64,000 nt of DNA. Source: Spirogloea muscicola. Lineage: Eukaryota; Streptophyta; Zygnematophyceae; Spirogloeales; Spirogloeaceae. The notes beneath the pieces were generated by a model, which searched no databases, was not told the DNA's origin, and worked only from the letters and a program-made list of their open reading frames with translations. Where the stretch lies: positions 117,015-181,014 of the forward strand of contig WELB01000254.1 in assembly GCA_009602725.1 (NCBI GenBank). The letters run 5' to 3'. Both the position numbers and the translations under genes were made by a program. This document shows, one piece after another, positions 1 through 64,000 of this stretch; within the stretch, counting starts at the first letter, position 1, and every line of letters starts with the position of its first letter.

Positions 1-96
1 CCTGTGTTGTAGATATGGCGCCTTACACCCTGTGCCTTGTGCTACACATGTAGCTCAGTGTGGATAATGAAGATAGCAGCAATGTTGCCATGGCAG

Positions 97-3000
97 GGTC
101 TGGGAGCTTTTGCAGCTGAACTGATCGCAGCTGAGCAACGAGGGCTGAGGCTGGTGGAGGTTCATGGCAGCAGTGCGCAGCTGATGGCGGCAGTCCAGAG
201 CTTCTTGGCTAAGCAGCCAATGCCACCTGGAGCCGAGGCCAAGTGCCAGATAGCAGCGGCGCACTTTCCCACAGTCTGGGATCACCTGCAGCGGGAGCTC
301 CAATGGGCTCTGCAGGCTCTTGAGGCCAAAGGCCACTTAAGCACCTGGAAAGGCTCGCAGGCCTGGAGACTTGTGAAGGGTCTTGGAAAGAGCGGTATGT
401 ATGACTGTAGCAAGAGTGTGTGTATAGCTGCCAGATGTTGTCCTTGTCATGATTGGGCTGCTTGGGCCTAGGGACGTGGACGTCTGAACCTCAGGCGATG
501 TGCTGGAGATGTATGGGCAGCTGGTCTATCTCCTGGTCATGCTATTATGTACCTCCACTATGCAAGTGACTTCATGCTCCAATGCACATTCAGATGAGCA
601 CAAACTTGCCACAAAAGGTGGTAAAGTCCTGGAGCCAGGGGATGTATATCTGCCGAATGAGAGGATCAATGAGATCCACGTGAGTGCACTCAGTATCACC
701 AGCATTAGTCACATACATCTACTCCAGAATGAAAGTATCTCTAGTAGCAAGTCAGCTGTCCAGCAGAGCCTGGGTCCAAATTGAGCACAAGACTATCGAT
801 GTCACTGCTGACTGAAGTTATTGTTGCAACTCTTCCATGACATCTTGTGTGTATTTGTCAAGAGCCTCACATGTTGATACATGGTTATTTGACGTTTGTG
901 TGCAGGCTTCATTGAAGTCATTTGTAGATCGGGCCCTGAGGTTACTGAAGCTGGAGAGAGATGCAGAGCTTCTTGTCACCCAAAATCTGATTGGCGACTT
1001 TGAGCCCAAAAGCTCTGAGTCTGGGTCAGAGTCTGAGAGAGATCAGCAGGAAGAGCACATGAACGAGCAGAGGGGAGACGCCACCAGCAGTCCTACCACT
1101 GCTGACCATATCGACACACTTCGCCACTTGAAGCTTGTCAAGTCAGCAACAGGTATACTGTAGGAGCCGCATGCACATGCTTTTGCAGCAAATGAACACC
1201 CCATTCACAGCTATTCAAGAAGCAGACATGTATCTTGAGGCCATGAGGTTGCAAATTATGGGCAGTGGCTTGGCACCTCACTAATGCTTGAGCAAGCGGT
1301 TGCAGGTCTTGGTGGCATGCATCTGGTCACCCTTCGTGACCAGAGAGGGCAGCAATTGCCGCCCCACAGCTTCACACCTGGCGACATGGTGTGCATTCGA
1401 TGGGAAGGGGGAAAGACTGGCAAGGTAGCCACCCTGTGCACAAAGGGCACAGTTTACAGCTTGGAGGATGACGGAGCTGGCCTGGCAGTTGCGGTTAATG
1501 TCAGATACGGGGATGCCGCACTTTCGAAGCTGTTTGGCAAGGACTTGAGGATGGACCGCATCAGTGCGCTGGCTGATGCTACGACCTACGATGTATGTAC
1601 ATTGTCCCCAGCATGCAGGCACCTGGGCTTCCAGTGCTTGTAGTAGTCTTTTTTATAGTTCCAAGAGGATGCAAGTTATTTAGACTGCGAAATGATTCTG
1701 GTCATACTTGATCATACTTGATTCTGGTCATGGTTGTTTCTGATGACCGAGTGTACTTGGCCACAGCGAAATTGTGATGCACTTGAGACGCTGGAGAAAC
1801 TGAATTTGAACAAGAAGGCCCCTGCCGCATCAATTGTAGCCACACTTTTCGATGATGGGCCAGAGCTTAGCTGGCAGCCAACCCAGGGTAGAACTCAAAG
1901 CATTCTGAAGGAAGACGAGGATCAAGGACCAAGGCCTGTTGGCAGTGTGGGCCTGCGTTTGGACGAGTCACAAGAACAATCAGTGGCGATGGCTTTAGAC
2001 AAGCACATGCCGTGTGTCCTTATCCAGGGTCCGCCAGGTACAGGCAAGACGACAGTTGTTACAGAGGTTATCTGCAGGGCTGTTAACAGAGGCGAGCGCG
2101 TCTTGGTAACAGCTCCAACTAATGCGGCCGTTGACAACCTCGTTGAGAAACTCAGCGGAGCAGGCCTTAGCATTGTCAGAGTTGGGAACCCTGCAAGGGT
2201 GTCGCCCACTGTTGCGAGTCATTCTTTAAGCCACCAGGTCAGTGGGCAGCAGTAATGCCGCTTGCAGCAGAAGCTCTCATCCCCTGCCATGGCTGGTGGT
2301 CTCAGCTGCACAAGCGCAGCCTGCATGTTTCCAGTCTGCCTAGCTAGAGCCATTTTCTTATAGATTTTCGCTAAATTATATCCTCCAGCACATGGTGCTT
2401 ACAGCCGGTTTTTCTTGGGTTGGCAGGTGGATGTGGCCATGTCAAGCTTCCGTAGGGAGGCAGCAAGGAGGAGAGCGGACCTCCGGCAGGACATTCGCTT
2501 GTGCCATGGTCAGGGTGAGGACGCCTTGGAGGCAGGGCTGCGCCAGATGCTCAAGCAGCTCGGTCGGGCGCTGCGTGTGCGCGAGAAGGAGACGATACTG
2601 GACATATTGTCCTCAGCGCAAGTCATCCTGTGCACCAACACGGGTGCTGGCGACCCCCTTGTGCAAAAGCTGCCAGCCTTTGACCTTGTGATTATTGACG
2701 AAGCTGGACAAGCAACTGAGCCAAGCTGCTGGATCCCCATCCTCCAGGTAGAGTTTCCACTTTGAAGGGCCTGGTGGATTCATGACCTTGCATGCATGCA
2801 ATGATGACTGATGACTCGTCATAAACAATTGCTGAAGGACATGTCCACATGTCAGGCTAGCACGGACATTGAGGTGGAAGCTTTTACCTATTATTATCCC
2901 TGCCTCAGCTGTGCAATTTCTGTTACTTGCGTGCTGCAAACCAGGGCCGGAGACTGGTGCTGGCTGGGGATCCTTGTCAGCTGGCGCCAACTGTGCTGTC

Positions 3001-4303
3001 CAGGGAGGCCGCTATGGGTGGCCTGGGTACCTCCCTTGTGGAGCGAGCAATGAGCCTGCACAATGGCAAATTGCTTGTCCTGCTGGACACCCAGTATCGC
3101 ATGAATTCTGCAATTGCTAACTGGTGCTCAAGCGAGCTCTACAATGGCCGCCTCAAATCTGCCCCAGCTGTGGCAGACCGCCTTCTCTGTGATTTATCAG
3201 GCGTCCGCGTGAGTGCCTCTAGCAGCCCGTTTCAGGCTGCAATCAAGGTGCATTTCTCGGCATCCCAGATTGCTCCAGCAGCAATTACTTCGTCGCTTCA
3301 TGGCAACCCCGCTATGCTTCTCTGCTCTACAGGCAACCAGGGACACAACAAGGTCGATGCTGGTGTTGGACACTCGGCTTCCTAGGGGCGGCATGCTTCC
3401 TGGCTGCGAGGAGGCTACTGATCCATCAGGGACAGGCTCGCTGTACAACGACGGCGAGGCAGAGACCGTCCTCCAGCACATTGACTCCCTCCTTAGTGCA
3501 GGTAGTCCATCGTCCAGTCCCCCACTTGAGTCTTAGAGAAACAATACATTTCACTGGCGCCATGGCTTGTCAGGAATGCTTATATGAAAGTGGCTGTGCT
3601 CTGGCTGCTCACACATCACAGCATCGCTTAGCCCACCCTGCCTTTCTTGTGTGAGCAGGCGTTCCACCCACGTCCATCGCCGTGCAATCACCATACCTTG
3701 CCCAAGTGCAGCTGATTCGGGATCAACTGGAGGGCAGGCCTGGGGCAGCAGGCGTGGAAGTGGCGAGTGTAGACGCTTTCCAAGGCCGGGAATCTGATGC
3801 TGTCATTATCTCAATGGTGAGTAGCTGCCAGTGTCATGCTGGATCATAGCTTTGCTTATCGACTCATCAGTTTACTTTCTCTATGACCCCTGATCCCGCA
3901 GTAACGAGGTGAGGCATGGACAATTGCAGGAGAAAATTCTGATAGGTGGCCTTCCTTCTGGCCCTGGCAGGTACGGTCAAATGTTGCTGGCACAGTGGGC
4001 TTCTTGGGTGACCGCCGGCGGATGAACGTGGCTGTCACCCGTGCAAGGGTGCATGTTGCCATTGTCTGCGATACAGCAACTGTTGGGAAGAACCCATTCC
4101 TCAGGCGGCTGTTGCAGCACATACGGGAGGCTGGAGAGTTGCGGTCAATGGCAAGGTCAGGGCTGCTACAGAGGGCCACTGACAGAGGCAGCATTGATCA
4201 CGAGCTTGCAACCCAGAACGACCAGGGCCTGTCACACGGGCAAAGGAAGGGGCTGCAGCTTTCTGTGGCAACTGGGAAGGTTCTTCTCACCGCTGCAGGA
4301 TGA
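97..4303 (+). CDS. SF1 (UPF1/SMUBP2-like) helicase, Arabidopsis AT5G35970 type; 5' partial
   Basis: Superfamily 1 P-loop helicase expected to unwind nucleic acid by ATP hydrolysis. Ten exons join in phase: 97-394, 594-679, 906-1152, 1306-1592, 1767-2237, 2427-2747, 2945-3208, 3333-3501, 3659-3816, 3971-4303 (877 visible residues). The first acceptor (97) is inferred, and the start codon lies left of the window. Seen motifs: Walker A GPPGTGKTT (about visible residue 394), motif Ia TAPTNAAVDN, motif II IIDEAGQA, motif III GDPCQLAPT, motif V DAFQGRESDAVIIS, motif VI RRRMNVAVTRAR. The region before the helicase core (FPTVWDHLQREL; GLGGMHLV with PPHSFTPGDMVCIR) matches my recollection of the longer plant paralogue AT5G35970 rather than cytosolic IGHMBP2, so an organellar location is possible but not testable here because the N-terminus is missing. 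It converges with UTP20. Family call is firm; the orthologue call is from memory. Confidence 0.9.
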
Positions 4304-5758
4304 TCAAGCAGCTGGGGTGCATGTCTTGCTTCTGCAACATGTCAATTTGCAGTTCTTAAGGTGCTGTGTGCTTCATAACATGCTGCTGCCACTAATAAAG
4401 TCCACAATTCGTTGTTATTCAGTAGGCACTGTAGGCTGCCTCTATAGGACATCTGTAGGCATGCTGTTGAAAGCCTATCAATGGCTGTTCTTCCCTCTTT
4501 TACCAAGCATTGCGCCCACCTTTACTGGGGTGCCCCTTGTTAGCAGATTAAGCCTCCTTGCCAACAGCTTGCCACTTCATCTTGCCGGGCCTCTGCAAGG
4601 GGCGCCATTTGTAGTGCTGATCATGAACAGCCACAAGTCTCTTAGAGTCGGTCTCTTGCATAGCTGTGTGGTTTTGGCGCCTTCTGAGCCCTTGGGACCT
4701 TGTTCATTCTTCTGGGCTGGCTTTTCACAGCCCCCGCCCCCTTTGGAAGAGCTCCAAAAGCCCTTGCGGCTCAGGACACTCGCTGCCTAAGAAGCTGATA
4801 ACGCCCAATAATTCAGTTCCGCCTCAGTGGTCCTACGCTAACTTGAGTCCCGAGTTATGAACCCCCAGCTCCTCTTCCCCGCTTGGCACAATAAGCTCTG
4901 AATACCTATCAACCATGTTGTGCCAAGCAGATTGCGCCCTATTTCATACTTGCCAATCCAAACATAACACTATTAGCAGGTTGCTCAAAACACCTTTGCC
5001 TGAGTATTTGTACTCTGCCCATCGATGTCAACTACTGCAACAATGTCCACATTGAACCTGATCGATGACTTAAGAGATTGCTCTGCAAGGGTCTCAGCAG
5101 AGCACAAGGCCAAAGTCTGCATGATGAAAGAGCGCTTGAAGACAAGGTTATGCCTTGAAACAACTAGAAAACACCAGCAGCCCCATTGCATACGCGACCT
5201 TGAGTCGCAACGACTATGTTTGTGACAAACCAAATCTTACAGCATGGACGAAAAGGGCCAAAGAAGTGCCACCTCTGTGCCTCCACTGTTGCCTCCCTTG
5301 GTCACTACCTGATCGAATCTTGCGGTGCACATCGGGCCATAAGCTTCTACCTTCTTCAGGGTGGGAAGCGGCTTGCACAGACGGGCACGCACTGTCCATA
5401 AAACAGTAGCCCTCGAGCCAGGCCGGGAGGGGGCAGCTTTTGCGCCTCTGTCAAAAAGACTTACCAAGTAGCACTATCATGCCGCTAGCTACAGATGTGC
5501 CCCATTGCACCGGCACCTAGTTCGAGCCTCGCTCTTGCTGGCACTCGAACATCTGCTAAAGTGACCTTCCACTCTAGTTCAAGTCCTCAATCCGTGAGGC
5601 CTTTGACCTTCCTTCTTGAAGCTCAAGCTTGGAAATTGTCAGCCTACACTTCTGGGTAAGAGTTCACTTCATTTATGTGGCTTCTAGGCTGGCGCCGCAT
5701 GCCTCGCCTGCCGGCCACTTTTTCGGCTGGCGGGCGAGGCACAGAGCGCGAGATGCGC
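4304..5758. other. Intergenic region between convergent helicase and UTP20 genes
   Basis: No convincing coding exon is visible. The stretch should hold both 3' UTRs. Around 4694-4740 there is a relic of the LINE 3' tail seen further right: a TTGTTCATTC-like motif followed by a small GGGCTG...CAGCCC hairpin (4714-4733). Confidence 0.5.
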
Positions 5759-8700
5759 CTAGTGCGCAAAGCAATGCTTTTTGGTGCTCGTCCCATCATC
5801 GGCGCCGGCAGCAAGCACGCCACGTTTCCGCTTGTGCTCAGCAACCTTGCGCCTATTCTGGGCCTGTCGTTTTACTGCAAGCGTGCCGCGCTGTCGCGCT
5901 GCGCGCTCGGGGTCCACCAGCACTGCAACCGCTGCCGCTGCCCTCCGCGTCTCCCGCCTGGCCATCACGCCCTGCCGTACCTTGGCATATGCCTCCACGA
6001 AAGCAGGCACGCCCACCAGCTCCCGCACATGCTCCAGTGCCTCCGCCGCGAGAACCTTCAGGTCCTCTGTAATGTTTGCAGCAGCATGTCAATGGCGTAA
6101 GGCTAAAGTAGACCTTACACGGCAATGTGCTTGTACCAAAAGATGACAAAGACATGACCGAGAAACAAGTTGCATGCGTGTCCATGAACAACGAGGGAAT
6201 ACTACACTTTGATGGGTTCTGTGGTGGCAATGTGGAGCACTCACCCGGGACCTGCTTTGAGGCAGCACCCTCAGCAATGCGGTAGAGCGGGTTGAGTGCC
6301 TGGTGCAAATACAGAGCCGTGCCTTGAGGCTCCAGCTGCGCGAGCATAGCAGCCAGCCACCGCACCGCAGCTGCCGCCTGCAGCACCAGCAGATGCAGCA
6401 CCATGAGGGTGAGCCCTTAGCAGTACTACCCAGTCAGTGATACTTAGACTTCAGCTTTGGTAAGAGAGACTTACAGCTACTAATATGCATCTTTACACCT
6501 TTTTCTCCTTACTGCAAAAACCAACTGTAGGAGCTTGGACTTACCGGCACAGGTTGCAAGCGGAGTGCAATCCGGGACATCCGCTGGAAGACGGCCATCA
6601 ATGCATGACAAGCTGTCGCACGAGCAGGGCCACTCGCACTACCTGATCTCTCTACTGCAACCTCTGTCTGGCACACCACGCCCAGGGCCTCATCTCCCAA
6701 AGAGTCTTCGACCTTGCTGCCATCTCCCACGTCCTTCGCCGCAATGCTTTCCACTTCCGCCAGCAGGGCTTGCCTCCGCCGTCTCCTTGGTTGCAGCATT
6801 GCCAGACCCCTGCTGGCCAGCTCCAGTGATCTGCCCTCCTCACAGCCCACATAGACTGGCAGTCCACCGCCAGTGTTGGAGATGCTGCAGGCCTGAAGGA
6901 GTGGCAGCGCGCCGGCGACAAAGAGGAGATTCTTGGACACCTGCTCGGCCAGGCTCTCGTCGAAAACGTTGGCGGCGTCGAGCTGGCAGCATGAGGCACC
7001 GGCGAGAATCAGCAGCTGCGCCGGGTGGAGAGCGTCCTCGGGGGCCGCCGCTCTGATGTCCGCTGCTGTCGGGCTACTGCCGTGCGCAGCCAAGCGCAGG
7101 CCGACCAGCCGCGCGGCACCCTTACGCACCCACAGGTGCGGGAAGAGCAGGAGCTTATCGGACAGCGACCACAGACCCTGGCAGCAGTGCAGATAGCCAC
7201 CAAGTGTAGTATTAGATATCCCAATTATGACTAGGAGACTGATGCAAGCCACAACAAGAGCATTCTTATTAGCATGCCCAAACCCAGTCCCTTATCCCTT
7301 CTTGGCCACCCCTTGGGGTCTCTACATCAGAGTTACCAAAGGCTTTGAAATTTTGCAATCTTGAAAGCTATGTGCTTGCTCTTGGCAGCCTTTCTACTAC
7401 TTGGAACAATGCCTTGGCTTGTGCTGAGCATCATGTAAGACTAGCATCGGAATTGCTCTGTCAGTTGCCCAAAATCTTGCATCCTGAAGACTTTTAATTT
7501 CCCACAAAACAAGCAGTGCATTACACACGGTAAACTAAACGGGGTTGCAGCAATTGGACGTGTGTGCATGGCTGCACCTTTGTGCCGGGCTGCAGGACAA
7601 GCTGCGGCAGCATGCTGAGCAGCTTCTCGGTGGCCGCCAGGCAGAAGTACGCCTCCTGCCAGCGCAGGGCCCTGGCTCCCACCTGGCCGCCCTCAGCCGT
7701 GCCGCCGTCGCCCCCAACCGCCGCTGGCGGCCGCGCCGCCTCGTGGGGGTCCAGGGCAAGCGCCAGCCTGAGGATCCTGGTGCAGGCCTCCAGCCACTCC
7801 TCAGCGTGCTTCTCAAACTGGGCACCCATCACTTCGACCGCATACCCAATGACCTGGCCAAGATGTTGAAGAAGATGTCAACAACGAGTTCCACCAAAGC
7901 ATCAGCGAATTTGCATGGACACATCTGCTAATCAGACAACAAGCAGGCTGCTTTGATTGAACTTGATGAATTCTCAAGATGTTGCAAGGTGTCAACTAAG
8001 CAGGAGGAGGCACGTACAACATCGATGGAAGAGGTGATGATGACATTCTTATCAGTGTTAGACATGATATTTACCTGAGCAGCAGGCCGCCAAAGGCGTG
8101 CATCGTCGCCCCGCAGCCACGTGAAAGCAAAGGCAAGTAACTTTGGCTCCACGTGTGGCCCCACACGAGTCAGCAGCGCTTTCACGACCACACCCACCAT
8201 TGCACGAACGCGCGGGTCCGTGTCCACGACCAGCCTGGCCGCGAGTGGCACGAACAGGCCTTCAGCCTGCTCCTCTACCACAGAGGCGGGGAACTTGAGG
8301 ATGATCGCATGCAGCATCTCCATCGCCGCTTCCCTCCCGCTGGCATGCTCAAAGCTGCGCACTCTTCAAGAAGCCCCATCAGACTCATCATCCAATTCCC
8401 AAGCAGACATTGGATTATTCACTGTAGCTCAGGCACTTCAAATCTACCTCTGAAACAATGCCACGTCACAACAAGTTATACATAAGTAGATCATCTCAGC
8501 CAGTCTACCTAACATGGTATTTTGCAGCAACACCATGCCTGAATAAAAGAACATGTGTTAAGCATACCTGAGATTGGACACAACAAAGTCAATGTGCCGT
8601 TGCAGCCTCTTGGGCCCGAGAGGATAGTCAAGCAGGAACTTCAGCAGCGCCTGTGCGCACAGCTGGCACACTGCCGGCGTGTAGCTGCGGACCATCAACT

Positions 8701-11700
8701 CTGCCACGCTGTGCATGAGGTCGTAAATCTCGGGCACAACCAGCCGCCGTGAGAGCACGGCCTGCAGGAGCGAGAAGGCGGTGCTGCGCGTCGCCCCTGC
8801 CTCCAGGTCCGCGAACACGCCCGCTTGCAGCAGCAGAAGCAGCTGCTCATCAGAGATCTGCAGCAAAATGCTTAAGCTTTGAGCTTAACTCATGAATAGT
8901 GTCTCGATTCTGCTCTGACTCCTGGCCCAATGACAAGATTGACCTCCATCTCAAACTACTTCCATACATAACACCTTTATTGCTTTCTAGCAAGTGATAC
9001 CAAGGCAACTACCGCAGGTAGCACAAGTCTAACCCATGGGGACCTGTACAAGTGCATGTTGCATCGCCCTTACATACCAACCAGAGGTCTCTGAAGTATA
9101 CGTAGGACGAAGAGCTGAGATGACAGAAGAGATTGGCACCTGGATAGTGCTGCAGTGCTGGAGCAGGGTCGACAGCAGCTTCAGGCACGCCAGTAAGACC
9201 TCGCCGCCGGACCTCACTGACCGACCTCCCACAATCTCAAACACCTTGCCCAGGATCTCCTGCCCGAACCGACCGATGGCTGGCAGCGGCAGCCTCACAA
9301 GGATGCACAGACTCTGCTCACAACAGCCACCTGACATCAGAAAACCTTCTATGGGAATGAAAATTGTACGATTAGCTTGCAGTGTTGACAATATAGCCGG
9401 CCCACCTTGATCGCTTGAGCCAGCATGCTGTCGTACTTGTTGACCAGGCAGCGACACAGCAGGGCGACAAAGGGATCCAGCATTGCCAGCAGCTGCAGGT
9501 CCTTGCCGTCCGGCCGCCACCTCTTGAGGCCGGCATGCAGTAGCTGCAACGCGAAGTCCATGCTGAAGTGGTACGCGTTTGGGTCCGCCACTATTGAAGC
9601 TCGAGGCAGCGAGGCTGCCACCCTGACGTCCTTCGCAGTAGGGGCCTTAGCCGATGGCGTTGCCACTGTGGTGAGACCTTCTTCCAAAAGGGAGTACACA
9701 AACACCAGCAGGGCGTTTGGAGTGCAGGTGGCATTGGCCTGCACGCCTATTGCTACCTGACGCAGCATCTCCTTGAGCTTAGCCTTGGTGCCTGGCTTGG
9801 CAGACGAGCGCGCAAAACTAGCCCGCACTGGACCCAAGAGTCTAGTGCCGCTCTTCTGGAAGTCCACAGCTTGACTGAGCAGACTGCACAAGAGCGTCAA
9901 TTCTGAAGTTAGCACAGAGTAGCAGTTGAGAAGCCCAGCTCACTAAGCTGCTGACGACTTTTCAAGCGACCTGCTTGACATTGAAGACAGATCGTCATTG
10001 GCTGCATGCCAATCAGGCGCTGCAGACTCTGCCAATCCATCAGCCCTCATATGTCAAGCTACAATTGTTAAATTATTACGAATTGATCCCTTGCCAACAG
10101 AGGGAACAGGAGATGCTCCATAATTCTGGGTTGTGACCTTAATTGGATGTGTTTACTTGGCCAAAGTAGACATGGATGGTAAGGGAAAATTGCTTGCATG
10201 TGTATTTCTGCTCATTGGTTTATCAGTGGCGGCCAACTCACCGGAGGCTGTCAAAAGAGCGCATGTGGCGTGTCTCCTCCATCTTGGATGCGATGGCCTC
10301 CACCTCCCGCTCCTCAGCGACCTCGCCCATCACATCGTTCTCAATGATACTGAGCAGCTTGTCCAGGCTTGCCTCATCAATCTCGCCAGGCCTTAGAACT
10401 GGGGCCATCTTGTAAAGAATCGCATGTACAGTGTAACCAAGGATGTGCATCATGTAGCCGCGATCAAGCGTGCCCGCCAAGACCTCCAGCGTGTACTGCA
10501 GATAGCGACCGCCAAGTTCGGCCGCCACAGCTGCAAGCGTTGCCCTCGCGACATCCCGCACGCCTTGGCCGCGGCTCCGGAGCAGGTTGGCAAGGCCCTG
10601 CAGGACCCCCGGCAGCTCCACCGCCACCATGACCGGAGGCATGAGCTGGAGGCACTTCACCACCGCCAGTGCAACGGCGCTGTTGGCGATGTCCATGTCT
10701 GACACCATGTACTTGCGCAGCTCCGGAAGTACCTTCTCTAGTATCACCCGTCGGATGGGGGCCGGCACCTCCCTCCTTCCCATCTCCTCACTTCTCTCCT
10801 CGCTCGAGCTGCTCTGTAGCCCATTCGCGCATATATCCTGTGTCCGTGGAACTATTGCTGGCTCCTCCACCACGTCTCCAGTTTCCATGCGTTCGTCAGC
10901 CTCAAGCTTGACATAGAAGTGGAAGTTGTCAAGGATGGCGCATAGCAGTCGCACTAGCACCTTCTGATGCTGCGCTTTGGTCACCAGGAGCCGTATGCAG
11001 CGCATGAGTAGCCCGTAGTAGGGCTCCCACGGGAGGAGGGAGGACAGATGTGCTAGGCTCTGAAGTGCAGCCTCAACAAGATTCCCCTCCTTGTCTCCGC
11101 GAGCCTCATAGAGGCAGTGCTGAAAGAGCGGCAAAAATATGCGCAGCAGGGCTCCCTGCCCAATAACAAGCTCATTGATCAGTACAGACACCAATGACAG
11201 GATCTCCATTGACAACTGTGAGCACATGAGCAGATATATTTGGCTGCACCTGACATTTCAGTCAGTGATTCTCCCCAGCGCAAGGCTGTGAGTGAGTAGG
11301 AAATGACATGCAAGAGGACTTTTATGCAAGCTTGTGATGCCTCTTACCTGTGAGAAGGCCACTGACTGCGTGATTTGTCTGAACCTTGCCATTGCCCTGA
11401 TTCGGCGGTGTACCTGTAGTGAAGTCCACCGAACAACATGAGCATACAAAAAATGTGGCTGGCCAGCTTAGTCAGAACTTCTAACACAGCATTACACCTG
11501 ACAGGCAATAGATACACCTGACGGGCAATGTAATTTCTACAGTAATTAAGACCTGGATGTGAGTGATGTTGTGGAAGAAGTCCGTCTCTACATCCTCATT
11601 GAGCAACGGTGCCAGCTCAAGCAGCGAGGGGGCTGAAGGGGACAGCACCACCATCTCCCTCAATAGGATCACCCACTCCTGTCACGAATTCACACCAAAG

Positions 11701-14700
11701 ACTTTGTTTGTCAGTACACAGCAATGCACTCTAGATGTCCCAACGCAATTGGTAAGCAGGAAAAATAAGCATGCGATCATTGTTGTACAATGTCAACAAA
11801 GTAGCCATACCACACTCTTAGTTCTTCCTGACCTGCTTCAGTTCATCAATGCTAATTTTGCAGTAAAAACCCCACAAGATGTAAGGCAATGATGCACGAT
11901 GCTGCGAACTCACCCTGCGTGTTGTTGAGACTTCTGATGACCCAATGAATGTCCGGACATGGGGGAATAGCAGTGATGTCACTAGTGTCCTCAGACTACC
12001 ACCTGTACAAAACTTGGTGTATCCACACCCCTTGTCTTTCTCCTCGACACACACATCTAATGATGCATCAAGTGCATCCATGACCATGGAGCCCTCGTCT
12101 GGTTCTCCTATGGGAGCTTGTGCATCCGCAGGCAAAGCAGCAGCAAAGCGCAGAAAGACTTGCAGAGCACTGGAAGCGCTGTGGCGGACGGACATGTCCA
12201 CCTCGCCCATGTCATGTACGGCCACCGACAGCAAGAGCGTTGCCTGTGGCCTGGTGAGCTTCGAAAGGAAAGCGGCGTCGACGCGACCATAAGCTCCCAG
12301 CCTTCTCTCATAGTCGTACTCTCCAATGGCGTCTGATGACATGGACCTTAGATCGAGGAGCAGGCCAGCCTGCAGTAGATACACCAGCAAAATGTCATCT
12401 CTTCTTGACTGCACGTTGTGCACAACATGCTTGGCAGACTCTGTGAAGCTGGAGCACCAGAGCACCAGGAACCTTCTAACCATATAGAAGTTGGTACGAT
12501 TACGCTGCTCAGCGCTTGAGACTAGATGTCAAGCATATGATCAACTGGTGAAACTGGGTGAGGCCGGGGCAACTTGCCAGAGGCGTGAGAGAGAGGTCCA
12601 CAAGCGAGAACGCCTGGACAACATTGCAGAGTGCAAGCTGCTCCTCACGGTTGGACATGGACACAAAAAGGGGCCCCAGAACAGGCAGAGCCTGTGCCAC
12701 ATAGGAGGCTGGGAGGAGATGGGCAAGCCTTGTTACAACGTTCAGTACTTCCACGCAAGCTCCTGTGAAAGGGCAGGAGCAGAATATCAGGAGCAGACAG
12801 CTCTCACAATGCAAGCTGTTGAATTACAAGCCATGTAGTAAGTTCTGGTTTTGCCAGCTGACATCTGCTGCGGAACCCTGATGTTAATCTATGCACCAGA
12901 ATGGAGGAGGGGTGCATTATTACGCCCTATGCCATACTCAGGAATATGTTGCCACATACTATTATTAGACACTCAGGGAAAGCTTCTAGCACGTAAGAAA
13001 AGGGAGCAGATCCCAAGCTCAACCACAATCACACGTGTATGAGGCCCAATAGCACCAATCAAAGAGATGCCCGACAAACAGTCCTTCTGGCACCTGCACT
13101 CACCTTGATCCACCCGCTTCCGCGCCCTCAGAAAAGGCAATAGCACATCCACCAGGCTTGAGGATTCCTCCTGTGTGGTGACGTGCCCGCTCAGGCGCAC
13201 CAGAATCTTCAGCTCCCGGTGGACAGATGCCAAGCCCCTGCCACCGTCGCTCAAGTAATACAGGCTCATGTTAGTTAATGCTTACCAGAAGGAACACAGC
13301 AAGGATGATGAACAAGATGTAAGCAATTGCAATAATGGACTTGTGAAAACGTGAGGCAGCCATGGAGTTGCCACGCTGAATGACAAAATTAATACCAGCA
13401 AGGATTACAGACAGATACATGTGGCTCTCACCGCCCAGAGGAGGGCCTTGACACGGAGAGTGCTTACTTCTGCTGCTGCCGCTGGTGGGTCAGCAGGTCC
13501 TTCAAGCAGGCCAGGATGGTCGGGAGATGAGAAAGGAGCACGGCCGTCCCAGGGCCGCCAGTGTCCAGCATGTTCTCCACAACTTCCAGGACCAGGTCTG
13601 TCACGGCGGCGCTAGCCACGGGACTGGCGAGTGTGCCCAGGAGCGCCGGGAGGAGGTCCCGGTCCCTGCCCAGAAGAGGTGCGAGGGTGGAGGACGCGGC
13701 CATAGCTGCAAAAATGCCCAGGAGCGCCCTGGGAGGGCCGGCGCCGCTGCCCGTCGCAGCCAGCTTGGCGATGGAGCTCCTGATGCATCCGAAGAAAACG
13801 TCCCAGTGCCGGTCTGTGTAGTCAAGCTCTGGGAACTTGGCGAGGAAGACCCTGAACATCCGCAGTGACAAGGTACGCAGCTCCCTCAATCGCTCCCTCC
13901 CCACCATTGTGCCGTTGCTGCTACTGTCACGGGCCTCCTCAACTTCATCATCACTGAGATTATCATCTATGTTGACCTGCCCTTGTACGTCCTCTGCCTC
14001 TCTTGCAGTGTCGGTAATCGATGATGGTGCCAGCGAGCGTGTATGATACGTCTCTGAGCAACCCTCCAAGCACCGGAGAGTGACGGCGACCAAAGCATGG
14101 AGGTATGGCCGCAGCACATCGCCACTGAATGTGCCTGCGAGCACTGTCGCAAGGTGAAGAAACCCGACCTGCCGCTTGACTGGGACCGCCGTCAGAGCCG
14201 CCGTATCAATAAGTTCCAGAAAATTGGGCCGCACACCCGCAGCTAGCTGGCCTTCCCAAGATATGTCAGCATCTGCCTTCGTCCCATTGGGTGTGAGAAC
14301 AAAAGCGGAGCTGAGTGGCCGGAGAATGTGATGAAAAAGTGGTAAAATATCTGACGAGTCCAGGTTCGCCAGACTAGCTAGCACTGTGTTCCTATTTACA
14401 CCTGTTGACTGTCATTGCAGCAAACACGGTGCGCCAAGGGCAACAAGAGCACAATGTGATGTGAGCTCTAAGAGCAGGCACTGTCAACTTGGAGACTGCC
14501 AGGCTTATAGCTGAATAAGTTCTGCTCAAAAATTCTACCACAAGCAAGCCCTTCCTTCAAAGCACGGTGCAGGATTCTAGCTGCAAGACTGAGCTAACCC
14601 CGGCATCACAGTGACGGCTTACTTTGCCAGCCGTTTTGCTGCTGCGGTTGATAAGCTTCGGGAATAGAATCTGGATAATGACTTCGACCAGCGCCCTTCT

Positions 14701-17700
14701 GTGCTTGTCCGGGACACTACCCCCCTCTCTATCAATCCTCCAAGTCACCAGCTCCTCCTTCAAAGACTTGGTCGAGATCAGGTTCCTCAGATGCTCCACA
14801 TAAGGCACAATAAAGTCATCCCTCCAAAGTACAAGGCACTCAAGCGCCAGCTGCTGCACAACCGGATTGCAATCTGGGAGGTGCCTGTACCGGCAGAAAC
14901 AGAAATGTACAACAGCTTCATCAGTAACTGCCACACAGACTCTTTGGAGCAGCAAGACAGATAGTCAAGAAGGGCACCTCATGATCACCTGGTTAGCAGC
15001 AAACCCTTGACCTGAGGGCCGCAGAAGAAAGCGCGAGCATTTTTCATAGTGCGTAAGAGCGTCAGCCACTCTTTGAGTGGCTCTCTCCAAGCCTTCACTC
15101 CTCCAGTCTGCGGGCCCAAGCTGGGTGGCTGGGCACCCTTTTGCAGCCTGCATCAAGCATGTCACTGGCAACTGACGCAATTGCACACTACGAGGTAAAG
15201 ATGCAAGCATAAGCTGAATTTCAGCAAGCCACTGGCTGCACATTGTGTTACTATGTGTGCATGCAGATTGAGATTCGTGTTTATGAGCAGGACAATTGCA
15301 GTCAGCTCTTCAAGAACAATAATAGATGAAGAAAGCCAACAAGCATGCAACTCACCATTCACTAGGCCCGCTATCATTGCCGTTGTACGCCAGAAACAGG
15401 GGAATCAAGGTGCGGGACCGGCCCTCTGCAAGTGAAGGAACATTCTGCAATGTCTTGAGAAGGAGACCAAGGGTGGTTCCTGGGTCTGTAGGTAAATTGC
15501 GCTGCGTCCAAGCGTCATGGAAGCGCCTCCACACATCTGCAAGTGCAGCAGCACATTCAATCTTCATGACTGACAATGGTGTGAGCTGCAAAATATTTTA
15601 GCTCCTTCTTACATGTATATCCTTGTACCATAGCATAACCTTCAACAACTCCCAGATGGACAGGTATGAAGCTGAGCTAACAGTGTGAGTAGTTTCACAC
15701 ATAAGCATCTGGACAGTGTGACAAGAAACAATTCGATCACAATGTTGAAACGTGTGCTAACAGTGCCTAATTACTGTCAGAAATCTCAGAAAGGGCACTT
15801 AAGCCCGCCATGCTATACAACAGCAAGTCCTCCGGAAAACCCACCAAGAGGTGCTGCCTCGTCATCCATACTTCCTCTCACATGTGTTGACTCCCTCTCC
15901 TTGAGCCACTGCAAGAACCTGTCTTGCACAGCTTGCAGGTGCTGAATGACTATGGGCCACGCTCTCTGTGTGTGCAACCTGAGTAGACCTGATTGCAGCA
16001 AGTTAACAGCTAGCATGTCAGCCTTGCCATCAGCATCAAGTACAACACTAGGAAGTGTCATAGCACAATCATAGTACAAAAAAGATTTGAACTTGACATA
16101 GTTTACACAAGCTTTCTTCTGATGACAGAGACTAGCATCTCACCTGAAAGGCAGTCACTGGCTGCCTCCCAGAGAACAGCAAACGGGATCTGGAGGACCC
16201 CAATCATAGAAGAGGCCAGGATGGCCACATGCTCTGGGCGGGCCATTGAGTTGCAAGCTTGCTTTTCAAGATGGGAGATAAGCGTGCAGCTCCGCCTGGC
16301 AGAGTCAAGCTGAAGCGGCGCCTCCTCGATAGCAAGGAGTCTCCGTACAATCTGGGGAGGTATAATAGCTGGTCCTCATCAGCTATTGGTCATCATCAGC
16401 TATTGAATGCTGGTGTGCAAATTTGTTCAGCAGATTTGCAAGCTTCTCCAACTACACATGCTTGTATGTTCAACAAGAATCTGACACAAGCAAGGCTAAT
16501 GATAATCACACATCAGGGCTCTCTGCATACTAGATGAAGATGTTGAAGCAGAGAGGGTGTGTAACACAATGCTGCAACATACTGCTGAGATCATCACTGT
16601 TGACAGGAGGGTCTACCAGTCAAGGCCAACAAATGCAAGTCTGAGGTTTTTGCTTGACATACTGTTGGCTCTTCTTTGAGAGTTGGGCTTTGCGGACTGT
16701 GTGTCGATGCTGCAGACCTTGCACCCTCCAGCAACCGCAACACCTTCAAAGAGGCTACTCTCAACTCCCTATCTGGCGAGGCAAGGTTCGAGTGCAGACT
16801 TTGCATCATGCCAAAACCTTCCAGAAGATCCAGCAGATGCGCTTGGCTCTGTGGAGAATCCAGTCTCAGCATCCTGCAACTCCAACATATTGACATCAGC
16901 TGTCTCTGCACATAGTGCCAACATGCCAAATGCAGTCTCTGGCTGCAGACTTGAATGCTTCAGAAATGACAGCAACAAAGCAAATCAGTGAATACCCTGG
17001 AAAGCAAGCAGAGACTCAAGTGTTAAGGACAGCTCTTACAAGCTTGGCTTCCTGACCGCTAGCTTCCACAGAAGGCATCTAATTGCCACCTCGTGACTGA
17101 AGAGGTCAAGTGGCTGCTGACCATGTGCTGTGGTAGTCAAGGAATGCAGCGACAGCAAGGAGCACCGCGGCAGAGCCTCGATGACGCTTGGCCAGCTCCA
17201 AGTACCACGGGAGCAAGGCCTGCAGCTCCTCCAACGATGTATAATTCTGCAACTTGGAGTGCGCGCTGGCAGCCACCCCAAGCAGGCAGTGCCACAGCCG
17301 CTGGCCACTGCTGCCGGTCTCGCCTGGATGACCTTCCCAGGCTCTTAGGTCCGCGTTCTTCTCATCCTCAGCCATCCGCTTCTCCAACCCAGCAATGAGT
17401 TGAGCACACAGCTCTCTGCCCTCTCGCTCATTTTCTATGGCATACGGCAGGCACTGCAGTGCAGTCCATATGATAGCAGGCTCTTGCCCAAGCCATAGTT
17501 GTCCGTCTTCTGCGACGTTGTTGACAACCTCGTCTGCACCATGGTCTGTCAACGATGTGGCCGATGCTCTTAGTAGGCCAGTGACAAAGGCTGCGAGCCT
17601 CGAGCCCTGAGCTTTTTCGTGACTGACCAGGAGGGCTGGCTTGGCTGGCAATGGCTCCAACTTGAGGCACACGTCCAATAGGAGTGGCAGCAACTCGGTC

Positions 17701-20700
17701 GGGTGCGTCAACATGTGGCGATCTAGGTAACTGCATACAGCCAGCATTAATACCGGCTTACATAAAGCTGCGCACTTGACTACAAGGTGGATCCTTTCAG
17801 CTTGCAGATATTTATTTACCTCCTTAGAGCATGTGATTTCCTTGCGGGCAATATTTTCACAACATATGCAAACTTGGTGCTACAATTGGAGGGAAGATAT
17901 TGCAGGCTGCGCTGCAATATTACCTAAGTAAGGGTGAAGAAAATAGTTGCACAACGGTTGCATCTGCCTGAACTAAACTGCCTAAAATTGGTATCATTCT
18001 GCAGATGTGGATATAAGAGTGAATGAGCTCACACATGGCAGACAAATCAGCAGCAAGATGATAACCACCCTGGCAAGATGCAGATCTGAAGACAGCTTCC
18101 TACCGTGCAAAAGAGCAGAAGAGCAAATATACATCATGATTGTAGAAGACTGTTGCTTACATGGAGCAATCAGGAATAGTGAAGGCCCTGGACCAGCTCG
18201 GAGCAGCTTTGACTATAGCCGCGCGTCCAATGCTGGCGCCAGCCACTTGAGTGTGGCTGTTAATCAAGGCTAATAGCAGCCTCAATGACTGCATGATAAA
18301 GTGAGAAGCAGATTCTCTTGGCTTCCTAAGTGGCGCCAGTGGGCCTGCATTGATCAAAATATCGGCTTGTAGAGTGTCTTCGGATAGAGAGAGGATCAAA
18401 GGCCGCATGAGGGTCTCTGCCAATTGGAACAGCGGGCCGTAGTCTGCAACAATGGAAAAATGAATATATACATATATTAGCAACAAAGTCAAGGCGAGGT
18501 CTCGCAGATTGCAAGCCAGTGTGTTTGTGTTTCACACACGCTAAGACACTGTCAATGACATACACCAAAATTTTATTTCTTGACTTATGTCAGTAAAAGC
18601 TCGGGTGGACTTTTACCATCAACACGGCTTCCTCTGTGGTGCTCCAATGCCCGATTCAGCACAAAAAGCACCCTCGCAGCATGCTTCGACCAGCTGGTCG
18701 TCTCCGCCGCTTGCTCAGGTGCCCCACTCCCAGCACGATCGCCACTTCCGGCAATGGGCTCGTGCTCTGCGTTGGGAGGCAGGGACCCGTGGAGCTCATC
18801 CAGCAAGGCCTGCCAGATGGGTGATGACATCTTGCGGTGCACATGCTGGCAGAGGAGGTCCAAGGTCTCAGCGACCACTAGAGCTGCGACATCTGACCCG
18901 GTTTCAAAAGAAAGGGCATCAGTAGGAGCATTTGCTGGCTTGGTCATAGACGAAATTGAAAGTGCTGAATGAGGATCTCAAGCTTTGATTGAAACCACAC
19001 CTAGAAGACAATCTGATCAAGTTCCACAATGACATCGGAGCTACTGTCATACAAGTACGAGCCAATAACTGACCTTTAACTAAGGTCCTTAAGATATATA
19101 GAAAGTTGCCCTCTGTAGTGGCTGCTTCTCTTACCTTGGCTCTTGCTGCCTTCCCTCGAGAGCGTGGACTTGTCTAAGAGCAGGTGCAGGAGAGGGCCGG
19201 ATCTGGAATGCAGGCCGTGGGACGGCCCTTGCAGGGTGTGCGCGAGAACGGCAGCGCATCCTGAGATCTTGTGCTGGGACGTACTGACTTCTGCTTCACG
19301 CAGCAGCCTTCGAATACCTTGCGCCACCAATGTCATGTGAGGCTTGCTTTTAGAAACTTCAGTGCACCTCCACGAAGTGTCAAGGGTGCACATTTGCGGT
19401 CAAGGATGGCAGCAAGAGGTCCTACTTCAGATGCTCCTACGAGCACAATCTGAGTGCCTGATAGAGCACAGCAAGTTTTCCACTAGCAACAGCAAGCTGA
19501 CACTTGGAGAAATAGGAGGCCAACCTCGTATTAGTTGTTTCAAGGGCGCTTGCCGCAAGAGATAGGCGACTGCCTCAGCTACAAAAAGTCTGATGTGCTT
19601 CTCCTTGTGGAATCTTAGCCGCTTCGTGCACCTGGAAGCACTCAAATCTGATGCTCAGAAAGATGATGAAAGATGAAAGAAAATTGAGCTCATTAAGTTT
19701 GTTCCGTCCTACAAGGTGGTACAAGCATGATACTGCTTAAGGGAAGCTTGTAGGATAAGAAGCTGACCTCAGAACAAGCACAAGGTTCTGAGTGAGGAAG
19801 CTGACAAGGTACTTGAAAGTGTACGAGACGCATGTGAAGACCTGCACAACAAGGAGAGGGCAACCTGAGGTCAAAAGAGGATCGTATTGCAGAGTCGAAA
19901 AGAAGGCGAGAGATTCTGCACATGCAGCACAACAAACATCGAACTTGGCACATTGAGTTGTGTTTCGAAGAGGAGTCACCAGACCTGCTCGAGCAGGTCA
20001 GGGTCATGGTCTGCTCCAGAAAGGAGAAGGGCAGTGAGTGCCCCAAGAACACTAGGCAGGAACCTGCAGTTGCTCGCAGGAAAGACTCAGGCCTTTTTGC
20101 AGTCTGCACAATTCACAGACTTGCAGATAATATGTGACACACTATGTTTTTGCCTGATGCAAGCACAATTGCCAGGAATCTATTTATTGAGGCCACTACT
20201 TCTGCTGGCTTCGCAATATGCTTGCTTTGCATGAATCTGACAACCTTGGACTGTGCCAGGAAAGGCGACACTCATGGGAGGAAGTATTCTCGCAAGTCCC
20301 TAGCCAATATTGCTGTTAGGCTGGACACAGTGAAGCAAAATCAGGAGAAGGTCCGTCAGGCGCTCGCCTTGGGTTGGGCAGGTGCATATCTCGTGGCTTC
20401 CCAATACTTGACACACCTACTTATTGCACGTCCAGCACTCCTGGAGAGCTTAGCCTTGCACATGCAGTCAGCTTTTACGAGGCGCGAACACAGACGGTTG
20501 TGCATAAGGCCAATCTGCTGTGCAAATCTAGGAAGGAAGGCTGAGAAGGGCTCCAGGTAAGCTTCTGAGAGCTCAGGGTGGCTTTGAAGACACTGAGGGC
20601 CGCAAACGTTGGTGATAATAAAGGGCATCAACGACGTGGCATGCATCCTGGCTGAGAGGAGGATCGACATCTGACCTCAATATTGGGTCGAGGGAGAGGG

Positions 20701-22002
20701 CAGCATCCAGGCGCATGCGCGAGAGGAGGGCCGACACGATGGCATCCCGGTGATGCAGGAGCTGCGGCATCGTTTGCACAAGCGGCAGCAGCTCCTGGTA
20801 GAGAGTGTTGAAGTCGGCGGCGCTGTTGAGCTCCTGAAGCACCACAGCAACAGCCAGCAGACACTTGGTCATACGTGACAGACTGCTGATGGATCTTGCT
20901 CCCTGAATTTGCAGCTGGGGAGCTAGCCTCAGTCAGCAGCAGTTGAGTGCCGACAGCTGGTAGAGCTAAGGCCAGCTTCCACAGAGAGACGACGTCATGG
21001 CAGCAAACTGGTTCCAGCTTGTCCTCCTTGCTTGCCCTTGCATGGCAGCGCGGATGAAGCTGCAGGAACCTGCTGCAAGCTTAAACCCTGTGACCTGTCT
21101 GTGCTAGCCAACTACCTCATCTGCAATTCCTTTCAACAATTGGTTGGAACAAGCTTGAGCAAGGTAAGATCCAAGATCTGACACTATATCAACTTGATCA
21201 TTGCGGCCCAGCTGCGAAAAGCATCTGTTGGTGTTGGCAAACAGGCTGACCTCCGGGCATAGCGCTGTACATTTATACTATTGCTACTCTAACACAAACT
21301 CGCTGCCACTATGACAGCATACGCTCTTATATAATAAACGGTCACATACGGTCTGTCTAATCAAAACCAGCAGCTTTTGTATATAAGCAGTTGCTAGCCC
21401 ACGCAGGACTTTGGACGAGAAATCCTTGCAGCTTTGCTGTGCCAGCCCACCAGCGTGCTAGCACAAGCGCAAGGGTTTGGGGTTTGAGATTAAAGGGTTT
21501 AGGGAGGATTCAGCGAGTCCACCTGACGGTTTGCCACTAGGCCTTCTGCCTACCGCTAGCACGCCTGAGCAACGGAAGCGGATAGTCTGCGCACCCGCCA
21601 TCGCAGGAGCGACTCGTGGAAGAAGGAGGTGCTGGTGCCGGCAGGCGCGGCCGGCGCCGGTGCGAGGCTGCGGAAGACGTCGATGTCCACTGCCTCGAGG
21701 CGGCGCGCGAAGCTCCGGAACTGCGCCGTGGCGCTCGATATAGAGGGGCCCGCGGTGGCGGCGACATCAGCCACAACTTTCGGAGAGCTAAGCGGCTGTA
21801 GCTCACTAAGTAGCGGCAGGCTGTGAATCCAGCCGAGTGCATATATAGGGAAACTTAAGTGCAACACGGCAGGGGTGCAGGCGACGGTGTCAGCAACTGT
21901 GCAGCCGGCAGTGCCACGAGAGAGCGCTCCACGCACCACAAAGCGCTTGCGGCCGGAGCTTGGATTGAGGCTCCGCGTGTAGCGCGGCGCCTGGCGCGCC
22001 AT
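5759..22002 (-). CDS. UTP20: UTP20/DRIM, U3 snoRNP (SSU processome) HEAT-repeat protein
   Basis: Very large nucleolar HEAT-repeat protein of the small-subunit processome, needed for 18S rRNA maturation. Start: exon 1 is 22002-21937 (ends GRKRFV, donor gtgcgt), exon 2 is 21720-21595 (FRSFARRLEAVDIDVFRSL...SLLRWR), exon 3 begins at 20833 (ELNSAADFNTLYQELLPLVQ). All three join in phase 0 and reproduce the UTP20 N-terminus. Further coding blocks, approximate ends: 19645-19427, 19393-19076, 18947-18585, 18492-18157, 17747-17106, 16929-16594, 16079-15813, 15591-15352, 15243-14965, 14955-14557, 14384-13464, 13269-12973, 12814-12509, 12483-11818, 11672-11481, 11449-11258, 11215-10242, 9915-9349, 9520-9029 (overlaps the previous block, so the true boundary is unresolved), 8866-8558, 8362-7928, 7832-7521, 7252-6509, 6404-6250, 6066-5759. 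Diagnostic pieces: GPHVEPKLLAFAFTWLRG, VRDVARATLAAVAAELGGRY with MMHILGYTVHAILYKM, MGEVAEEREVEAIASKM, and the basic C-terminus (KRQAQNRRKVAEHKRKRG). No disabling lesion was noticed, but not every splice site was checked. Confidence 0.92.
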
Positions 22003-22011
22003 GATCGGCGA

Positions 22012-22038
22012 CGGCGGCGGCGGCGGCGGCGGCGGCGG
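22012..22038 (-). repeat. (CGG)9 trinucleotide repeat in the UTP20 5' leader
   Basis: Nine uninterrupted CGG triplets on the plus strand, read as (CCG)9 in the UTP20 sense direction and ending 9 nt before its ATG at 22002. A GC-rich 5'-UTR triplet repeat like this tends to be length-polymorphic. Confidence 0.85.
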
Positions 22039-22139
22039 GCGCCGGCTCGCGGCTATGCCGGCGGCGGCGCTGGCGGCAGGGCCCCAGGGTGTTGTCCTAC
22101 AATGGCGGGGTTCAAGGAACGTCACTCACCTATTAGCCT

Positions 22140-22440
22140 TCCTTTCAAGAAAGAAAGTGGGGCTCTTAGAAGAAGAAAATGCTCGCCCATTGAGACTAGG
22201 GGCTAGAAAAGCCAGCTCTTAAAAGCTCTTAAAAGGGGCGAGCGCGGCCACATTAGGTTGTGGCTGGGAGGGGCCAGCCCAAAGAAGAAACCGCGGCCAG
22301 ATTGACTGGTGGCTGGGAGAGGCCAGCCCAAAGGAATGGACAAGGTCTGAAGGAGCCGGGGTGCTAAGGAAGCTATTAAGAGAGAAGGAGCTCGCCCATA
22401 GGCAGAGGGGCTGGCAGAAGCCAGCCAGAAAAAAATAGAT
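22140..22440 (-). mobile_element. Cluster of inverted LINE 3'-tail units upstream of UTP20
   Basis: Read on the minus strand, this stretch holds at least three consecutive copies of the LINE tail signature. Each has a GGGCTGG...CCAGCC hairpin (for example 22257-22300 and 22302-22335), TGGCCGCG/TGGCCGC-like spacers, a TTGTCCATTC motif and GGGCGAGC. Two adjacent units (around 22243-22295 and 22289-22335) are near repeats of each other. The cluster abuts, in inverted orientation, the LINE body that starts at about 22441 and sits within 140 bp of the UTP20 start codon, so it probably overlaps that promoter. Confidence 0.65.
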
Positions 22441-23523
22441 AGTGACCAAAGAGGCGGTGGCGGTGGCGGAGGTCGACCCTCTGCCATTCCAGGTGTCTCG
22501 CTTCGCTCCGCCCACCAGGAGCTGCTCGCGGCGCACCCGGACCTGGCCGGCCAGGCGGTATCCTTTGCGCACCTCGCGCACACCGCCGACTTGCGCGTCC
22601 AAGCGCGCATCGCGGCAGTGGTCGACAAGGCCGCCTACACCCCCGCCGTGCTGCAGCTCCCCGAGGCCGACTTGCGCGGGCGCGCGAGACTCCACTCGGC
22701 CTCTTCCCCGGGGGCTGCGGCGTGGCTCCAGGCCCTCTCCCTCAACGACGCCCTCACCCTCCCGGACGAGGTATTCCGCAGTGCCGTCCACCGGCTCCTG
22801 GGCCTGCTGCCGCCATGTCTCCAGGGTGTGCGTCAATGTGAGTGTGGCGAGCGCGGGACCGAGCCTGGAGAGCTGGCTGCTCATGTTCTGCGCTGTTCCC
22901 ACGACGGAGAGCGGACAGCGGCCCACGACCGCCTCCGCGACGTAATGCATGGCATCCTGTTGGAGGCTGGTTTCTCCGTGGCAGCAGAGCACTCCGGAAT
23001 CATGCCAATCCAGCACAGGGCCGACGGTCTCCACGCCAGGCGTGTAGACCTGGTGGCCACCCGACAGGCCGGCGGGCCACGTCTTCTCCTGGACGTGGTG
23101 ACTACTGATGCCTATGACCGCTCACACCCAGCTAAATGTGCCACCACGGCTGGGTATGCGGTCGCCTGCGCTGCTCGGGCCAAAGAGCTGAAGTACGCGG
23201 ATCATCCGCGGGAAGACGAGTTCTTCCCGTTGGCCATCGACACACATGGGGCGCTGGGCGCTCGGTGGCTCGAGCTGCTCACCCAGCTCGCCCGCCACAC
23301 CATCGCCCGGCGCTTCCATGGGGAGCCGGTTGACTTCCCTGCAGCCGGGTCGCTGGCGCAAGTGTATCGAATGCGCCTGGCCGTCTCGCTGCAGAGGTCC
23401 ATGGCCCGGGCGCTGCACCTTCGTGCCGGCAGAGCCCTCGCTGCTGCCTCTGGCTCTGGCCAGGGGACCCACTTCCAGGAGCCCAGCATCTCTGATCTGC
23501 GGCTGCTTAGCAGGGGTTACTGA
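22441..23523 (+). CDS. C-terminal part of LINE polymerase ORF: zinc knuckle plus PD-(D/E)xK-like endonuclease
   Basis: Open frame of about 360 residues with no natural start (5'-truncated element). Visible in order: a helical segment ending LLGLLPPCLQGVRQ; a Cys/His cluster CECGE...HVLRCSHD followed by AAHDRLRDVMHGIL; then RRVDLVA...RLLLDVVTTDAYD, an AAR-AKELKYADHP helix, FFPLAIDTHGALG, and an Arg-rich tail ending DLRLLSRGY. This order (CxC...H...C, RVDL, LDVV, K helix) is typical of the C-terminal region of retroelement proteins in plants and algae and resembles a restriction-like nuclease fold; that fold is inference. The same RVDLV...GG-RL-MDVV and LAID-HG blocks recur at 34405-34630 and 41300-41490, which supports the retroelement call. 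Confidence 0.75.
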   Translation, partial: SDQRGGGGGGGRPSAIPGVSLRSAHQELLAAHPDLAGQAVSFAHLAHTADLRVQARIAAVVDKAAYTPAVLQLPEADLRGRARLHSASSPGAAAWLQALSLNDALTLPDEVFRSAVHRLLGLLPPCLQGVRQCECGERGTEPGELAAHVLRCSHDGERTAAHDRLRDVMHGILLEAGFSVAAEHSGIMPIQHRADGLHARRVDLVATRQAGGPRLLLDVVTTDAYDRSHPAKCATTAGYAVACAARAKELKYADHPREDEFFPLAIDTHGALGARWLELLTQLARHTIARRFHGEPVDFPAAGSLAQVYRMRLAVSLQRSMARALHLRAGRALAAASGSGQGTHFQEPSISDLRLLSRGY

Positions 23524-23700
23524 GTGTCTCGTAGCAGCTTTGTTTCTGTTACTTAGCGCTTCCCCTGGCCCCCTTCTCGTACTCTGTTCATTCTTTTTCG
23601 GGCTGGTTGTTCCAGCCCCTATTCTCAATGGGCGAGCACTTTCTTCCTTCTTCTGCCAGCCCCTCTCTTCTATGGGCGAGCTCATCTTCTTCTCCTCAAT
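22441..23700 (+). mobile_element. 5'-truncated non-LTR retrotransposon (LINE), master-like copy
   Basis: Longest LINE fragment in the window. It holds the 3' end of the polymerase ORF (to 23523), a 3' UTR beginning TGAGTGTCTCGTAGC, then the tail: a TTCATTCTTTTTC motif, a GGGCTGG-TTGTT-CCAGCCC hairpin (23600-23618) and GGGCGAGCACTTTCTT. Related 3' ends lie near 34360, 41041, 41256, 43790-44180 (minus), 63160 and 63958. No poly-A is visible at the 3' end. The left end abuts inverted tail sequence, as expected of 5' inversion or a nested insertion. Confidence 0.8.
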
Positions 23701-23784
23701 GGGGCGAGCATTTTCTTCAATTAGTCGGGTGGGGGGGCCGACCAGAAGAATGAGCTCGCCCATAGAAGAGAGAGGCTGGCAGAA
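23651..23784. repeat. Inverted pair of LINE-tail arms (35 bp, 1 mismatch)
   Basis: Arm 23651-23685 and arm 23750-23784 are reverse complements over 35 bp with a single mismatch, separated by 64 bp. Both arms contain the LINE-tail elements CCAGCC and ATGGGCGAGCTC. The spacer holds a third variant of the tail (GGGGCGAGCATTTTCTT) and a G-rich run. Confidence 0.85.
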
Positions 23785-24733
23785 GCCAGCCAAAAAAGAA
23801 TGGACAAATCCCAAAGAGCTACAACCGGTGCCGAAAAGAAGGGAAACACACACGACCGGAAGGCGCCGGGGCGCGTTGGCGCAGGTCAACGCCCCAGGTG
23901 CTGCGGGCACCTCCGAGTGGTTAACCGCGGGGCAAAACCTTCTGGGTGCTGCCCGGTCAAGCCGGGCAGCTGGATACAAGAGGTATTCTACGGCCTCCAC
24001 GTGGCGCGCTGCCGTCTAGCCGCTGACCCCCCCCCCCAGCCCAGCGGCTGTGCGATAGGCACGTGACAAGCGTGTCCACAGCCACTGCCGCCGGCGGTAG
24101 GGGCGTCGGCGTAGAAGAGGTCAACGGCCTGCCGACAATGCGCCACGTGGAGCGCTGAGGTTGCGCCTCCCTGCCGCCTGCCCAGCTTTGCCGGGCAGCG
24201 GTTGTATGACAAGCCAGGTAGAAAGAACTTTCCTCCAAATCGGGGGGGGCAGCTGTGCAAGAAGTGGCCTTCCTAATGGCGGCAAACGTCCAGCCCGAAA
24301 GAAAGCGTGGCCAGATGGACTGGTGGCTGGGAGTGGCCAGCCCCAACGAACGGACAAGGACAATGGTGAAAGGGCAGACCCACGAGGGTTGACAAAATGT
24401 GGCAAACTTCTCGAGCTGCCCCGCCGTTGACCCGCTCCGACGCGCCGATGCGCCGCTGCCGTCCAGTCGCCGCCCTTCAGGCCCCCCAGTATAAGAGCCA
24501 GGAGGCTCGTCACTTGGCCCCAAGCCCACCAGCCCCAAGCCCGGCGGCCACCTGCCTGGCGCCCCCCCACCGCGACCTCCCCGCGCACCCCGCCTGCCCG
24601 GCTGCTCGCTTCTCCCGCCCCACCGCCCACCCAGCGCGCCTCCCCGACCTTGCAAGCTGCCGCTGGCCTCAGCCCCCCCACTGTCCACCAAAGCGGTCTC
24701 TCGGAGCTAGCGAGCCGCCGCCTCGCCCCCAGC
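23785..24733 (+). promoter_or_regulatory. Neprosin A promoter module
   Basis: Shares, in order, with the upstream regions of B, C, E (inverted) and H: GCCACGTGG-type sites, a homopolymer run (here 11 C, 24027-24037), CACGTGACAAGCGTGTCCAC (24060-24079), GGTCAACGGCCTGC (around 24120), GCCGGGCAG, CTTCTCGAGCTGCCCC (empty site for the B insertion, around 24408), TATAAG at 24490-24495, then GGAGGCTCGTCACTTGG and a long C-rich leader to the ATG 244 bp downstream. CACGTG is a G-box-type core and GGTCAAC contains a W-box-type TTGAC on the reverse strand; their function here is inference. Confidence 0.6.
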
Positions 24734-26847
24734 ATGGCTCCCGCCGGGAGCCATCGCCCCCTCGGCCTCACCTGCCTCCTCCTCCTCGCTCAGCTCCTCT
24801 TTGCCGGCCTCAGCGCCGCGGGGCAGCCGCAGCAGGGCAGGCGCCTTCTCAGCAGCCCTCCGCCTTCCGGAGGTACCACTCCGGCCCCTTCGCTTACTCC
24901 TTGCGCTCAACTCTTCCATCCACAATATCTCAAAACTGAGTGAGACGTCTCCACTGCGGAGTCTGGAGATGCTTGCTGACAAGCCGCGCATTCGTTCATT
25001 CACCAGATGCGGACCACCAGGCGCGCATTGCCAAGTACGTCGCCCGCCACCAGAGGCCTGCTCAGAAGACCATCCACACGGAGGATGGGGATGTCGTCGA
25101 CTGCGTCAAGATTGCGGACCAGCACACCATGCAGGATGCCAAGTTCAAGGATCACAAGATCCAGGTACTTTGCTGTCCGACACACCTTCTGCGAGGCTGT
25201 ACTCCAATCTCGCTGAAGACTGCGGCAGCAAGCCTCACAGAGGAGCGCAAGCACTCGACTGAATGAGTCTCGGCTGCTGGCTTCTCGCAGATGAAACCTC
25301 CTTCCCTCAAGGCCTCCGATGACGGCAAGGTCAACAGCTCGCATGTCCCAGTCAAGCAGACCTGGGGCAGCTGCCCAGAGGGCACCATCCCCGTGCGCCG
25401 CGTCACTCGTAAGTCCTCTCCTCTTCTCTACACCACGTTGCCTGGCAAGGGTTGTGGAAACCGCGAGATCCATGTCACATGTCTTATCCTATCAGCTGCG
25501 GCTGTAGCTCTTCCCACCCTTGGCTTGTGTGACATATATCAAAGTCATGCAGTCGCATTGATTTAGCCTTCCCTTGTTGCAGACGACGAAGTTGCGAGGG
25601 CTGGCTCATTGCCAGACTTTTTCAAGAAGCACCCCAAGGGTCATGGCGGTGGCCATCACCCAAACAAAGGCAAGCACAACCAAAAGAATAGCACTGGTGC
25701 GCCTGGGAACGAGACCCTCACTGCGGGCATGATGAAAGGCGGCAGCAACACCACGAGGCTCAACTACAATGCCATCCAGAAGCCTTCATATGCGGGGCAC
25801 GAGGTCAGTCGCAGTTGCTCAACTGTGTCTTAGCCAGAAACAAGGACTCCTCTGAGAGTGAGGTGGCCTATGTTGAGACTGGAATACATCGTGGCACAGC
25901 TTGCGGATCTTGCTGCCAAGTGCCTCTCTATCACGTGCCTGCAGCTGACCGCATGCTTTGCCGCATTCTGCAGTACGCCATTGGTGAATACAGAGGGAAC
26001 AGCGGGCTCATATATGGCACCAAGGCGACATTCAACGTCTGGAACCCGTATGTGGAGTTTGCAAGCGAGTTCAGCCTCTCCCAGCTGTGGCTGGTGGCGG
26101 GGTCCTATGGCAACGGCGACCTGAACACGATCGAGGCGGGTTGGCAGCTGTACCCCAACAAGTACGGCGACTGGCAGTCAAGGCTCTTCATCTACTGGAC
26201 GGTGAGTGCTGTCAGTTGCCGCTAGCAGCCCTGCTGTAAGATGGTCAGCATTGCCATGATGAACTTTCACCTCATCAACAGCTGGACTCACCGTCGGCTC
26301 TCTCTTTCGTGGTTTGCAGAGGGATGCATACAAGAGCACCGGCTGCTACAACCTGGACTGTAGCGGCTTCGTGCAGACCAATGGCAATGTCTACATCGGC
26401 GGCAGGGTGACTCCCGTCTCCTGGTACGGGAGCACGCAGTGGGAGTTCACGCTCCTGGTCTTCAAGGACCCCGGCTCTGGCCACTGGTGGCTCCAATACC
26501 AGGGTCAGTGGGTGGGCTACTGGCCGTGGTGGATCTTCACCCGCCTCAACAGCCACGCCGAGGTGGTCCAGTGGGGAGGCGAGATCGTGAACATCGAGCC
26601 CTACGGGAGGCACACTCGCACGTACATGGGCAGCGGCTGGTATGCGGCCAAGGGCTGGTCCTACGCTGCCTACATCCGTAACATCCAATTCGTGAACCAG
26701 TACAACACCCTCTACAACCTCGACTACGCCATCTCTTCATACACCAGCAACAGCAACTGCTACAGCATCTGGGTCGGAGCCAATCCTGGAGGCTGGGAGG
26801 CTTACTTCTACTTTGGCGGCATTGGCTATAGCTCTATCTGCGTATGA
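24734..26847 (+). CDS. Neprosin-family glutamic peptidase precursor A (DUF4409 + DUF239)
   Basis: Predicted secreted prolyl-type endopeptidase zymogen, 463 aa. Exons, all in phase: 24734-24872, 25007-25164, 25291-25408, 25583-25803, 25974-26201, 26320-26847. Signal peptide about 1-31 (LLLLAQLLFAGLSAA core); activation peptide about 47-138 (HTEDGDVVDCVKI, WGSCPEGTIPVRR); a Lys/His/Gly-rich linker about 150-180 with N-glycosylation sequons NST, NET and NTT; neprosin domain about 205-463. E266 (TIEAGWQ) and E376 (QWGGEIVN) are 110 residues apart, close to the 109 between the published catalytic glutamates of Nepenthes neprosin (E188/E297), so they are the likely catalytic pair. TGCYNLDC may carry a disulphide. 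Exon 4 to mid-intron 5 looks converted from a C-like copy, while introns 1-3 match B. The physiological substrate is unknown. Confidence 0.92.
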
Positions 26848-28200
26848 GCAGCATAGACTGCTGCTTGTAGGGAATGAAGCTGCTGTTTTATCGAGATTGT
26901 TTTTGGTCTTGCACACATTCTTAGTATGACATAGATAAGCACTGGCAGTGCTAAAGGGATGTCCTTGACTTTCCAATTTTGCATTCATTGCTCCTTCATG
27001 TGAGAGGCCCCACTGATTTGCGTATTGACACATTGATATGAAGAAGGTTGGTCATCGGTAGGACCGAGCATGCGTTTGTTGCATCAGTTCTTTGATGACC
27101 TCTTGCTTGAATGGGACATAATTCACTTTACTTACAGAAATTTGCAACGATTGGTAGCACAGATAAAGTGGCTCGTAAGAACTCTGGAGAGGATAACCCA
27201 ATAATCAATTCAGCAGCAGGGTTGTTGCTTTGTACACATCTGTTAAAGCATTGTGGACCTAATACTCATGGTGGTTATCAGGATGTCATCGAGATCGTAT
27301 ATAACCATGGTGTTGAAGCAGTCATGGCATTAACCTGACAGAGAAGCAATCATTACTACAGATTGCTGCAGGTAGAGAGAAATGTTGAAAAATTCACGGA
27401 TGTCACATTCATTGATTGGACAATCAAGGCACGTAAATTTCCGGATAGACCGCTTGCTTGTGCTTCTGAAAGTCTTCAACTCTTGCTGCTTGAGCATGGG
27501 CGGAATGGCTACCTGCACAGCCGGACCTTGGTCTTGATAGGCTGCAGTGCGTTCTTATATAAGCTAGGCTTGGGTGAAAGTCAAGCAACTTGGATACCAG
27601 CTACAACACGATTGTATTCACACTGGCTTCCCTGAGTGCTTGATATCTTTAGTTGACCTGTCTTTCATGAACAACTGCTCCTCAAGGTCCTCGGACATAA
27701 GCAGAATGGCACGGTTTTGTCACTTGAGCTAGCCTCCGATTACATTACCTTCACAAGCGGGAGTGGTCCTAACTAGATGGTGTCCTCTAGGTGGCCTTAT
27801 TGTGCAATATTCTATTTCAGTGGTCCTACAAATCTACACAGCAGGATACTGAGTAGGTCATAGCCAGGTTGAACGCCGAGTAGTGAAAGTTGGCAATCAC
27901 CAATGAATCGGCTGAGCCAGAGGAATATTTGAGCAGATCACGTGCTTAATGTCAACTAGTGATGTAGTGTTTGCCTTGATCAGCGAGCTTTTGTGAACCT
28001 GATTAATGAATATTGCTTTGATCGGTTTGATCAGTTTGATAAGATGAGCAATGATGAGTGATAGCTGCGATCAGCAATGCTCAGTGTTCCACTGATCAAT
28101 AAGCTTCTGATTGAAACACTAGAACACAGCATCGTTGTAGACCTTGCCACGTGCGACTTTGAAACACGAAAGACAGTGAGAAAGGTGCAACTCCTAATGA
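26848..28200 (+). repeat. Shared neprosin 3' flank (A copy) with GATCA-rich block
   Basis: Non-coding flank that also follows B (32083-33374), D (46401-44950, minus) and G (61024-62400). Landmarks in each copy: GGGGCCCC(A/C)-(T)TG, GACATTGA, GGTC(A)TTGG-CATTG-TAGGACCGAGCATG, TTGCATCA, AGATTGCTGCAGG, GGTGTCCTC-GG, and a GATCA-rich block (here 27960-28100). The 3' UTR and poly-A site of A must lie in its first few hundred bases. The open frames here are short and not conserved between copies. Confidence 0.7.
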
Positions 28201-29182
28201 GGTGGGAAGCTCGCAATTGTGGTCGTGGTGGGGCCTCGATCAGCCATGAGGACAACATCCAGAAATCAAAGGCTTGTTGTGGAGGGTTAGATGGTGAAGC
28301 AGAAGTCAACCGATCTGTAAATTCACAGCCTTACCAAGTCGTGTGCATTTAGCTAAGCAAGCTATCTTACTAAAAAGAGGCAAGCATTGTGACGAGAGAA
28401 TGTGAGAGGGCACGGCTTGTGCAAGCTGTCTCGATACGAGGGAGAATGTAGTAGTCGTCATGGATTTTCAGAGGGAGAAGCTCCTTCGGAAACCAATGGC
28501 TTGCAGCCACCAATCCGAAGTTAAAAGCGTGGGCTGCAGAGCGAGCCTCCGCCAATGTGCAAGCCTGGATGGAGCTCGCGCCGCAGTCTCGAGTAGGTAC
28601 TAGGAGGCTAGATGAAGAAAGTGTTGGTTCCGCAACGAGAACGGAGTTGGACGCCAGCAGCCGGGCTGGCGGGAATACTATTGCCCGCCCGACGACCAGA
28701 TTGTGTAACAAGACGCACACGCACTGGTCCCAGGTCAGGTCAACAATAGCAAAGGCACATCAGGCTGTCCAATGTGCTGAGTGGCCGAGCACAGCGAGGC
28801 GGCGGTGCTCTGCCGACTGCTGCGCACGTTGGACCGTGGCTCCAAGTTTCCGAGGAGGAGCGTGCTCTCCCTTCCAATTCATGCCCACCGCGCGACTTCT
28901 TCTTCCCAACTGGGGGGAGCGCAGTAAGGCATCTTCGTCAAGGGCAATGTCAAGGTTGCGGATGCGTGCTCATCACTTTCCTGGCCTTTTCGAGCTTTGT
29001 ACATCCTTCTACTGGGCTGCCAATCACAGTCATCACCCTCTTCCGGAGGAGTTTTTGCTACCTCTCGATGCGGTAAGCGCACAAGTTGGGCGCTGCACCA
29101 GCCGGCGCCCGGCGGCCCCAAGCTTCCACCCATCCGGGGGGGCTGCCTGAGCGCCACGTGGCAGCTCGAGCGTGTAGCTTGG

Positions 29183-29213
<31 letters not shown>

Positions 29214-29974
29214 ATGCGCGCAGCAAGCTGTCGTTGAAGCTGTGGTCAAGGCACGTGAAAAGCATGTCCACACCCAGTGCCACCGATGCACGAGGGGCGT
29301 CGGCGCAAAGGAGGTCAACGGCCCTGCTAAAGGCTGCCACGTGGTGCACCGCAGTTGCACCTTATTGTCGGCTGCCCACCTTTGTCGGGCAGAGCTTGTC
29401 TGCCAAACCTGGGGGACGAAAGAGAAAATTGTTCCTCCAGAATGAGGTAGCGATACTGTGAAAGAGAAGTGGCTCTCCGAATAGGGGCAAGGGCTGTGAG
29501 AAGCCAGCCCAAAAAGGAGATTGACGTGGGTCGAAAAGGGCAGCCCCAAAAGGGTTGACAAAATGGGCAGCTTCTCGAGCTCTGTTCATTATTTTTCGGG
29601 CTGGTTTTTCCAGCCCCCTATTCTCAATGGGCGAGCACTTTCTTCTCGAGCTGCCCCCGCAGTTGACCCGCTCCGCGGCGGCGCGCCGCTGCCATCCGGT
29701 CGCCGCCCTTGATGGCCCCCCACTATAAGAAGCAGGAGGCTCGTCACTTAGCCCCAAGCCCCCCAGCCCCAAGCCCGGCGACCACCTGCCAGGCCCCCCC
29801 TCCCTCCCCACCCCGGCCTTCCCGCGAATCCCACCTGCCCGCCTGCTGGCCTCTCCCGCCCCACCGCCCACCCAGCGCGCCTCCCCGACCTCCCAAGCTG
29901 CCGCTGGCCTCAAGCCCCCCACTGCCCACCAGAGCGGCGTCTTGGAGCTGGCAAGCCCCCGCCTCGCTCCCGGC
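28200..29974 (+). promoter_or_regulatory. Neprosin B upstream unit and promoter
   Basis: Copy of the duplicated upstream unit. Distal part (28225-29060): GAGGACAACA(A)TC, GAGAGGGCACGGCTTGTGC, GTCTCGAGTAG, GTTGGACCGTGG. Proximal part: a run of 28 G (29186-29213) after TTGGACC, CACGTG at about 29250, GGTCAACGGCC at about 29309, GCCGGGCAG replaced by GTCGGGCAG, and TATAAG 29724-29729, 251 bp before the ATG. A 60-bp LINE tail is inserted at 29582-29641. The gene itself is dead, so this promoter probably drives at most a non-coding transcript. Confidence 0.55.
29571..29652 (+). mobile_element. 60-bp minimal LINE-tail insertion with 11-bp target duplication
   Basis: Insert 29582-29641 consists only of the LINE 3' tail: TTCATT(A)TTTTTC, hairpin GGGCTGG-TTTTT-CCAGCCC, then CAATGGGCGAGCACTTTCT. 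It is flanked by the direct repeat CTTCTCGAGCT at 29571-29581 and 29642-29652. Copies A (around 24408), C (36630) and H (63890) have CTTCTCGAGCT or a one-base variant once and no insert, giving clear empty sites. Confidence 0.9.
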
Positions 29975-32082
29975 ATGGCTCCTGCCCGCGGCCGCCGCCC
30001 CCAGCCCTCGCTTGCCTCCTCCTCCTCGCCCAGCTCCTCTTCGCCGGCCTCAGCGCCGCTGGGCAGACGCAGCAGGGCAGGCGCCTGCTCAGCAGCCCTC
30101 CGCCTTCCGCAGGTACCACTTCGGCCCCTTCGCTTACTCCTTGCGCTCAAAGCTTGCATCCGATGCATCTCAACACTGCTGGAGACGTGTCCACTGCGAA
30201 GTCTGGAGATGCTTGTTGACAAGCTGCACATTCATTCATCCACCAGATGCGGACCACCAGGCGCGCATTGCCAAGTACGTCGCCCGCCACCAGAGGCCTG
30301 CTCAGAAGACCATCCACACGGAGGATGGGGATGTCGTCGACTGCGTCAAAATTGTGGACCAGCACACCATGCAGGATGCCAAGTTCAAGGACCACAAGAT
30401 TCAGGTACTTCGCTGTCCGACACACCTTCTGCGAGGCTGTACTCAAATCGCACTGAAGACTGCGGCAGCAAGCCTTACAGAGGAGCGCAAGCACTCCACT
30501 GAATGGGTCTCGGCTGCTGGCTTCTCGCAGATGAAACCTCCTTCCCTCAAGGCCTCCGATGACGGCAAGGTCAACAGCTCGCATGTCCCAGTCAAGCAGA
30601 CCTGGGGCAGCTGCCCAGAGGGCACCATCCCCGTGCGCCGCGTCACTCGTAAGTCCTCTCCTCTTCTTTTCACTGCGATACCTGGCAACGACTTGTAGAA
30701 ACCGCGAGATACATGTCACATGTCTTATCCTATCAGCGGCGGCTGTAGCTCTTCCCAACCTTGGCTTGTGTGACATATATCAAAGTCATGCAGTCGCATT
30801 GATTCAGCCTTCCCATGTTGCAGACGACGAAGTTGCGAGGGCTGGCTCATTGCCAGAATTTTTCAAGAAGCACCCCAAGGCTCATGGCGGTGGCCATCAC
30901 CCGAACAAGGGCCAGCACAACCAAAAGAACAGCACCGGTGCGCCTGGGAACGCGACCCTCACTGCAGGCATGATGAAAGGCGGCAGCAACACCACGAGGC
31001 TTAACTACAATGCCATCCAGAAGCCCTCCTATGCGGGTCACGAGGTCAGTCGCTGTTGCTTAGTTGTGTCTAGTCAGGATTTTTTTGAGACAGTGAACTA
31101 CCATATGTTGAGACTGGCATACATCTTGGCACAGCTTGCAGTTATTGCTGCCAAGCACCTCTTCATCGTGTGCCTGCAGCTGACCATACGCTTCGTCGCG
31201 TTTTGCAGTACGCCATTGGTGAGTACAGAGGGAACAGCGGGCTCATATACGGCACCAAGGCGACATTCAACGTTTTAAACCCTTATGTGGAGTTTGCAAG
31301 CTAGTTCAGCCTCTCCCAGCTGTGGCTGGTGGCGGGGTCCTACGGCAATGGCGACCTGAACACGATCGAGGCTGGTTGGCAACTGTACCCCAACAAGTAC
31401 GGCGACTGGCAGTCAAGGCTCTTCATTTACTGGACGGTGAGTGCTATCATCGTGCGCTAGCCCCGCCTTGCTGTAAGTTGATCAGCCTTGCCATGGTAAC
31501 ATTCACCTCATCAACAGCTGGACTCACCGTTGGCTCTCTTCTTCGTGGTTTGCAGAGGGATGCATACAAGAGCACCGGCTGCTACACCCTGGACTGCAGC
31601 GGCTTCGTGCAGACCAATGGCAATGTCTACATCGGCGGCAGGGTGACTCCCGTCTCCTGGTACGGGAGCACGCAGTGGGAGTTCACGCTCCTGGTCTTCA
31701 AGGACCCCGGCTCTGGCCACTGGTGGCTCCAGTACCAGGTCAGTGGGTGGGCTACTGGCCGTGGTGGATCTTCACCCGCCTCAACAGCCATGCCGAGGTG
31801 GTCCAGTGGGGAGGCGAGATCGTGAACATCGAGCCCTACGGGAGGCACACTCGCACGTACATGGGCAGCGGCTGGTACGCGGCCAAGGGCTGGTCCTACG
31901 CTGCCTACATCCGCAACATCCAATTCGTGAACCAGTACAACACCCTCTACAACCTCGACAACGCCATCTCGTCCTACACCAGCAACAGCAACTGCTACAG
32001 CATCTGGGTCGGCGCCAATCCTGGAGGCTGGGAGGCTTACTTCTACTTCGGCGGCATTGGCTATAGCTCCATCTGCGTATAA
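29975..32082 (+). pseudogene. Neprosin B pseudogene
   Basis: Same six-exon layout as A: 29975-30112, 30247-30404, 30531-30648, 30824-31044, 31209-31436, 31555-32082, all with canonical GT-AG sites. Three lesions are visible. First, a 1-bp deletion in the signal-peptide region (about 30000; exon 1 is 138 not 139 nt) destroys the LLLLAQLL frame. Second, a TAG at 31302-31304 replaces the Glu codon in the exon 5 segment FAS-E-FSLSQ. Third, a 1-bp deletion at about 31738 (CCAGGGTCAG to CCAGGTCAG) shifts exon 6. Remaining codons are nearly unchanged, so inactivation is recent. Introns 1-3 are closest to A. Sequencing error could explain one lesion but not all three. Confidence 0.88.
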
Positions 32083-33374
32083 GCACCATAGCCTGCTGCT
32101 TGTTACAAGGAACGAAGCTGCTGTTTTATCGAGATTGCTTTCTTGGTCTTGCACACATTCTTCCTATGACATAGATAAGCACTGTCAGTGCATATAAGGC
32201 AAGCCGACTTTCCTTTTTTGCTCCTGTGTGTTAGGGGCCCCATTGTTTTGATGATTGACACATTGACATGGAGGTCTTGGTCATTGGTAGGACCGAGCAT
32301 GAATGTGTTGCATCACTTCCTTGGTAACCTCTCCCTTAGATGGGACATATTTACTTAATTTGGAAGACTTGCGACGATTGGTAGCACAGATAAATTGGCT
32401 GGAATTCCTGAAGAGGATAACAAGAGCGTCAATGCAGAAGCTGGGAAGTTACAGTGTACAGACCTGTCAGAGCATTGTGGACATACTACTCATGGTTGAC
32501 TATAGCATGTCATTGACATTGTAACCGTGGTGCTGAAGCAATCATGGTAATGAATCCAAAAAAGAGAAGATGAAGTCATTACTAGAGATTGCTGCAGGTG
32601 AGAAAAAATGATGAGTTCACGGATGTCACATCAGTTGTTGCACAGGAAAGCATGTCGTTTTCCGAATAGACTGATGCCTGTAACTTCTACGTTTTTCGAC
32701 TTCTGCTCCTAAAAGTACGGAGTCAAGCAACTTGGATACCAGCAACAACAAGATTGTCCTCATCCTGGCCTCCCAAAGTGCTTGATATTCTTGCGTTGAC
32801 CTAGTCTTTCACGAACAAAAGCTCCTCAAGGTCCTCGGTCATTAGCAGTATGGCAAGGTTTCGTGACTTGAGCAAGCTCCAATCAGATTGCCTTCTGACC
32901 AAAGCATCACAAGCCGAAGTAATCCTGATTGGATGGTGTCCTCTGGGTAGCCTTATTGTGCCGGTTGAATACTTAATAAATTTTAAGTATGTCCTGAAAA
33001 ACTATACAGCAGGAGATTGAGTAGGTCATAGTCAGGCCAAGTAGTGAAGGTTGGCAACAACCAATAGATCCGATGAGTCAAGAACTTTGGAGCAGATCAC
33101 GTGCTCGATGTCAACCAGTGATCTAGTCAATGTGTTGATTAGTGATTGCTTTAATCACTTTGATCAGTTTGATCAGATGAGCAAATGACCAGTGATTGCT
33201 TTGATCAGCAATGATCAGTGTTCAGTGAACAATCAGCTTCTGCTTAACACCATAGAACATAGCATCGTCATAGACCTTGCCAAGTGCGACTTCAAAGCAC
33301 AAGACAGTGAGCCGGCGCAACTCAGAGTGAGGTGGGAAGCTTGCAATGTAGTTGTGGCGGGGGCCTCGCTCAGC
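32083..33374 (+). repeat. Shared neprosin 3' flank (B copy) with GATCA-rich block
   Basis: Homologous to the flank after A. The GATCA-rich block is at about 33100-33230 (TTTGATCAGTTTGATCAGATGAGCA, split here by reading position) and ends at GGGGCCTCGCTCAGC, immediately before the CACGA duplication of the 2-kb insertion. No coding sequence recognised. Confidence 0.7.
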
Positions 33375-33867
33375 CACGATGAAACGTTCTGAGCCCTTCA
33401 CAGACAGTCAAACGTCCGACAGTCGAACGTCCTGATTGTATTCGGTCGCTGGGGCTGAGAGACAAACCCCCAGCACAGTGAAGCACCACATTCACACGCA
33501 GCGGAATACCTTGCCCTGAGGCGCCGCCGACAGGCGGCGACTCACCTCTCGGTACGGGCCAGCAACTGTCCCCAAAGGGAGCAGCCACAGTCTACCTCCA
33601 GGAGAGCCGATGAAGATCCGCAGGGACGGGTTGCGGCGTCGGGCTGCAGCAGCAGGCAGCAGCAGGGCTGCATCAACGAGCTGCGGCAGCAGGCGGCAGC
33701 AGGGCTGCGCGCCTCTCTCTGGCGTGGGCTTCGCTGACTTGAACCGGGTGCCCTGAAGCTGGTCTCAGCTCTACTTACAGTGCTTCATGTGCCACCCTCC
33801 CCAGGGGCCTGTGGGAGGCTCGCCAAAAGGCCCACCTTCGAGCGGGCCCGACAAGGGGGATACGATG

Positions 33868-33990
33868 GTGAGGGCGGCGGCGCCGCCATGCGCAGCGCGG
33901 CGCCGCCCTGCGCGGCGCGGCGNCATGCCGCCGGTGGTGCGGCGGCCATGCGGCGGCAGCTCCGGCGAGCCGCGGCGCGCCGCGCCTCAC
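33868..33990. repeat. GC-rich low-complexity tract with one ambiguous base
   Basis: Dense GCGGCGCC/GGCGCGGC self-complementary sequence inside the 2-kb element, with a single N at 33923. Apparent reading frames here are low-complexity Ala/Arg/Pro and are not believable genes. The N suggests unresolved structure or allelic difference. Confidence 0.7.
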
Positions 33991-34359
33991 CGTCGCGCGT
34001 CGCCCACGTCGTACACGCCAACCATACTAGGGGCTGAGCTGAGCTACTCGTTGGTGCCCTATTAGGGCTAACCGAAATGCTCAGGACCCGGAGTATCATC
34101 GTCACTCAGGTGGGCCTCAGCCGATGATGCCGATGATGAAGCTTGAGGCTCAGACGATGGAGAAGCGGCGCTCTTGAAGGGGGTGCCGCGCTCTTTCCTC
34201 GCCTTCTTGCCCACGGCAAAGATGGCCTTCTTGACCATGGCGGTGACGGCGGCAGGGTCCGGCAGGAAGCACGCCGGCAGCGACTCAAGGCAGGTGGCGT
34301 GGGCGCTGGCAAGCAAGGAGGAGCAGTGGGCAAAAGGAGGACGGTGGCTCCTGTTAGAG

Positions 34360-34980
34360 TGAGTGAGCTTGTGCTCACTCGACCCCCTTGTGTTCCTCGG
34401 ACGAGGCGTGTCGATCTGGTTGGCGTTCCCCTGGGAGGTGGCAAGCGGCTCATCATGGACGTCGTCTGAAGGAACAGCTTCCGGACGAAGGGCCCCGTAA
34501 CTTCTGAGACCGGCTATGCCGTGAAGGTGGCCGAAAAGAAGAAGTTGCACAAGTACAAGGACCACCCGGCTGGTGATACCTTTTACCCCCTGGCCATAGA
34601 CATCCATGGGTGTTACGGGGGTCGGTGATCCTCGCTACTTTCGCTGCTGGCATCTCAAGCTGACCAGCCGCGCCGGGAACAGGGTGCAGCCCTTCCGGGT
34701 GGCTCGGTGCCTTTGGGTCTTGTGTCCTGCTACCGCATGCGTTTTTCTATGTCCCTCCAGCGGTCCCAAGTGCTTGCTTTGCACCGCCGCGCTGGTCGCG
34801 CCCTTGTAGCAGCCTCTGGCTCGCACGGCGGGGTTGCTCTTCCTCCCCTCAGCTCATCTGACTTCCTACTGCTGACACGGGGGTACTAAGAGCTGCCCTG
34901 GCTGCCTAGCCTGTGGCTCCGTCATAAACACCTGTATGCATCTGGCTGGCTTTCACAGCCGCTCTTTTCATATCAGCAGC
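34360..34980 (+). mobile_element. LINE 3' fragment nested in the 2-kb element
   Basis: Decayed copy of the LINE C-terminal ORF. Successive frames read RTRRVDLVGVPLGGGKRL and MDVV (about 34400-34470), ETGYAVKVAEKKK with HKYKDHPAGDTFYPLAID (about 34502-34600), and VSCYRMRFSMSLQRSQVLA...LLTRGY stop (34720-34889). These match the 22441-23523 ORF block by block but are split by frameshifts. It is followed by a GGCTGGCTTTCACAGCC tail hairpin at about 34951-34967. Confidence 0.75.
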
Positions 34981-35359
34981 CGCGTTCTTTTGCCTACATT
35001 GAAAGAATGCAAATCACATGGGCACAGTGGGTCCCGGCGGGTCAGCCCGCCGGAGGCTTGGAGGCCCGCCTGCAGAGCCGGCCCAAAGGTGTCCGTTAAG
35101 CTAATCGGGCAGGGTGTGAGGCACAGGTGTGAGGCACAATCTCACACGTGTGATCTGCCTACGTGTCACCCTGATGGTCCGGGCAAGCCGCCCCGGAAGC
35201 GACAGGTGCTTCCCTAAGTGGGACACTTTGAATAAGGCTATGAAGGCTAAATGAAGGCTAAATGCAAGGGCTGATGCATAAAATCTACGCGCCGTTACCA
35301 CGCGTTAGCGTTTAACCCAAGGTCAAACGTCACGTAACGGGTGAGGACGTTACACACGA

Positions 35360-36875
35360 GGACAACAATCAGAATTCAAAGGCGTGTTGTGGAGGATGGG
35401 CTAGACCTGGAAGCAGATGTAATCCATATATGTAATCCACAGCTTTATCAGGCAGTAAGCCAAAAAAGCTACTCACGGCACAGAGGCATTTGAAGAGAGG
35501 ATGTGAGAGAGCACGGCTTGTGTAAGCTAACTCGATACAAGGGGAATGTAGCAGTCATGAGTTCTACAGGTGAGAAGCTTCTTTGGAAAGCAATGGCTTG
35601 CAACCACCACTTCGAAGCTGAAAGCGTGTGCTGCAGGGCGGACCTCCGCCAATGTGCCCGGCCTGGGTGGAGGTCGCGCCGCTGTCTCGAGTAGCTCATA
35701 GATGGCTAGAAGAGAGGTGTTGGGTCCACAGCGAGCACGGAGTTGGACGCGAGCAGCCAGCTTGGCGGAGAAATCCAACGCCCGCCCGACGACCAGATAC
35801 TTACCTAGACGCACACGCGCTGGTCCCCTGTCAGGTCAACAGCATCAAGGCACGTCAGAGTGTCCCACGTGCTGAGGGGCCGAGCAGACCGAGGCGGTGG
35901 TGCTCCGCGGACTGCTGCGCGCGTTGGACCGTGCCTTCAAGCCTCCGTGAAGGAGGAGCATGCTCTCCCAACTTGGGGGGGCGCAGTAAGGCTTTTTCGG
36001 GCAAGGTTGCGCACGCGTGCTTTAGCGCATATCTGGCCCCTGGAAAGTCTGTACATAATTCTCCTGGGCTAGCCGATCGCAGTCATCGCCGCTCTTCTGG
36101 AGGAGTATTTCTCCCGCTCTCTCGAAGCGGCAAGCGCACGAGTTGGTCGCCGCAATGGCCGGCTTGCCGGCGGCCCCAAGCTTCCAACCCCGATCCGGGG
36201 GTGCTGCCTGTTCGCCACGTGTCAGCTCGAGCGTTCAGCTTAGACCGGGGAAGGGTAGACCGGGGGGTGGGGGGGGGGGGGGGGGGGGGGGGCGGCAAGC
36301 TAGCGTGGAAGCTGTGTCCAAGTCACGTGACAAGCGTGTACAACAGCCACGGGCACCGGCGCCGGAGGGGGCGTCAGCGCAAAGGAGGTCAACGGCCTGC
36401 TCAGTGGCTGCCACGTGGTGCACTGCAGTTGCACCTCACCTGCCCACTGCCCGACTTTGCCGGGCAGCCGCCGGGGGGGCAGAGGGAGAGAGCTTTTCGT
36501 CCAGATCAAACGGGGCGATGCTGTGGAAAAAGAAGCAGCTCTCCTAATGGGGGCAAGTGCCGTGAAGCCCGAAAAGAATCGACAAGATTCGAGAGGGCAG
36601 CCCCAAGAGGGGGCAACTTCTTCGAGCTGCCCCCGCGCGCCGCTGCCGTCCAGCCACCGCCGCTATAAGAGGCACGAGGCTCGTCACTTGTTGTTCCAGC
36701 CCCTATTCTGAATGGGCGAGCACTTTCTTCACTTGGCCCCAAGCCGCCCAGCCCCAAGCCCGGCGACCACCTGCCAGGCCCCGCGCACCCCACCTGCCCG
36801 CCTGCTGGCCTCTCCCGCCCCACTGCCCACCCGAGCGGCCTCTTCGAGCTGGCAAGCCCCCGCCTCGCTCCTGGC
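35360..36875 (+). promoter_or_regulatory. Neprosin C upstream unit and promoter
   Basis: Continues the duplicated unit after the insertion: GAGGACAACAATC, GAGAGAGCACGGCTTGTG (about 35505), GTCTCGAGTAGC (about 35685), GTTGGACCGTG (about 35925), a G run of 24 (36269-36292), CACGTGACAAGCGTG (about 36323), GGTCAACGGCCTGC (about 36387), GCCACGTGG (about 36409), TGCCGGGCAG, and TATAAG 36664-36669, 212 bp before the ATG. A 38-bp LINE tail sits between TATA and ATG. Confidence 0.6.
36684..36735 (+). mobile_element. 38-bp minimal LINE-tail insertion with 7-bp target duplication
   Basis: Insert 36691-36728 starts within the hairpin (TTGTTCCAGCCCC), runs through AATGGGCGAGCAC and stops at TTTCT. It is flanked by TCACTTG at 36684-36690 and 36729-36735. 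Copies A (GTCACTTGGCCCC, about 24508), B (GTCACTTAGCCCC) and E (inverted, about 50400) hold this sequence once and no insert. The insertion lies between the TATA box and the start codon, so probably in the core promoter or 5' UTR. Confidence 0.9.
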
Positions 36876-38998
36876 ATGGCTCCCGCCCGGGGCCGCCGCC
36901 CGCTAGCCCTCGCCTGCCTCCTCCTCCTCGCCCAGCTCCTCTTCGCCGGCCTCAGCGCCGCGGGGCAGACGCCGCAGGGCAGGCGCCTGCTCAGCAGCCC
37001 TCCGCCTTCCGCAGGTACCCTACTTCGGCCCCTTCGCTTACTCCTTGCGCTCAGACCTTGCATCCGATTCATCTCAACACTGATGGAGACGTCTCCACTG
37101 CGGAGTCTGGAGAACCTTGCTGACAAGCCGCATACTCGTTCATTCACCAGATGCGGATCACCAGGCGCGCATGGCCAAGTACGTCGCCCGCCACCAAAGG
37201 CCTGCTCAGAAGACCATCCACACGGAGGATGGGGATGTCGTTGACTGCGTCAAGATTGCGGACCAGCACACCATGCAGGATGCCAAGTTCAAGGACCACA
37301 AAATTCAGGTACTTTGCTGTCCGACACACCTTCCTCGAGGCTGTAGTCCAGCCTCGCTGCAGACTGCGGCAGCAAGCCTGGCAGAGGATCGCAAGCTCGC
37401 CGTCATCAGCATTTTACCCAACAATCTTCGACTGCTGGCTTCTCGCAGATGAAACCCCCTTCCCTCAAGGCCTCTGATGATGGCAAGGTCAACAGCTCGC
37501 ATGTCCCAGTCAAGCAGACCTGGGGCAGCTGCCCAGAGGGCACCATCCCCGTCCGCCGCGTCACTCGTAAGTCCTCTCCTTTTCTTCCATCACTTTTCCT
37601 AGCAAGACTTGAGAAACGGCAAAGCAGATTTCACATGACCTACTCTATCAGCTGCGTCTGTAGCTCTTCAGAACCTCCGTTTGTCTGACAAATGTCAAGT
37701 CATGCAGTCGTGATGTAGCCTTCCCTTGTTGCAGACGACGAAGTTACCAGGGCTGCCTCGTTGCCAGACTTTTTCAAGAAGCACCCCAAGGGTCATGGCG
37801 GTGGCCATCACCCAAACAAAGGCAAGCACAACCAAAAGAATAGCACTGGTGCGCCTGGGAACGAGACCCTCACTGCGGGCATGATGAAAGGTGGCAGCAA
37901 CACCACGAGGCTCAACTACAATGCCATCCAGAAGCCTTCATATGCGGGTCACGAGGTCAGTCGCAGTTGCTCAACTGTGTCTTAGCCAGAAACAAGGACT
38001 CCTCTGAGAGTGAGGTGGCCTATGTTGAGACTGGCATACATCGTGGCACAGCTTGCGAATCTTGCTGCCAAGTGCCTCTCTATCACGTGCCTGCAGCTGA
38101 CCGCATGCTTTGTCGCATTCTGCAGTACGCCATTGGTGAATACAGAGGGAACAGCGGGCTCATATATGGCACCAAGGCGACATTCAACGTCTGGAACCCG
38201 TATGTGGAGTTTGCGAGCGAGTTCAGCCTCTCCCAGCTGTGGCTGGTGGCGGGGTCCTACGGCAACGGCGACCTGAACACGATCGAGGCGGGTTGGCAGC
38301 TGTACCCCAACAAGTACGGCGACTGGCAGTCCAGGTTCTTCATCTACTGGACGGTGAGTGCTGTCAATTGCCGCCAGCAGCCCTGCTGTAAGATGGTCAG
38401 CCTTGCCATAATCAACTTTCACCTCATCATCAGCTGGACTCACCATCCGCTCTCGTCTCCGTGGTCGCAGAGGGATGCATACAAGAGCACCGGCTGCTAC
38501 AACCTGGACTGCAGCGGCTTCGTGCAGACTAACGGCAATGTCTACCTCGGCGGCAGGGTGACTCCCGTCTCCTGGTACGGGAGCACGCAGTGGGAGTTCA
38601 CGCTCCTGGTCTTCAAGGACCCCGGCTCTGGCCACTGGTGGCTCCAGTACCAGGGTCAGTGGGTGGGCTACTGGCCGTGGTGGATCTTCACCCGCCTCAA
38701 CAGCCACGCCGAGGTGGTCCAGTGGGGAGGCGAGATCGTGAACATCGAGCCCTACGGGAGGCACACTCGCACGTACATGGGCAGTGGCTGGTACGCGGCC
38801 AAGGGCTGGTCCTATGCTGCCTACATCCGTAACATCCAATTTGTGAACCAGTACAACACCCTCTACAACCTCGACTACGCCATCTCTTCCTACACCAGCA
38901 ACAGCAACTGCTACAGCATCTGGGTCGGAGCCAATCCTGGAGGCTGGGAAGCTTACTTCTGCTTCGGCGGCATTGGCTATAGCTCCATCTGCCCCTAA
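36876..38998 (+). CDS. Neprosin-family glutamic peptidase precursor C
   Basis: Intact 463-aa gene with the same architecture as A. Exons 36876-37014, 37151-37308, 37449-37566, 37735-37955, 38126-38353, 38471-38998, all joining in phase. Signal peptide with LACLLLLAQLLFAGLSAA; activation peptide (VVDCVKIADQHTMQDAKF; CPEGTIPVRR); His/Lys/Gly linker; neprosin domain with the E266/E376 pair. The protein ends SSICP as in E, and introns 3 and 5 are also E-like, so C and E are the closest pair, now in opposite orientation. Exon 4 and intron 4 are nearly identical to A. Intron 5 is 117 nt, a multiple of three with no in-frame stop, so a retained-intron product would stay in frame. One Tyr to Cys change (EAYFCFGG) is seen near the C-terminus. 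Confidence 0.92.
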
Positions 38999-39523
38999 GC
39001 AACATAGACTGCTGCTTGTTCAACAAAGTTACTGCTTCTTAGGAGCTGTTCTGGTGGTGGCACTGGTCAAGACCCGGATAGATGACAGGCAGACCTGAGG
39101 AGTGTCAATGACATGACCTGCCCATTTTGTGTATGTCGAGGTCCTTCTTCTGAAGGACAGTCAAATTCTGAATTACTTCTCATGAATAATATTGATTTAA
39201 ATATTGGTAGTTGCCATGTCATACAAATGGTGGTCAAGATTTTGTGAACTACAGATCGATGCACATCTTGCAGCACCATTCATTGATTCCCTTATCACTC
39301 GAACATTCACAGTATGCTAAACCATACATCATAAGTGCAGACAATTGATGTAAACAAGTTCCTCTGAATATGAAAGACACTGCTGTGCAGAGCCTGAGTT
39401 GTTGCTGTGTCGAAGTTTACAGATCTGCAAAGAGAGTCACATAAGCTTTTCAGTACTAGTACCACCACATTGACATTCTACAAGGAAAAGTATGTAAGGC
39501 AGCAATGCAATCACATCGAAGTC
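38999..39523 (+). repeat. 3' flank shared by C and E (inverted duplicate)
   Basis: About 520 bp after the stop codon aligns in reverse with 48051-47536 after gene E: TGCTGCTTGT, CAGGCAGACCTGAG, CATGACCTGCCCATTTTG, CAGATCGATGCAC, CACTGCT, CAGCAATGCAATCACATCGA. Homology ends at ATCGAAGTC (39523), exactly where E's flank runs into pseudogene D. Contains the 3' UTR of C. Confidence 0.75.
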
Positions 39524-41040
39524 GGCTGTCAAGGAGTCAAAAGCTAGAAGCACAGCTAACTTGCTTGATTTGCTTCATCTTGGTCAACATTGATAGTCTT
39601 GCACATGGTACACAATTCAATGCATGACACAAGGTGTGGTGTATGCAAGTCACCATCAAGTCTACACGTCTGAACAGACGTGCAGAAGGGTCTCCGTGTT
39701 GGTGGTCTATGTTGCTGTTTGCAACTCGTGAGCTGGGCCGCCCGCCGCAACTGCAGTCCTGTCCTTGGCGAAGATGCCCCACAGAATCCGTGCTTCTTGG
39801 CGAGGATGCCCCACAATATACGCGCTTGCGCTTTCGGACCTTTGAAGTGTTTGGGGCTGGAACTTCACAGCCGTCGCCCCCTTCTGAGGAATCTCATCGT
39901 TTGATTTTAGGGTCCAGGACGAGGAACAAAGGGGAGTGAGTAATAGTGAGCTCACGCAGCCGTGTGGCCTCCTCAATGCTTGACATGCGTACATGCCTCT
40001 AGCCAGCAGCGACATTCTGAGTCCTTGCTGTGTCGTACACTAGATGCTGAGGTGTGAGGGCTCCAGCTGACGACGTCGAAGTCAGCGCGGACGTAGTCAC
40101 TACAAGCGCGGGTGCCGCTAAGAATGTGACGTTGTCCGGAGGCCAGCTGCTCGCACCCACCTTACGTCCTCAGTGCAGCCGACGCTTCCGTCCCCTGGAG
40201 GTGAAAGAAAACTGACTGGGACTGCAGCGCGAATGTCAGCTCTTTGATGAGAACTTAACATGACAGCACGCAACAGGGATGACGGCGTCCATCCCCTCCC
40301 CTGTTTCTGCAAAAGCCTTCAGTCTTGGAACACCGAGGCCTAAGGAGACGTGCTACCTTTCGAGGAGCCGTGCCTGTGCTTGTGATATCAAACCTTCACA
40401 CAGGTAGAGGTCAAGACCTAACCTTGAGTCCTGCTTAGTCTCTGCCTCGGCATTCCCAAAGCTGCTACAGCCGTCGCCCGCGTTTGTTGTTCTCATGTTA
40501 ATATTCTTATGACCTTACCAGCAAGCTTGTTGATTGGAATAGTAGAGCACATCGAGAGCTTCAATGGGCAACTTGAGTACATGTCAAGACCCTGAGTAAA
40601 GAGCTGTTGCATTGTGTTGAGTCTGCTCGTGATGTAACAGACTTCAGGAAATATAGGTATGCCTACTTCTGACACACTGCACGGAGACAGTATGTAACAG
40701 GTTTCAGGGGCTTTGAAAAGCACTGCAAATCAAGACCCACCGGAGACTGTTGAAAACAAGATCACTCTGCTTGTCATTCGTGTTGTAATGGTTTTCAGAC
40801 AGTATAGAGGCGCCTGCTGGTTACTTTGCACTAAGGCATCTTGTCAACTGTTGAGGCTTTGAGGAGCACGATCACGGAAGACAGCACTTTAAATGTCCAA
40901 GCAGGCAAAGGTGAGTATTCTATGATTTCATAGCCCATTCCGATGTACTTCCCTAGAGGATATTAATCACATTCGCGAAGTGAGTATGATGACCAACGTC
41001 CGGCCGTGCAGATCGTCATAATTCTAGAGAGGAGGAGTCA
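39524..41040. other. Non-coding stretch with relic LINE tail
   Basis: No gene recognised. A two-copy imperfect repeat of about 28 bp, TTGGCGA(A/G)GATGCCCCACA, lies at 39762-39822. An aged LINE tail (GGGGCTGGAACTTCACAGCC) is at about 39855-39880. The remaining open frames are short and composition-driven. Confidence 0.4.
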
Positions 41041-41150
41041 ATGGTGCCGGTCGCGCTTTGGCTGCAGCCTCTGGCTAAAGACAGGGGACCCGTACCCGGA
41101 GACTAGTTCTCTGGCCTGCGGCTATTCAACAGGGGGTCTTGAGCACCCAA
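41041..41150 (+). mobile_element. LINE ORF 3'-end remnant
   Basis: GCAGCCTCTGGCT then CAGGGGACCCG and CTGCGGCTATTCAACAGGGG reproduce the final codons of the LINE ORF (Ala-Ala-Ser-Gly, Gln-Gly-Thr, Leu-Arg-Leu-Leu-Ser-Arg-Gly) with frame damage. It is followed by a different 3' sequence containing a perfect hairpin. Confidence 0.55.
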
Positions 41151-41152
41151 TG

Positions 41153-41191
41153 GCCACTTGAGTAGATTTTTCCAACAGCTACTCAAGTGGC
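41153..41191. repeat. Perfect 13-bp hairpin
   Basis: GCCACTTGAGTAG (41153-41165) and CTACTCAAGTGGC (41179-41191) are exact reverse complements around a 13-nt loop. It lies just after a LINE ORF end and may be the 3'-UTR hairpin of a divergent LINE subfamily. Confidence 0.7.
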
Positions 41192-41255
41192 TGTCCCTTC
41201 ACTGGCCCCTCTGGATTTGTTACTGTCCTTTTTCCTAGGCTGGTAAGTCACAGCC

Positions 41256-41490
41256 ATGGCCCTGCGAAGTCCGCGACGCTCGTCGGGCACGCGGTCGCTC
41301 TGGCGGCTCGGAGTAAGGAGCGCAAGTACTCTGACCACCCTCCAGGCGATGCCTTCGCGGCACTGGCCATTGACGTACACGGGGCCTTTGGCAGTGGCTG
41401 GTTGGATCTCCTCCAGCGGCTTGCCCGGGAGGCCATCGAGCGGCGGCAGGGTTCGCCAGGCTTCAATGCTGCCGGCTCCCTCTCGCAGGT
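41256..41490 (+). mobile_element. LINE ORF fragment running into the assembly gap
   Basis: Reads VALAARSKERKYSDHPPGD, then LAIDVHGAFGSGWLDLLQRL and AAGSLSQ, which aligns with the 23150-23360 part of the LINE ORF (AARAKELKYADHP; LAIDTHGALGARWLELLTQL; AAGSLAQ). The fragment is cut by the gap at 41491. Confidence 0.75.
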
Positions 41491-42298
41491 NNNNNNNNNN
41501 NNNNNNNNNNNNNNNNNNNNNNNNNNNNNNNNNNNNNNNNNNNNNNNNNNNNNNNNNNNNNNNNNNNNNNNNNNNNNNNNNNNNNNNNNNNNNNNNNNNN
41601 NNNNNNNNNNNNNNNNNNNNNNNNNNNNNNNNNNNNNNNNNNNNNNNNNNNNNNNNNNNNNNNNNNNNNNNNNNNNNNNNNNNNNNNNNNNNNNNNNNNN
41701 NNNNNNNNNNNNNNNNNNNNNNNNNNNNNNNNNNNNNNNNNNNNNNNNNNNNNNNNNNNNNNNNNNNNNNNNNNNNNNNNNNNNNNNNNNNNNNNNNNNN
41801 NNNNNNNNNNNNNNNNNNNNNNNNNNNNNNNNNNNNNNNNNNNNNNNNNNNNNNNNNNNNNNNNNNNNNNNNNNNNNNNNNNNNNNNNNNNNNNNNNNNN
41901 NNNNNNNNNNNNNNNNNNNNNNNNNNNNNNNNNNNNNNNNNNNNNNNNNNNNNNNNNNNNNNNNNNNNNNNNNNNNNNNNNNNNNNNNNNNNNNNNNNNN
42001 NNNNNNNNNNNNNNNNNNNNNNNNNNNNNNNNNNNNNNNNNNNNNNNNNNNNNNNNNNNNNNNNNNNNNNNNNNNNNNNNNNNNNNNNNNNNNNNNNNNN
42101 NNNNNNNNNNNNNNNNNNNNNNNNNNNNNNNNNNNNNNNNNNNNNNNNNNNNNNNNNNNNNNNNNNNNNNNNNNNNNNNNNNNNNNNNNNNNNNNNNNNN
42201 NNNNNNNNNNNNNNNNNNNNNNNNNNNNNNNNNNNNNNNNNNNNNNNNNNNNNNNNNNNNNNNNNNNNNNNNNNNNNNNNNNNNNNNNNNNNNNNNNN
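41491..42298. other. Assembly gap (808 N)
   Basis: Run of 808 unknown bases, followed by a run of 16 C (42299-42314) and C-rich low-complexity sequence. The gap hides the junction between the LINE copy on its left and the Harbinger remnant on its right. Long open frames crossing it are artefacts. Confidence 0.99.
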
Positions 42299-42521
42299 CC
42301 CCCCCCCCCCCCCCTTCAGACCCCAGGAAGGCTGCCCTGCCTGCCCGAAAAATGGGACAGCTGGCACCTCCACCCCGCCAAATACACGGGATTTCAAATA
42401 CAAAAACCACCCCCCCCCAAAACCACCCCCCCTCGCCCCCCATCCTCCTCGGCAGGCCAGGGGGAGCTTGACCAGCCTCCCCTTCGCACCCGCCATTCTC
42501 CCTCCCTTCTGCCTCTCCTGA

Positions 42522-43330
42522 TCAGGAGCGACGTCGCGCGCCTCCCGCCCGCCTCCCGGCAGCTCTGGCCTGCAGCGCTGTCATAGCGCCAGCCAAGGCC
42601 GCGAAGCCCCCGGACAGCCGCGCTGCATTCCCAAGCAAACAGTAGTGGCCAAGTCTCCCTTCCGCACACGCCCGACCGATTTCGCTCAGCTGGAAGACCG
42701 CACAGTCGTGCATGCTGCCGCACCGGCCGACGTCCAAGTCCCAGATCTTGCGCTTTGCGTCGGCCACCACCTGCAGAAGCACTGAGTAGTGACTCTTACG
42801 GTTGTAGTAGTCTTGGGGATCAACACTTGGCCGGATGATCGGGATGTGGGAGCCGTCGACAGCGCCGATGACGTACGGGATACCTGCGAGCTCCCGGGAC
42901 TCGGCGGCCATGCCGTCCATCCCCGCGTGTGTCGGCCACCTGACTGGTACCGGAAGCAGGATGTCCCTGATAGCGAGCAGCACCTATCTGACGATGAGGC
43001 TAGCCGTGCACGCCGCTATCCCGAGAAGATCGGCTGTGTCCCGGAGTCCACATCCGGTTGCCAGGCGGTGCAGCGTGCAATCCATGCTTCTTCCGGCACA
43101 GCTGCTCTGTACTTCGTGTCCCGCTTCTCGATCGCGCCGCGGAGAGCCTGGACCAGCCTGTCAAAGACTCTGCGCGACACTCTCACGCGCTTCCGGAATT
43201 GCTCCTTGGTGAAGTCGACCTGCAGCTGGTGGAGCCAGCCGGCTCCACCAGCTGCGTGGAGCTCCACAGGAGGCGCGGTGCTCTCTCCTCCTCCCCTTGC
43301 AGCAACATCGTGGCCACGAGCGCCAAGAAC
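42522..43330 (-). pseudogene. PIF/Harbinger-type transposase (DDE_Tnp_4-like) pseudogene
   Basis: Reading right to left: an N-terminal block with FTKEQFRKRVRVSRRVFDRL and KRDTKYRAAVP (43267-43070), then in another frame LHRLATGCGLRDTADLLGIA followed by SLIVR and a TAG at about 42984-42988, then LLAIRDILLPVPVRWPT, IPYVIGAVDGSHIPI, YYNRKSHYSVLLQVVAD, KIWDLDVGRCGSMHDCAVF. GAVDGSHI carries the first DDE aspartate and the WDLDVG...GSMHD region the second. The sequence degenerates after LLGNAA before the third acidic residue. At least one frameshift (about 43075) and one nonsense codon make it non-functional. Order and motifs are typical of plant Harbinger transposases. Confidence 0.8.
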
Positions 43331-43365
43331 GCCATGACCTTGATCTGCTGCAAGAGCGGCAGCGA

Positions 43366-43415
43366 ATTCGCCTCCGCCGACGCCTCCGCCTCCGCCTCCG
43401 CCTCCGTCGAGCGCA
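43366..43415. repeat. CCTCCG hexanucleotide microsatellite
   Basis: Four to five tandem CCTCCG/GCCTCC units. On the minus strand it would encode an Ala-Glu repeat at the start of the Harbinger reading frame, but whether that part was ever coding is unclear. Confidence 0.6.
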
Positions 43416-43789
43416 GGTGCCAGGTCAGGACTGTCATCGTGACGCAGCAGATCCGCCTCGGCTCGGGCCCCATGCCTGCAGGCCCTGGTCGGCTGCAGGA
43501 AGGGGGGAGCTTGCGCCTGCGGGGGCGCTCGACCAGGCTGCGCTGCGGGAGGCGGCGCTGCTGCTAGGGTTAAGAAGAAAGACGCTTCCAGGAGAGGGCG
43601 GCGACTGGGAGAGGCCAGATGCGGTTTGGAGCTGCTGCCCTAGCGCGCTGGGCAGCCAATCCGACCTGGCGGGGCTTGGGGGACGGTTCCGCACGTGCAG
43701 GTGGCCTCGGCCTCCGTGGCAGCGGCCCCCCTTCACCCGGCGGTCAACACCATTTTGGCCGACCAACCCGGTGTAACCCGGCCTTAAAG
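43416..43789. other. Non-coding stretch beside the Harbinger remnant
   Basis: No gene recognised. It ends in GGTGTAACCCGGCCTTAAAG at about 43770-43789, which could be the right edge of the transposon, but the gap on the other side prevents matching it to an inverted repeat. Confidence 0.35.
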
Positions 43790-44180
43790 AACAACAAGCA
43801 CAAGAAGAAACTAAGCAGCTACGAAGCACTCAGTAACCCCTGCTAAACCCTTCTGCCCATGGAGGATAGGGGCTGGAGAAGCCACCTGAGTCTGCTGAGC
43901 AGCCTCAGGTCAAAGAAACTGAGTTCCTAGACGCGGGTTCCCTGGCCAGAGCCAGAGGAAAGCTTCCTCCAGAAGAGGTAAGAAAGCACGGCCAGATTGA
44001 CTGGTGGCTGGGAAAGGCCAGCCCAAAGGAGTGGACAAGGTCTGAAGGAGCCGGAGTGCGAAGGACTAGGACTAAGACATTAGCCAGGGAACGCTCAGTT
44101 ATCTCTAGTCAGGAGATGCAAGTCTGAGTAGCTAGCCGGCGGAAAGACGTCGCCCTGACGGAAGCCGGAGGCCGAAGACG
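43790..44180 (-). mobile_element. Two LINE 3' ends in tandem (minus)
   Basis: On the minus strand, 44175-44096 reads ASGFRQGDVFPPASYSDLHL and ends LLTRDN stop, the LINE ORF C-terminus. It is followed by a 3' UTR with TTGTCCACTCC and the hairpin GGGCTGGCCTTTCCCAGCC (about 44003-44021). A second ORF end (GSGQGTRV, ELSFFDLRLLSR) follows at about 43985-43915 with its 3' UTR to about 43790. They interrupt an inverted neprosin upstream unit at the same place as the insertion at 63160. Confidence 0.65.
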
Positions 44181-44189
44181 GCGATGACC

Positions 44190-45420
44190 GGGGTTGGCCA
44201 GCCCAGGGGAAGTATGTCCAAGGTCCGAAGGGGCCAGGAAAGCACTCAAGCACGGATCCGCCACCTTTTCCGTGCTTGAGTGCTTGAGAGAGAGAAAGAA
44301 GCCTTACTGCCATCCCCCTACTTGGGAGAGCGGCTACTTCTTCTTCTTCACGAAGGCATGGACCCACGGTCCAACGGGAGCAGCCGTCCAAGGAGCACCA
44401 CGGCCTCGGTGTGCTCGGCCCCTCAGTACGTGGGACAGTACGTCTCACGTGCCTTTGATGCTATTCAGCTGACTTGGGACCAGTGCGTGTGCGTCTAGGC
44501 ACACACTTTGGTCAGGACGGCGAAAGATTGCCTCGCCAACCTGGCTGCGTCCAACTTTGTTCTCGCTGCAGACCCAACACTTCTTTCATCTAGCCATCTA
44601 TTAGCATCTCAAGACAGAGGCGCTACCTCCATCCAGGCCGGGCACTTTGGTGGAGGCTCGCTCTGCAGCCCACGCTTTCAGCTTCGAATTGGTGGCTGCA
44701 AGCTATTGCTTTCCACAGAAGCTTCTCACCCACATGGCCCGTGACGACTACTACATTCTCCCCTTGTATCGAGTTAGCTTGCACAAGCCGTGCCCTTTAA
44801 CATTCTTTCCAAAAAATTCTCTTTGCATTGAGAAAGCTTGCTTGGCTAACTGCGCACGACTTGGTAAGGCTATCATTATACAGATGAATGAATATCAGCT
44901 TCACGATCTAGCCCATCCTACACAACAGGCCTTTGATCTCTGATTATTGTCCTCGTGGATCATCGAGGCCACGACCACATTGCGAGATTGCCACCTCATT
45001 TTAAGTTGCGCCGACCTTACTGTCTTGTGTTTCGAAGTCGCAAGTGGCAAGGTCTATAACGCTGCTATGTGCTAATGTCTTGAGCGGAAGCTGAATGATT
45101 ACTAGATAACTGATCATTGCTGATCAAAGGAATCACAGATCGTTGCAAATCTTTTCAAATTGATCAAACTGTTCAAAGCAGTGATCACTAATCAAGTTGA
45201 TCAGAGCAGTCACTGATCAAAGAGAGAAGGCGTGCGGTGCGCATGAAATTGAAAGGGAGGCCATTCCTAGCTTTACAAATGTCCTGTTACGGGGTAATCA
45301 AAGGAGTCAATTGATCATTGGTTGACGTTAAGCAAGTGATTTGTCGAAAATTCTGTCGCCTTAACGGAGCGATTGATAAGGTAGTTGCCAGCCTTCACTA
45401 CTTGGCGGTCAACAAGATTA
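44190..45420 (-). repeat. Inverted neprosin upstream unit plus GATCA-rich block
   Basis: Minus-strand copy of the duplicated unit: GTTGGACCGTGGGTCCATGC (about 44375), CGTGGGCTGCAGAGCGAGCC (about 44660), GGGCACGGCTTGTGCAAGC (about 44780), GAGGACAATAATCAGAGATC (about 44945), then the GATCA-rich block (about 45100-45330). No neprosin gene follows in this direction; LINE, Harbinger and gap sequence come instead, so the copy is orphaned. Confidence 0.6.
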
Positions 45421-46401
45421 TGACCTACTCATATCCTGCTGTATACCATTGTAGGGTAAACTAAGCTGAAACATAATACCCAACCTGCACAAGAAGGCCA
45501 CCCAGAGGACACCATCAAATCCAGACCACTCCCGCTTGTGATGCAACGGTCAGACGGCAGAATGATTGGAGGCTTGCTCAAGTCACAAAACCGTGGCATC
45601 CTGCTAATGTCCGAGGACCTTGAGGAGCATTTGTCCATGAGAAACAGGTCGTCGAAGAGTATCAAGCTCTTTGGGAGGCCAGGGTGAGCACATTCGTGTT
45701 GTTGCTCGTGATCCAAGTTGCTTAGCTTTCACTCAAGCCTAGCTCATAAGGCCGCACTGCAGCCTATCAAGACCAAGATTCGGCTGTGGAGGTGGCCACT
45801 CGGCCCGTGCTTTGAATAAGGAGCAAAAGTCGAAGACCCTTTCAGAAGCACAGGCAAGCTGTCAGTTCGGAAAATCGTAAACTTCTCAACATTTCTCTCC
45901 CCTGCAGCAATTTCTACTAGCGACTCTATCTTCTCACTGTCAGATTCCATACCATTATTGCGTCAACACCACGATTACATACAAAATCAATGACATGCTA
46001 GAGTCAACTATGAGTAGTATGTCCACAATGCTCTGACGGGACTTTACAAAGTAACAACCCAGCTTCTGTAATAATGCTTTTATTATCCTCTCAGAGAGTC
46101 GAGCCAAATATCTGTGCTATTAATTGTCTTCTGAGTGTCCCATCTATGCGAGAGATTATCTAGGGAGTGATGCAACACACTCATGCTCGGTCCTACCAAT
46201 GAACAAGACCTCAATGTCAATGTCTCAATATTAAGACCAATGGGGCCCCTCACATGAAGGAGCACAGAACACGAAAATGGGAAATCGGCTCTTCTATCAA
46301 GCTCTGCAGTGCTTACATATGTCATGGTAATAAAGTGCAAGACCAGGAGATCAATTGGATGCAACAGCAGCTTCGCTTCCTACAAGCAGCAGTTATAAGC
46401 C
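45421..46401 (-). repeat. Shared neprosin 3' flank (D copy)
   Basis: Reverse-oriented equivalent of the flanks after A, B and G: TAGGACCGAGCATGAGTGTG (about 46180), AGATAATCTC, GCAATATTTCT-like degraded segments, and AATTGCTGCAGGGGAGAGAA (about 45905). No coding sequence recognised. Confidence 0.6.
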
Positions 46402-47535
46402 TTATACGCAGATGGAGCTATAGCCAATGCCGCCAAAATAGAAGTAAGCCTCCCAGCCTCCAGGATTGGCTCCGACCCAGATGCTGTAGCAGTTGCTGTT
46501 GCTGGTGTAGGAAGAGATGGCGTAGTCGAGGTTGTGGAGGGTGTTGTACTGGTTCTCGAACTGGATGTTACGGATGTAGGTAGCGTAGGACCAGCCCTTG
46601 GCCGCGTACCAGCCGCTGCCTATGTACGTGCGAGTGTGCCTCCCGTAGGGCTCGATGTTCACGATCTCGCCTCCCCACTGGACCACCTCGGCGTCGCTGT
46701 TGAGGCGGGTAAATCCACCACAGCCAGTAGCCCACTCACTGACCCTGGTACTGGAGCCACCAGTGGCCAGAGCTGGGGTCCTTGAAGACCAGAAGCGTGA
46801 ACTCCCACTGCGTGCTCCCGTACCAGGAGACCGGAGTTACGGTCCCGCCCAGGTAGACATTGCCATTCGTCTAAGCCGCTGCAGTCCAGGTTGTAGCAGC
46901 CGGTGCTCTTGTGTGCATCCCTCTGCGACCAGGGAGACGAGAGCCGGCAGTGAGTCCAGCTGTTGATGAGGTGAAACCTAACATGGCAAGCCTGACCATC
47001 TTACAGCAAGGTTGCTAGTGGCGATTGACAGCACTCACCGTCCAGTAGATGAAGAGCCTGGACTGCCAGTCGCCGTACTTGTTGGAGTACAGCTGCCAGC
47101 CCGCCTCGATCGTGTTCAGGTCGCCATTGCCGTAGGACCCCGCCACCAGCCACAGCTGGGAGAGGCTGAACTCGCTTGCAAACTCCACATACGGGTTCCA
47201 GACGTTGAATGTCGCCTTGGTGCCATATATGAGCCCGCTGTTCCCTCTGTATTCACCAATGGCGTACTGCAGAATGTGACAAGGCATGCGGTCAGCTGCA
47301 GGCACGTGATCGAGAGGCAGTTGGCAGCAAGGTCTGCAAGCTGTGCCACAATGTATGCCAGTCTAAACATAGGCCACTTCACTTTCAGAGAAGTCCTTGT
47401 TTCTGATTAGGACACGATTTAGCAACTGCGCCTGACCTCGTGACCCGCATATGAAGGCTTCTGGATGGCATTGTAATTGAGCCTCGTGGTGTTGCTGCCA
47501 CCTTTCATCATGCCTGCAGTGAGGGTCTCGTTCCC
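46402..47535 (-). pseudogene. Neprosin D pseudogene, 5'-truncated
   Basis: Only the last third of exon 4 (47535-about 47435, from NETLTAGMMKGGS), intact exon 5 (47266-47039, 228 nt with TIEAGWQ) and exon 6 (about 46926-46402) remain. Exon 6 has a 5-bp deletion at about 46870, a Trp to TGA stop at 46738-46736 (QGQW site), and a 2-bp deletion at about 46710; its last 93 codons are otherwise open and end SSICV. Exons 1-3, promoter and signal peptide are gone: at 47535/47536 the exon is fused to the 3' flank of gene E. The catalytic-type Glu codons survive but cannot be expressed as a normal precursor. Confidence 0.88.
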
Positions 47536-48051
47536 GACTTCGATGTGATTGCATTGCTGCCTTACATAGTTTTCCTTGTAGAATGTCAATGTGGTCGTAC
47601 TAGTACTGACTTGCTTACGTGACTCGCTTTGCAGATCTGTAAACTTCGACACAGCAACAGCTCAGGCTCTGCATAGCAGTGTCTTTCAAATTTAGAGGAA
47701 CTTATTTACATTAATCGTCTGCATTTGTGGGGTATGGTTTGACATACTGAGAATGCTCGAGTGATAAGGGAATTAATGAATGGTGCTGCAAAACGTGCAT
47801 CGATCTGTAGCTCACAACATCTTGACCACCATTTGTATGACATGACAATTACCCATAATCAGATCAATGTTATTCATGAGAAGTAGTTCCACTGTCCTTC
47901 AAAAGAAGGACCTCAGACATATACAAAATGGGCAGGTCATGTCATCGACACTCCTCTCAGGTCTGCCTGTCATCTATCCGGGTCTTGACCAGTCCCACAG
48001 CCAGAACAGCTCCTAAGCAGTAACTTTGTACAAGCAGCAGTCTATGTTGCT
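47536..48051 (-). repeat. 3' flank of neprosin E, inverted copy of C flank
   Basis: Reverse complement aligns with 38999-39523. It contains the 3' UTR of E and ends at the breakpoint with pseudogene D. Confidence 0.75.
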
Positions 48052-50185
48052 TTAGGGGCAGATGGAGCTATAGCCAATGCCACCAAAGTAGAAGTACGCC
48101 TCCCAGCCTCCAGGATTGGCTCCAACCCAGATGCTGTAGCAGTTGCTGTTACTAGTGTAGGAAGAGATGGCGTAGTCGAGGTTGTAGAGGGTGTTGTACT
48201 GGTTCACGAATTGGATGTTACGGATGTAGGCAGCGTAGGACCAGCCCTTGGCCGCGTACCAGCCGCTGCCCATGTACGTGCGAGTGTGCCTCCCATAGGG
48301 CTCGATGTTCACGATCTCGCCTCCCCACTGGACCACCTCGGCGTGGCTGTTGAGGCGGGTGAAGATCCACCACGGCCAGTAGCCCACCCACTGACCCTGG
48401 TACTGGAGCCACCAGTGGCCAGAGCCGGGGTCCTTGAAGACCAGGAGCGTGAACTCCCACTGCGTACTCCCGTACCAGGAGACAGGAGTCACCCTGCCGC
48501 CGAGGTAGACATTGCCGTTGGTCTGCACGAAGCCGCTGCAGTCCAGGTTGTAGCAGCCGGTGCTCTTGTATGCATCCCTCTGCGACCACGGAGACGAGAG
48601 CCGACAGTGAGTCCAGCTGTTGATGAGGTAAATGTTGATTATGGCAAGGCTGACCATCTTACAGCAGGGCTGCTGGCGGCAATTGACAGCACTCACCGTC
48701 CAGTAGATGAAGAGCCTGGACTGCCAGTCTCCGTACTTGTTGGGGTACAGCTGCCAACCCGCCTCGATCGTGTTCAGGTCGCCGTTGCCGTAGGACCCCG
48801 CCACCAGCCACAGCTGAGAGAGGCTGAACTCGCTTGCAAACTCCACATATGGGTTCCAGACGTTGAATGTCGCCTTGGTGCCATATATGAGCCCGCTGTT
48901 CCCTCTGTATTCACCAATGGCGTACTGCAGAATGCGACATAGCATACGGTCAGCTGCAGGCACGTGATAGAGAGGCACTTGGCAGCAAGATCTGCAAGCT
49001 GTGCCGCAATGTATGCCAGTCTCAACATAGGCCAACATAGGCCACTTCACTCTCAGAGGAGTGCTTGTTTCTGACTAGGACACAGTTGAGCAACTGCGAC
49101 TGACCTCGTGACCCGCGTATGAAGGCTTCTGGATGGCATTGTAGTTGAGCCTCGTGGTGTTGCTGCCGCCTTTCATCATGCCTGCAGTGAGGGTCTCATT
49201 CCCAGGCGCACCGGTGCCATTCTTTTGGTTATGCTTGCCTTTGTTTGGGTGATGGCCACCGCCATGACCCTTGGGGTGCTTCTTGAAAAAGTCTGGCAAT
49301 GAGCCAGCCCTCGCAACTTCGTCGTCTGCAACAAGGGAAGGCTACATCAATGCGACTGCATAACTTGACATTTGTCGGACAAACGGAGGTTCTGAAGAGC
49401 TACAGACACAGCTGATAGAGTAGGTCATGAGAAATTCGCTTTGCCGTTTCTGAAGTCCTGCCAGGAAATGTGATGGAAGAAAAGGAGAGGACTTACGAGT
49501 GACGCGGCGGACGGGGATGGTGCCCTCTGGGCAGCTGCCCCAGGTCTGCTTGACTGGGACATGCGAGCTGTTGACCTTGCCATCATCGGAGGCCTTGAGG
49601 GAAGGGGGTTTCATCTGCGAGAAGCCAGCAGCCGAAGATCGTTTAGTAGAATGCTGATGAAGGCGAGCTTGCGATCCTCTGCCAGGCTTGCTGTCGCAGT
49701 CCGTAGCGAGGCTGGACTACAGCCTCGCAGAAGGTGTGTTGGACAGCAAAGTACCTGAATTTTGTGGTCCTTGAACTTGGCATCCTGCATGGTGTGCTGG
49801 TCCGCAATCTTGACGCAGTCGACGACATCCCCATCCTCCGTGTGGATGGTCTTCTGAGCAGGCCGTTGGTGGCGGGCGACGTACTTGGCCATGCGCGCCT
49901 GGTGATCCGCATCTGGTGATTGAACGAATGTGCGGCTTGTCAGCAAGGATCTCCAGACTTCGCAGTGGAGACGTGTCCATCAGTGTTGAGATGAATCGGA
50001 TGCAAGGTTTGAGCGCAAGGAGTAAGCGAAGGGCCCGAAGTGGTACCTGCGGAAGGCGGAGGGCTGCTGAGCAGGCGCCTGCCCTGCTGCGGCTGCACCG
50101 CGGCGCTGAGGCCGGCACAGAGGAGCTGGGCGAGGAGTAGGAGGCAGGCGAGGCCGAGCGGGCGGCGGCCCCGGGCGGGAGCCAT
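48052..50185 (-). CDS. Neprosin-family glutamic peptidase precursor E
   Basis: Intact 463-aa gene on the minus strand. Exons 50185-50047, 49912-49755, 49614-49497, 49325-49105, 48924-48697, 48579-48052, lengths identical to A and C. Signal peptide with LACLLLLAQLLCAGLSAA; activation peptide; His/Lys/Gly linker with NGT, NET and NTT sequons (A and C have NST first); neprosin domain with E266 and E376. Ends SSICP like C, with C-like introns 3 and 5; intron 5 is again 117 nt, open and in frame. Intron 4 contains a small tandem duplication (GGCCTATGTT repeated, about 49025-49045). Best current partner of C; together with the shared 3' flank they form an inverted duplication about 9 kb apart. Confidence 0.92.
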
Positions 50186-51830
50186 GCGGGGGGCGAGGCG
50201 GCGGCTCGTCAGCTCCAAGAGGCCGCTCTGGTGGGCAGTGGAGGGTATGAGGCCAGCGGCAGGTTGCGAGTTCGGGAAGGCGCGCTGGGTGGGCGGTGGG
50301 GCGGGAAAGGGCAGCAAGCGGATAGAGGCCGGGGTGGGAAGAGGGGCCGGGGTCGCCTGGCAGGGGGCCGTCGGGCTTGGGGCTGGGGGGCTTGGAGCCA
50401 AGTGACGAGCCTCCTGCCACTTATAGTGGGGGGCCTAGCGGCGTCGACCGGACGGCAGCGGCGCGTCGCCGTCGGCGCGGGTCAACGGCGGGGGCACCTC
50501 GAGAAGCTGCCCGGTGTGTCAAAGAGCCTCTCGAAATGGGAAGGCGCCCTCTTTGTTTTCGGGCTGGTTGTTCCAGCCCCTATTCTCAATGGGCGAGCAC
50601 TTTCTTCTTTGTTTCTGCCCGTTCCGCGGCATCGCTCCCCTTTTCGGTGGAAATACTTCCGTGTGGCGCGTCAATCAAGCGCTGCCCGGCCAAGCCGGGC
50701 AGCCGGGGTGATGTGCAATGCTGGTGCTCCACGTGGCGCGCTGCCGATAGGCCGTTGACCTCCTCCACGCCGACGCCCACATCTCACCCGCCGAAGACCG
50801 TGGCGTCAACGGCATCGGAGCACCTGTCACCGTGTTAGCTCACTGAAGCTTCTGCGGCGCTTTCTTCTCCCACTCGTGCTCCGAATGTTTGGGGGTCCCT
50901 TGAGCGGCCACGTGGCGCGCAGGCAGCCCCCCCCGGCTTGGTGGAAGCTTGGGGCCGCCGGTCGCCGGCCATTGCTAGCGCCCAGCCCGTGCGCCTGCCA
51001 CATCCGCCACCTTGCCCTTGACGAGGAAGCCCCACTGCCATTCCCCCACTTGGGAGAGCGGCTTCTTCCTCTTCTAGAAGGCTTGGCTCTCACGGCCCAC
51101 CGGGCGCAGCCGTCCACGGAACACCACTGCCTCTCTGTGCTCGGCCAGTCGGGAACGTGTGACAGCCTGACGTGCCGTATACTGCTGTTGACCTGACACG
51201 GGACCAGCGGGTGTGCGTCTCTGCACACAATCTGGTCGTCGGGCGGGCGACACGACAATCTGGCTCCCTCGCGTCCAACGCCGTTCTCTCTGCGGGACCA
51301 GCACGCCTTTCATCTAGCTATCTATTAGCTGATCGAGAAAGCGGAGTGACCTCCACTCTGGGCGGCACATTGGCGGAGGCTCGCTTACAGCCAACGCTTC
51401 CAGCTTCAGTGTGGTGATGCAAGTCATTCTTAAGCAGAGAACGCACCCCAAAGCAGAGCAAGGCAAAACCTAAAGACTTAGCTAGAATCTCTTTCTGCAC
51501 AGGTAGAAGTAAATTGACTAGTAAATACTTCAAGTTCTCCTTCTCATCGATGCAGATTGCACATGCCCTGCCTTCCTCACAATTTTGCTCTGAATCGCCT
51601 CTTTGCAGTAAGATAGCCTGCTTGTGTAAATGACCATGACTTGGGAGACTAGCCCATCCTCCACAATATGCCTTGAATGTATGGTTGTTGTCCTCGCGCC
51701 TGATCGAGCCCACGCCATGGCCACATTGCGAGCTTCACACCGCATTCTAAATTGCGCCGCCCTTACAGTCTTGTGTTTTTCTAAGAGGCACGTGGCAGAA
51801 ATCCTTAGTCTATAACCATGCTACGTGCTA
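50186..51830 (-). promoter_or_regulatory. Neprosin E upstream unit and promoter (minus)
   Basis: Reverse-oriented module: TATAAG at 50425-50420, 240 bp from the ATG; GCCGGGCAG with GGCCGTTGACCTCC (about 50690-50770); GCCACGTGG (about 50727 and 50909); a short C run (50927-50934); the distal unit with GTCGGGCGGGCGA and GACGTGCCGTATA (51170-51250); and TTGTTGTCCTCGCG...GAGCCCACGCC (about 51685-51715), an uninterrupted equivalent of the site split at 33375. Unit homology fades at about 51830. A LINE tail interrupts it at 50559-50605. Confidence 0.6.
50550..50614 (+). mobile_element. 47-bp minimal LINE-tail insertion with 9-bp target duplication
   Basis: Insert 50559-50605 is the tail only: TCGGGCTGG-TTGTT-CCAGCCCC hairpin, ATTCTCAATGGGCGAGCAC, TTTCT. 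It is flanked by TCTTTGTTT at 50550-50558 and 50606-50614. It lies about 130 bp upstream of the E TATA box and in the opposite orientation to gene E, so it is not the same event as those in B and C. Confidence 0.85.
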
Positions 51831-53690
51831 AAGTTTCGGTCAGATGCTCCAGAATAACAGGTCTGCAGGTACCTGGTTACGGCAATCCACTTCGGTCATA
51901 GCCTTGGGCTTATTTTATGATTGTTGTGCATTATGAGATACCTTGTGCAATTTGTGATGGTTGGAGGCAGCTTCTCGACATAGCAGCAAGTTCACAGGAC
52001 ATAGGGCGATGGCATTCCTGAAGCTCGTTAGGCAGCAAGCTGACTCCGCTCCCGGCTGCTGCAGTGCACACAAAAGCTGACTACTTCACATTTGATCAGG
52101 TCTGCAGGTCTCTAAGTTCTCCTGCCACCTTCCCCTTTTATACTGAGAAACACTCACCCCCTGATGCTGCCGTCTCATTCGATTGAGCTCATGTGGGGCT
52201 ATTATCCCATCTATATATTACAGTAGATGAGAAGCAATGAAGGGGATTGGAGGGTCACGCACCTATATTTTGCACTTGGTTCAGGCAAACATTTTGGCAG
52301 CTGTGCAGCTGCTTTGTTTTCTGGAGTATACCATCTGCGAAAAAGCACGCGTCAATTGTGATTTGCTCAGGGATTGAAGTAATAGCGCGCCACCTGGGGC
52401 GATGCATCCACCATTCGCCCTTTGTCTGCACAAGCGTGCATAGTGACGGAGGCTCTCCTGTTGTTAGGAGTCGTGCCACCTTCAGAGAAGCCGCGTGTAA
52501 GGACGAGCAGTTCGCCAAAGCTAAGATCGAGATCATCACCGGAGGACGTGGTACGAGAAACCAGGTTGGCAACCACCAGGTGGGCAACCAACTACATCTA
52601 CAATCTGATTTCTAAGAAAATGAGAGCTACACAATGAAAGCAAATGCTTAAGATAATTCTTCTTTCTGTAACTTGCGAGTTCAGTTTTCGGCACAAGCTT
52701 GCAAGGTCCCTGAGGAAGTGCAATGTCCAGAGCGATGGAAGCGAGCAAGAGCCCCAAGCCCATAAGGACAACAGCCAGAGCCATATAGTAAGCCAAAGAG
52801 AAGGTGGCAAACGATGGACCTGCTGGAGAGCCGACTTGCACGTCAACTCGATTAGAGTGGCTGAGACTTTAAGAAAATGAACGAGGAAGGCTATGCACGC
52901 TGTGCAGGAGGGCACCTCGACCGGAAGGGGCCGAGGGCGAGCTGTAATTGATCAAAGAATGGATAACCAGTAGCCATATGAGGAATAGGCAGAGGGGTTT
53001 CGCTCTCCTCAGGGATACTTAGCTTCCACCGCGGTGAATCTAGTATTGTTGCCTCCTACACAGAATGACCCGCCTCACTGCAGGCTTGTATGTGGTCATG
53101 CTGCAATTCTCAGAAAGGTAGAGGTGACTGAACAAATAACCCAGTAAGCATGTCTGTACCAAACGTCTTCAGGTTCGTAAATAGTATAAGCGCTAGTGCT
53201 GGTTCTGCGGATGATGAGCATCCTTTCAAACGCTCACTATATCTGACCCTCAATGGTCATAGCAAAGGATGGTGTAAGCATACCGAATGGTCGGTGCTCG
53301 TTGCACCTGTCTCAAAGGTTAGAATAGGGGGTTCCGTAGAGATGCATGTGCAATACACTACATTGATACCCTACCGTAAGCATCAGCTTCTCGTTCGTCG
53401 ATAGTCGAGCGTGTGGCCGTTCGTGAAGAGGACATCACGTCTGGGGTTCGATTGGGGTGGGGGGGATTGGAGAGAGAAGGCTGAATATTGTTCAAGGGAA
53501 ACAATAGCTGTGTACTGTCCCCTCAATTTCTCGAGACGAGACAGAGAGCAGGCAAAGGCTGGATGAGACAAGAAGGCTTTCCACGGAGGCGGTGGCTGTG
53601 GAGGCCCAGAAAGAGCGGCGGGGTCAAGGGGGAGGCCCCGGAAAAGGACAGACGCCGCTCTTGCACGAACAGACGGAGTCTAGCGCAGGG
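51831..53690. other. Unique spacer between neprosins E and F
   Basis: Not part of the duplicated unit. Apart from the tentative membrane-protein exons below, nothing was recognised. An 84-residue plus-strand frame at 53150-53404 has no feature I can name. Confidence 0.4.
52370..52870 (-). CDS. Tentative exons of an unrecognised small membrane protein
   Basis: The minus-strand frame around 52850-52665 encodes a plausible transmembrane helix (YYMALAVVLMGLGLLLASIA) flanked by Gly/Pro/Ser and Lys residues. A second minus frame at about 52560-52367 reads GDDLDLSFGELLVL...and ends VARYYFNP stop. I could not join them with certainty or identify a family; the helix could equally be chance translation. 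No start, promoter or homology is established. Confidence 0.22.
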
Positions 53691-54186
53691 ACAAGTGGTC
53701 TAGCGCAGGGACGGTTGTGCGCCAGGGTCGTCGGGTGCTGTTGGCCGCCACCATGGCCGGCGCACCCAGCACCGTTGGCGCCCACGGACGGCTCGTGCGG
53801 TTGACGAGCTCGCCGGCCACGTGGGGGAGCCCGCGGGAATGCCGGAGTCGACGTGGCTGGGGGTCAATGCGGCAACGCCACGTTAGCAGCCTGCCGGGGA
53901 GGTTTCGGCCCGCTGCCCGATTCCGGCGGGCAGGCCGTGCGGCTGGGTCTGGTGGTGGGCCCCGGGGCAGCCTGCTGGGCGGCGACCAGGTGCGGGCAAG
54001 CGGCGGGAAGCAGATAGCCCAACTATCCGGACGGGCCGAGCACCCCGATCCCGGCCTGTATAAGAGGCTGGCCGCCTGCATGGCCTGCACCTCCACTCCC
54101 AGCCCTGCTCCCAGCCCTCCGCCGCCCCGCCTGGCCAGCCCAGCCCGCCTCGCCCGCCCTCCCTCGGCCCGTACCCGCCGTCTGCC
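53691..54186 (+). promoter_or_regulatory. Neprosin F promoter region
   Basis: Only loosely like the other neprosin promoters: GGCCACGTGG at about 53817, GGTTGACGAGC at about 53798, GCGGGCAGGC, and TATAAG at 54059-54064, just 128 bp before the ATG. No poly-G run and no LINE tail, consistent with F being an older branch. Confidence 0.5.
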
Positions 54187-56328
54187 ATGGCGCGCTTCGG
54201 GACGGCCGCCGCCGTCGCTTGCGTGCTCCTTCTGGCCCAGCTCCTCGTCGGCCCTCAAGCCGCCGCAGCGCAGCCGCAGCAGGGCAGGCGGCTGCTCTCC
54301 AGCCCTCCCCCTTCCGGAGGTACCACTGCCGGCCTTTCTCGTGTCGCCTCGGCCCTCTTTTGGGTCCCTGCGCTCCCCTCAGTCCGACCTACCGATCTCA
54401 GGCTGATGAAGTCTCTCACCGCGCATCCCCAGAGTAGAACCTGCTTTTCTATTTGACAAGCTTCGCATAGTCCCATGTGCCCAGATTCAGAGCACCAGGA
54501 GCACATAATCAAGTACATCGCCCGGCACCAGAGGCCTGCTCAGAAGACCATTCACACGGAGGATGGGGATATCGTTGATTGCGTCAAGATCGCAGATCAG
54601 CACACCATGCAGGATGCCAAGTTCAAGGACCACAAAATTCAGGTACTTCCGACACACCTTCTGTGAGGCCAAAGTCTGGCACGCGGCAGACTGTGCCGAC
54701 CGAGGCTCTCTAGGATGTGCATGCTTGTGTGAAGCTGTCAAGACTGATCTTTCTCTCTCGGCTCCTGGCTTGTTGCAGATGAAACCTCCTTCCCTCAAGG
54801 CTTCCGATAACGGCAAGGTCAACAGCTCGCATGTCCCAGTCACGCAGACCTGGGGCAGCTGTCCAGAGGGCACCATCCCTGTTCGCCGCCTCACTCGTGA
54901 GCTCTCTCCTGCTATTCTCTTATTACGTTGGCTGGTAATGCTTATGGGTTCTGCAAAACATGTCACAAGTGTCTGACTTCAGCAGCTGCGGCTGTATCTC
55001 TCATCAGATAGGCTTGCCGGATGTATATCAGGTCATGGAGTCGCATTAACATCGCATTTCCTCATTGCAGACGACGAAGTTGCTAGGGCTGGCTCGTTAC
55101 CAGACTTCTTCAAGAAGCACCCCAAGGGTCATGGCGGTGGCCATCAGCCGAACAAAGGCCTTCAGGGGAAAAACAGCACTGGTGCGCCTGGGAATGAGAC
55201 CCTCACTGCAGGCATGATGAAAGGCAGCGGCAATACCACGAAGCTTAATTACATGGCTATCCAAAAGCCTTCATATGCGGGCCACGAGGTGAGTATGACC
55301 ATGTCAAATATGTCTCGGCATTGTAGAATAATTTGGACGAAAGTGACCTGCATAGGGACGACCCCATATATGGCACTGCTATGTACTTCCGTGTAGTATG
55401 TGATTCATAAGCTCGTGCCAGCAGCTGACGCCGCTCTAAATCGTGTCTGCAGTACGCCATTGCCGAATACAGTGGAAACAGCGGGCTAATTTATGGCACC
55501 GAGGCGACATTCAACGTGTGGAATCCCTATGTGGAATTTGCAAGCGAGTTCAGCCTCTCCCAGCTGTGGCTGGTATCGGGGTCCTACTACTATGGCGACC
55601 TGAACACGATCGAGGCGGGTTGGCAGCTGTACCCCAACAAGTACGGCGACTGGCAGTCCAGGCTGTTCATTTACTGGACGGTAAGTGCTGTCATTGGTCC
55701 CCCGCTAGCTGCCTTGCTGTAAGATGGTCGGCCTTGCCATGGAATTCTTCACCTCATCAATAGCTGGACTCGCCGCCGGCTCTCGTCCCCCTGGTCGCAG
55801 AGGGATGCATACAAGAGCACCGGCTGCTACAACCTGGACTGCAGCGGCTTTGTGCAAACGAACGGCAATGTCTACCTCGGCGGCAGGGTGACTCCCGTCT
55901 CCGGGTATGGGACCACGCAGTGGGAGTTTAACCTCCTGGTCTTTAAGGACCCCGGCTCTGGCCACTGGTGGCTGCGGTTCCAGAATCAGTGGGTGGGCTA
56001 CTGGCCGTGGTGGATATTCAACCGCCTTAATAGCCACGCGGAGGTTGTCCAGTGGGGAGGTGAGATCGTGAATATCGAGCCCTACGGGAGGCACACTCGC
56101 ACGTACATGGGCAGCGGCTGGTACGCGGCCAAGGGCTGGTCCTATGCTGCCTACATTCGTAACATCCAATTCGTGAACCAGTACAACACCCTCTACAACC
56201 TCGACTATGCGATCTCTTCATACACCAGCAACAGCAACTGCTACAGCATCTGGGTTGGAGCCAATCCTGGAGGCTGGGAGGCGTATTTCTACTTCGGCGG
56301 TATTGGCTATAGCTCCATCTGCCTGTAA
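54187..56328 (+). CDS. Neprosin-family glutamic peptidase precursor F (divergent paralogue)
   Basis: Intact 460-aa gene. Exons 54187-54319, 54485-54642, 54779-54896, 55071-55288, 55453-55680, 55801-56328, all in phase. Exon 1 is 6 nt shorter (different signal peptide, VACVLLLAQLLVG) and exon 4 is 3 nt shorter (linker GLQGKNST). Activation peptide, CPEGTIPVRR, TIEAGWQ and QWGGEIVN are all conserved. Introns and both flanks are unlike the A-E set, and many third-position differences are present, so F is the oldest surviving copy. It still shows strong amino-acid conservation, which implies purifying selection. Ends SSICL. Confidence 0.92.
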
Positions 56329-59286
56329 GCGACATAGACTGCTGCTTGTGGGGCCAGACGCAAACGGCTGAAGTTAGTCACATAAAGTATGGCTGAGTGA
56401 AAGATGCGGCCATGGGCAGCTACTGTAGGCCCTGGCCCTCTCTTCTTCAGGCAATTGAGCGGATTTGAGGATTTTCAGTCAAAGACATTTGCTTTTCTTA
56501 GTCTTTGAGCTCCTCCATTCCTGAGGAGCCTTGATTTTGGGACCAGAATAAAGTGCCTGTCTTTAAGGCGCTATCACTGATTTGACCGTGCAAGAGCTTA
56601 ATTTAAGTCCTGCAATGTCTTTGCTTCAACCCAATCACACTTATTACAGTGAAGTTGCGCGTTGTCAATGATCCATGTGCTTCTCCTTAGCCCAATAGAT
56701 GGTGCTCATCAACCGAGGTGAGATTGCAGCGTTGTGCAGTTAGCCATGCAGATATGCTGATGCGCTTGCTCATGTAGTCACATAGGCGTGACAATTCAGC
56801 TCGGTGACTCTGACCGGGCAGCAGCACAACAACCAGATTGGCCGTTATGGAGGTTATAGTAACCAAATTGGTCGCTATGGAGGTTATAGTCCTGTAAAAC
56901 ACTTGCAGCGACGGGGACATTGATCGTTTTTGGACCAGCCGTTGTGAAGAGGGTATACGCCATAGGCACTACGCATTGATATATACTGCATATGACCAAG
57001 AACCTCATGCATCACACAATATGGCTCCTTTCTGCAAGACCTAAATACTATCTGCACACCAAACCTTAGTCTTGATTGACAGGCTGCATAGCCATTCATT
57101 TACATACCAAGACTATTTTGGAGGTCAAAGCGGGGTGCATTTTGCCTTCACAAGCGTATGCAGCTTGGCGTTCCTCCAGATTGAAATTTTGTATAGCTTA
57201 CATCGAAGTTGTGGCACTCGTCATGTTCGTAGTGTTGCAGCGAAACGCTGCGCATCTTCTCAATGGCAAGTCACCTGCAATAGCGCAGTGTCTCATCACA
57301 GTACATCTCTATAAGCGTAAACAGACTGCTGTAAGTTTTTCATGAGTAGGTCAATGATCCCGCTTTGAAGCTCAACATATGCTGTATTGTGTGCGAGCTT
57401 CCTGAAGCTTAGAGTAGCTAGCCTGCTTGACTTGCTTCAGGGTTCATCTGGAAGCACGGATGAGCAATCATGCATTGCCTTCTACTGATTATGTGAACAG
57501 TGCAGGGCAAGGGGGAGGGGTTGGGACCCCTTACCTCTACTCATGCGAAACGAACTGGCCAGGGACACGCCTGCACGGCCTCCCTGCAATGTCTGCACGC
57601 CATCGCAATCTCCTCAAGCTCCTCACGACCGAGGGATAAGTGGCGGACATTGGGACGCAAATTATGGTGTGTTGGCTCTCATGATCGACATTGGCCGGAT
57701 AGACATTGATGTGAACTTGAGCCTTTTGTAGGCTCCATGACATAAGGGCAATCCGGTTACACGAAGCGGGTGCCCCTTGCCGACTCTGCACACAGCCTGC
57801 TATGTGTTGATACTGCAGCGAACTCTTGAGAGGGAAGGGCCCTCCCAGGCGCTGCGCAGGTGTCGAGGGCCATCTCATCCTCCTCTCCTGCCGTGACGGT
57901 GGCCCCACGATGCTTGTTGATGTAAGATGCTCGAGAGGGCCTCGACAATCCCGTCACCCTATAAGAATGTGTGGCACTAGAAGCACCATGCAGTGCAGTA
58001 TTTCAAATACCGAATTGAGGAAGTCACCACCGTGTAAGGTGCAGCAGCCTGTTGACGGGGATCATTCCCCTGCCTGCGACGTGCAGCAGGCGCTCTTGTC
58101 ACCCTATGTCCTGTAATAGCTGCTTCTTTCTCGAAGCTCTCTCACACATCGACCTATTGTCAGCACGCAGAATGCGTCACAATTGAGAAGTGCTGACTCT
58201 GCATCCTCCAAGTCTTGCATCAAAGGCTCACGTTGTTGCTTAGCCGAGACGCTGAGTGACTTCTTTGTTTTGTTCATTCGCGATCCCTTTCCTCTATTCA
58301 ACCCCTTTGGACCTTGTCCACCTCTCTGCGCTTGTGCCTTCTCTGATGTTATTGCTGGCCTCTCATTGCCACGCCATCCGTGAAGACCTTGTCCATCCTA
58401 AAATAAGCTGGCCTTTTCACAGCCATCACAAACTTTTGGGAAAACATTCTCCCCGTTTCTTCATCATGAGCTTCTTCTCAGCAATACGAGAGAAGCGCTC
58501 TTCAACGAGGGAACGGTGGTAAAGCCAGCGCAAAAGGACGGACAGACTTGGGCGACCACCACCAGCACCAGCACGGGGCTCACGAGTGCACTAACACCAA
58601 CCTACGCCGAGGATGACAAACCCCAAGAATCAGCGTGTTTGGACGGACTGACGGCAGGATTTGAGTTGCTTCTGTGAAATCATAGTAGCAGCAAGACCGC
58701 AGCCAGCGCGCCTATGCTGAGCGTAGGCCTGGGGCCCATAGTACTCATCGGACAGCCGGCATGAGGAGCTTAGCAATTGGGAAGATACTCTCTCGCCATT
58801 CTGCTGGCTTATCGTGCCTCAGGCAAGATGACAAAGAGCTCCTCTTTGCCTAAGGGGACCTGATTGGATCGGGGTCAGCCCAGAAGGATGTACATGGGGA
58901 GCAGCACCAACAAACAAGGCTCAAGAGAGCAAGAACGCCTTATGCCGTGTTTGTCTACTGCTTTGTAACAAAGCAACACCAGCACAATGCTGACGCGCGT
59001 GCAAACTAAAGAAGCCGGCGACCATGCATCCCAACCTGGTATGGCAAGCTAAGCGCTTGCAATTGCAGAGAGCGGCTATGAACGCAGCCAGGTGCTTACG
59101 TTTACAAAGCATGGGTTTAGATGCTTCTCTGGAAGCATTAGGCCAGGAGTGGCCGTTTCAATTCAGTCAGCAAGTCAAAATTGGTGAGAGGAACTGATTC
59201 TCTTTCCAGCTAAGCAAGCCAGAGGGAGCTGCTAGAGCTTGACCAAGGAGGAACTTCATCACGAGAGCTGGCAACCCCTCTGAGCT
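56329..59286. other. Non-coding spacer after neprosin F
   Basis: No gene recognised in about 3 kb. It holds a 30-bp tandem duplication (56831-56890), scattered LINE-tail relics at about 58270-58440 (GACCTTGTCC twice, then GCTGGCCTTTTCACAGCC), and short frames without recognisable motifs. Confidence 0.4.
56831..56890. repeat. Two tandem copies of a 30-bp unit
   Basis: Units 56831-56860 and 56861-56890 differ at three positions. In the plus frame both translate to NQIGRYGGYS, all three differences being synonymous third positions. The frame is short (stop before 56792 and after about 56920), so coding status is uncertain. Confidence 0.7.
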
Positions 59287-61023
59287 TTGTGGACCAGCAC
59301 ACCATGCAATATGCCAGGTTCAAGGATCACAATATCCAGGTACTTTACTGTCCGACACACCTGCGAGATGTAGTCCAGCCTCGCTGCAAACTGCGGCAGC
59401 AAGCCATACAGGAGTGCACAGTCGCTTCAAACAGCACTTATCAGAATGATCTTCGGCTGCTGGCTTCTCGCAGATGAAACCCCCTTCCATCAAGGCCTCC
59501 AATGATGGCAAGGTCAACAGCTTGCATGCCCCAGTCAAGCAGACCTGGGGCAGCTGCCCAGAGGGCACCATCCCCGTGCGCCGCGTCACTCATAAGTCCT
59601 CTCCTCTTTTTTCACCACGTTTCCTGGCAAGGCTTGTGCGATCTGCAAAGCGAATCTCACATATCTTACTTTCAGCTGCGTCTGTGGCACTTCACAACCT
59701 CCACGTGTCCGACATATGCAAAGTCCTGCAGTCGCAATGGTATAGCCTTCCCTTGTTGCAGACGACGAAGTTGCTATAGCTGGCTCATTGCCGGACTTTT
59801 TCAAGAAGCACCCCAAGGCTCATGGCGGTGGCCATCACGCAAACAAAGGCCAGCACAACCAAAAAAATAGCACTGGTGCACCCGGGAACGAGACCCTCAC
59901 TGCAGGCATGATGAAAGGTGGCAGCAACACAACGAGGCTCAAGTACAATATCATCCAGAAGCCTTCTTATGCGGGTCACGAGGTCAGTCGCAGTTGCTCA
60001 ACCGTGTCTAGTCAGAAACAAGAACTCATGTGAGAGTTAAGTAGCCTACGCTGAGACTGGTATACTTCGTGGCACAGCTTGCCGATGTTGCTGACAAGTA
60101 CCTCCTCATCTCGTGCCCTGAAATTGACCGTATGCTTTGTCGCATTTTGCAATACGCCATTGGTGAGTACAGCGGAAACAGCGGGCTCATATACGGCACG
60201 AAGGCGACATTCGATGTCTGAAACCCTTATGTGAGGTTTGCCAGAGAGTTCAGCCTCTCCCAGCTTTGGCTGGTGGCGGGATCCTACGGAAATGGCAACC
60301 TGAACACGATCGAGGCGGGCTGGCAGCTGTACCCCAACAAGTACGGCGACAGTCCAGGCTCTTCATCTACTGGACGATGAGTGCTGTCTGCTAGCAGCCT
60401 TGCTGTGAGATGGTCAGCCTTGCCATGGTATCCTTCACTTCATCAACAGCTGGCCTCACCGCCGGCTCTTGTCTCCCTGGTCGCAGAGGGATGCATACAA
60501 GAGAACCGGCTGCTACAACCTGGACTGCAGCGGCTTCGTGCAGACCAACGGCAATGTCTACCTCGGCGGCACCGTAACTCCCGTCTCCTGGTACGGGAGC
60601 ACGCAGTGGGAGTTCACGCTTCTGGTCTTCAAGAACCCCGGCTCTGGCCACTGGTGGCTCCAGTACCAGGGTCAGTGAGTGGGCTACTGGCCGTGGTGGA
60701 TATTCACCTGCCTCAACAGCCACGCCGAGGTGGGCCAGTGGGGAGGCGAGATCGTGAACATCGAGCCCTACGGGAGGCACACTCGCACGTACATGGGCAG
60801 CGGCTGGTACGCGGCCAAGGGCTGGTCCTCCGCTGCCTACATCCGCAACATCCAATTCGTGAACCAGTACAACACCCTCTACAACCTCGACTACGCCATC
60901 TCTTCATACACCAGCAACAGCAACTAGTACAGCATCTGGGTTGGAGCCAATCCTGGAGGTTGGGAGGCTTACTTCTACTTCGGCGGCATTGGCTACAGCT
61001 CCATCTGCGTTTTAGCCTCGTAA
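59287..61023 (+). pseudogene. Neprosin G pseudogene
   Basis: Exon 1 is absent and exon 2 is reduced to its last 50 nt (59289-59339). Exons 3 (59474-59591), 4 (59762-59982), 5 (about 60153-60376) and 6 (60487-61023) are recognisable. Lesions: exon 3 donor GT to AT at 59592; exon 5 acceptor AG to AA at about 60152; TGA at 60219-60221 (Trp codon); a 4-bp deletion at about 60350; exon 5 donor GT to AT at 60377; TGA at 60676-60678 (same codon as in D); TAG at 60925-60927 (Cys codon); stop codon lost and replaced by a TAA at 61021. Multiple splice and coding lesions mean an old death. The 3' flank is of the A/B/D type. Confidence 0.92.
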
Positions 61024-62400
61024 CCGCTGCTTGTAGTAAGCGAAGCTGCTGTTGCATCCGAATAGTGTCCTGGTCTCGCACACATTATTACCATGACATT
61101 TATAAGCACTGCAGTGCTTGATAAACGAGCCTTCCCTTTTGTGTCCTTTGCTCCTTCGTGTGAGGGGCCCCATTACGTTGGTTAATGAGACATTGACATT
61201 GAGGTCTTGGTCATTGCTAGGACCGAGCATGAGTGTGTTGCATCACTCCATAGAGAATCTCTTGCATAGATGGGACACTCAGAAGACAATTGGTAGCACA
61301 GATATATCGGCTTGAATCCTTGAGAGGATAAAAAAAGCATTAATGCAGAAGCTGGGTTGTTACTTTGTAAGATCCTGTCAGAGCATTGTAGACGTGCTAC
61401 TCATAGATGATTTTAGCATGTTATCGACTTTGTATGTAATCGTGGTGTTCAAGCATTGATGGTATAGGATCTGACAGAGAGAAAATGTAGTCGTTACTAG
61501 AAATTGCTGCAGGGGAGAGAAATGTTGATGAGTTCACGAATGTCACTTTGAATTGTTGCACAAGCAAAGCACGTCGTTTTCCAAGTTGACCGCTTGGCTG
61601 TGCTTCTGAAAGGGACTTTGACACTTGTTCCTTCTGCAAAGCACAGGCCGCATAGCTACCTGCACAGCCGGACCTTGGTCTTGATGGGCTGCAGTGCGGC
61701 CTTATGAGCTAGGCTTGGGTGAAAGTGATTCAAGCAACTTGAATCACAAGCAACAACACGAATGTATCTACCCTGGTGCTTGGTCAGAGAGGCCAATTCT
61801 TGGCCTCTCTCATGAACAAATGCTCCTCAAAGTCCTCGGACATTAGCAGTATGCCACGATTATATGACTTGAGCAAGCCTCCAATCATATTGCCTTCTGA
61901 CCGTTGCATCACAAGCGGGAGTGGTCCTGATTGGATGGTGTCCTCTGGGTGGCCTTGTGCCGGTTGTATGTTATGTTTCAGCTTACTATATGCTACAAAA
62001 AGGTACACAGCAGGGTATGAGTAGGTCAAAACTTGCTGACCGCCCAAGTAGTGAAGGCTGGCAACTACCTTGTCAATGAATTCCTTAAGTCGAGAGAATT
62101 TTCGACAAGATTACGTGCTTAATGTCAACCAATGATCTAGTGAATCCTTTGATCAGTGACTGCTCTGATCAACTTGATCAGTGATCACTGCTTTGATCAG
62201 TCTGATCCGTTTGACTAGATGAGCAATGATCAGTGATTGCTTTGATCAGCAATGATAAGCTATCTAGTGATCATTCAGTTTCTGCTCAGAACAGTAGCGC
62301 ATAGCAGCGTTATAGACCTTGCCAAGTGCGACTTCGATACACAAGACAGTGAGGTCGGCGCGACTTAGAATGAGGTGGAAATTTCGCAATGTGGTCGTGG
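61024..62400 (+). repeat. Shared neprosin 3' flank (G copy) with GATCA-rich block
   Basis: Landmarks as after A: GGGGCCCCATTACGTTGG, TAGGACCGAGCATGAGTGTG (about 61220), AAATTGCTGCAGGGG (about 61500), GGATGGTGTCCTCTGGGTGG (about 61936), and a GATCA-rich block at about 62110-62290 that is the densest of the four. Confidence 0.7.
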
Positions 62401-63159
62401 CGGGGGCCTCGGTCAGCCACGAGGACAACAATCAGAGATCAAAGGCCTGTTGTGTAGGATGGCCTTGATCGTGAAGCAGATGATGATGTTTCTTACCAAG
62501 TCGTGCGCACTTAGCCAAGCAAACAATCTCAATGCAAAGAGGATTGTGTGGAGAGAATGTAAGAGGGCACGGCTTGTGCAAGCTGACTCGATATGAAGGA
62601 GAATGTAGTAGTTGTCACGGGCCATGGGGATAAGAAGCTTCCACAGAAGCTTCACCACTTCGAAGCTCAAAGCGTGGGCTGCAGAGCAGGCCTCCACCAA
62701 TGTGCCCGGCCTGGATAGAGGTAGCGCCGCTGTCTCGAGATGCTAATAGATGGCTAGATGAAAGAAGCGTTGGCTCCGCAGCGAGAACAAAGTTGGACGC
62801 TAGCAGCCAGGTTGGCGAGGAAATTTATCGCACGCCCGACCAAAGTGTGTGCCTAGACGAACACGCGCAGGTCCCAAGTCAGGTAAACAGCATCAACGGT
62901 ACGTCAGACGTACTGTCCCACGTACTGAGGGGCCGAGCACACCGAGGCGGTGGTGCTCCTTGGACGGCTGCTCCCGTTGGACCGTGGGTCCATGCCTTCG
63001 TGAAGAAGAAGAAGAAGCCGCTCTCTCCCAAGTAGGGGGATGGCAGTAAGGCTTCTTCGTGGTGGCCAATGCGTGCTTGAGCGCTTTCCTGGCCCCTTCG
63101 AACCTTTGACATACTTCCCCAGGGCGGGCCAACCCCACTCATCGCCCTCTTCTGGAGGA

Positions 63160-63380
63160 AACTTTCCTCTAGCTCTGGCCAGGGGACCCGCGTCCAGGAA
63201 CTCAGTTTCTTCGACCTGAAGCTGCTTAGCCGGGGTAACTGAGTGCTTCGTAGCTGCTTGATTTCTTCTGGTGCTTGTTGTTTTAAGTGCTTCCCCTGGC
63301 CCCTTCTCGTCTTTTGTTCTTTCTTTTTTGGGCTGGCTTTCTTTAGCCCCTATTCTCAATGGGCGAGCCCTTCTCCTTTC
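63160..63380 (+). mobile_element. LINE 3' fragment in the H distal promoter
   Basis: Starts in the final codons of the ORF (Ser-Ser-Ser-Gly-Gln-Gly-Thr... DLKLLSRGN stop at 63242), followed by a 3' UTR with TGAGTGCTTCGTAGCTGC, TTCCCCTGGCCCC, the hairpin GGGCTGGCTTTCTTTAGCCC and CAATGGGCGAGCCCTTCTCC. In B (about 29040) and C (about 36095) the flanking GGAGGA...TCTCGA sequence is continuous, giving empty sites. Confidence 0.7.
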
Positions 63381-63779
63381 TCCCCTCTCTCGATGCGATA
63401 AGCGCACGAAAATTGCAATGGTCCGCCGCTCGGGCGGCCCCAAGCTTCCAGTCTCCCGGGAGTGCTGCCTGTGCGCCACGTGGCAACTCGAGTGTGTCAC
63501 TTGGACCGGGGGGGTGGGGAGGTTGCGCGGGGGGCCGCTGACGTGGAAGCTGTGCGCAAGGCACGTGACAAGCGTGTCCACAGCCACTGCCGCCGGCGTC
63601 GGTAGGAGCGTCGGCACAGAGGAGGTCAACGGCCTGTCGAGAGTGCGCCACGTGGAGCGCTCAGGTTGCGCCTCGCCGCCGGCTGCCCAAGTTTGCCGGG
63701 CAGCTTGTATGACAAGCCAGGGAACGGGGAAAAAGAACTTTCCCTCCAAATCGGGGGGGGGCAGCTGTGAAAGAAGTTG

Positions 63780-63833
63780 CCTTCCCAGTGGGGGCAAATG
63801 GCTGTGATATGCCATTTGCCCCCAATGGGAAGG
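63780..63833. repeat. 23-bp near-perfect hairpin in the H promoter
   Basis: Arms 63780-63802 and 63811-63833 are reverse complements with one mismatch, around the 8-nt loop TGTGATAT. The left arm is the native promoter sequence (compare CTCCTAATGGGGGCAAGTGC in C at about 36540 and the A copy at about 24279); the right arm exists only in H. Confidence 0.85.
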
Positions 63834-63956
63834 CAAGGACAATTGTGAGAGGGCAGATCCAAGAGGGTTGACAAAACGGGGCAACTTCTCGAGCTGCCCC
63901 TCGCCGTTGACCCGCTCCGCGGCGACGCGCCGCTGCCGTCCGGTCGCCGCCCTTTA

Positions 63957-64000
63957 GCGCTTCCCCTGGCCCCCTTCTCGTACTCTGTTCATTCTTTTTC
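63957..64000 (+). mobile_element. LINE 3' UTR at the right edge (incomplete)
   Basis: AGCGCTTCCCCTGGCCCCC and CTCGTACTCTGTTCATTC match the LINE 3' UTR at 23556-23600 and begin abruptly after GGTCGCCGCCCTTT, the promoter sequence just before the TATA box in A and B. Tail and target duplication lie beyond the window. Confidence 0.7.

Follow-up and report, generated by a model that had tools for sequence, protein, structure and literature searches.

LINEs of the R2 group, which carry a restriction-like endonuclease (R2, R4, NeSL and HERO), have a single long ORF, and Dualen has both endonucleases (PMC4640811). The CR1 LINEs of Anolis have left many severely truncated insertions of under 50 bp, with the probability of truncation highest close to the 3′ end and with few full-length copies (PMC5389967). 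Stringent-type LINEs and their SINE partners, including RandI/Dualen and SINEX of Chlamydomonas, have a conserved 3′ stem-loop tail and a common 3′ end among elements (PMC3747384). The LINE family described here, from Spirogloea muscicola, shares the single long ORF with the first of these systems, the truncation pattern with the second, which belongs to another clade and host, and the stem-loop tail and common 3′ end with the third. The original prediction for this locus knew of no described family with insertions so short and so recurrent at the promoters of one gene family; insertions of such shortness are published for Anolis.

The window, i.e. the whole stretch of 64,000 nucleotides that was analyzed, contains three short inserts upstream of neprosin genes. 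Insert 1 is a 60-bp 5′-truncated LINE tail (29582..29641, + strand) located 334-393 bp upstream of the neprosin ATG at 29975, and it is flanked by an exact 11-bp target duplication, CTTCTCGAGCT, whose identical copies occupy 29571..29581 and 29642..29652 (both +). Insert 2 (38 bp; 36691..36728, +) lies between a TATAAG element (36664) and the neprosin ATG (36876) and is flanked by the exact 7-bp duplication TCACTTG (36684..36690 and 36729..36735, both +). It begins in the hairpin loop (TTGTTCC...) and the 5′ arm is missing, so it has no hairpin, and the proposal that new hairpins are seeded into promoters is not supported as a rule. Insert 3 (47 bp; 50559..50605, +) starts at or next to the stem base of the hairpin and is antisense to its neprosin gene, which is on the - strand with its ATG at 50185; its exact 9-bp duplication, TCTTTGTTT, is found at 50550..50558 and 50606..50614 (both +). 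The lengths, coordinates and duplications originally given for the three inserts proved exact. Promoter alignments also bore out the empty sites claimed for inserts 1 and 2, for each of which three paralogues have the uninterrupted site (two of the three with one base changed or added for insert 1, and two that differ by one base within or next to the site for insert 2). At insert 3 the paralogues have diverged so far that no clean empty site can be recognized, and that part of the claim is weak.

The sequence of each of the three inserts is LINE UTR. With up to two mismatches allowed, GGGCGAGCACTTTCT has eight matches in the window; shuffled sequence has 0.19 on average. A longer copy of the source LINE that lacks the 5′ part is present at 22402..23645 (+). 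It comprises the C-terminal part of the ORF, as an open frame at 22402-23523 (+) whose start may include non-LINE bases, and a 122-nt 3′ UTR ending in a 27-nt core (23619-23645, +) that is the same as the tail of the inserts. The UTR is joined to the ORF stop in longer copies. We consider it about 90% probable that the three inserts upstream of neprosin genes are independent 5′-truncated copies of this one abundant LINE family.

One LINE copy (L148) has a stop-to-stop frame of 1,357 aa, and the LINE frame matches RVT_1 (PF00078; E 7.9e-16). Solved-structure (PDB) matches of the reverse transcriptase at E values up to 0.01 were to R2 retrotransposon proteins only (three sequences, E about 1e-6), and on these matches the central reverse transcriptase is a candidate for the R2 group. 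An N-terminal C2H2 zinc finger is suggested by sub-threshold Pfam matches at 265-285 and a weak alignment to the R2 finger. At the C-terminus, D185 and K215 are invariant in five rows, two of which are 99% identical, and an alpha-beta-beta-beta-alpha-beta order appears in a poor model (mean pLDDT 44). The putative endonuclease domain had no Pfam match. The D...K pattern is like that of a restriction-type endonuclease, and with the weakly supported zinc finger and a C-terminal Cys/His motif it may be a further likeness to the R2 group. Unlike Dualen, the LINE has no APE domain among the Pfam matches of its 1,300-aa frame; the endonuclease of CR1 is of the APE type. The sampled LINE copies differ from the R2 group in being dispersed, with only a CT preference in place of one gene target, and in that most of them are extremely short.

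A whole-genome search with the tail, which had been proposed as a check, recovered 1,381 exact copies of the 27-nt tail in the 153-Mb genome and 8,313 near copies, with none for the reversed pattern in either case. The common 3′ end served as the search key, and the truncation points are the result. Among the first 100 listed tail places, a 5′ break could be mapped at 84; 83 of these approximate break points lie at 0-264 nt and one at 1,165 nt, spread across the UTR and the ORF end, with some tail copies nested or shared via other repeats. At the remaining 16 places the copy continues up to the edge of the retrieved sequence or reaches N, and the sequence directly upstream of the core is diverged in four of the 100. 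The stop hazard per nucleotide in successive bins up to 287 nt was 0.0065, 0.0068, 0.0049, 0.0066 and 0.0036, a stop rate of 0.4-0.7% per nt. Reverse transcription that usually ends after some tens of bases, or after a few hundred at most, is supported. Two still shorter inserts were judged by eye, namely L173 at about 23 nt and L179 at about 17 nt plus filler.

Alternatively, the bare tails could be complete copies of a minute non-autonomous element, for which the LINE would mobilize in trans, as with a SINE, either a short RNA transcribed as such or a processed 3′ end. Inserts of tens of nucleotides are indeed common, and a few copies have the same tail attached to other repeat bodies (X and Y). 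Such an element should have its own 5′ end, and there is no 5′ peak; a uniform distribution fits the 42 breaks at 1-80 nt (KS p 0.50) and breaks continue beyond. Neither a fixed 5′ end nor a defined full-length unit was found among the sampled copies, in which the family differs from the RandI/Dualen-SINEX type. The X and Y bodies also occur tail-free and, judged by eye, look like separate repeat families with the tails landed in their CT-rich ends. Compared with Rfam at the gathering score, the window gave no match, and no tRNA, 7SL or 5S head was found. We regard this SINE-like account, which the original prediction had raised, as very improbable. Arrest of the reverse transcriptase by the template hairpin, which would yield bare tails starting at the stem, is very unlikely as well: four copies (L013, L033, L035 and L016) and insert 3 do start at or beside the stem base, but the 19-nt hairpin holds eight of the 42 breaks in the 1-80 nt range, as uniformity predicts (p 0.59), and the hazard is unchanged further upstream.

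Exact target duplications of at least 8 bp flank 25 of 84 copies, compared with 1.57 expected when flanks are swapped. The other 59 have none of that length, which counts against a single-family LINE account and would suit the explanation that longer insertions were reduced to the short copies, or that their similarity and duplications arose by chance. That explanation is almost certainly wrong, given that duplications directly abut the three short inserts of the window, that they also abut eight of the 38 copies with no more than 60 nt beyond the core (0.62 expected), and that the reversed-pattern controls were empty. Internal deletion or chance repeats, named in the original prediction as what might overturn it, are thus contradicted for the three inserts, and LINE origin with a common 3′ end and variable 5′ truncation is upheld by the break map together with the flanking duplications. 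The base following CTTTCTT is C in 91 of 100 copies, and the two bases that come next are CT in 71 of 100, against a CT background of 8%.

Target-primed reverse transcription with early termination very probably accounts for the short tails. The LINE protein would recognize the RNA 3′ end through the conserved stem-loop GGGCTGG-N5-CCAGCCC and the next 27 nt, and would nick one strand where the other reads CT. First-strand synthesis would then start at the nick, where the end of the primer would pair with the terminal CU of the RNA. At each nucleotide the reverse transcriptase would have a more or less constant probability, near half a per cent, of falling off, so that the usual product would be very short, and a small processive minority of runs would reach full length. 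Cleavage of the second strand some bases downstream would produce the target duplications, commonly of 6-18 bp. The hairpin arms hardly vary among copies, and for that reason pairing of the stem is not proved by covariation. An outer stem (GUUCAUU/AAUGGGC; fold of one copy, z -3.7) was rejected, as the variant GTTGATT breaks one pair without compensation, a point judged by eye and not counted.

A constant hazard cannot give full-length copies, yet 17 of 122 scored LINE copies have frames of 1,200-1,450 aa (which may run through N), and two classes of reverse transcription run must therefore be assumed. Whether these reflect an enzyme with two modes, one abortive by default with a memoryless stop (about 0.5% at each base, already at the first nucleotides) and one rare and processive, we regard as doubtful. 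If so, the abortive mode would scatter scraps of tens of bases with target duplications and favor gene-upstream DNA, where small promoter insertions would arise continuously, and the rare processive mode would keep the LINE family alive.

That chromatin or a tethering factor directs insertion to promoters in general, or to those of neprosin genes, is possible though on the whole unlikely. Tails exceed expectation at 16 neprosin genes (7 vs 0.50 in 9.3 kb), at the 13 neprosin genes outside the original three (4 vs 0.40) and in 20 Ras/histone upstream regions (4 vs 0.77 in 14.2 kb); the window itself has three exact tails where 0.58 are expected (p 0.02), and insert 2 sits between TATA and ATG. 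Against this, the numbers are small and the three neprosin genes were picked after the fact, the window total with near copies is five against 3.5 expected, and selection against exon insertions or a CT-rich composition could also enrich upstream DNA. The neprosin and Ras/histone rates do not clearly differ (p 0.13; p 0.46 without the three genes). With thousands of copies genome-wide and tails at unrelated gene starts, a recurrence peculiar to neprosin promoters, as first proposed, is not supported; in this genome tails seem often to land or survive in gene-upstream DNA, and neprosin does not seem to be targeted.

The process is already known and appears here in unusually short form. Repeat annotation easily overlooks insertions of this length, yet each of them brings in tens of bases and a duplication, in the present case within a promoter or close to one. 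More than 1,000 copies with one 3′ end constitute a natural record of the stopping points of reverse transcription, so that genome sequence by itself could reveal how processive an R2-like enzyme is.

Three 5'-truncated LINE tails of 60, 38 and 47 bp (inserts 1, 2 and 3) lie upstream of three neprosin genes, and on re-check the coordinates and target duplications of the original prediction proved exact. Insert 1 (29582-29641) precedes the ATG at 29975 by 334-393 bp, and 83 bp separate its 3' end from the TATAAG downstream at 29724. Insert 2 (36691-36728) is found between TATAAG at 36664 and the ATG at 36876, and insert 3 (50559-50605) occurs upstream of, and antisense to, a minus-strand gene with an ATG at 50185 and TATAAG at 50425. 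These ATGs were placed by a gene-family motif, not by transcripts; neprosin identity was established for the frame at 37844-38998 (PF03080, E = 5.6e-63). Positions 41491-42298 are a run of N, and that part of the window is unreadable. Paralogues had been said to supply empty sites, and an alignment of six upstream regions bears this out for two inserts; the two regions taken for genes near 54 and 59 kb aligned poorly. The CTTCTCGAGCTG-type site at insert 1 is unbroken in three paralogues and the TCACTTGgcccc-type site at insert 2 is also unbroken in three; some of these sites differ by a single base. The stretch corresponding to insert 3 is too diverged for an empty-site call. Because the paralogues lack inserts 1 and 2, and all three inserts occupy different sites with different duplications, the three insertion events are independent, as originally proposed.

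A longer LINE copy within the window ends in the same tail, with an open frame at 22402-23523, the exact 27-nt core of the tail at 23619-23645, and a 3' UTR of 122 nt running from the stop codon through CTTTCTT; the same stop codon and 3' UTR precede the tail at other loci. Tails of related LINE families, densely nested and running in both directions, surround this copy (22161-22419 and 23646-23790), and more distant LINE protein fragments, which share 47% and 51% identity with the C-terminus, occur at 34401-34886 and 41162-41491. A further copy, L148, lies on the same contig (C254:49700-57200); its stop-to-stop frame spans 1,357 aa and encodes a reverse transcriptase in its central part (PF00078, E = 7.9e-16). 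Searching solved structures with the LINE protein returned three sequences at E up to 0.01, all R2 retrotransposon proteins. The protein has one putative zinc finger, by a weak alignment, and its C-terminus has a Cys/His motif with D185 and K215 invariant among five aligned rows (two of them 99% identical), a pattern which we take to resemble a restriction-like endonuclease motif. The predicted model of the C-terminus has the order alpha-beta-beta-beta-alpha-beta; since its mean pLDDT is only 44, a C-terminal restriction-like endonuclease is considered likely only. Related frames are numerous: the first look gave 21,480 candidates, and of the 122 that were scored, 17 are open over 1,200-1,450 aa, although such frames may run through N.

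The whole-genome search proposed with the original prediction yielded 1,381 occurrences of the exact 27-mer CTATTCTCAATGGGCGAGCACTTTCTT and 8,313 (54 per Mb) of a wider pattern with up to three mismatches; controls, reversed for the 27-mer, gave 0. The exact 16-mer GGGCGAGCACTTTCTT occurs 2,993 times, and a 33-mer extending into the 3' arm of the hairpin 1,283 times. The window holds five tails by the wider pattern (3.5 expected) and three by the exact one (0.58 expected, p = 0.02).

Copy lengths were determined at the first 100 exact 27-mer places listed, on contigs C1 to C9, all of which were examined, most with only 287 nt of upstream DNA. A 5' break was mapped in 84, and 16 are open, reaching the end of the fetched DNA or N. 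Counted in nucleotides beyond the core, there were 12 copies at 0-20, 14 at 20-40, 11 at 40-60, 9 at 60-80, 3 at 80-100, 13 at 100-140, 15 at 140-180 (2 open), 5 at 180-220 (2 open), 9 at 220-287 (4 open) and 8 open at 287, with one break at 1,165. The break hazard per nucleotide in successive bins was 0.0065, 0.0068, 0.0049, 0.0066 and 0.0036, and the median copy length, core included, was approximately 132 nt. All 42 breaks at 1-80 nt are compatible with a uniform distribution (KS p = 0.50), and the 19-nt hairpin holds 8 of them, matching uniform expectation (p = 0.59). Diverged sequence directly upstream of the core at 4 of the 100 places may represent another subfamily. Inserts shorter than the 27-mer exist, as judged by eye: among 20 places fetched from the 32 on C1 that have the 16-mer and lack the exact 27-mer, most are sequence variants, but L173 carries an insert of ~23 nt with a 5-6 bp duplication, and L179 one of ~17 nt which, together with ~13 nt of filler, is enclosed by an 8-bp duplication.

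Target duplications exceed chance, as the original prediction implied. Exact duplications of at least 8 bp flank 25 of the 84 copies (1.57 with swapped flanks) and those of at least 9 bp flank 20 (0.73 with swapped flanks); of the 38 shortest copies, which extend no more than 60 nt beyond the core, 8 have at least 8 bp (0.62 expected). L078 has the longest duplication, 18 bp, followed by L071 with 15 bp, one base of which overlaps the insert. Directly 3' of CTTTCTT, 91 of the 100 places have a C and 71 have CT, versus 8% CT in nearby DNA. Among the 31 copies with duplications of at least 7 bp, the duplication begins exactly after CTTTCTT in 13; in 12 it overlaps the tail, beginning 1-5 bases earlier, and in 6 it begins 1-3 bases later. 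These observations fit a LINE RNA that would end in CU and pair with the target primer. Two adjoining tails (L105 and L107) lie in opposite orientation with their 3' ends face to face. At L083, L018, L002 and L094, among other loci, two more repeat families, ending ...TAATACACG and ...GCGCGCCTTCTC, have variable start points, sometimes with a tail directly after the 3' end.

Recurrence had been thought special to neprosin promoters. Of 25 neprosin matches, nine were excluded because they were exon-only, represented a second piece of a gene already counted, or lay at a contig end. The remaining 16 genes, on C254, C74, C93 and C136, have alignable upstream DNA, and each was scanned up to 600 bp upstream of its ATG, the position of which was inferred by homology in two genes. 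Six of the 16 carry seven tails in 9,255 bp, versus 0.50 expected; the 13 genes other than those with inserts 1 to 3 carry four, versus 0.40 expected. For comparison, 20 control regions, each 830 bp long and lying upstream of a Ras or histone domain (four are over half N), were scanned with four mismatches permitted; three regions hold four tails, matching with 0-1 mismatches, in 14,210 bp without N (0.77 expected). On these small numbers, tails are enriched in gene-upstream DNA generally, and there is no clear difference between the neprosin and control rates (0.76 versus 0.28 per kb; p = 0.13, or p = 0.46 when the three genes are left out). Sister-type tails (GAGCCC for GAGCAC) occur at three other neprosin genes (L127, L128 and L130), within the TATA region at L130; thus, sister families behave alike. 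C254, C74 and C93 carry diverged versions of the neprosin array, three in all, with 79-88% identity across the upstream stretch. By eye, two or three similar copies also exist of some Ras-type genes, and together this suggests polyploidy or uncollapsed haplotypes.

Among 110 distinct tails, selected because the UTR block lies upstream, 78 have the exact hairpin GGGCTGG-N5-CCAGCCC; pairing holds in 91% of cells, versus at most 66% for slid versions. No covariation was found across these tails, since the arms hardly vary. The idea that each insert seeds a hairpin does not hold, because insert 2 is without one arm. A conserved 3' stem-loop like that of the tail is known from stringent-type LINEs (PMC3747384).

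According to the same source, truncated LINE copies span 100-1,000 bp (PMC3747384), whereas many severely truncated insertions of Anolis CR1 measure less than 50 bp (PMC5389967); the present family extends a known truncation behavior to an R2-like LINE. Four restriction-like-endonuclease clades are described as mostly target-specific, and HERO as including many non-specific LINEs (PMC4640811); a dispersed family such as the present one is therefore less usual, yet has precedent. The nearly constant stop rate alongside full-length survivors seems worth a second look, as that combination would call for two classes of reverse transcription run.
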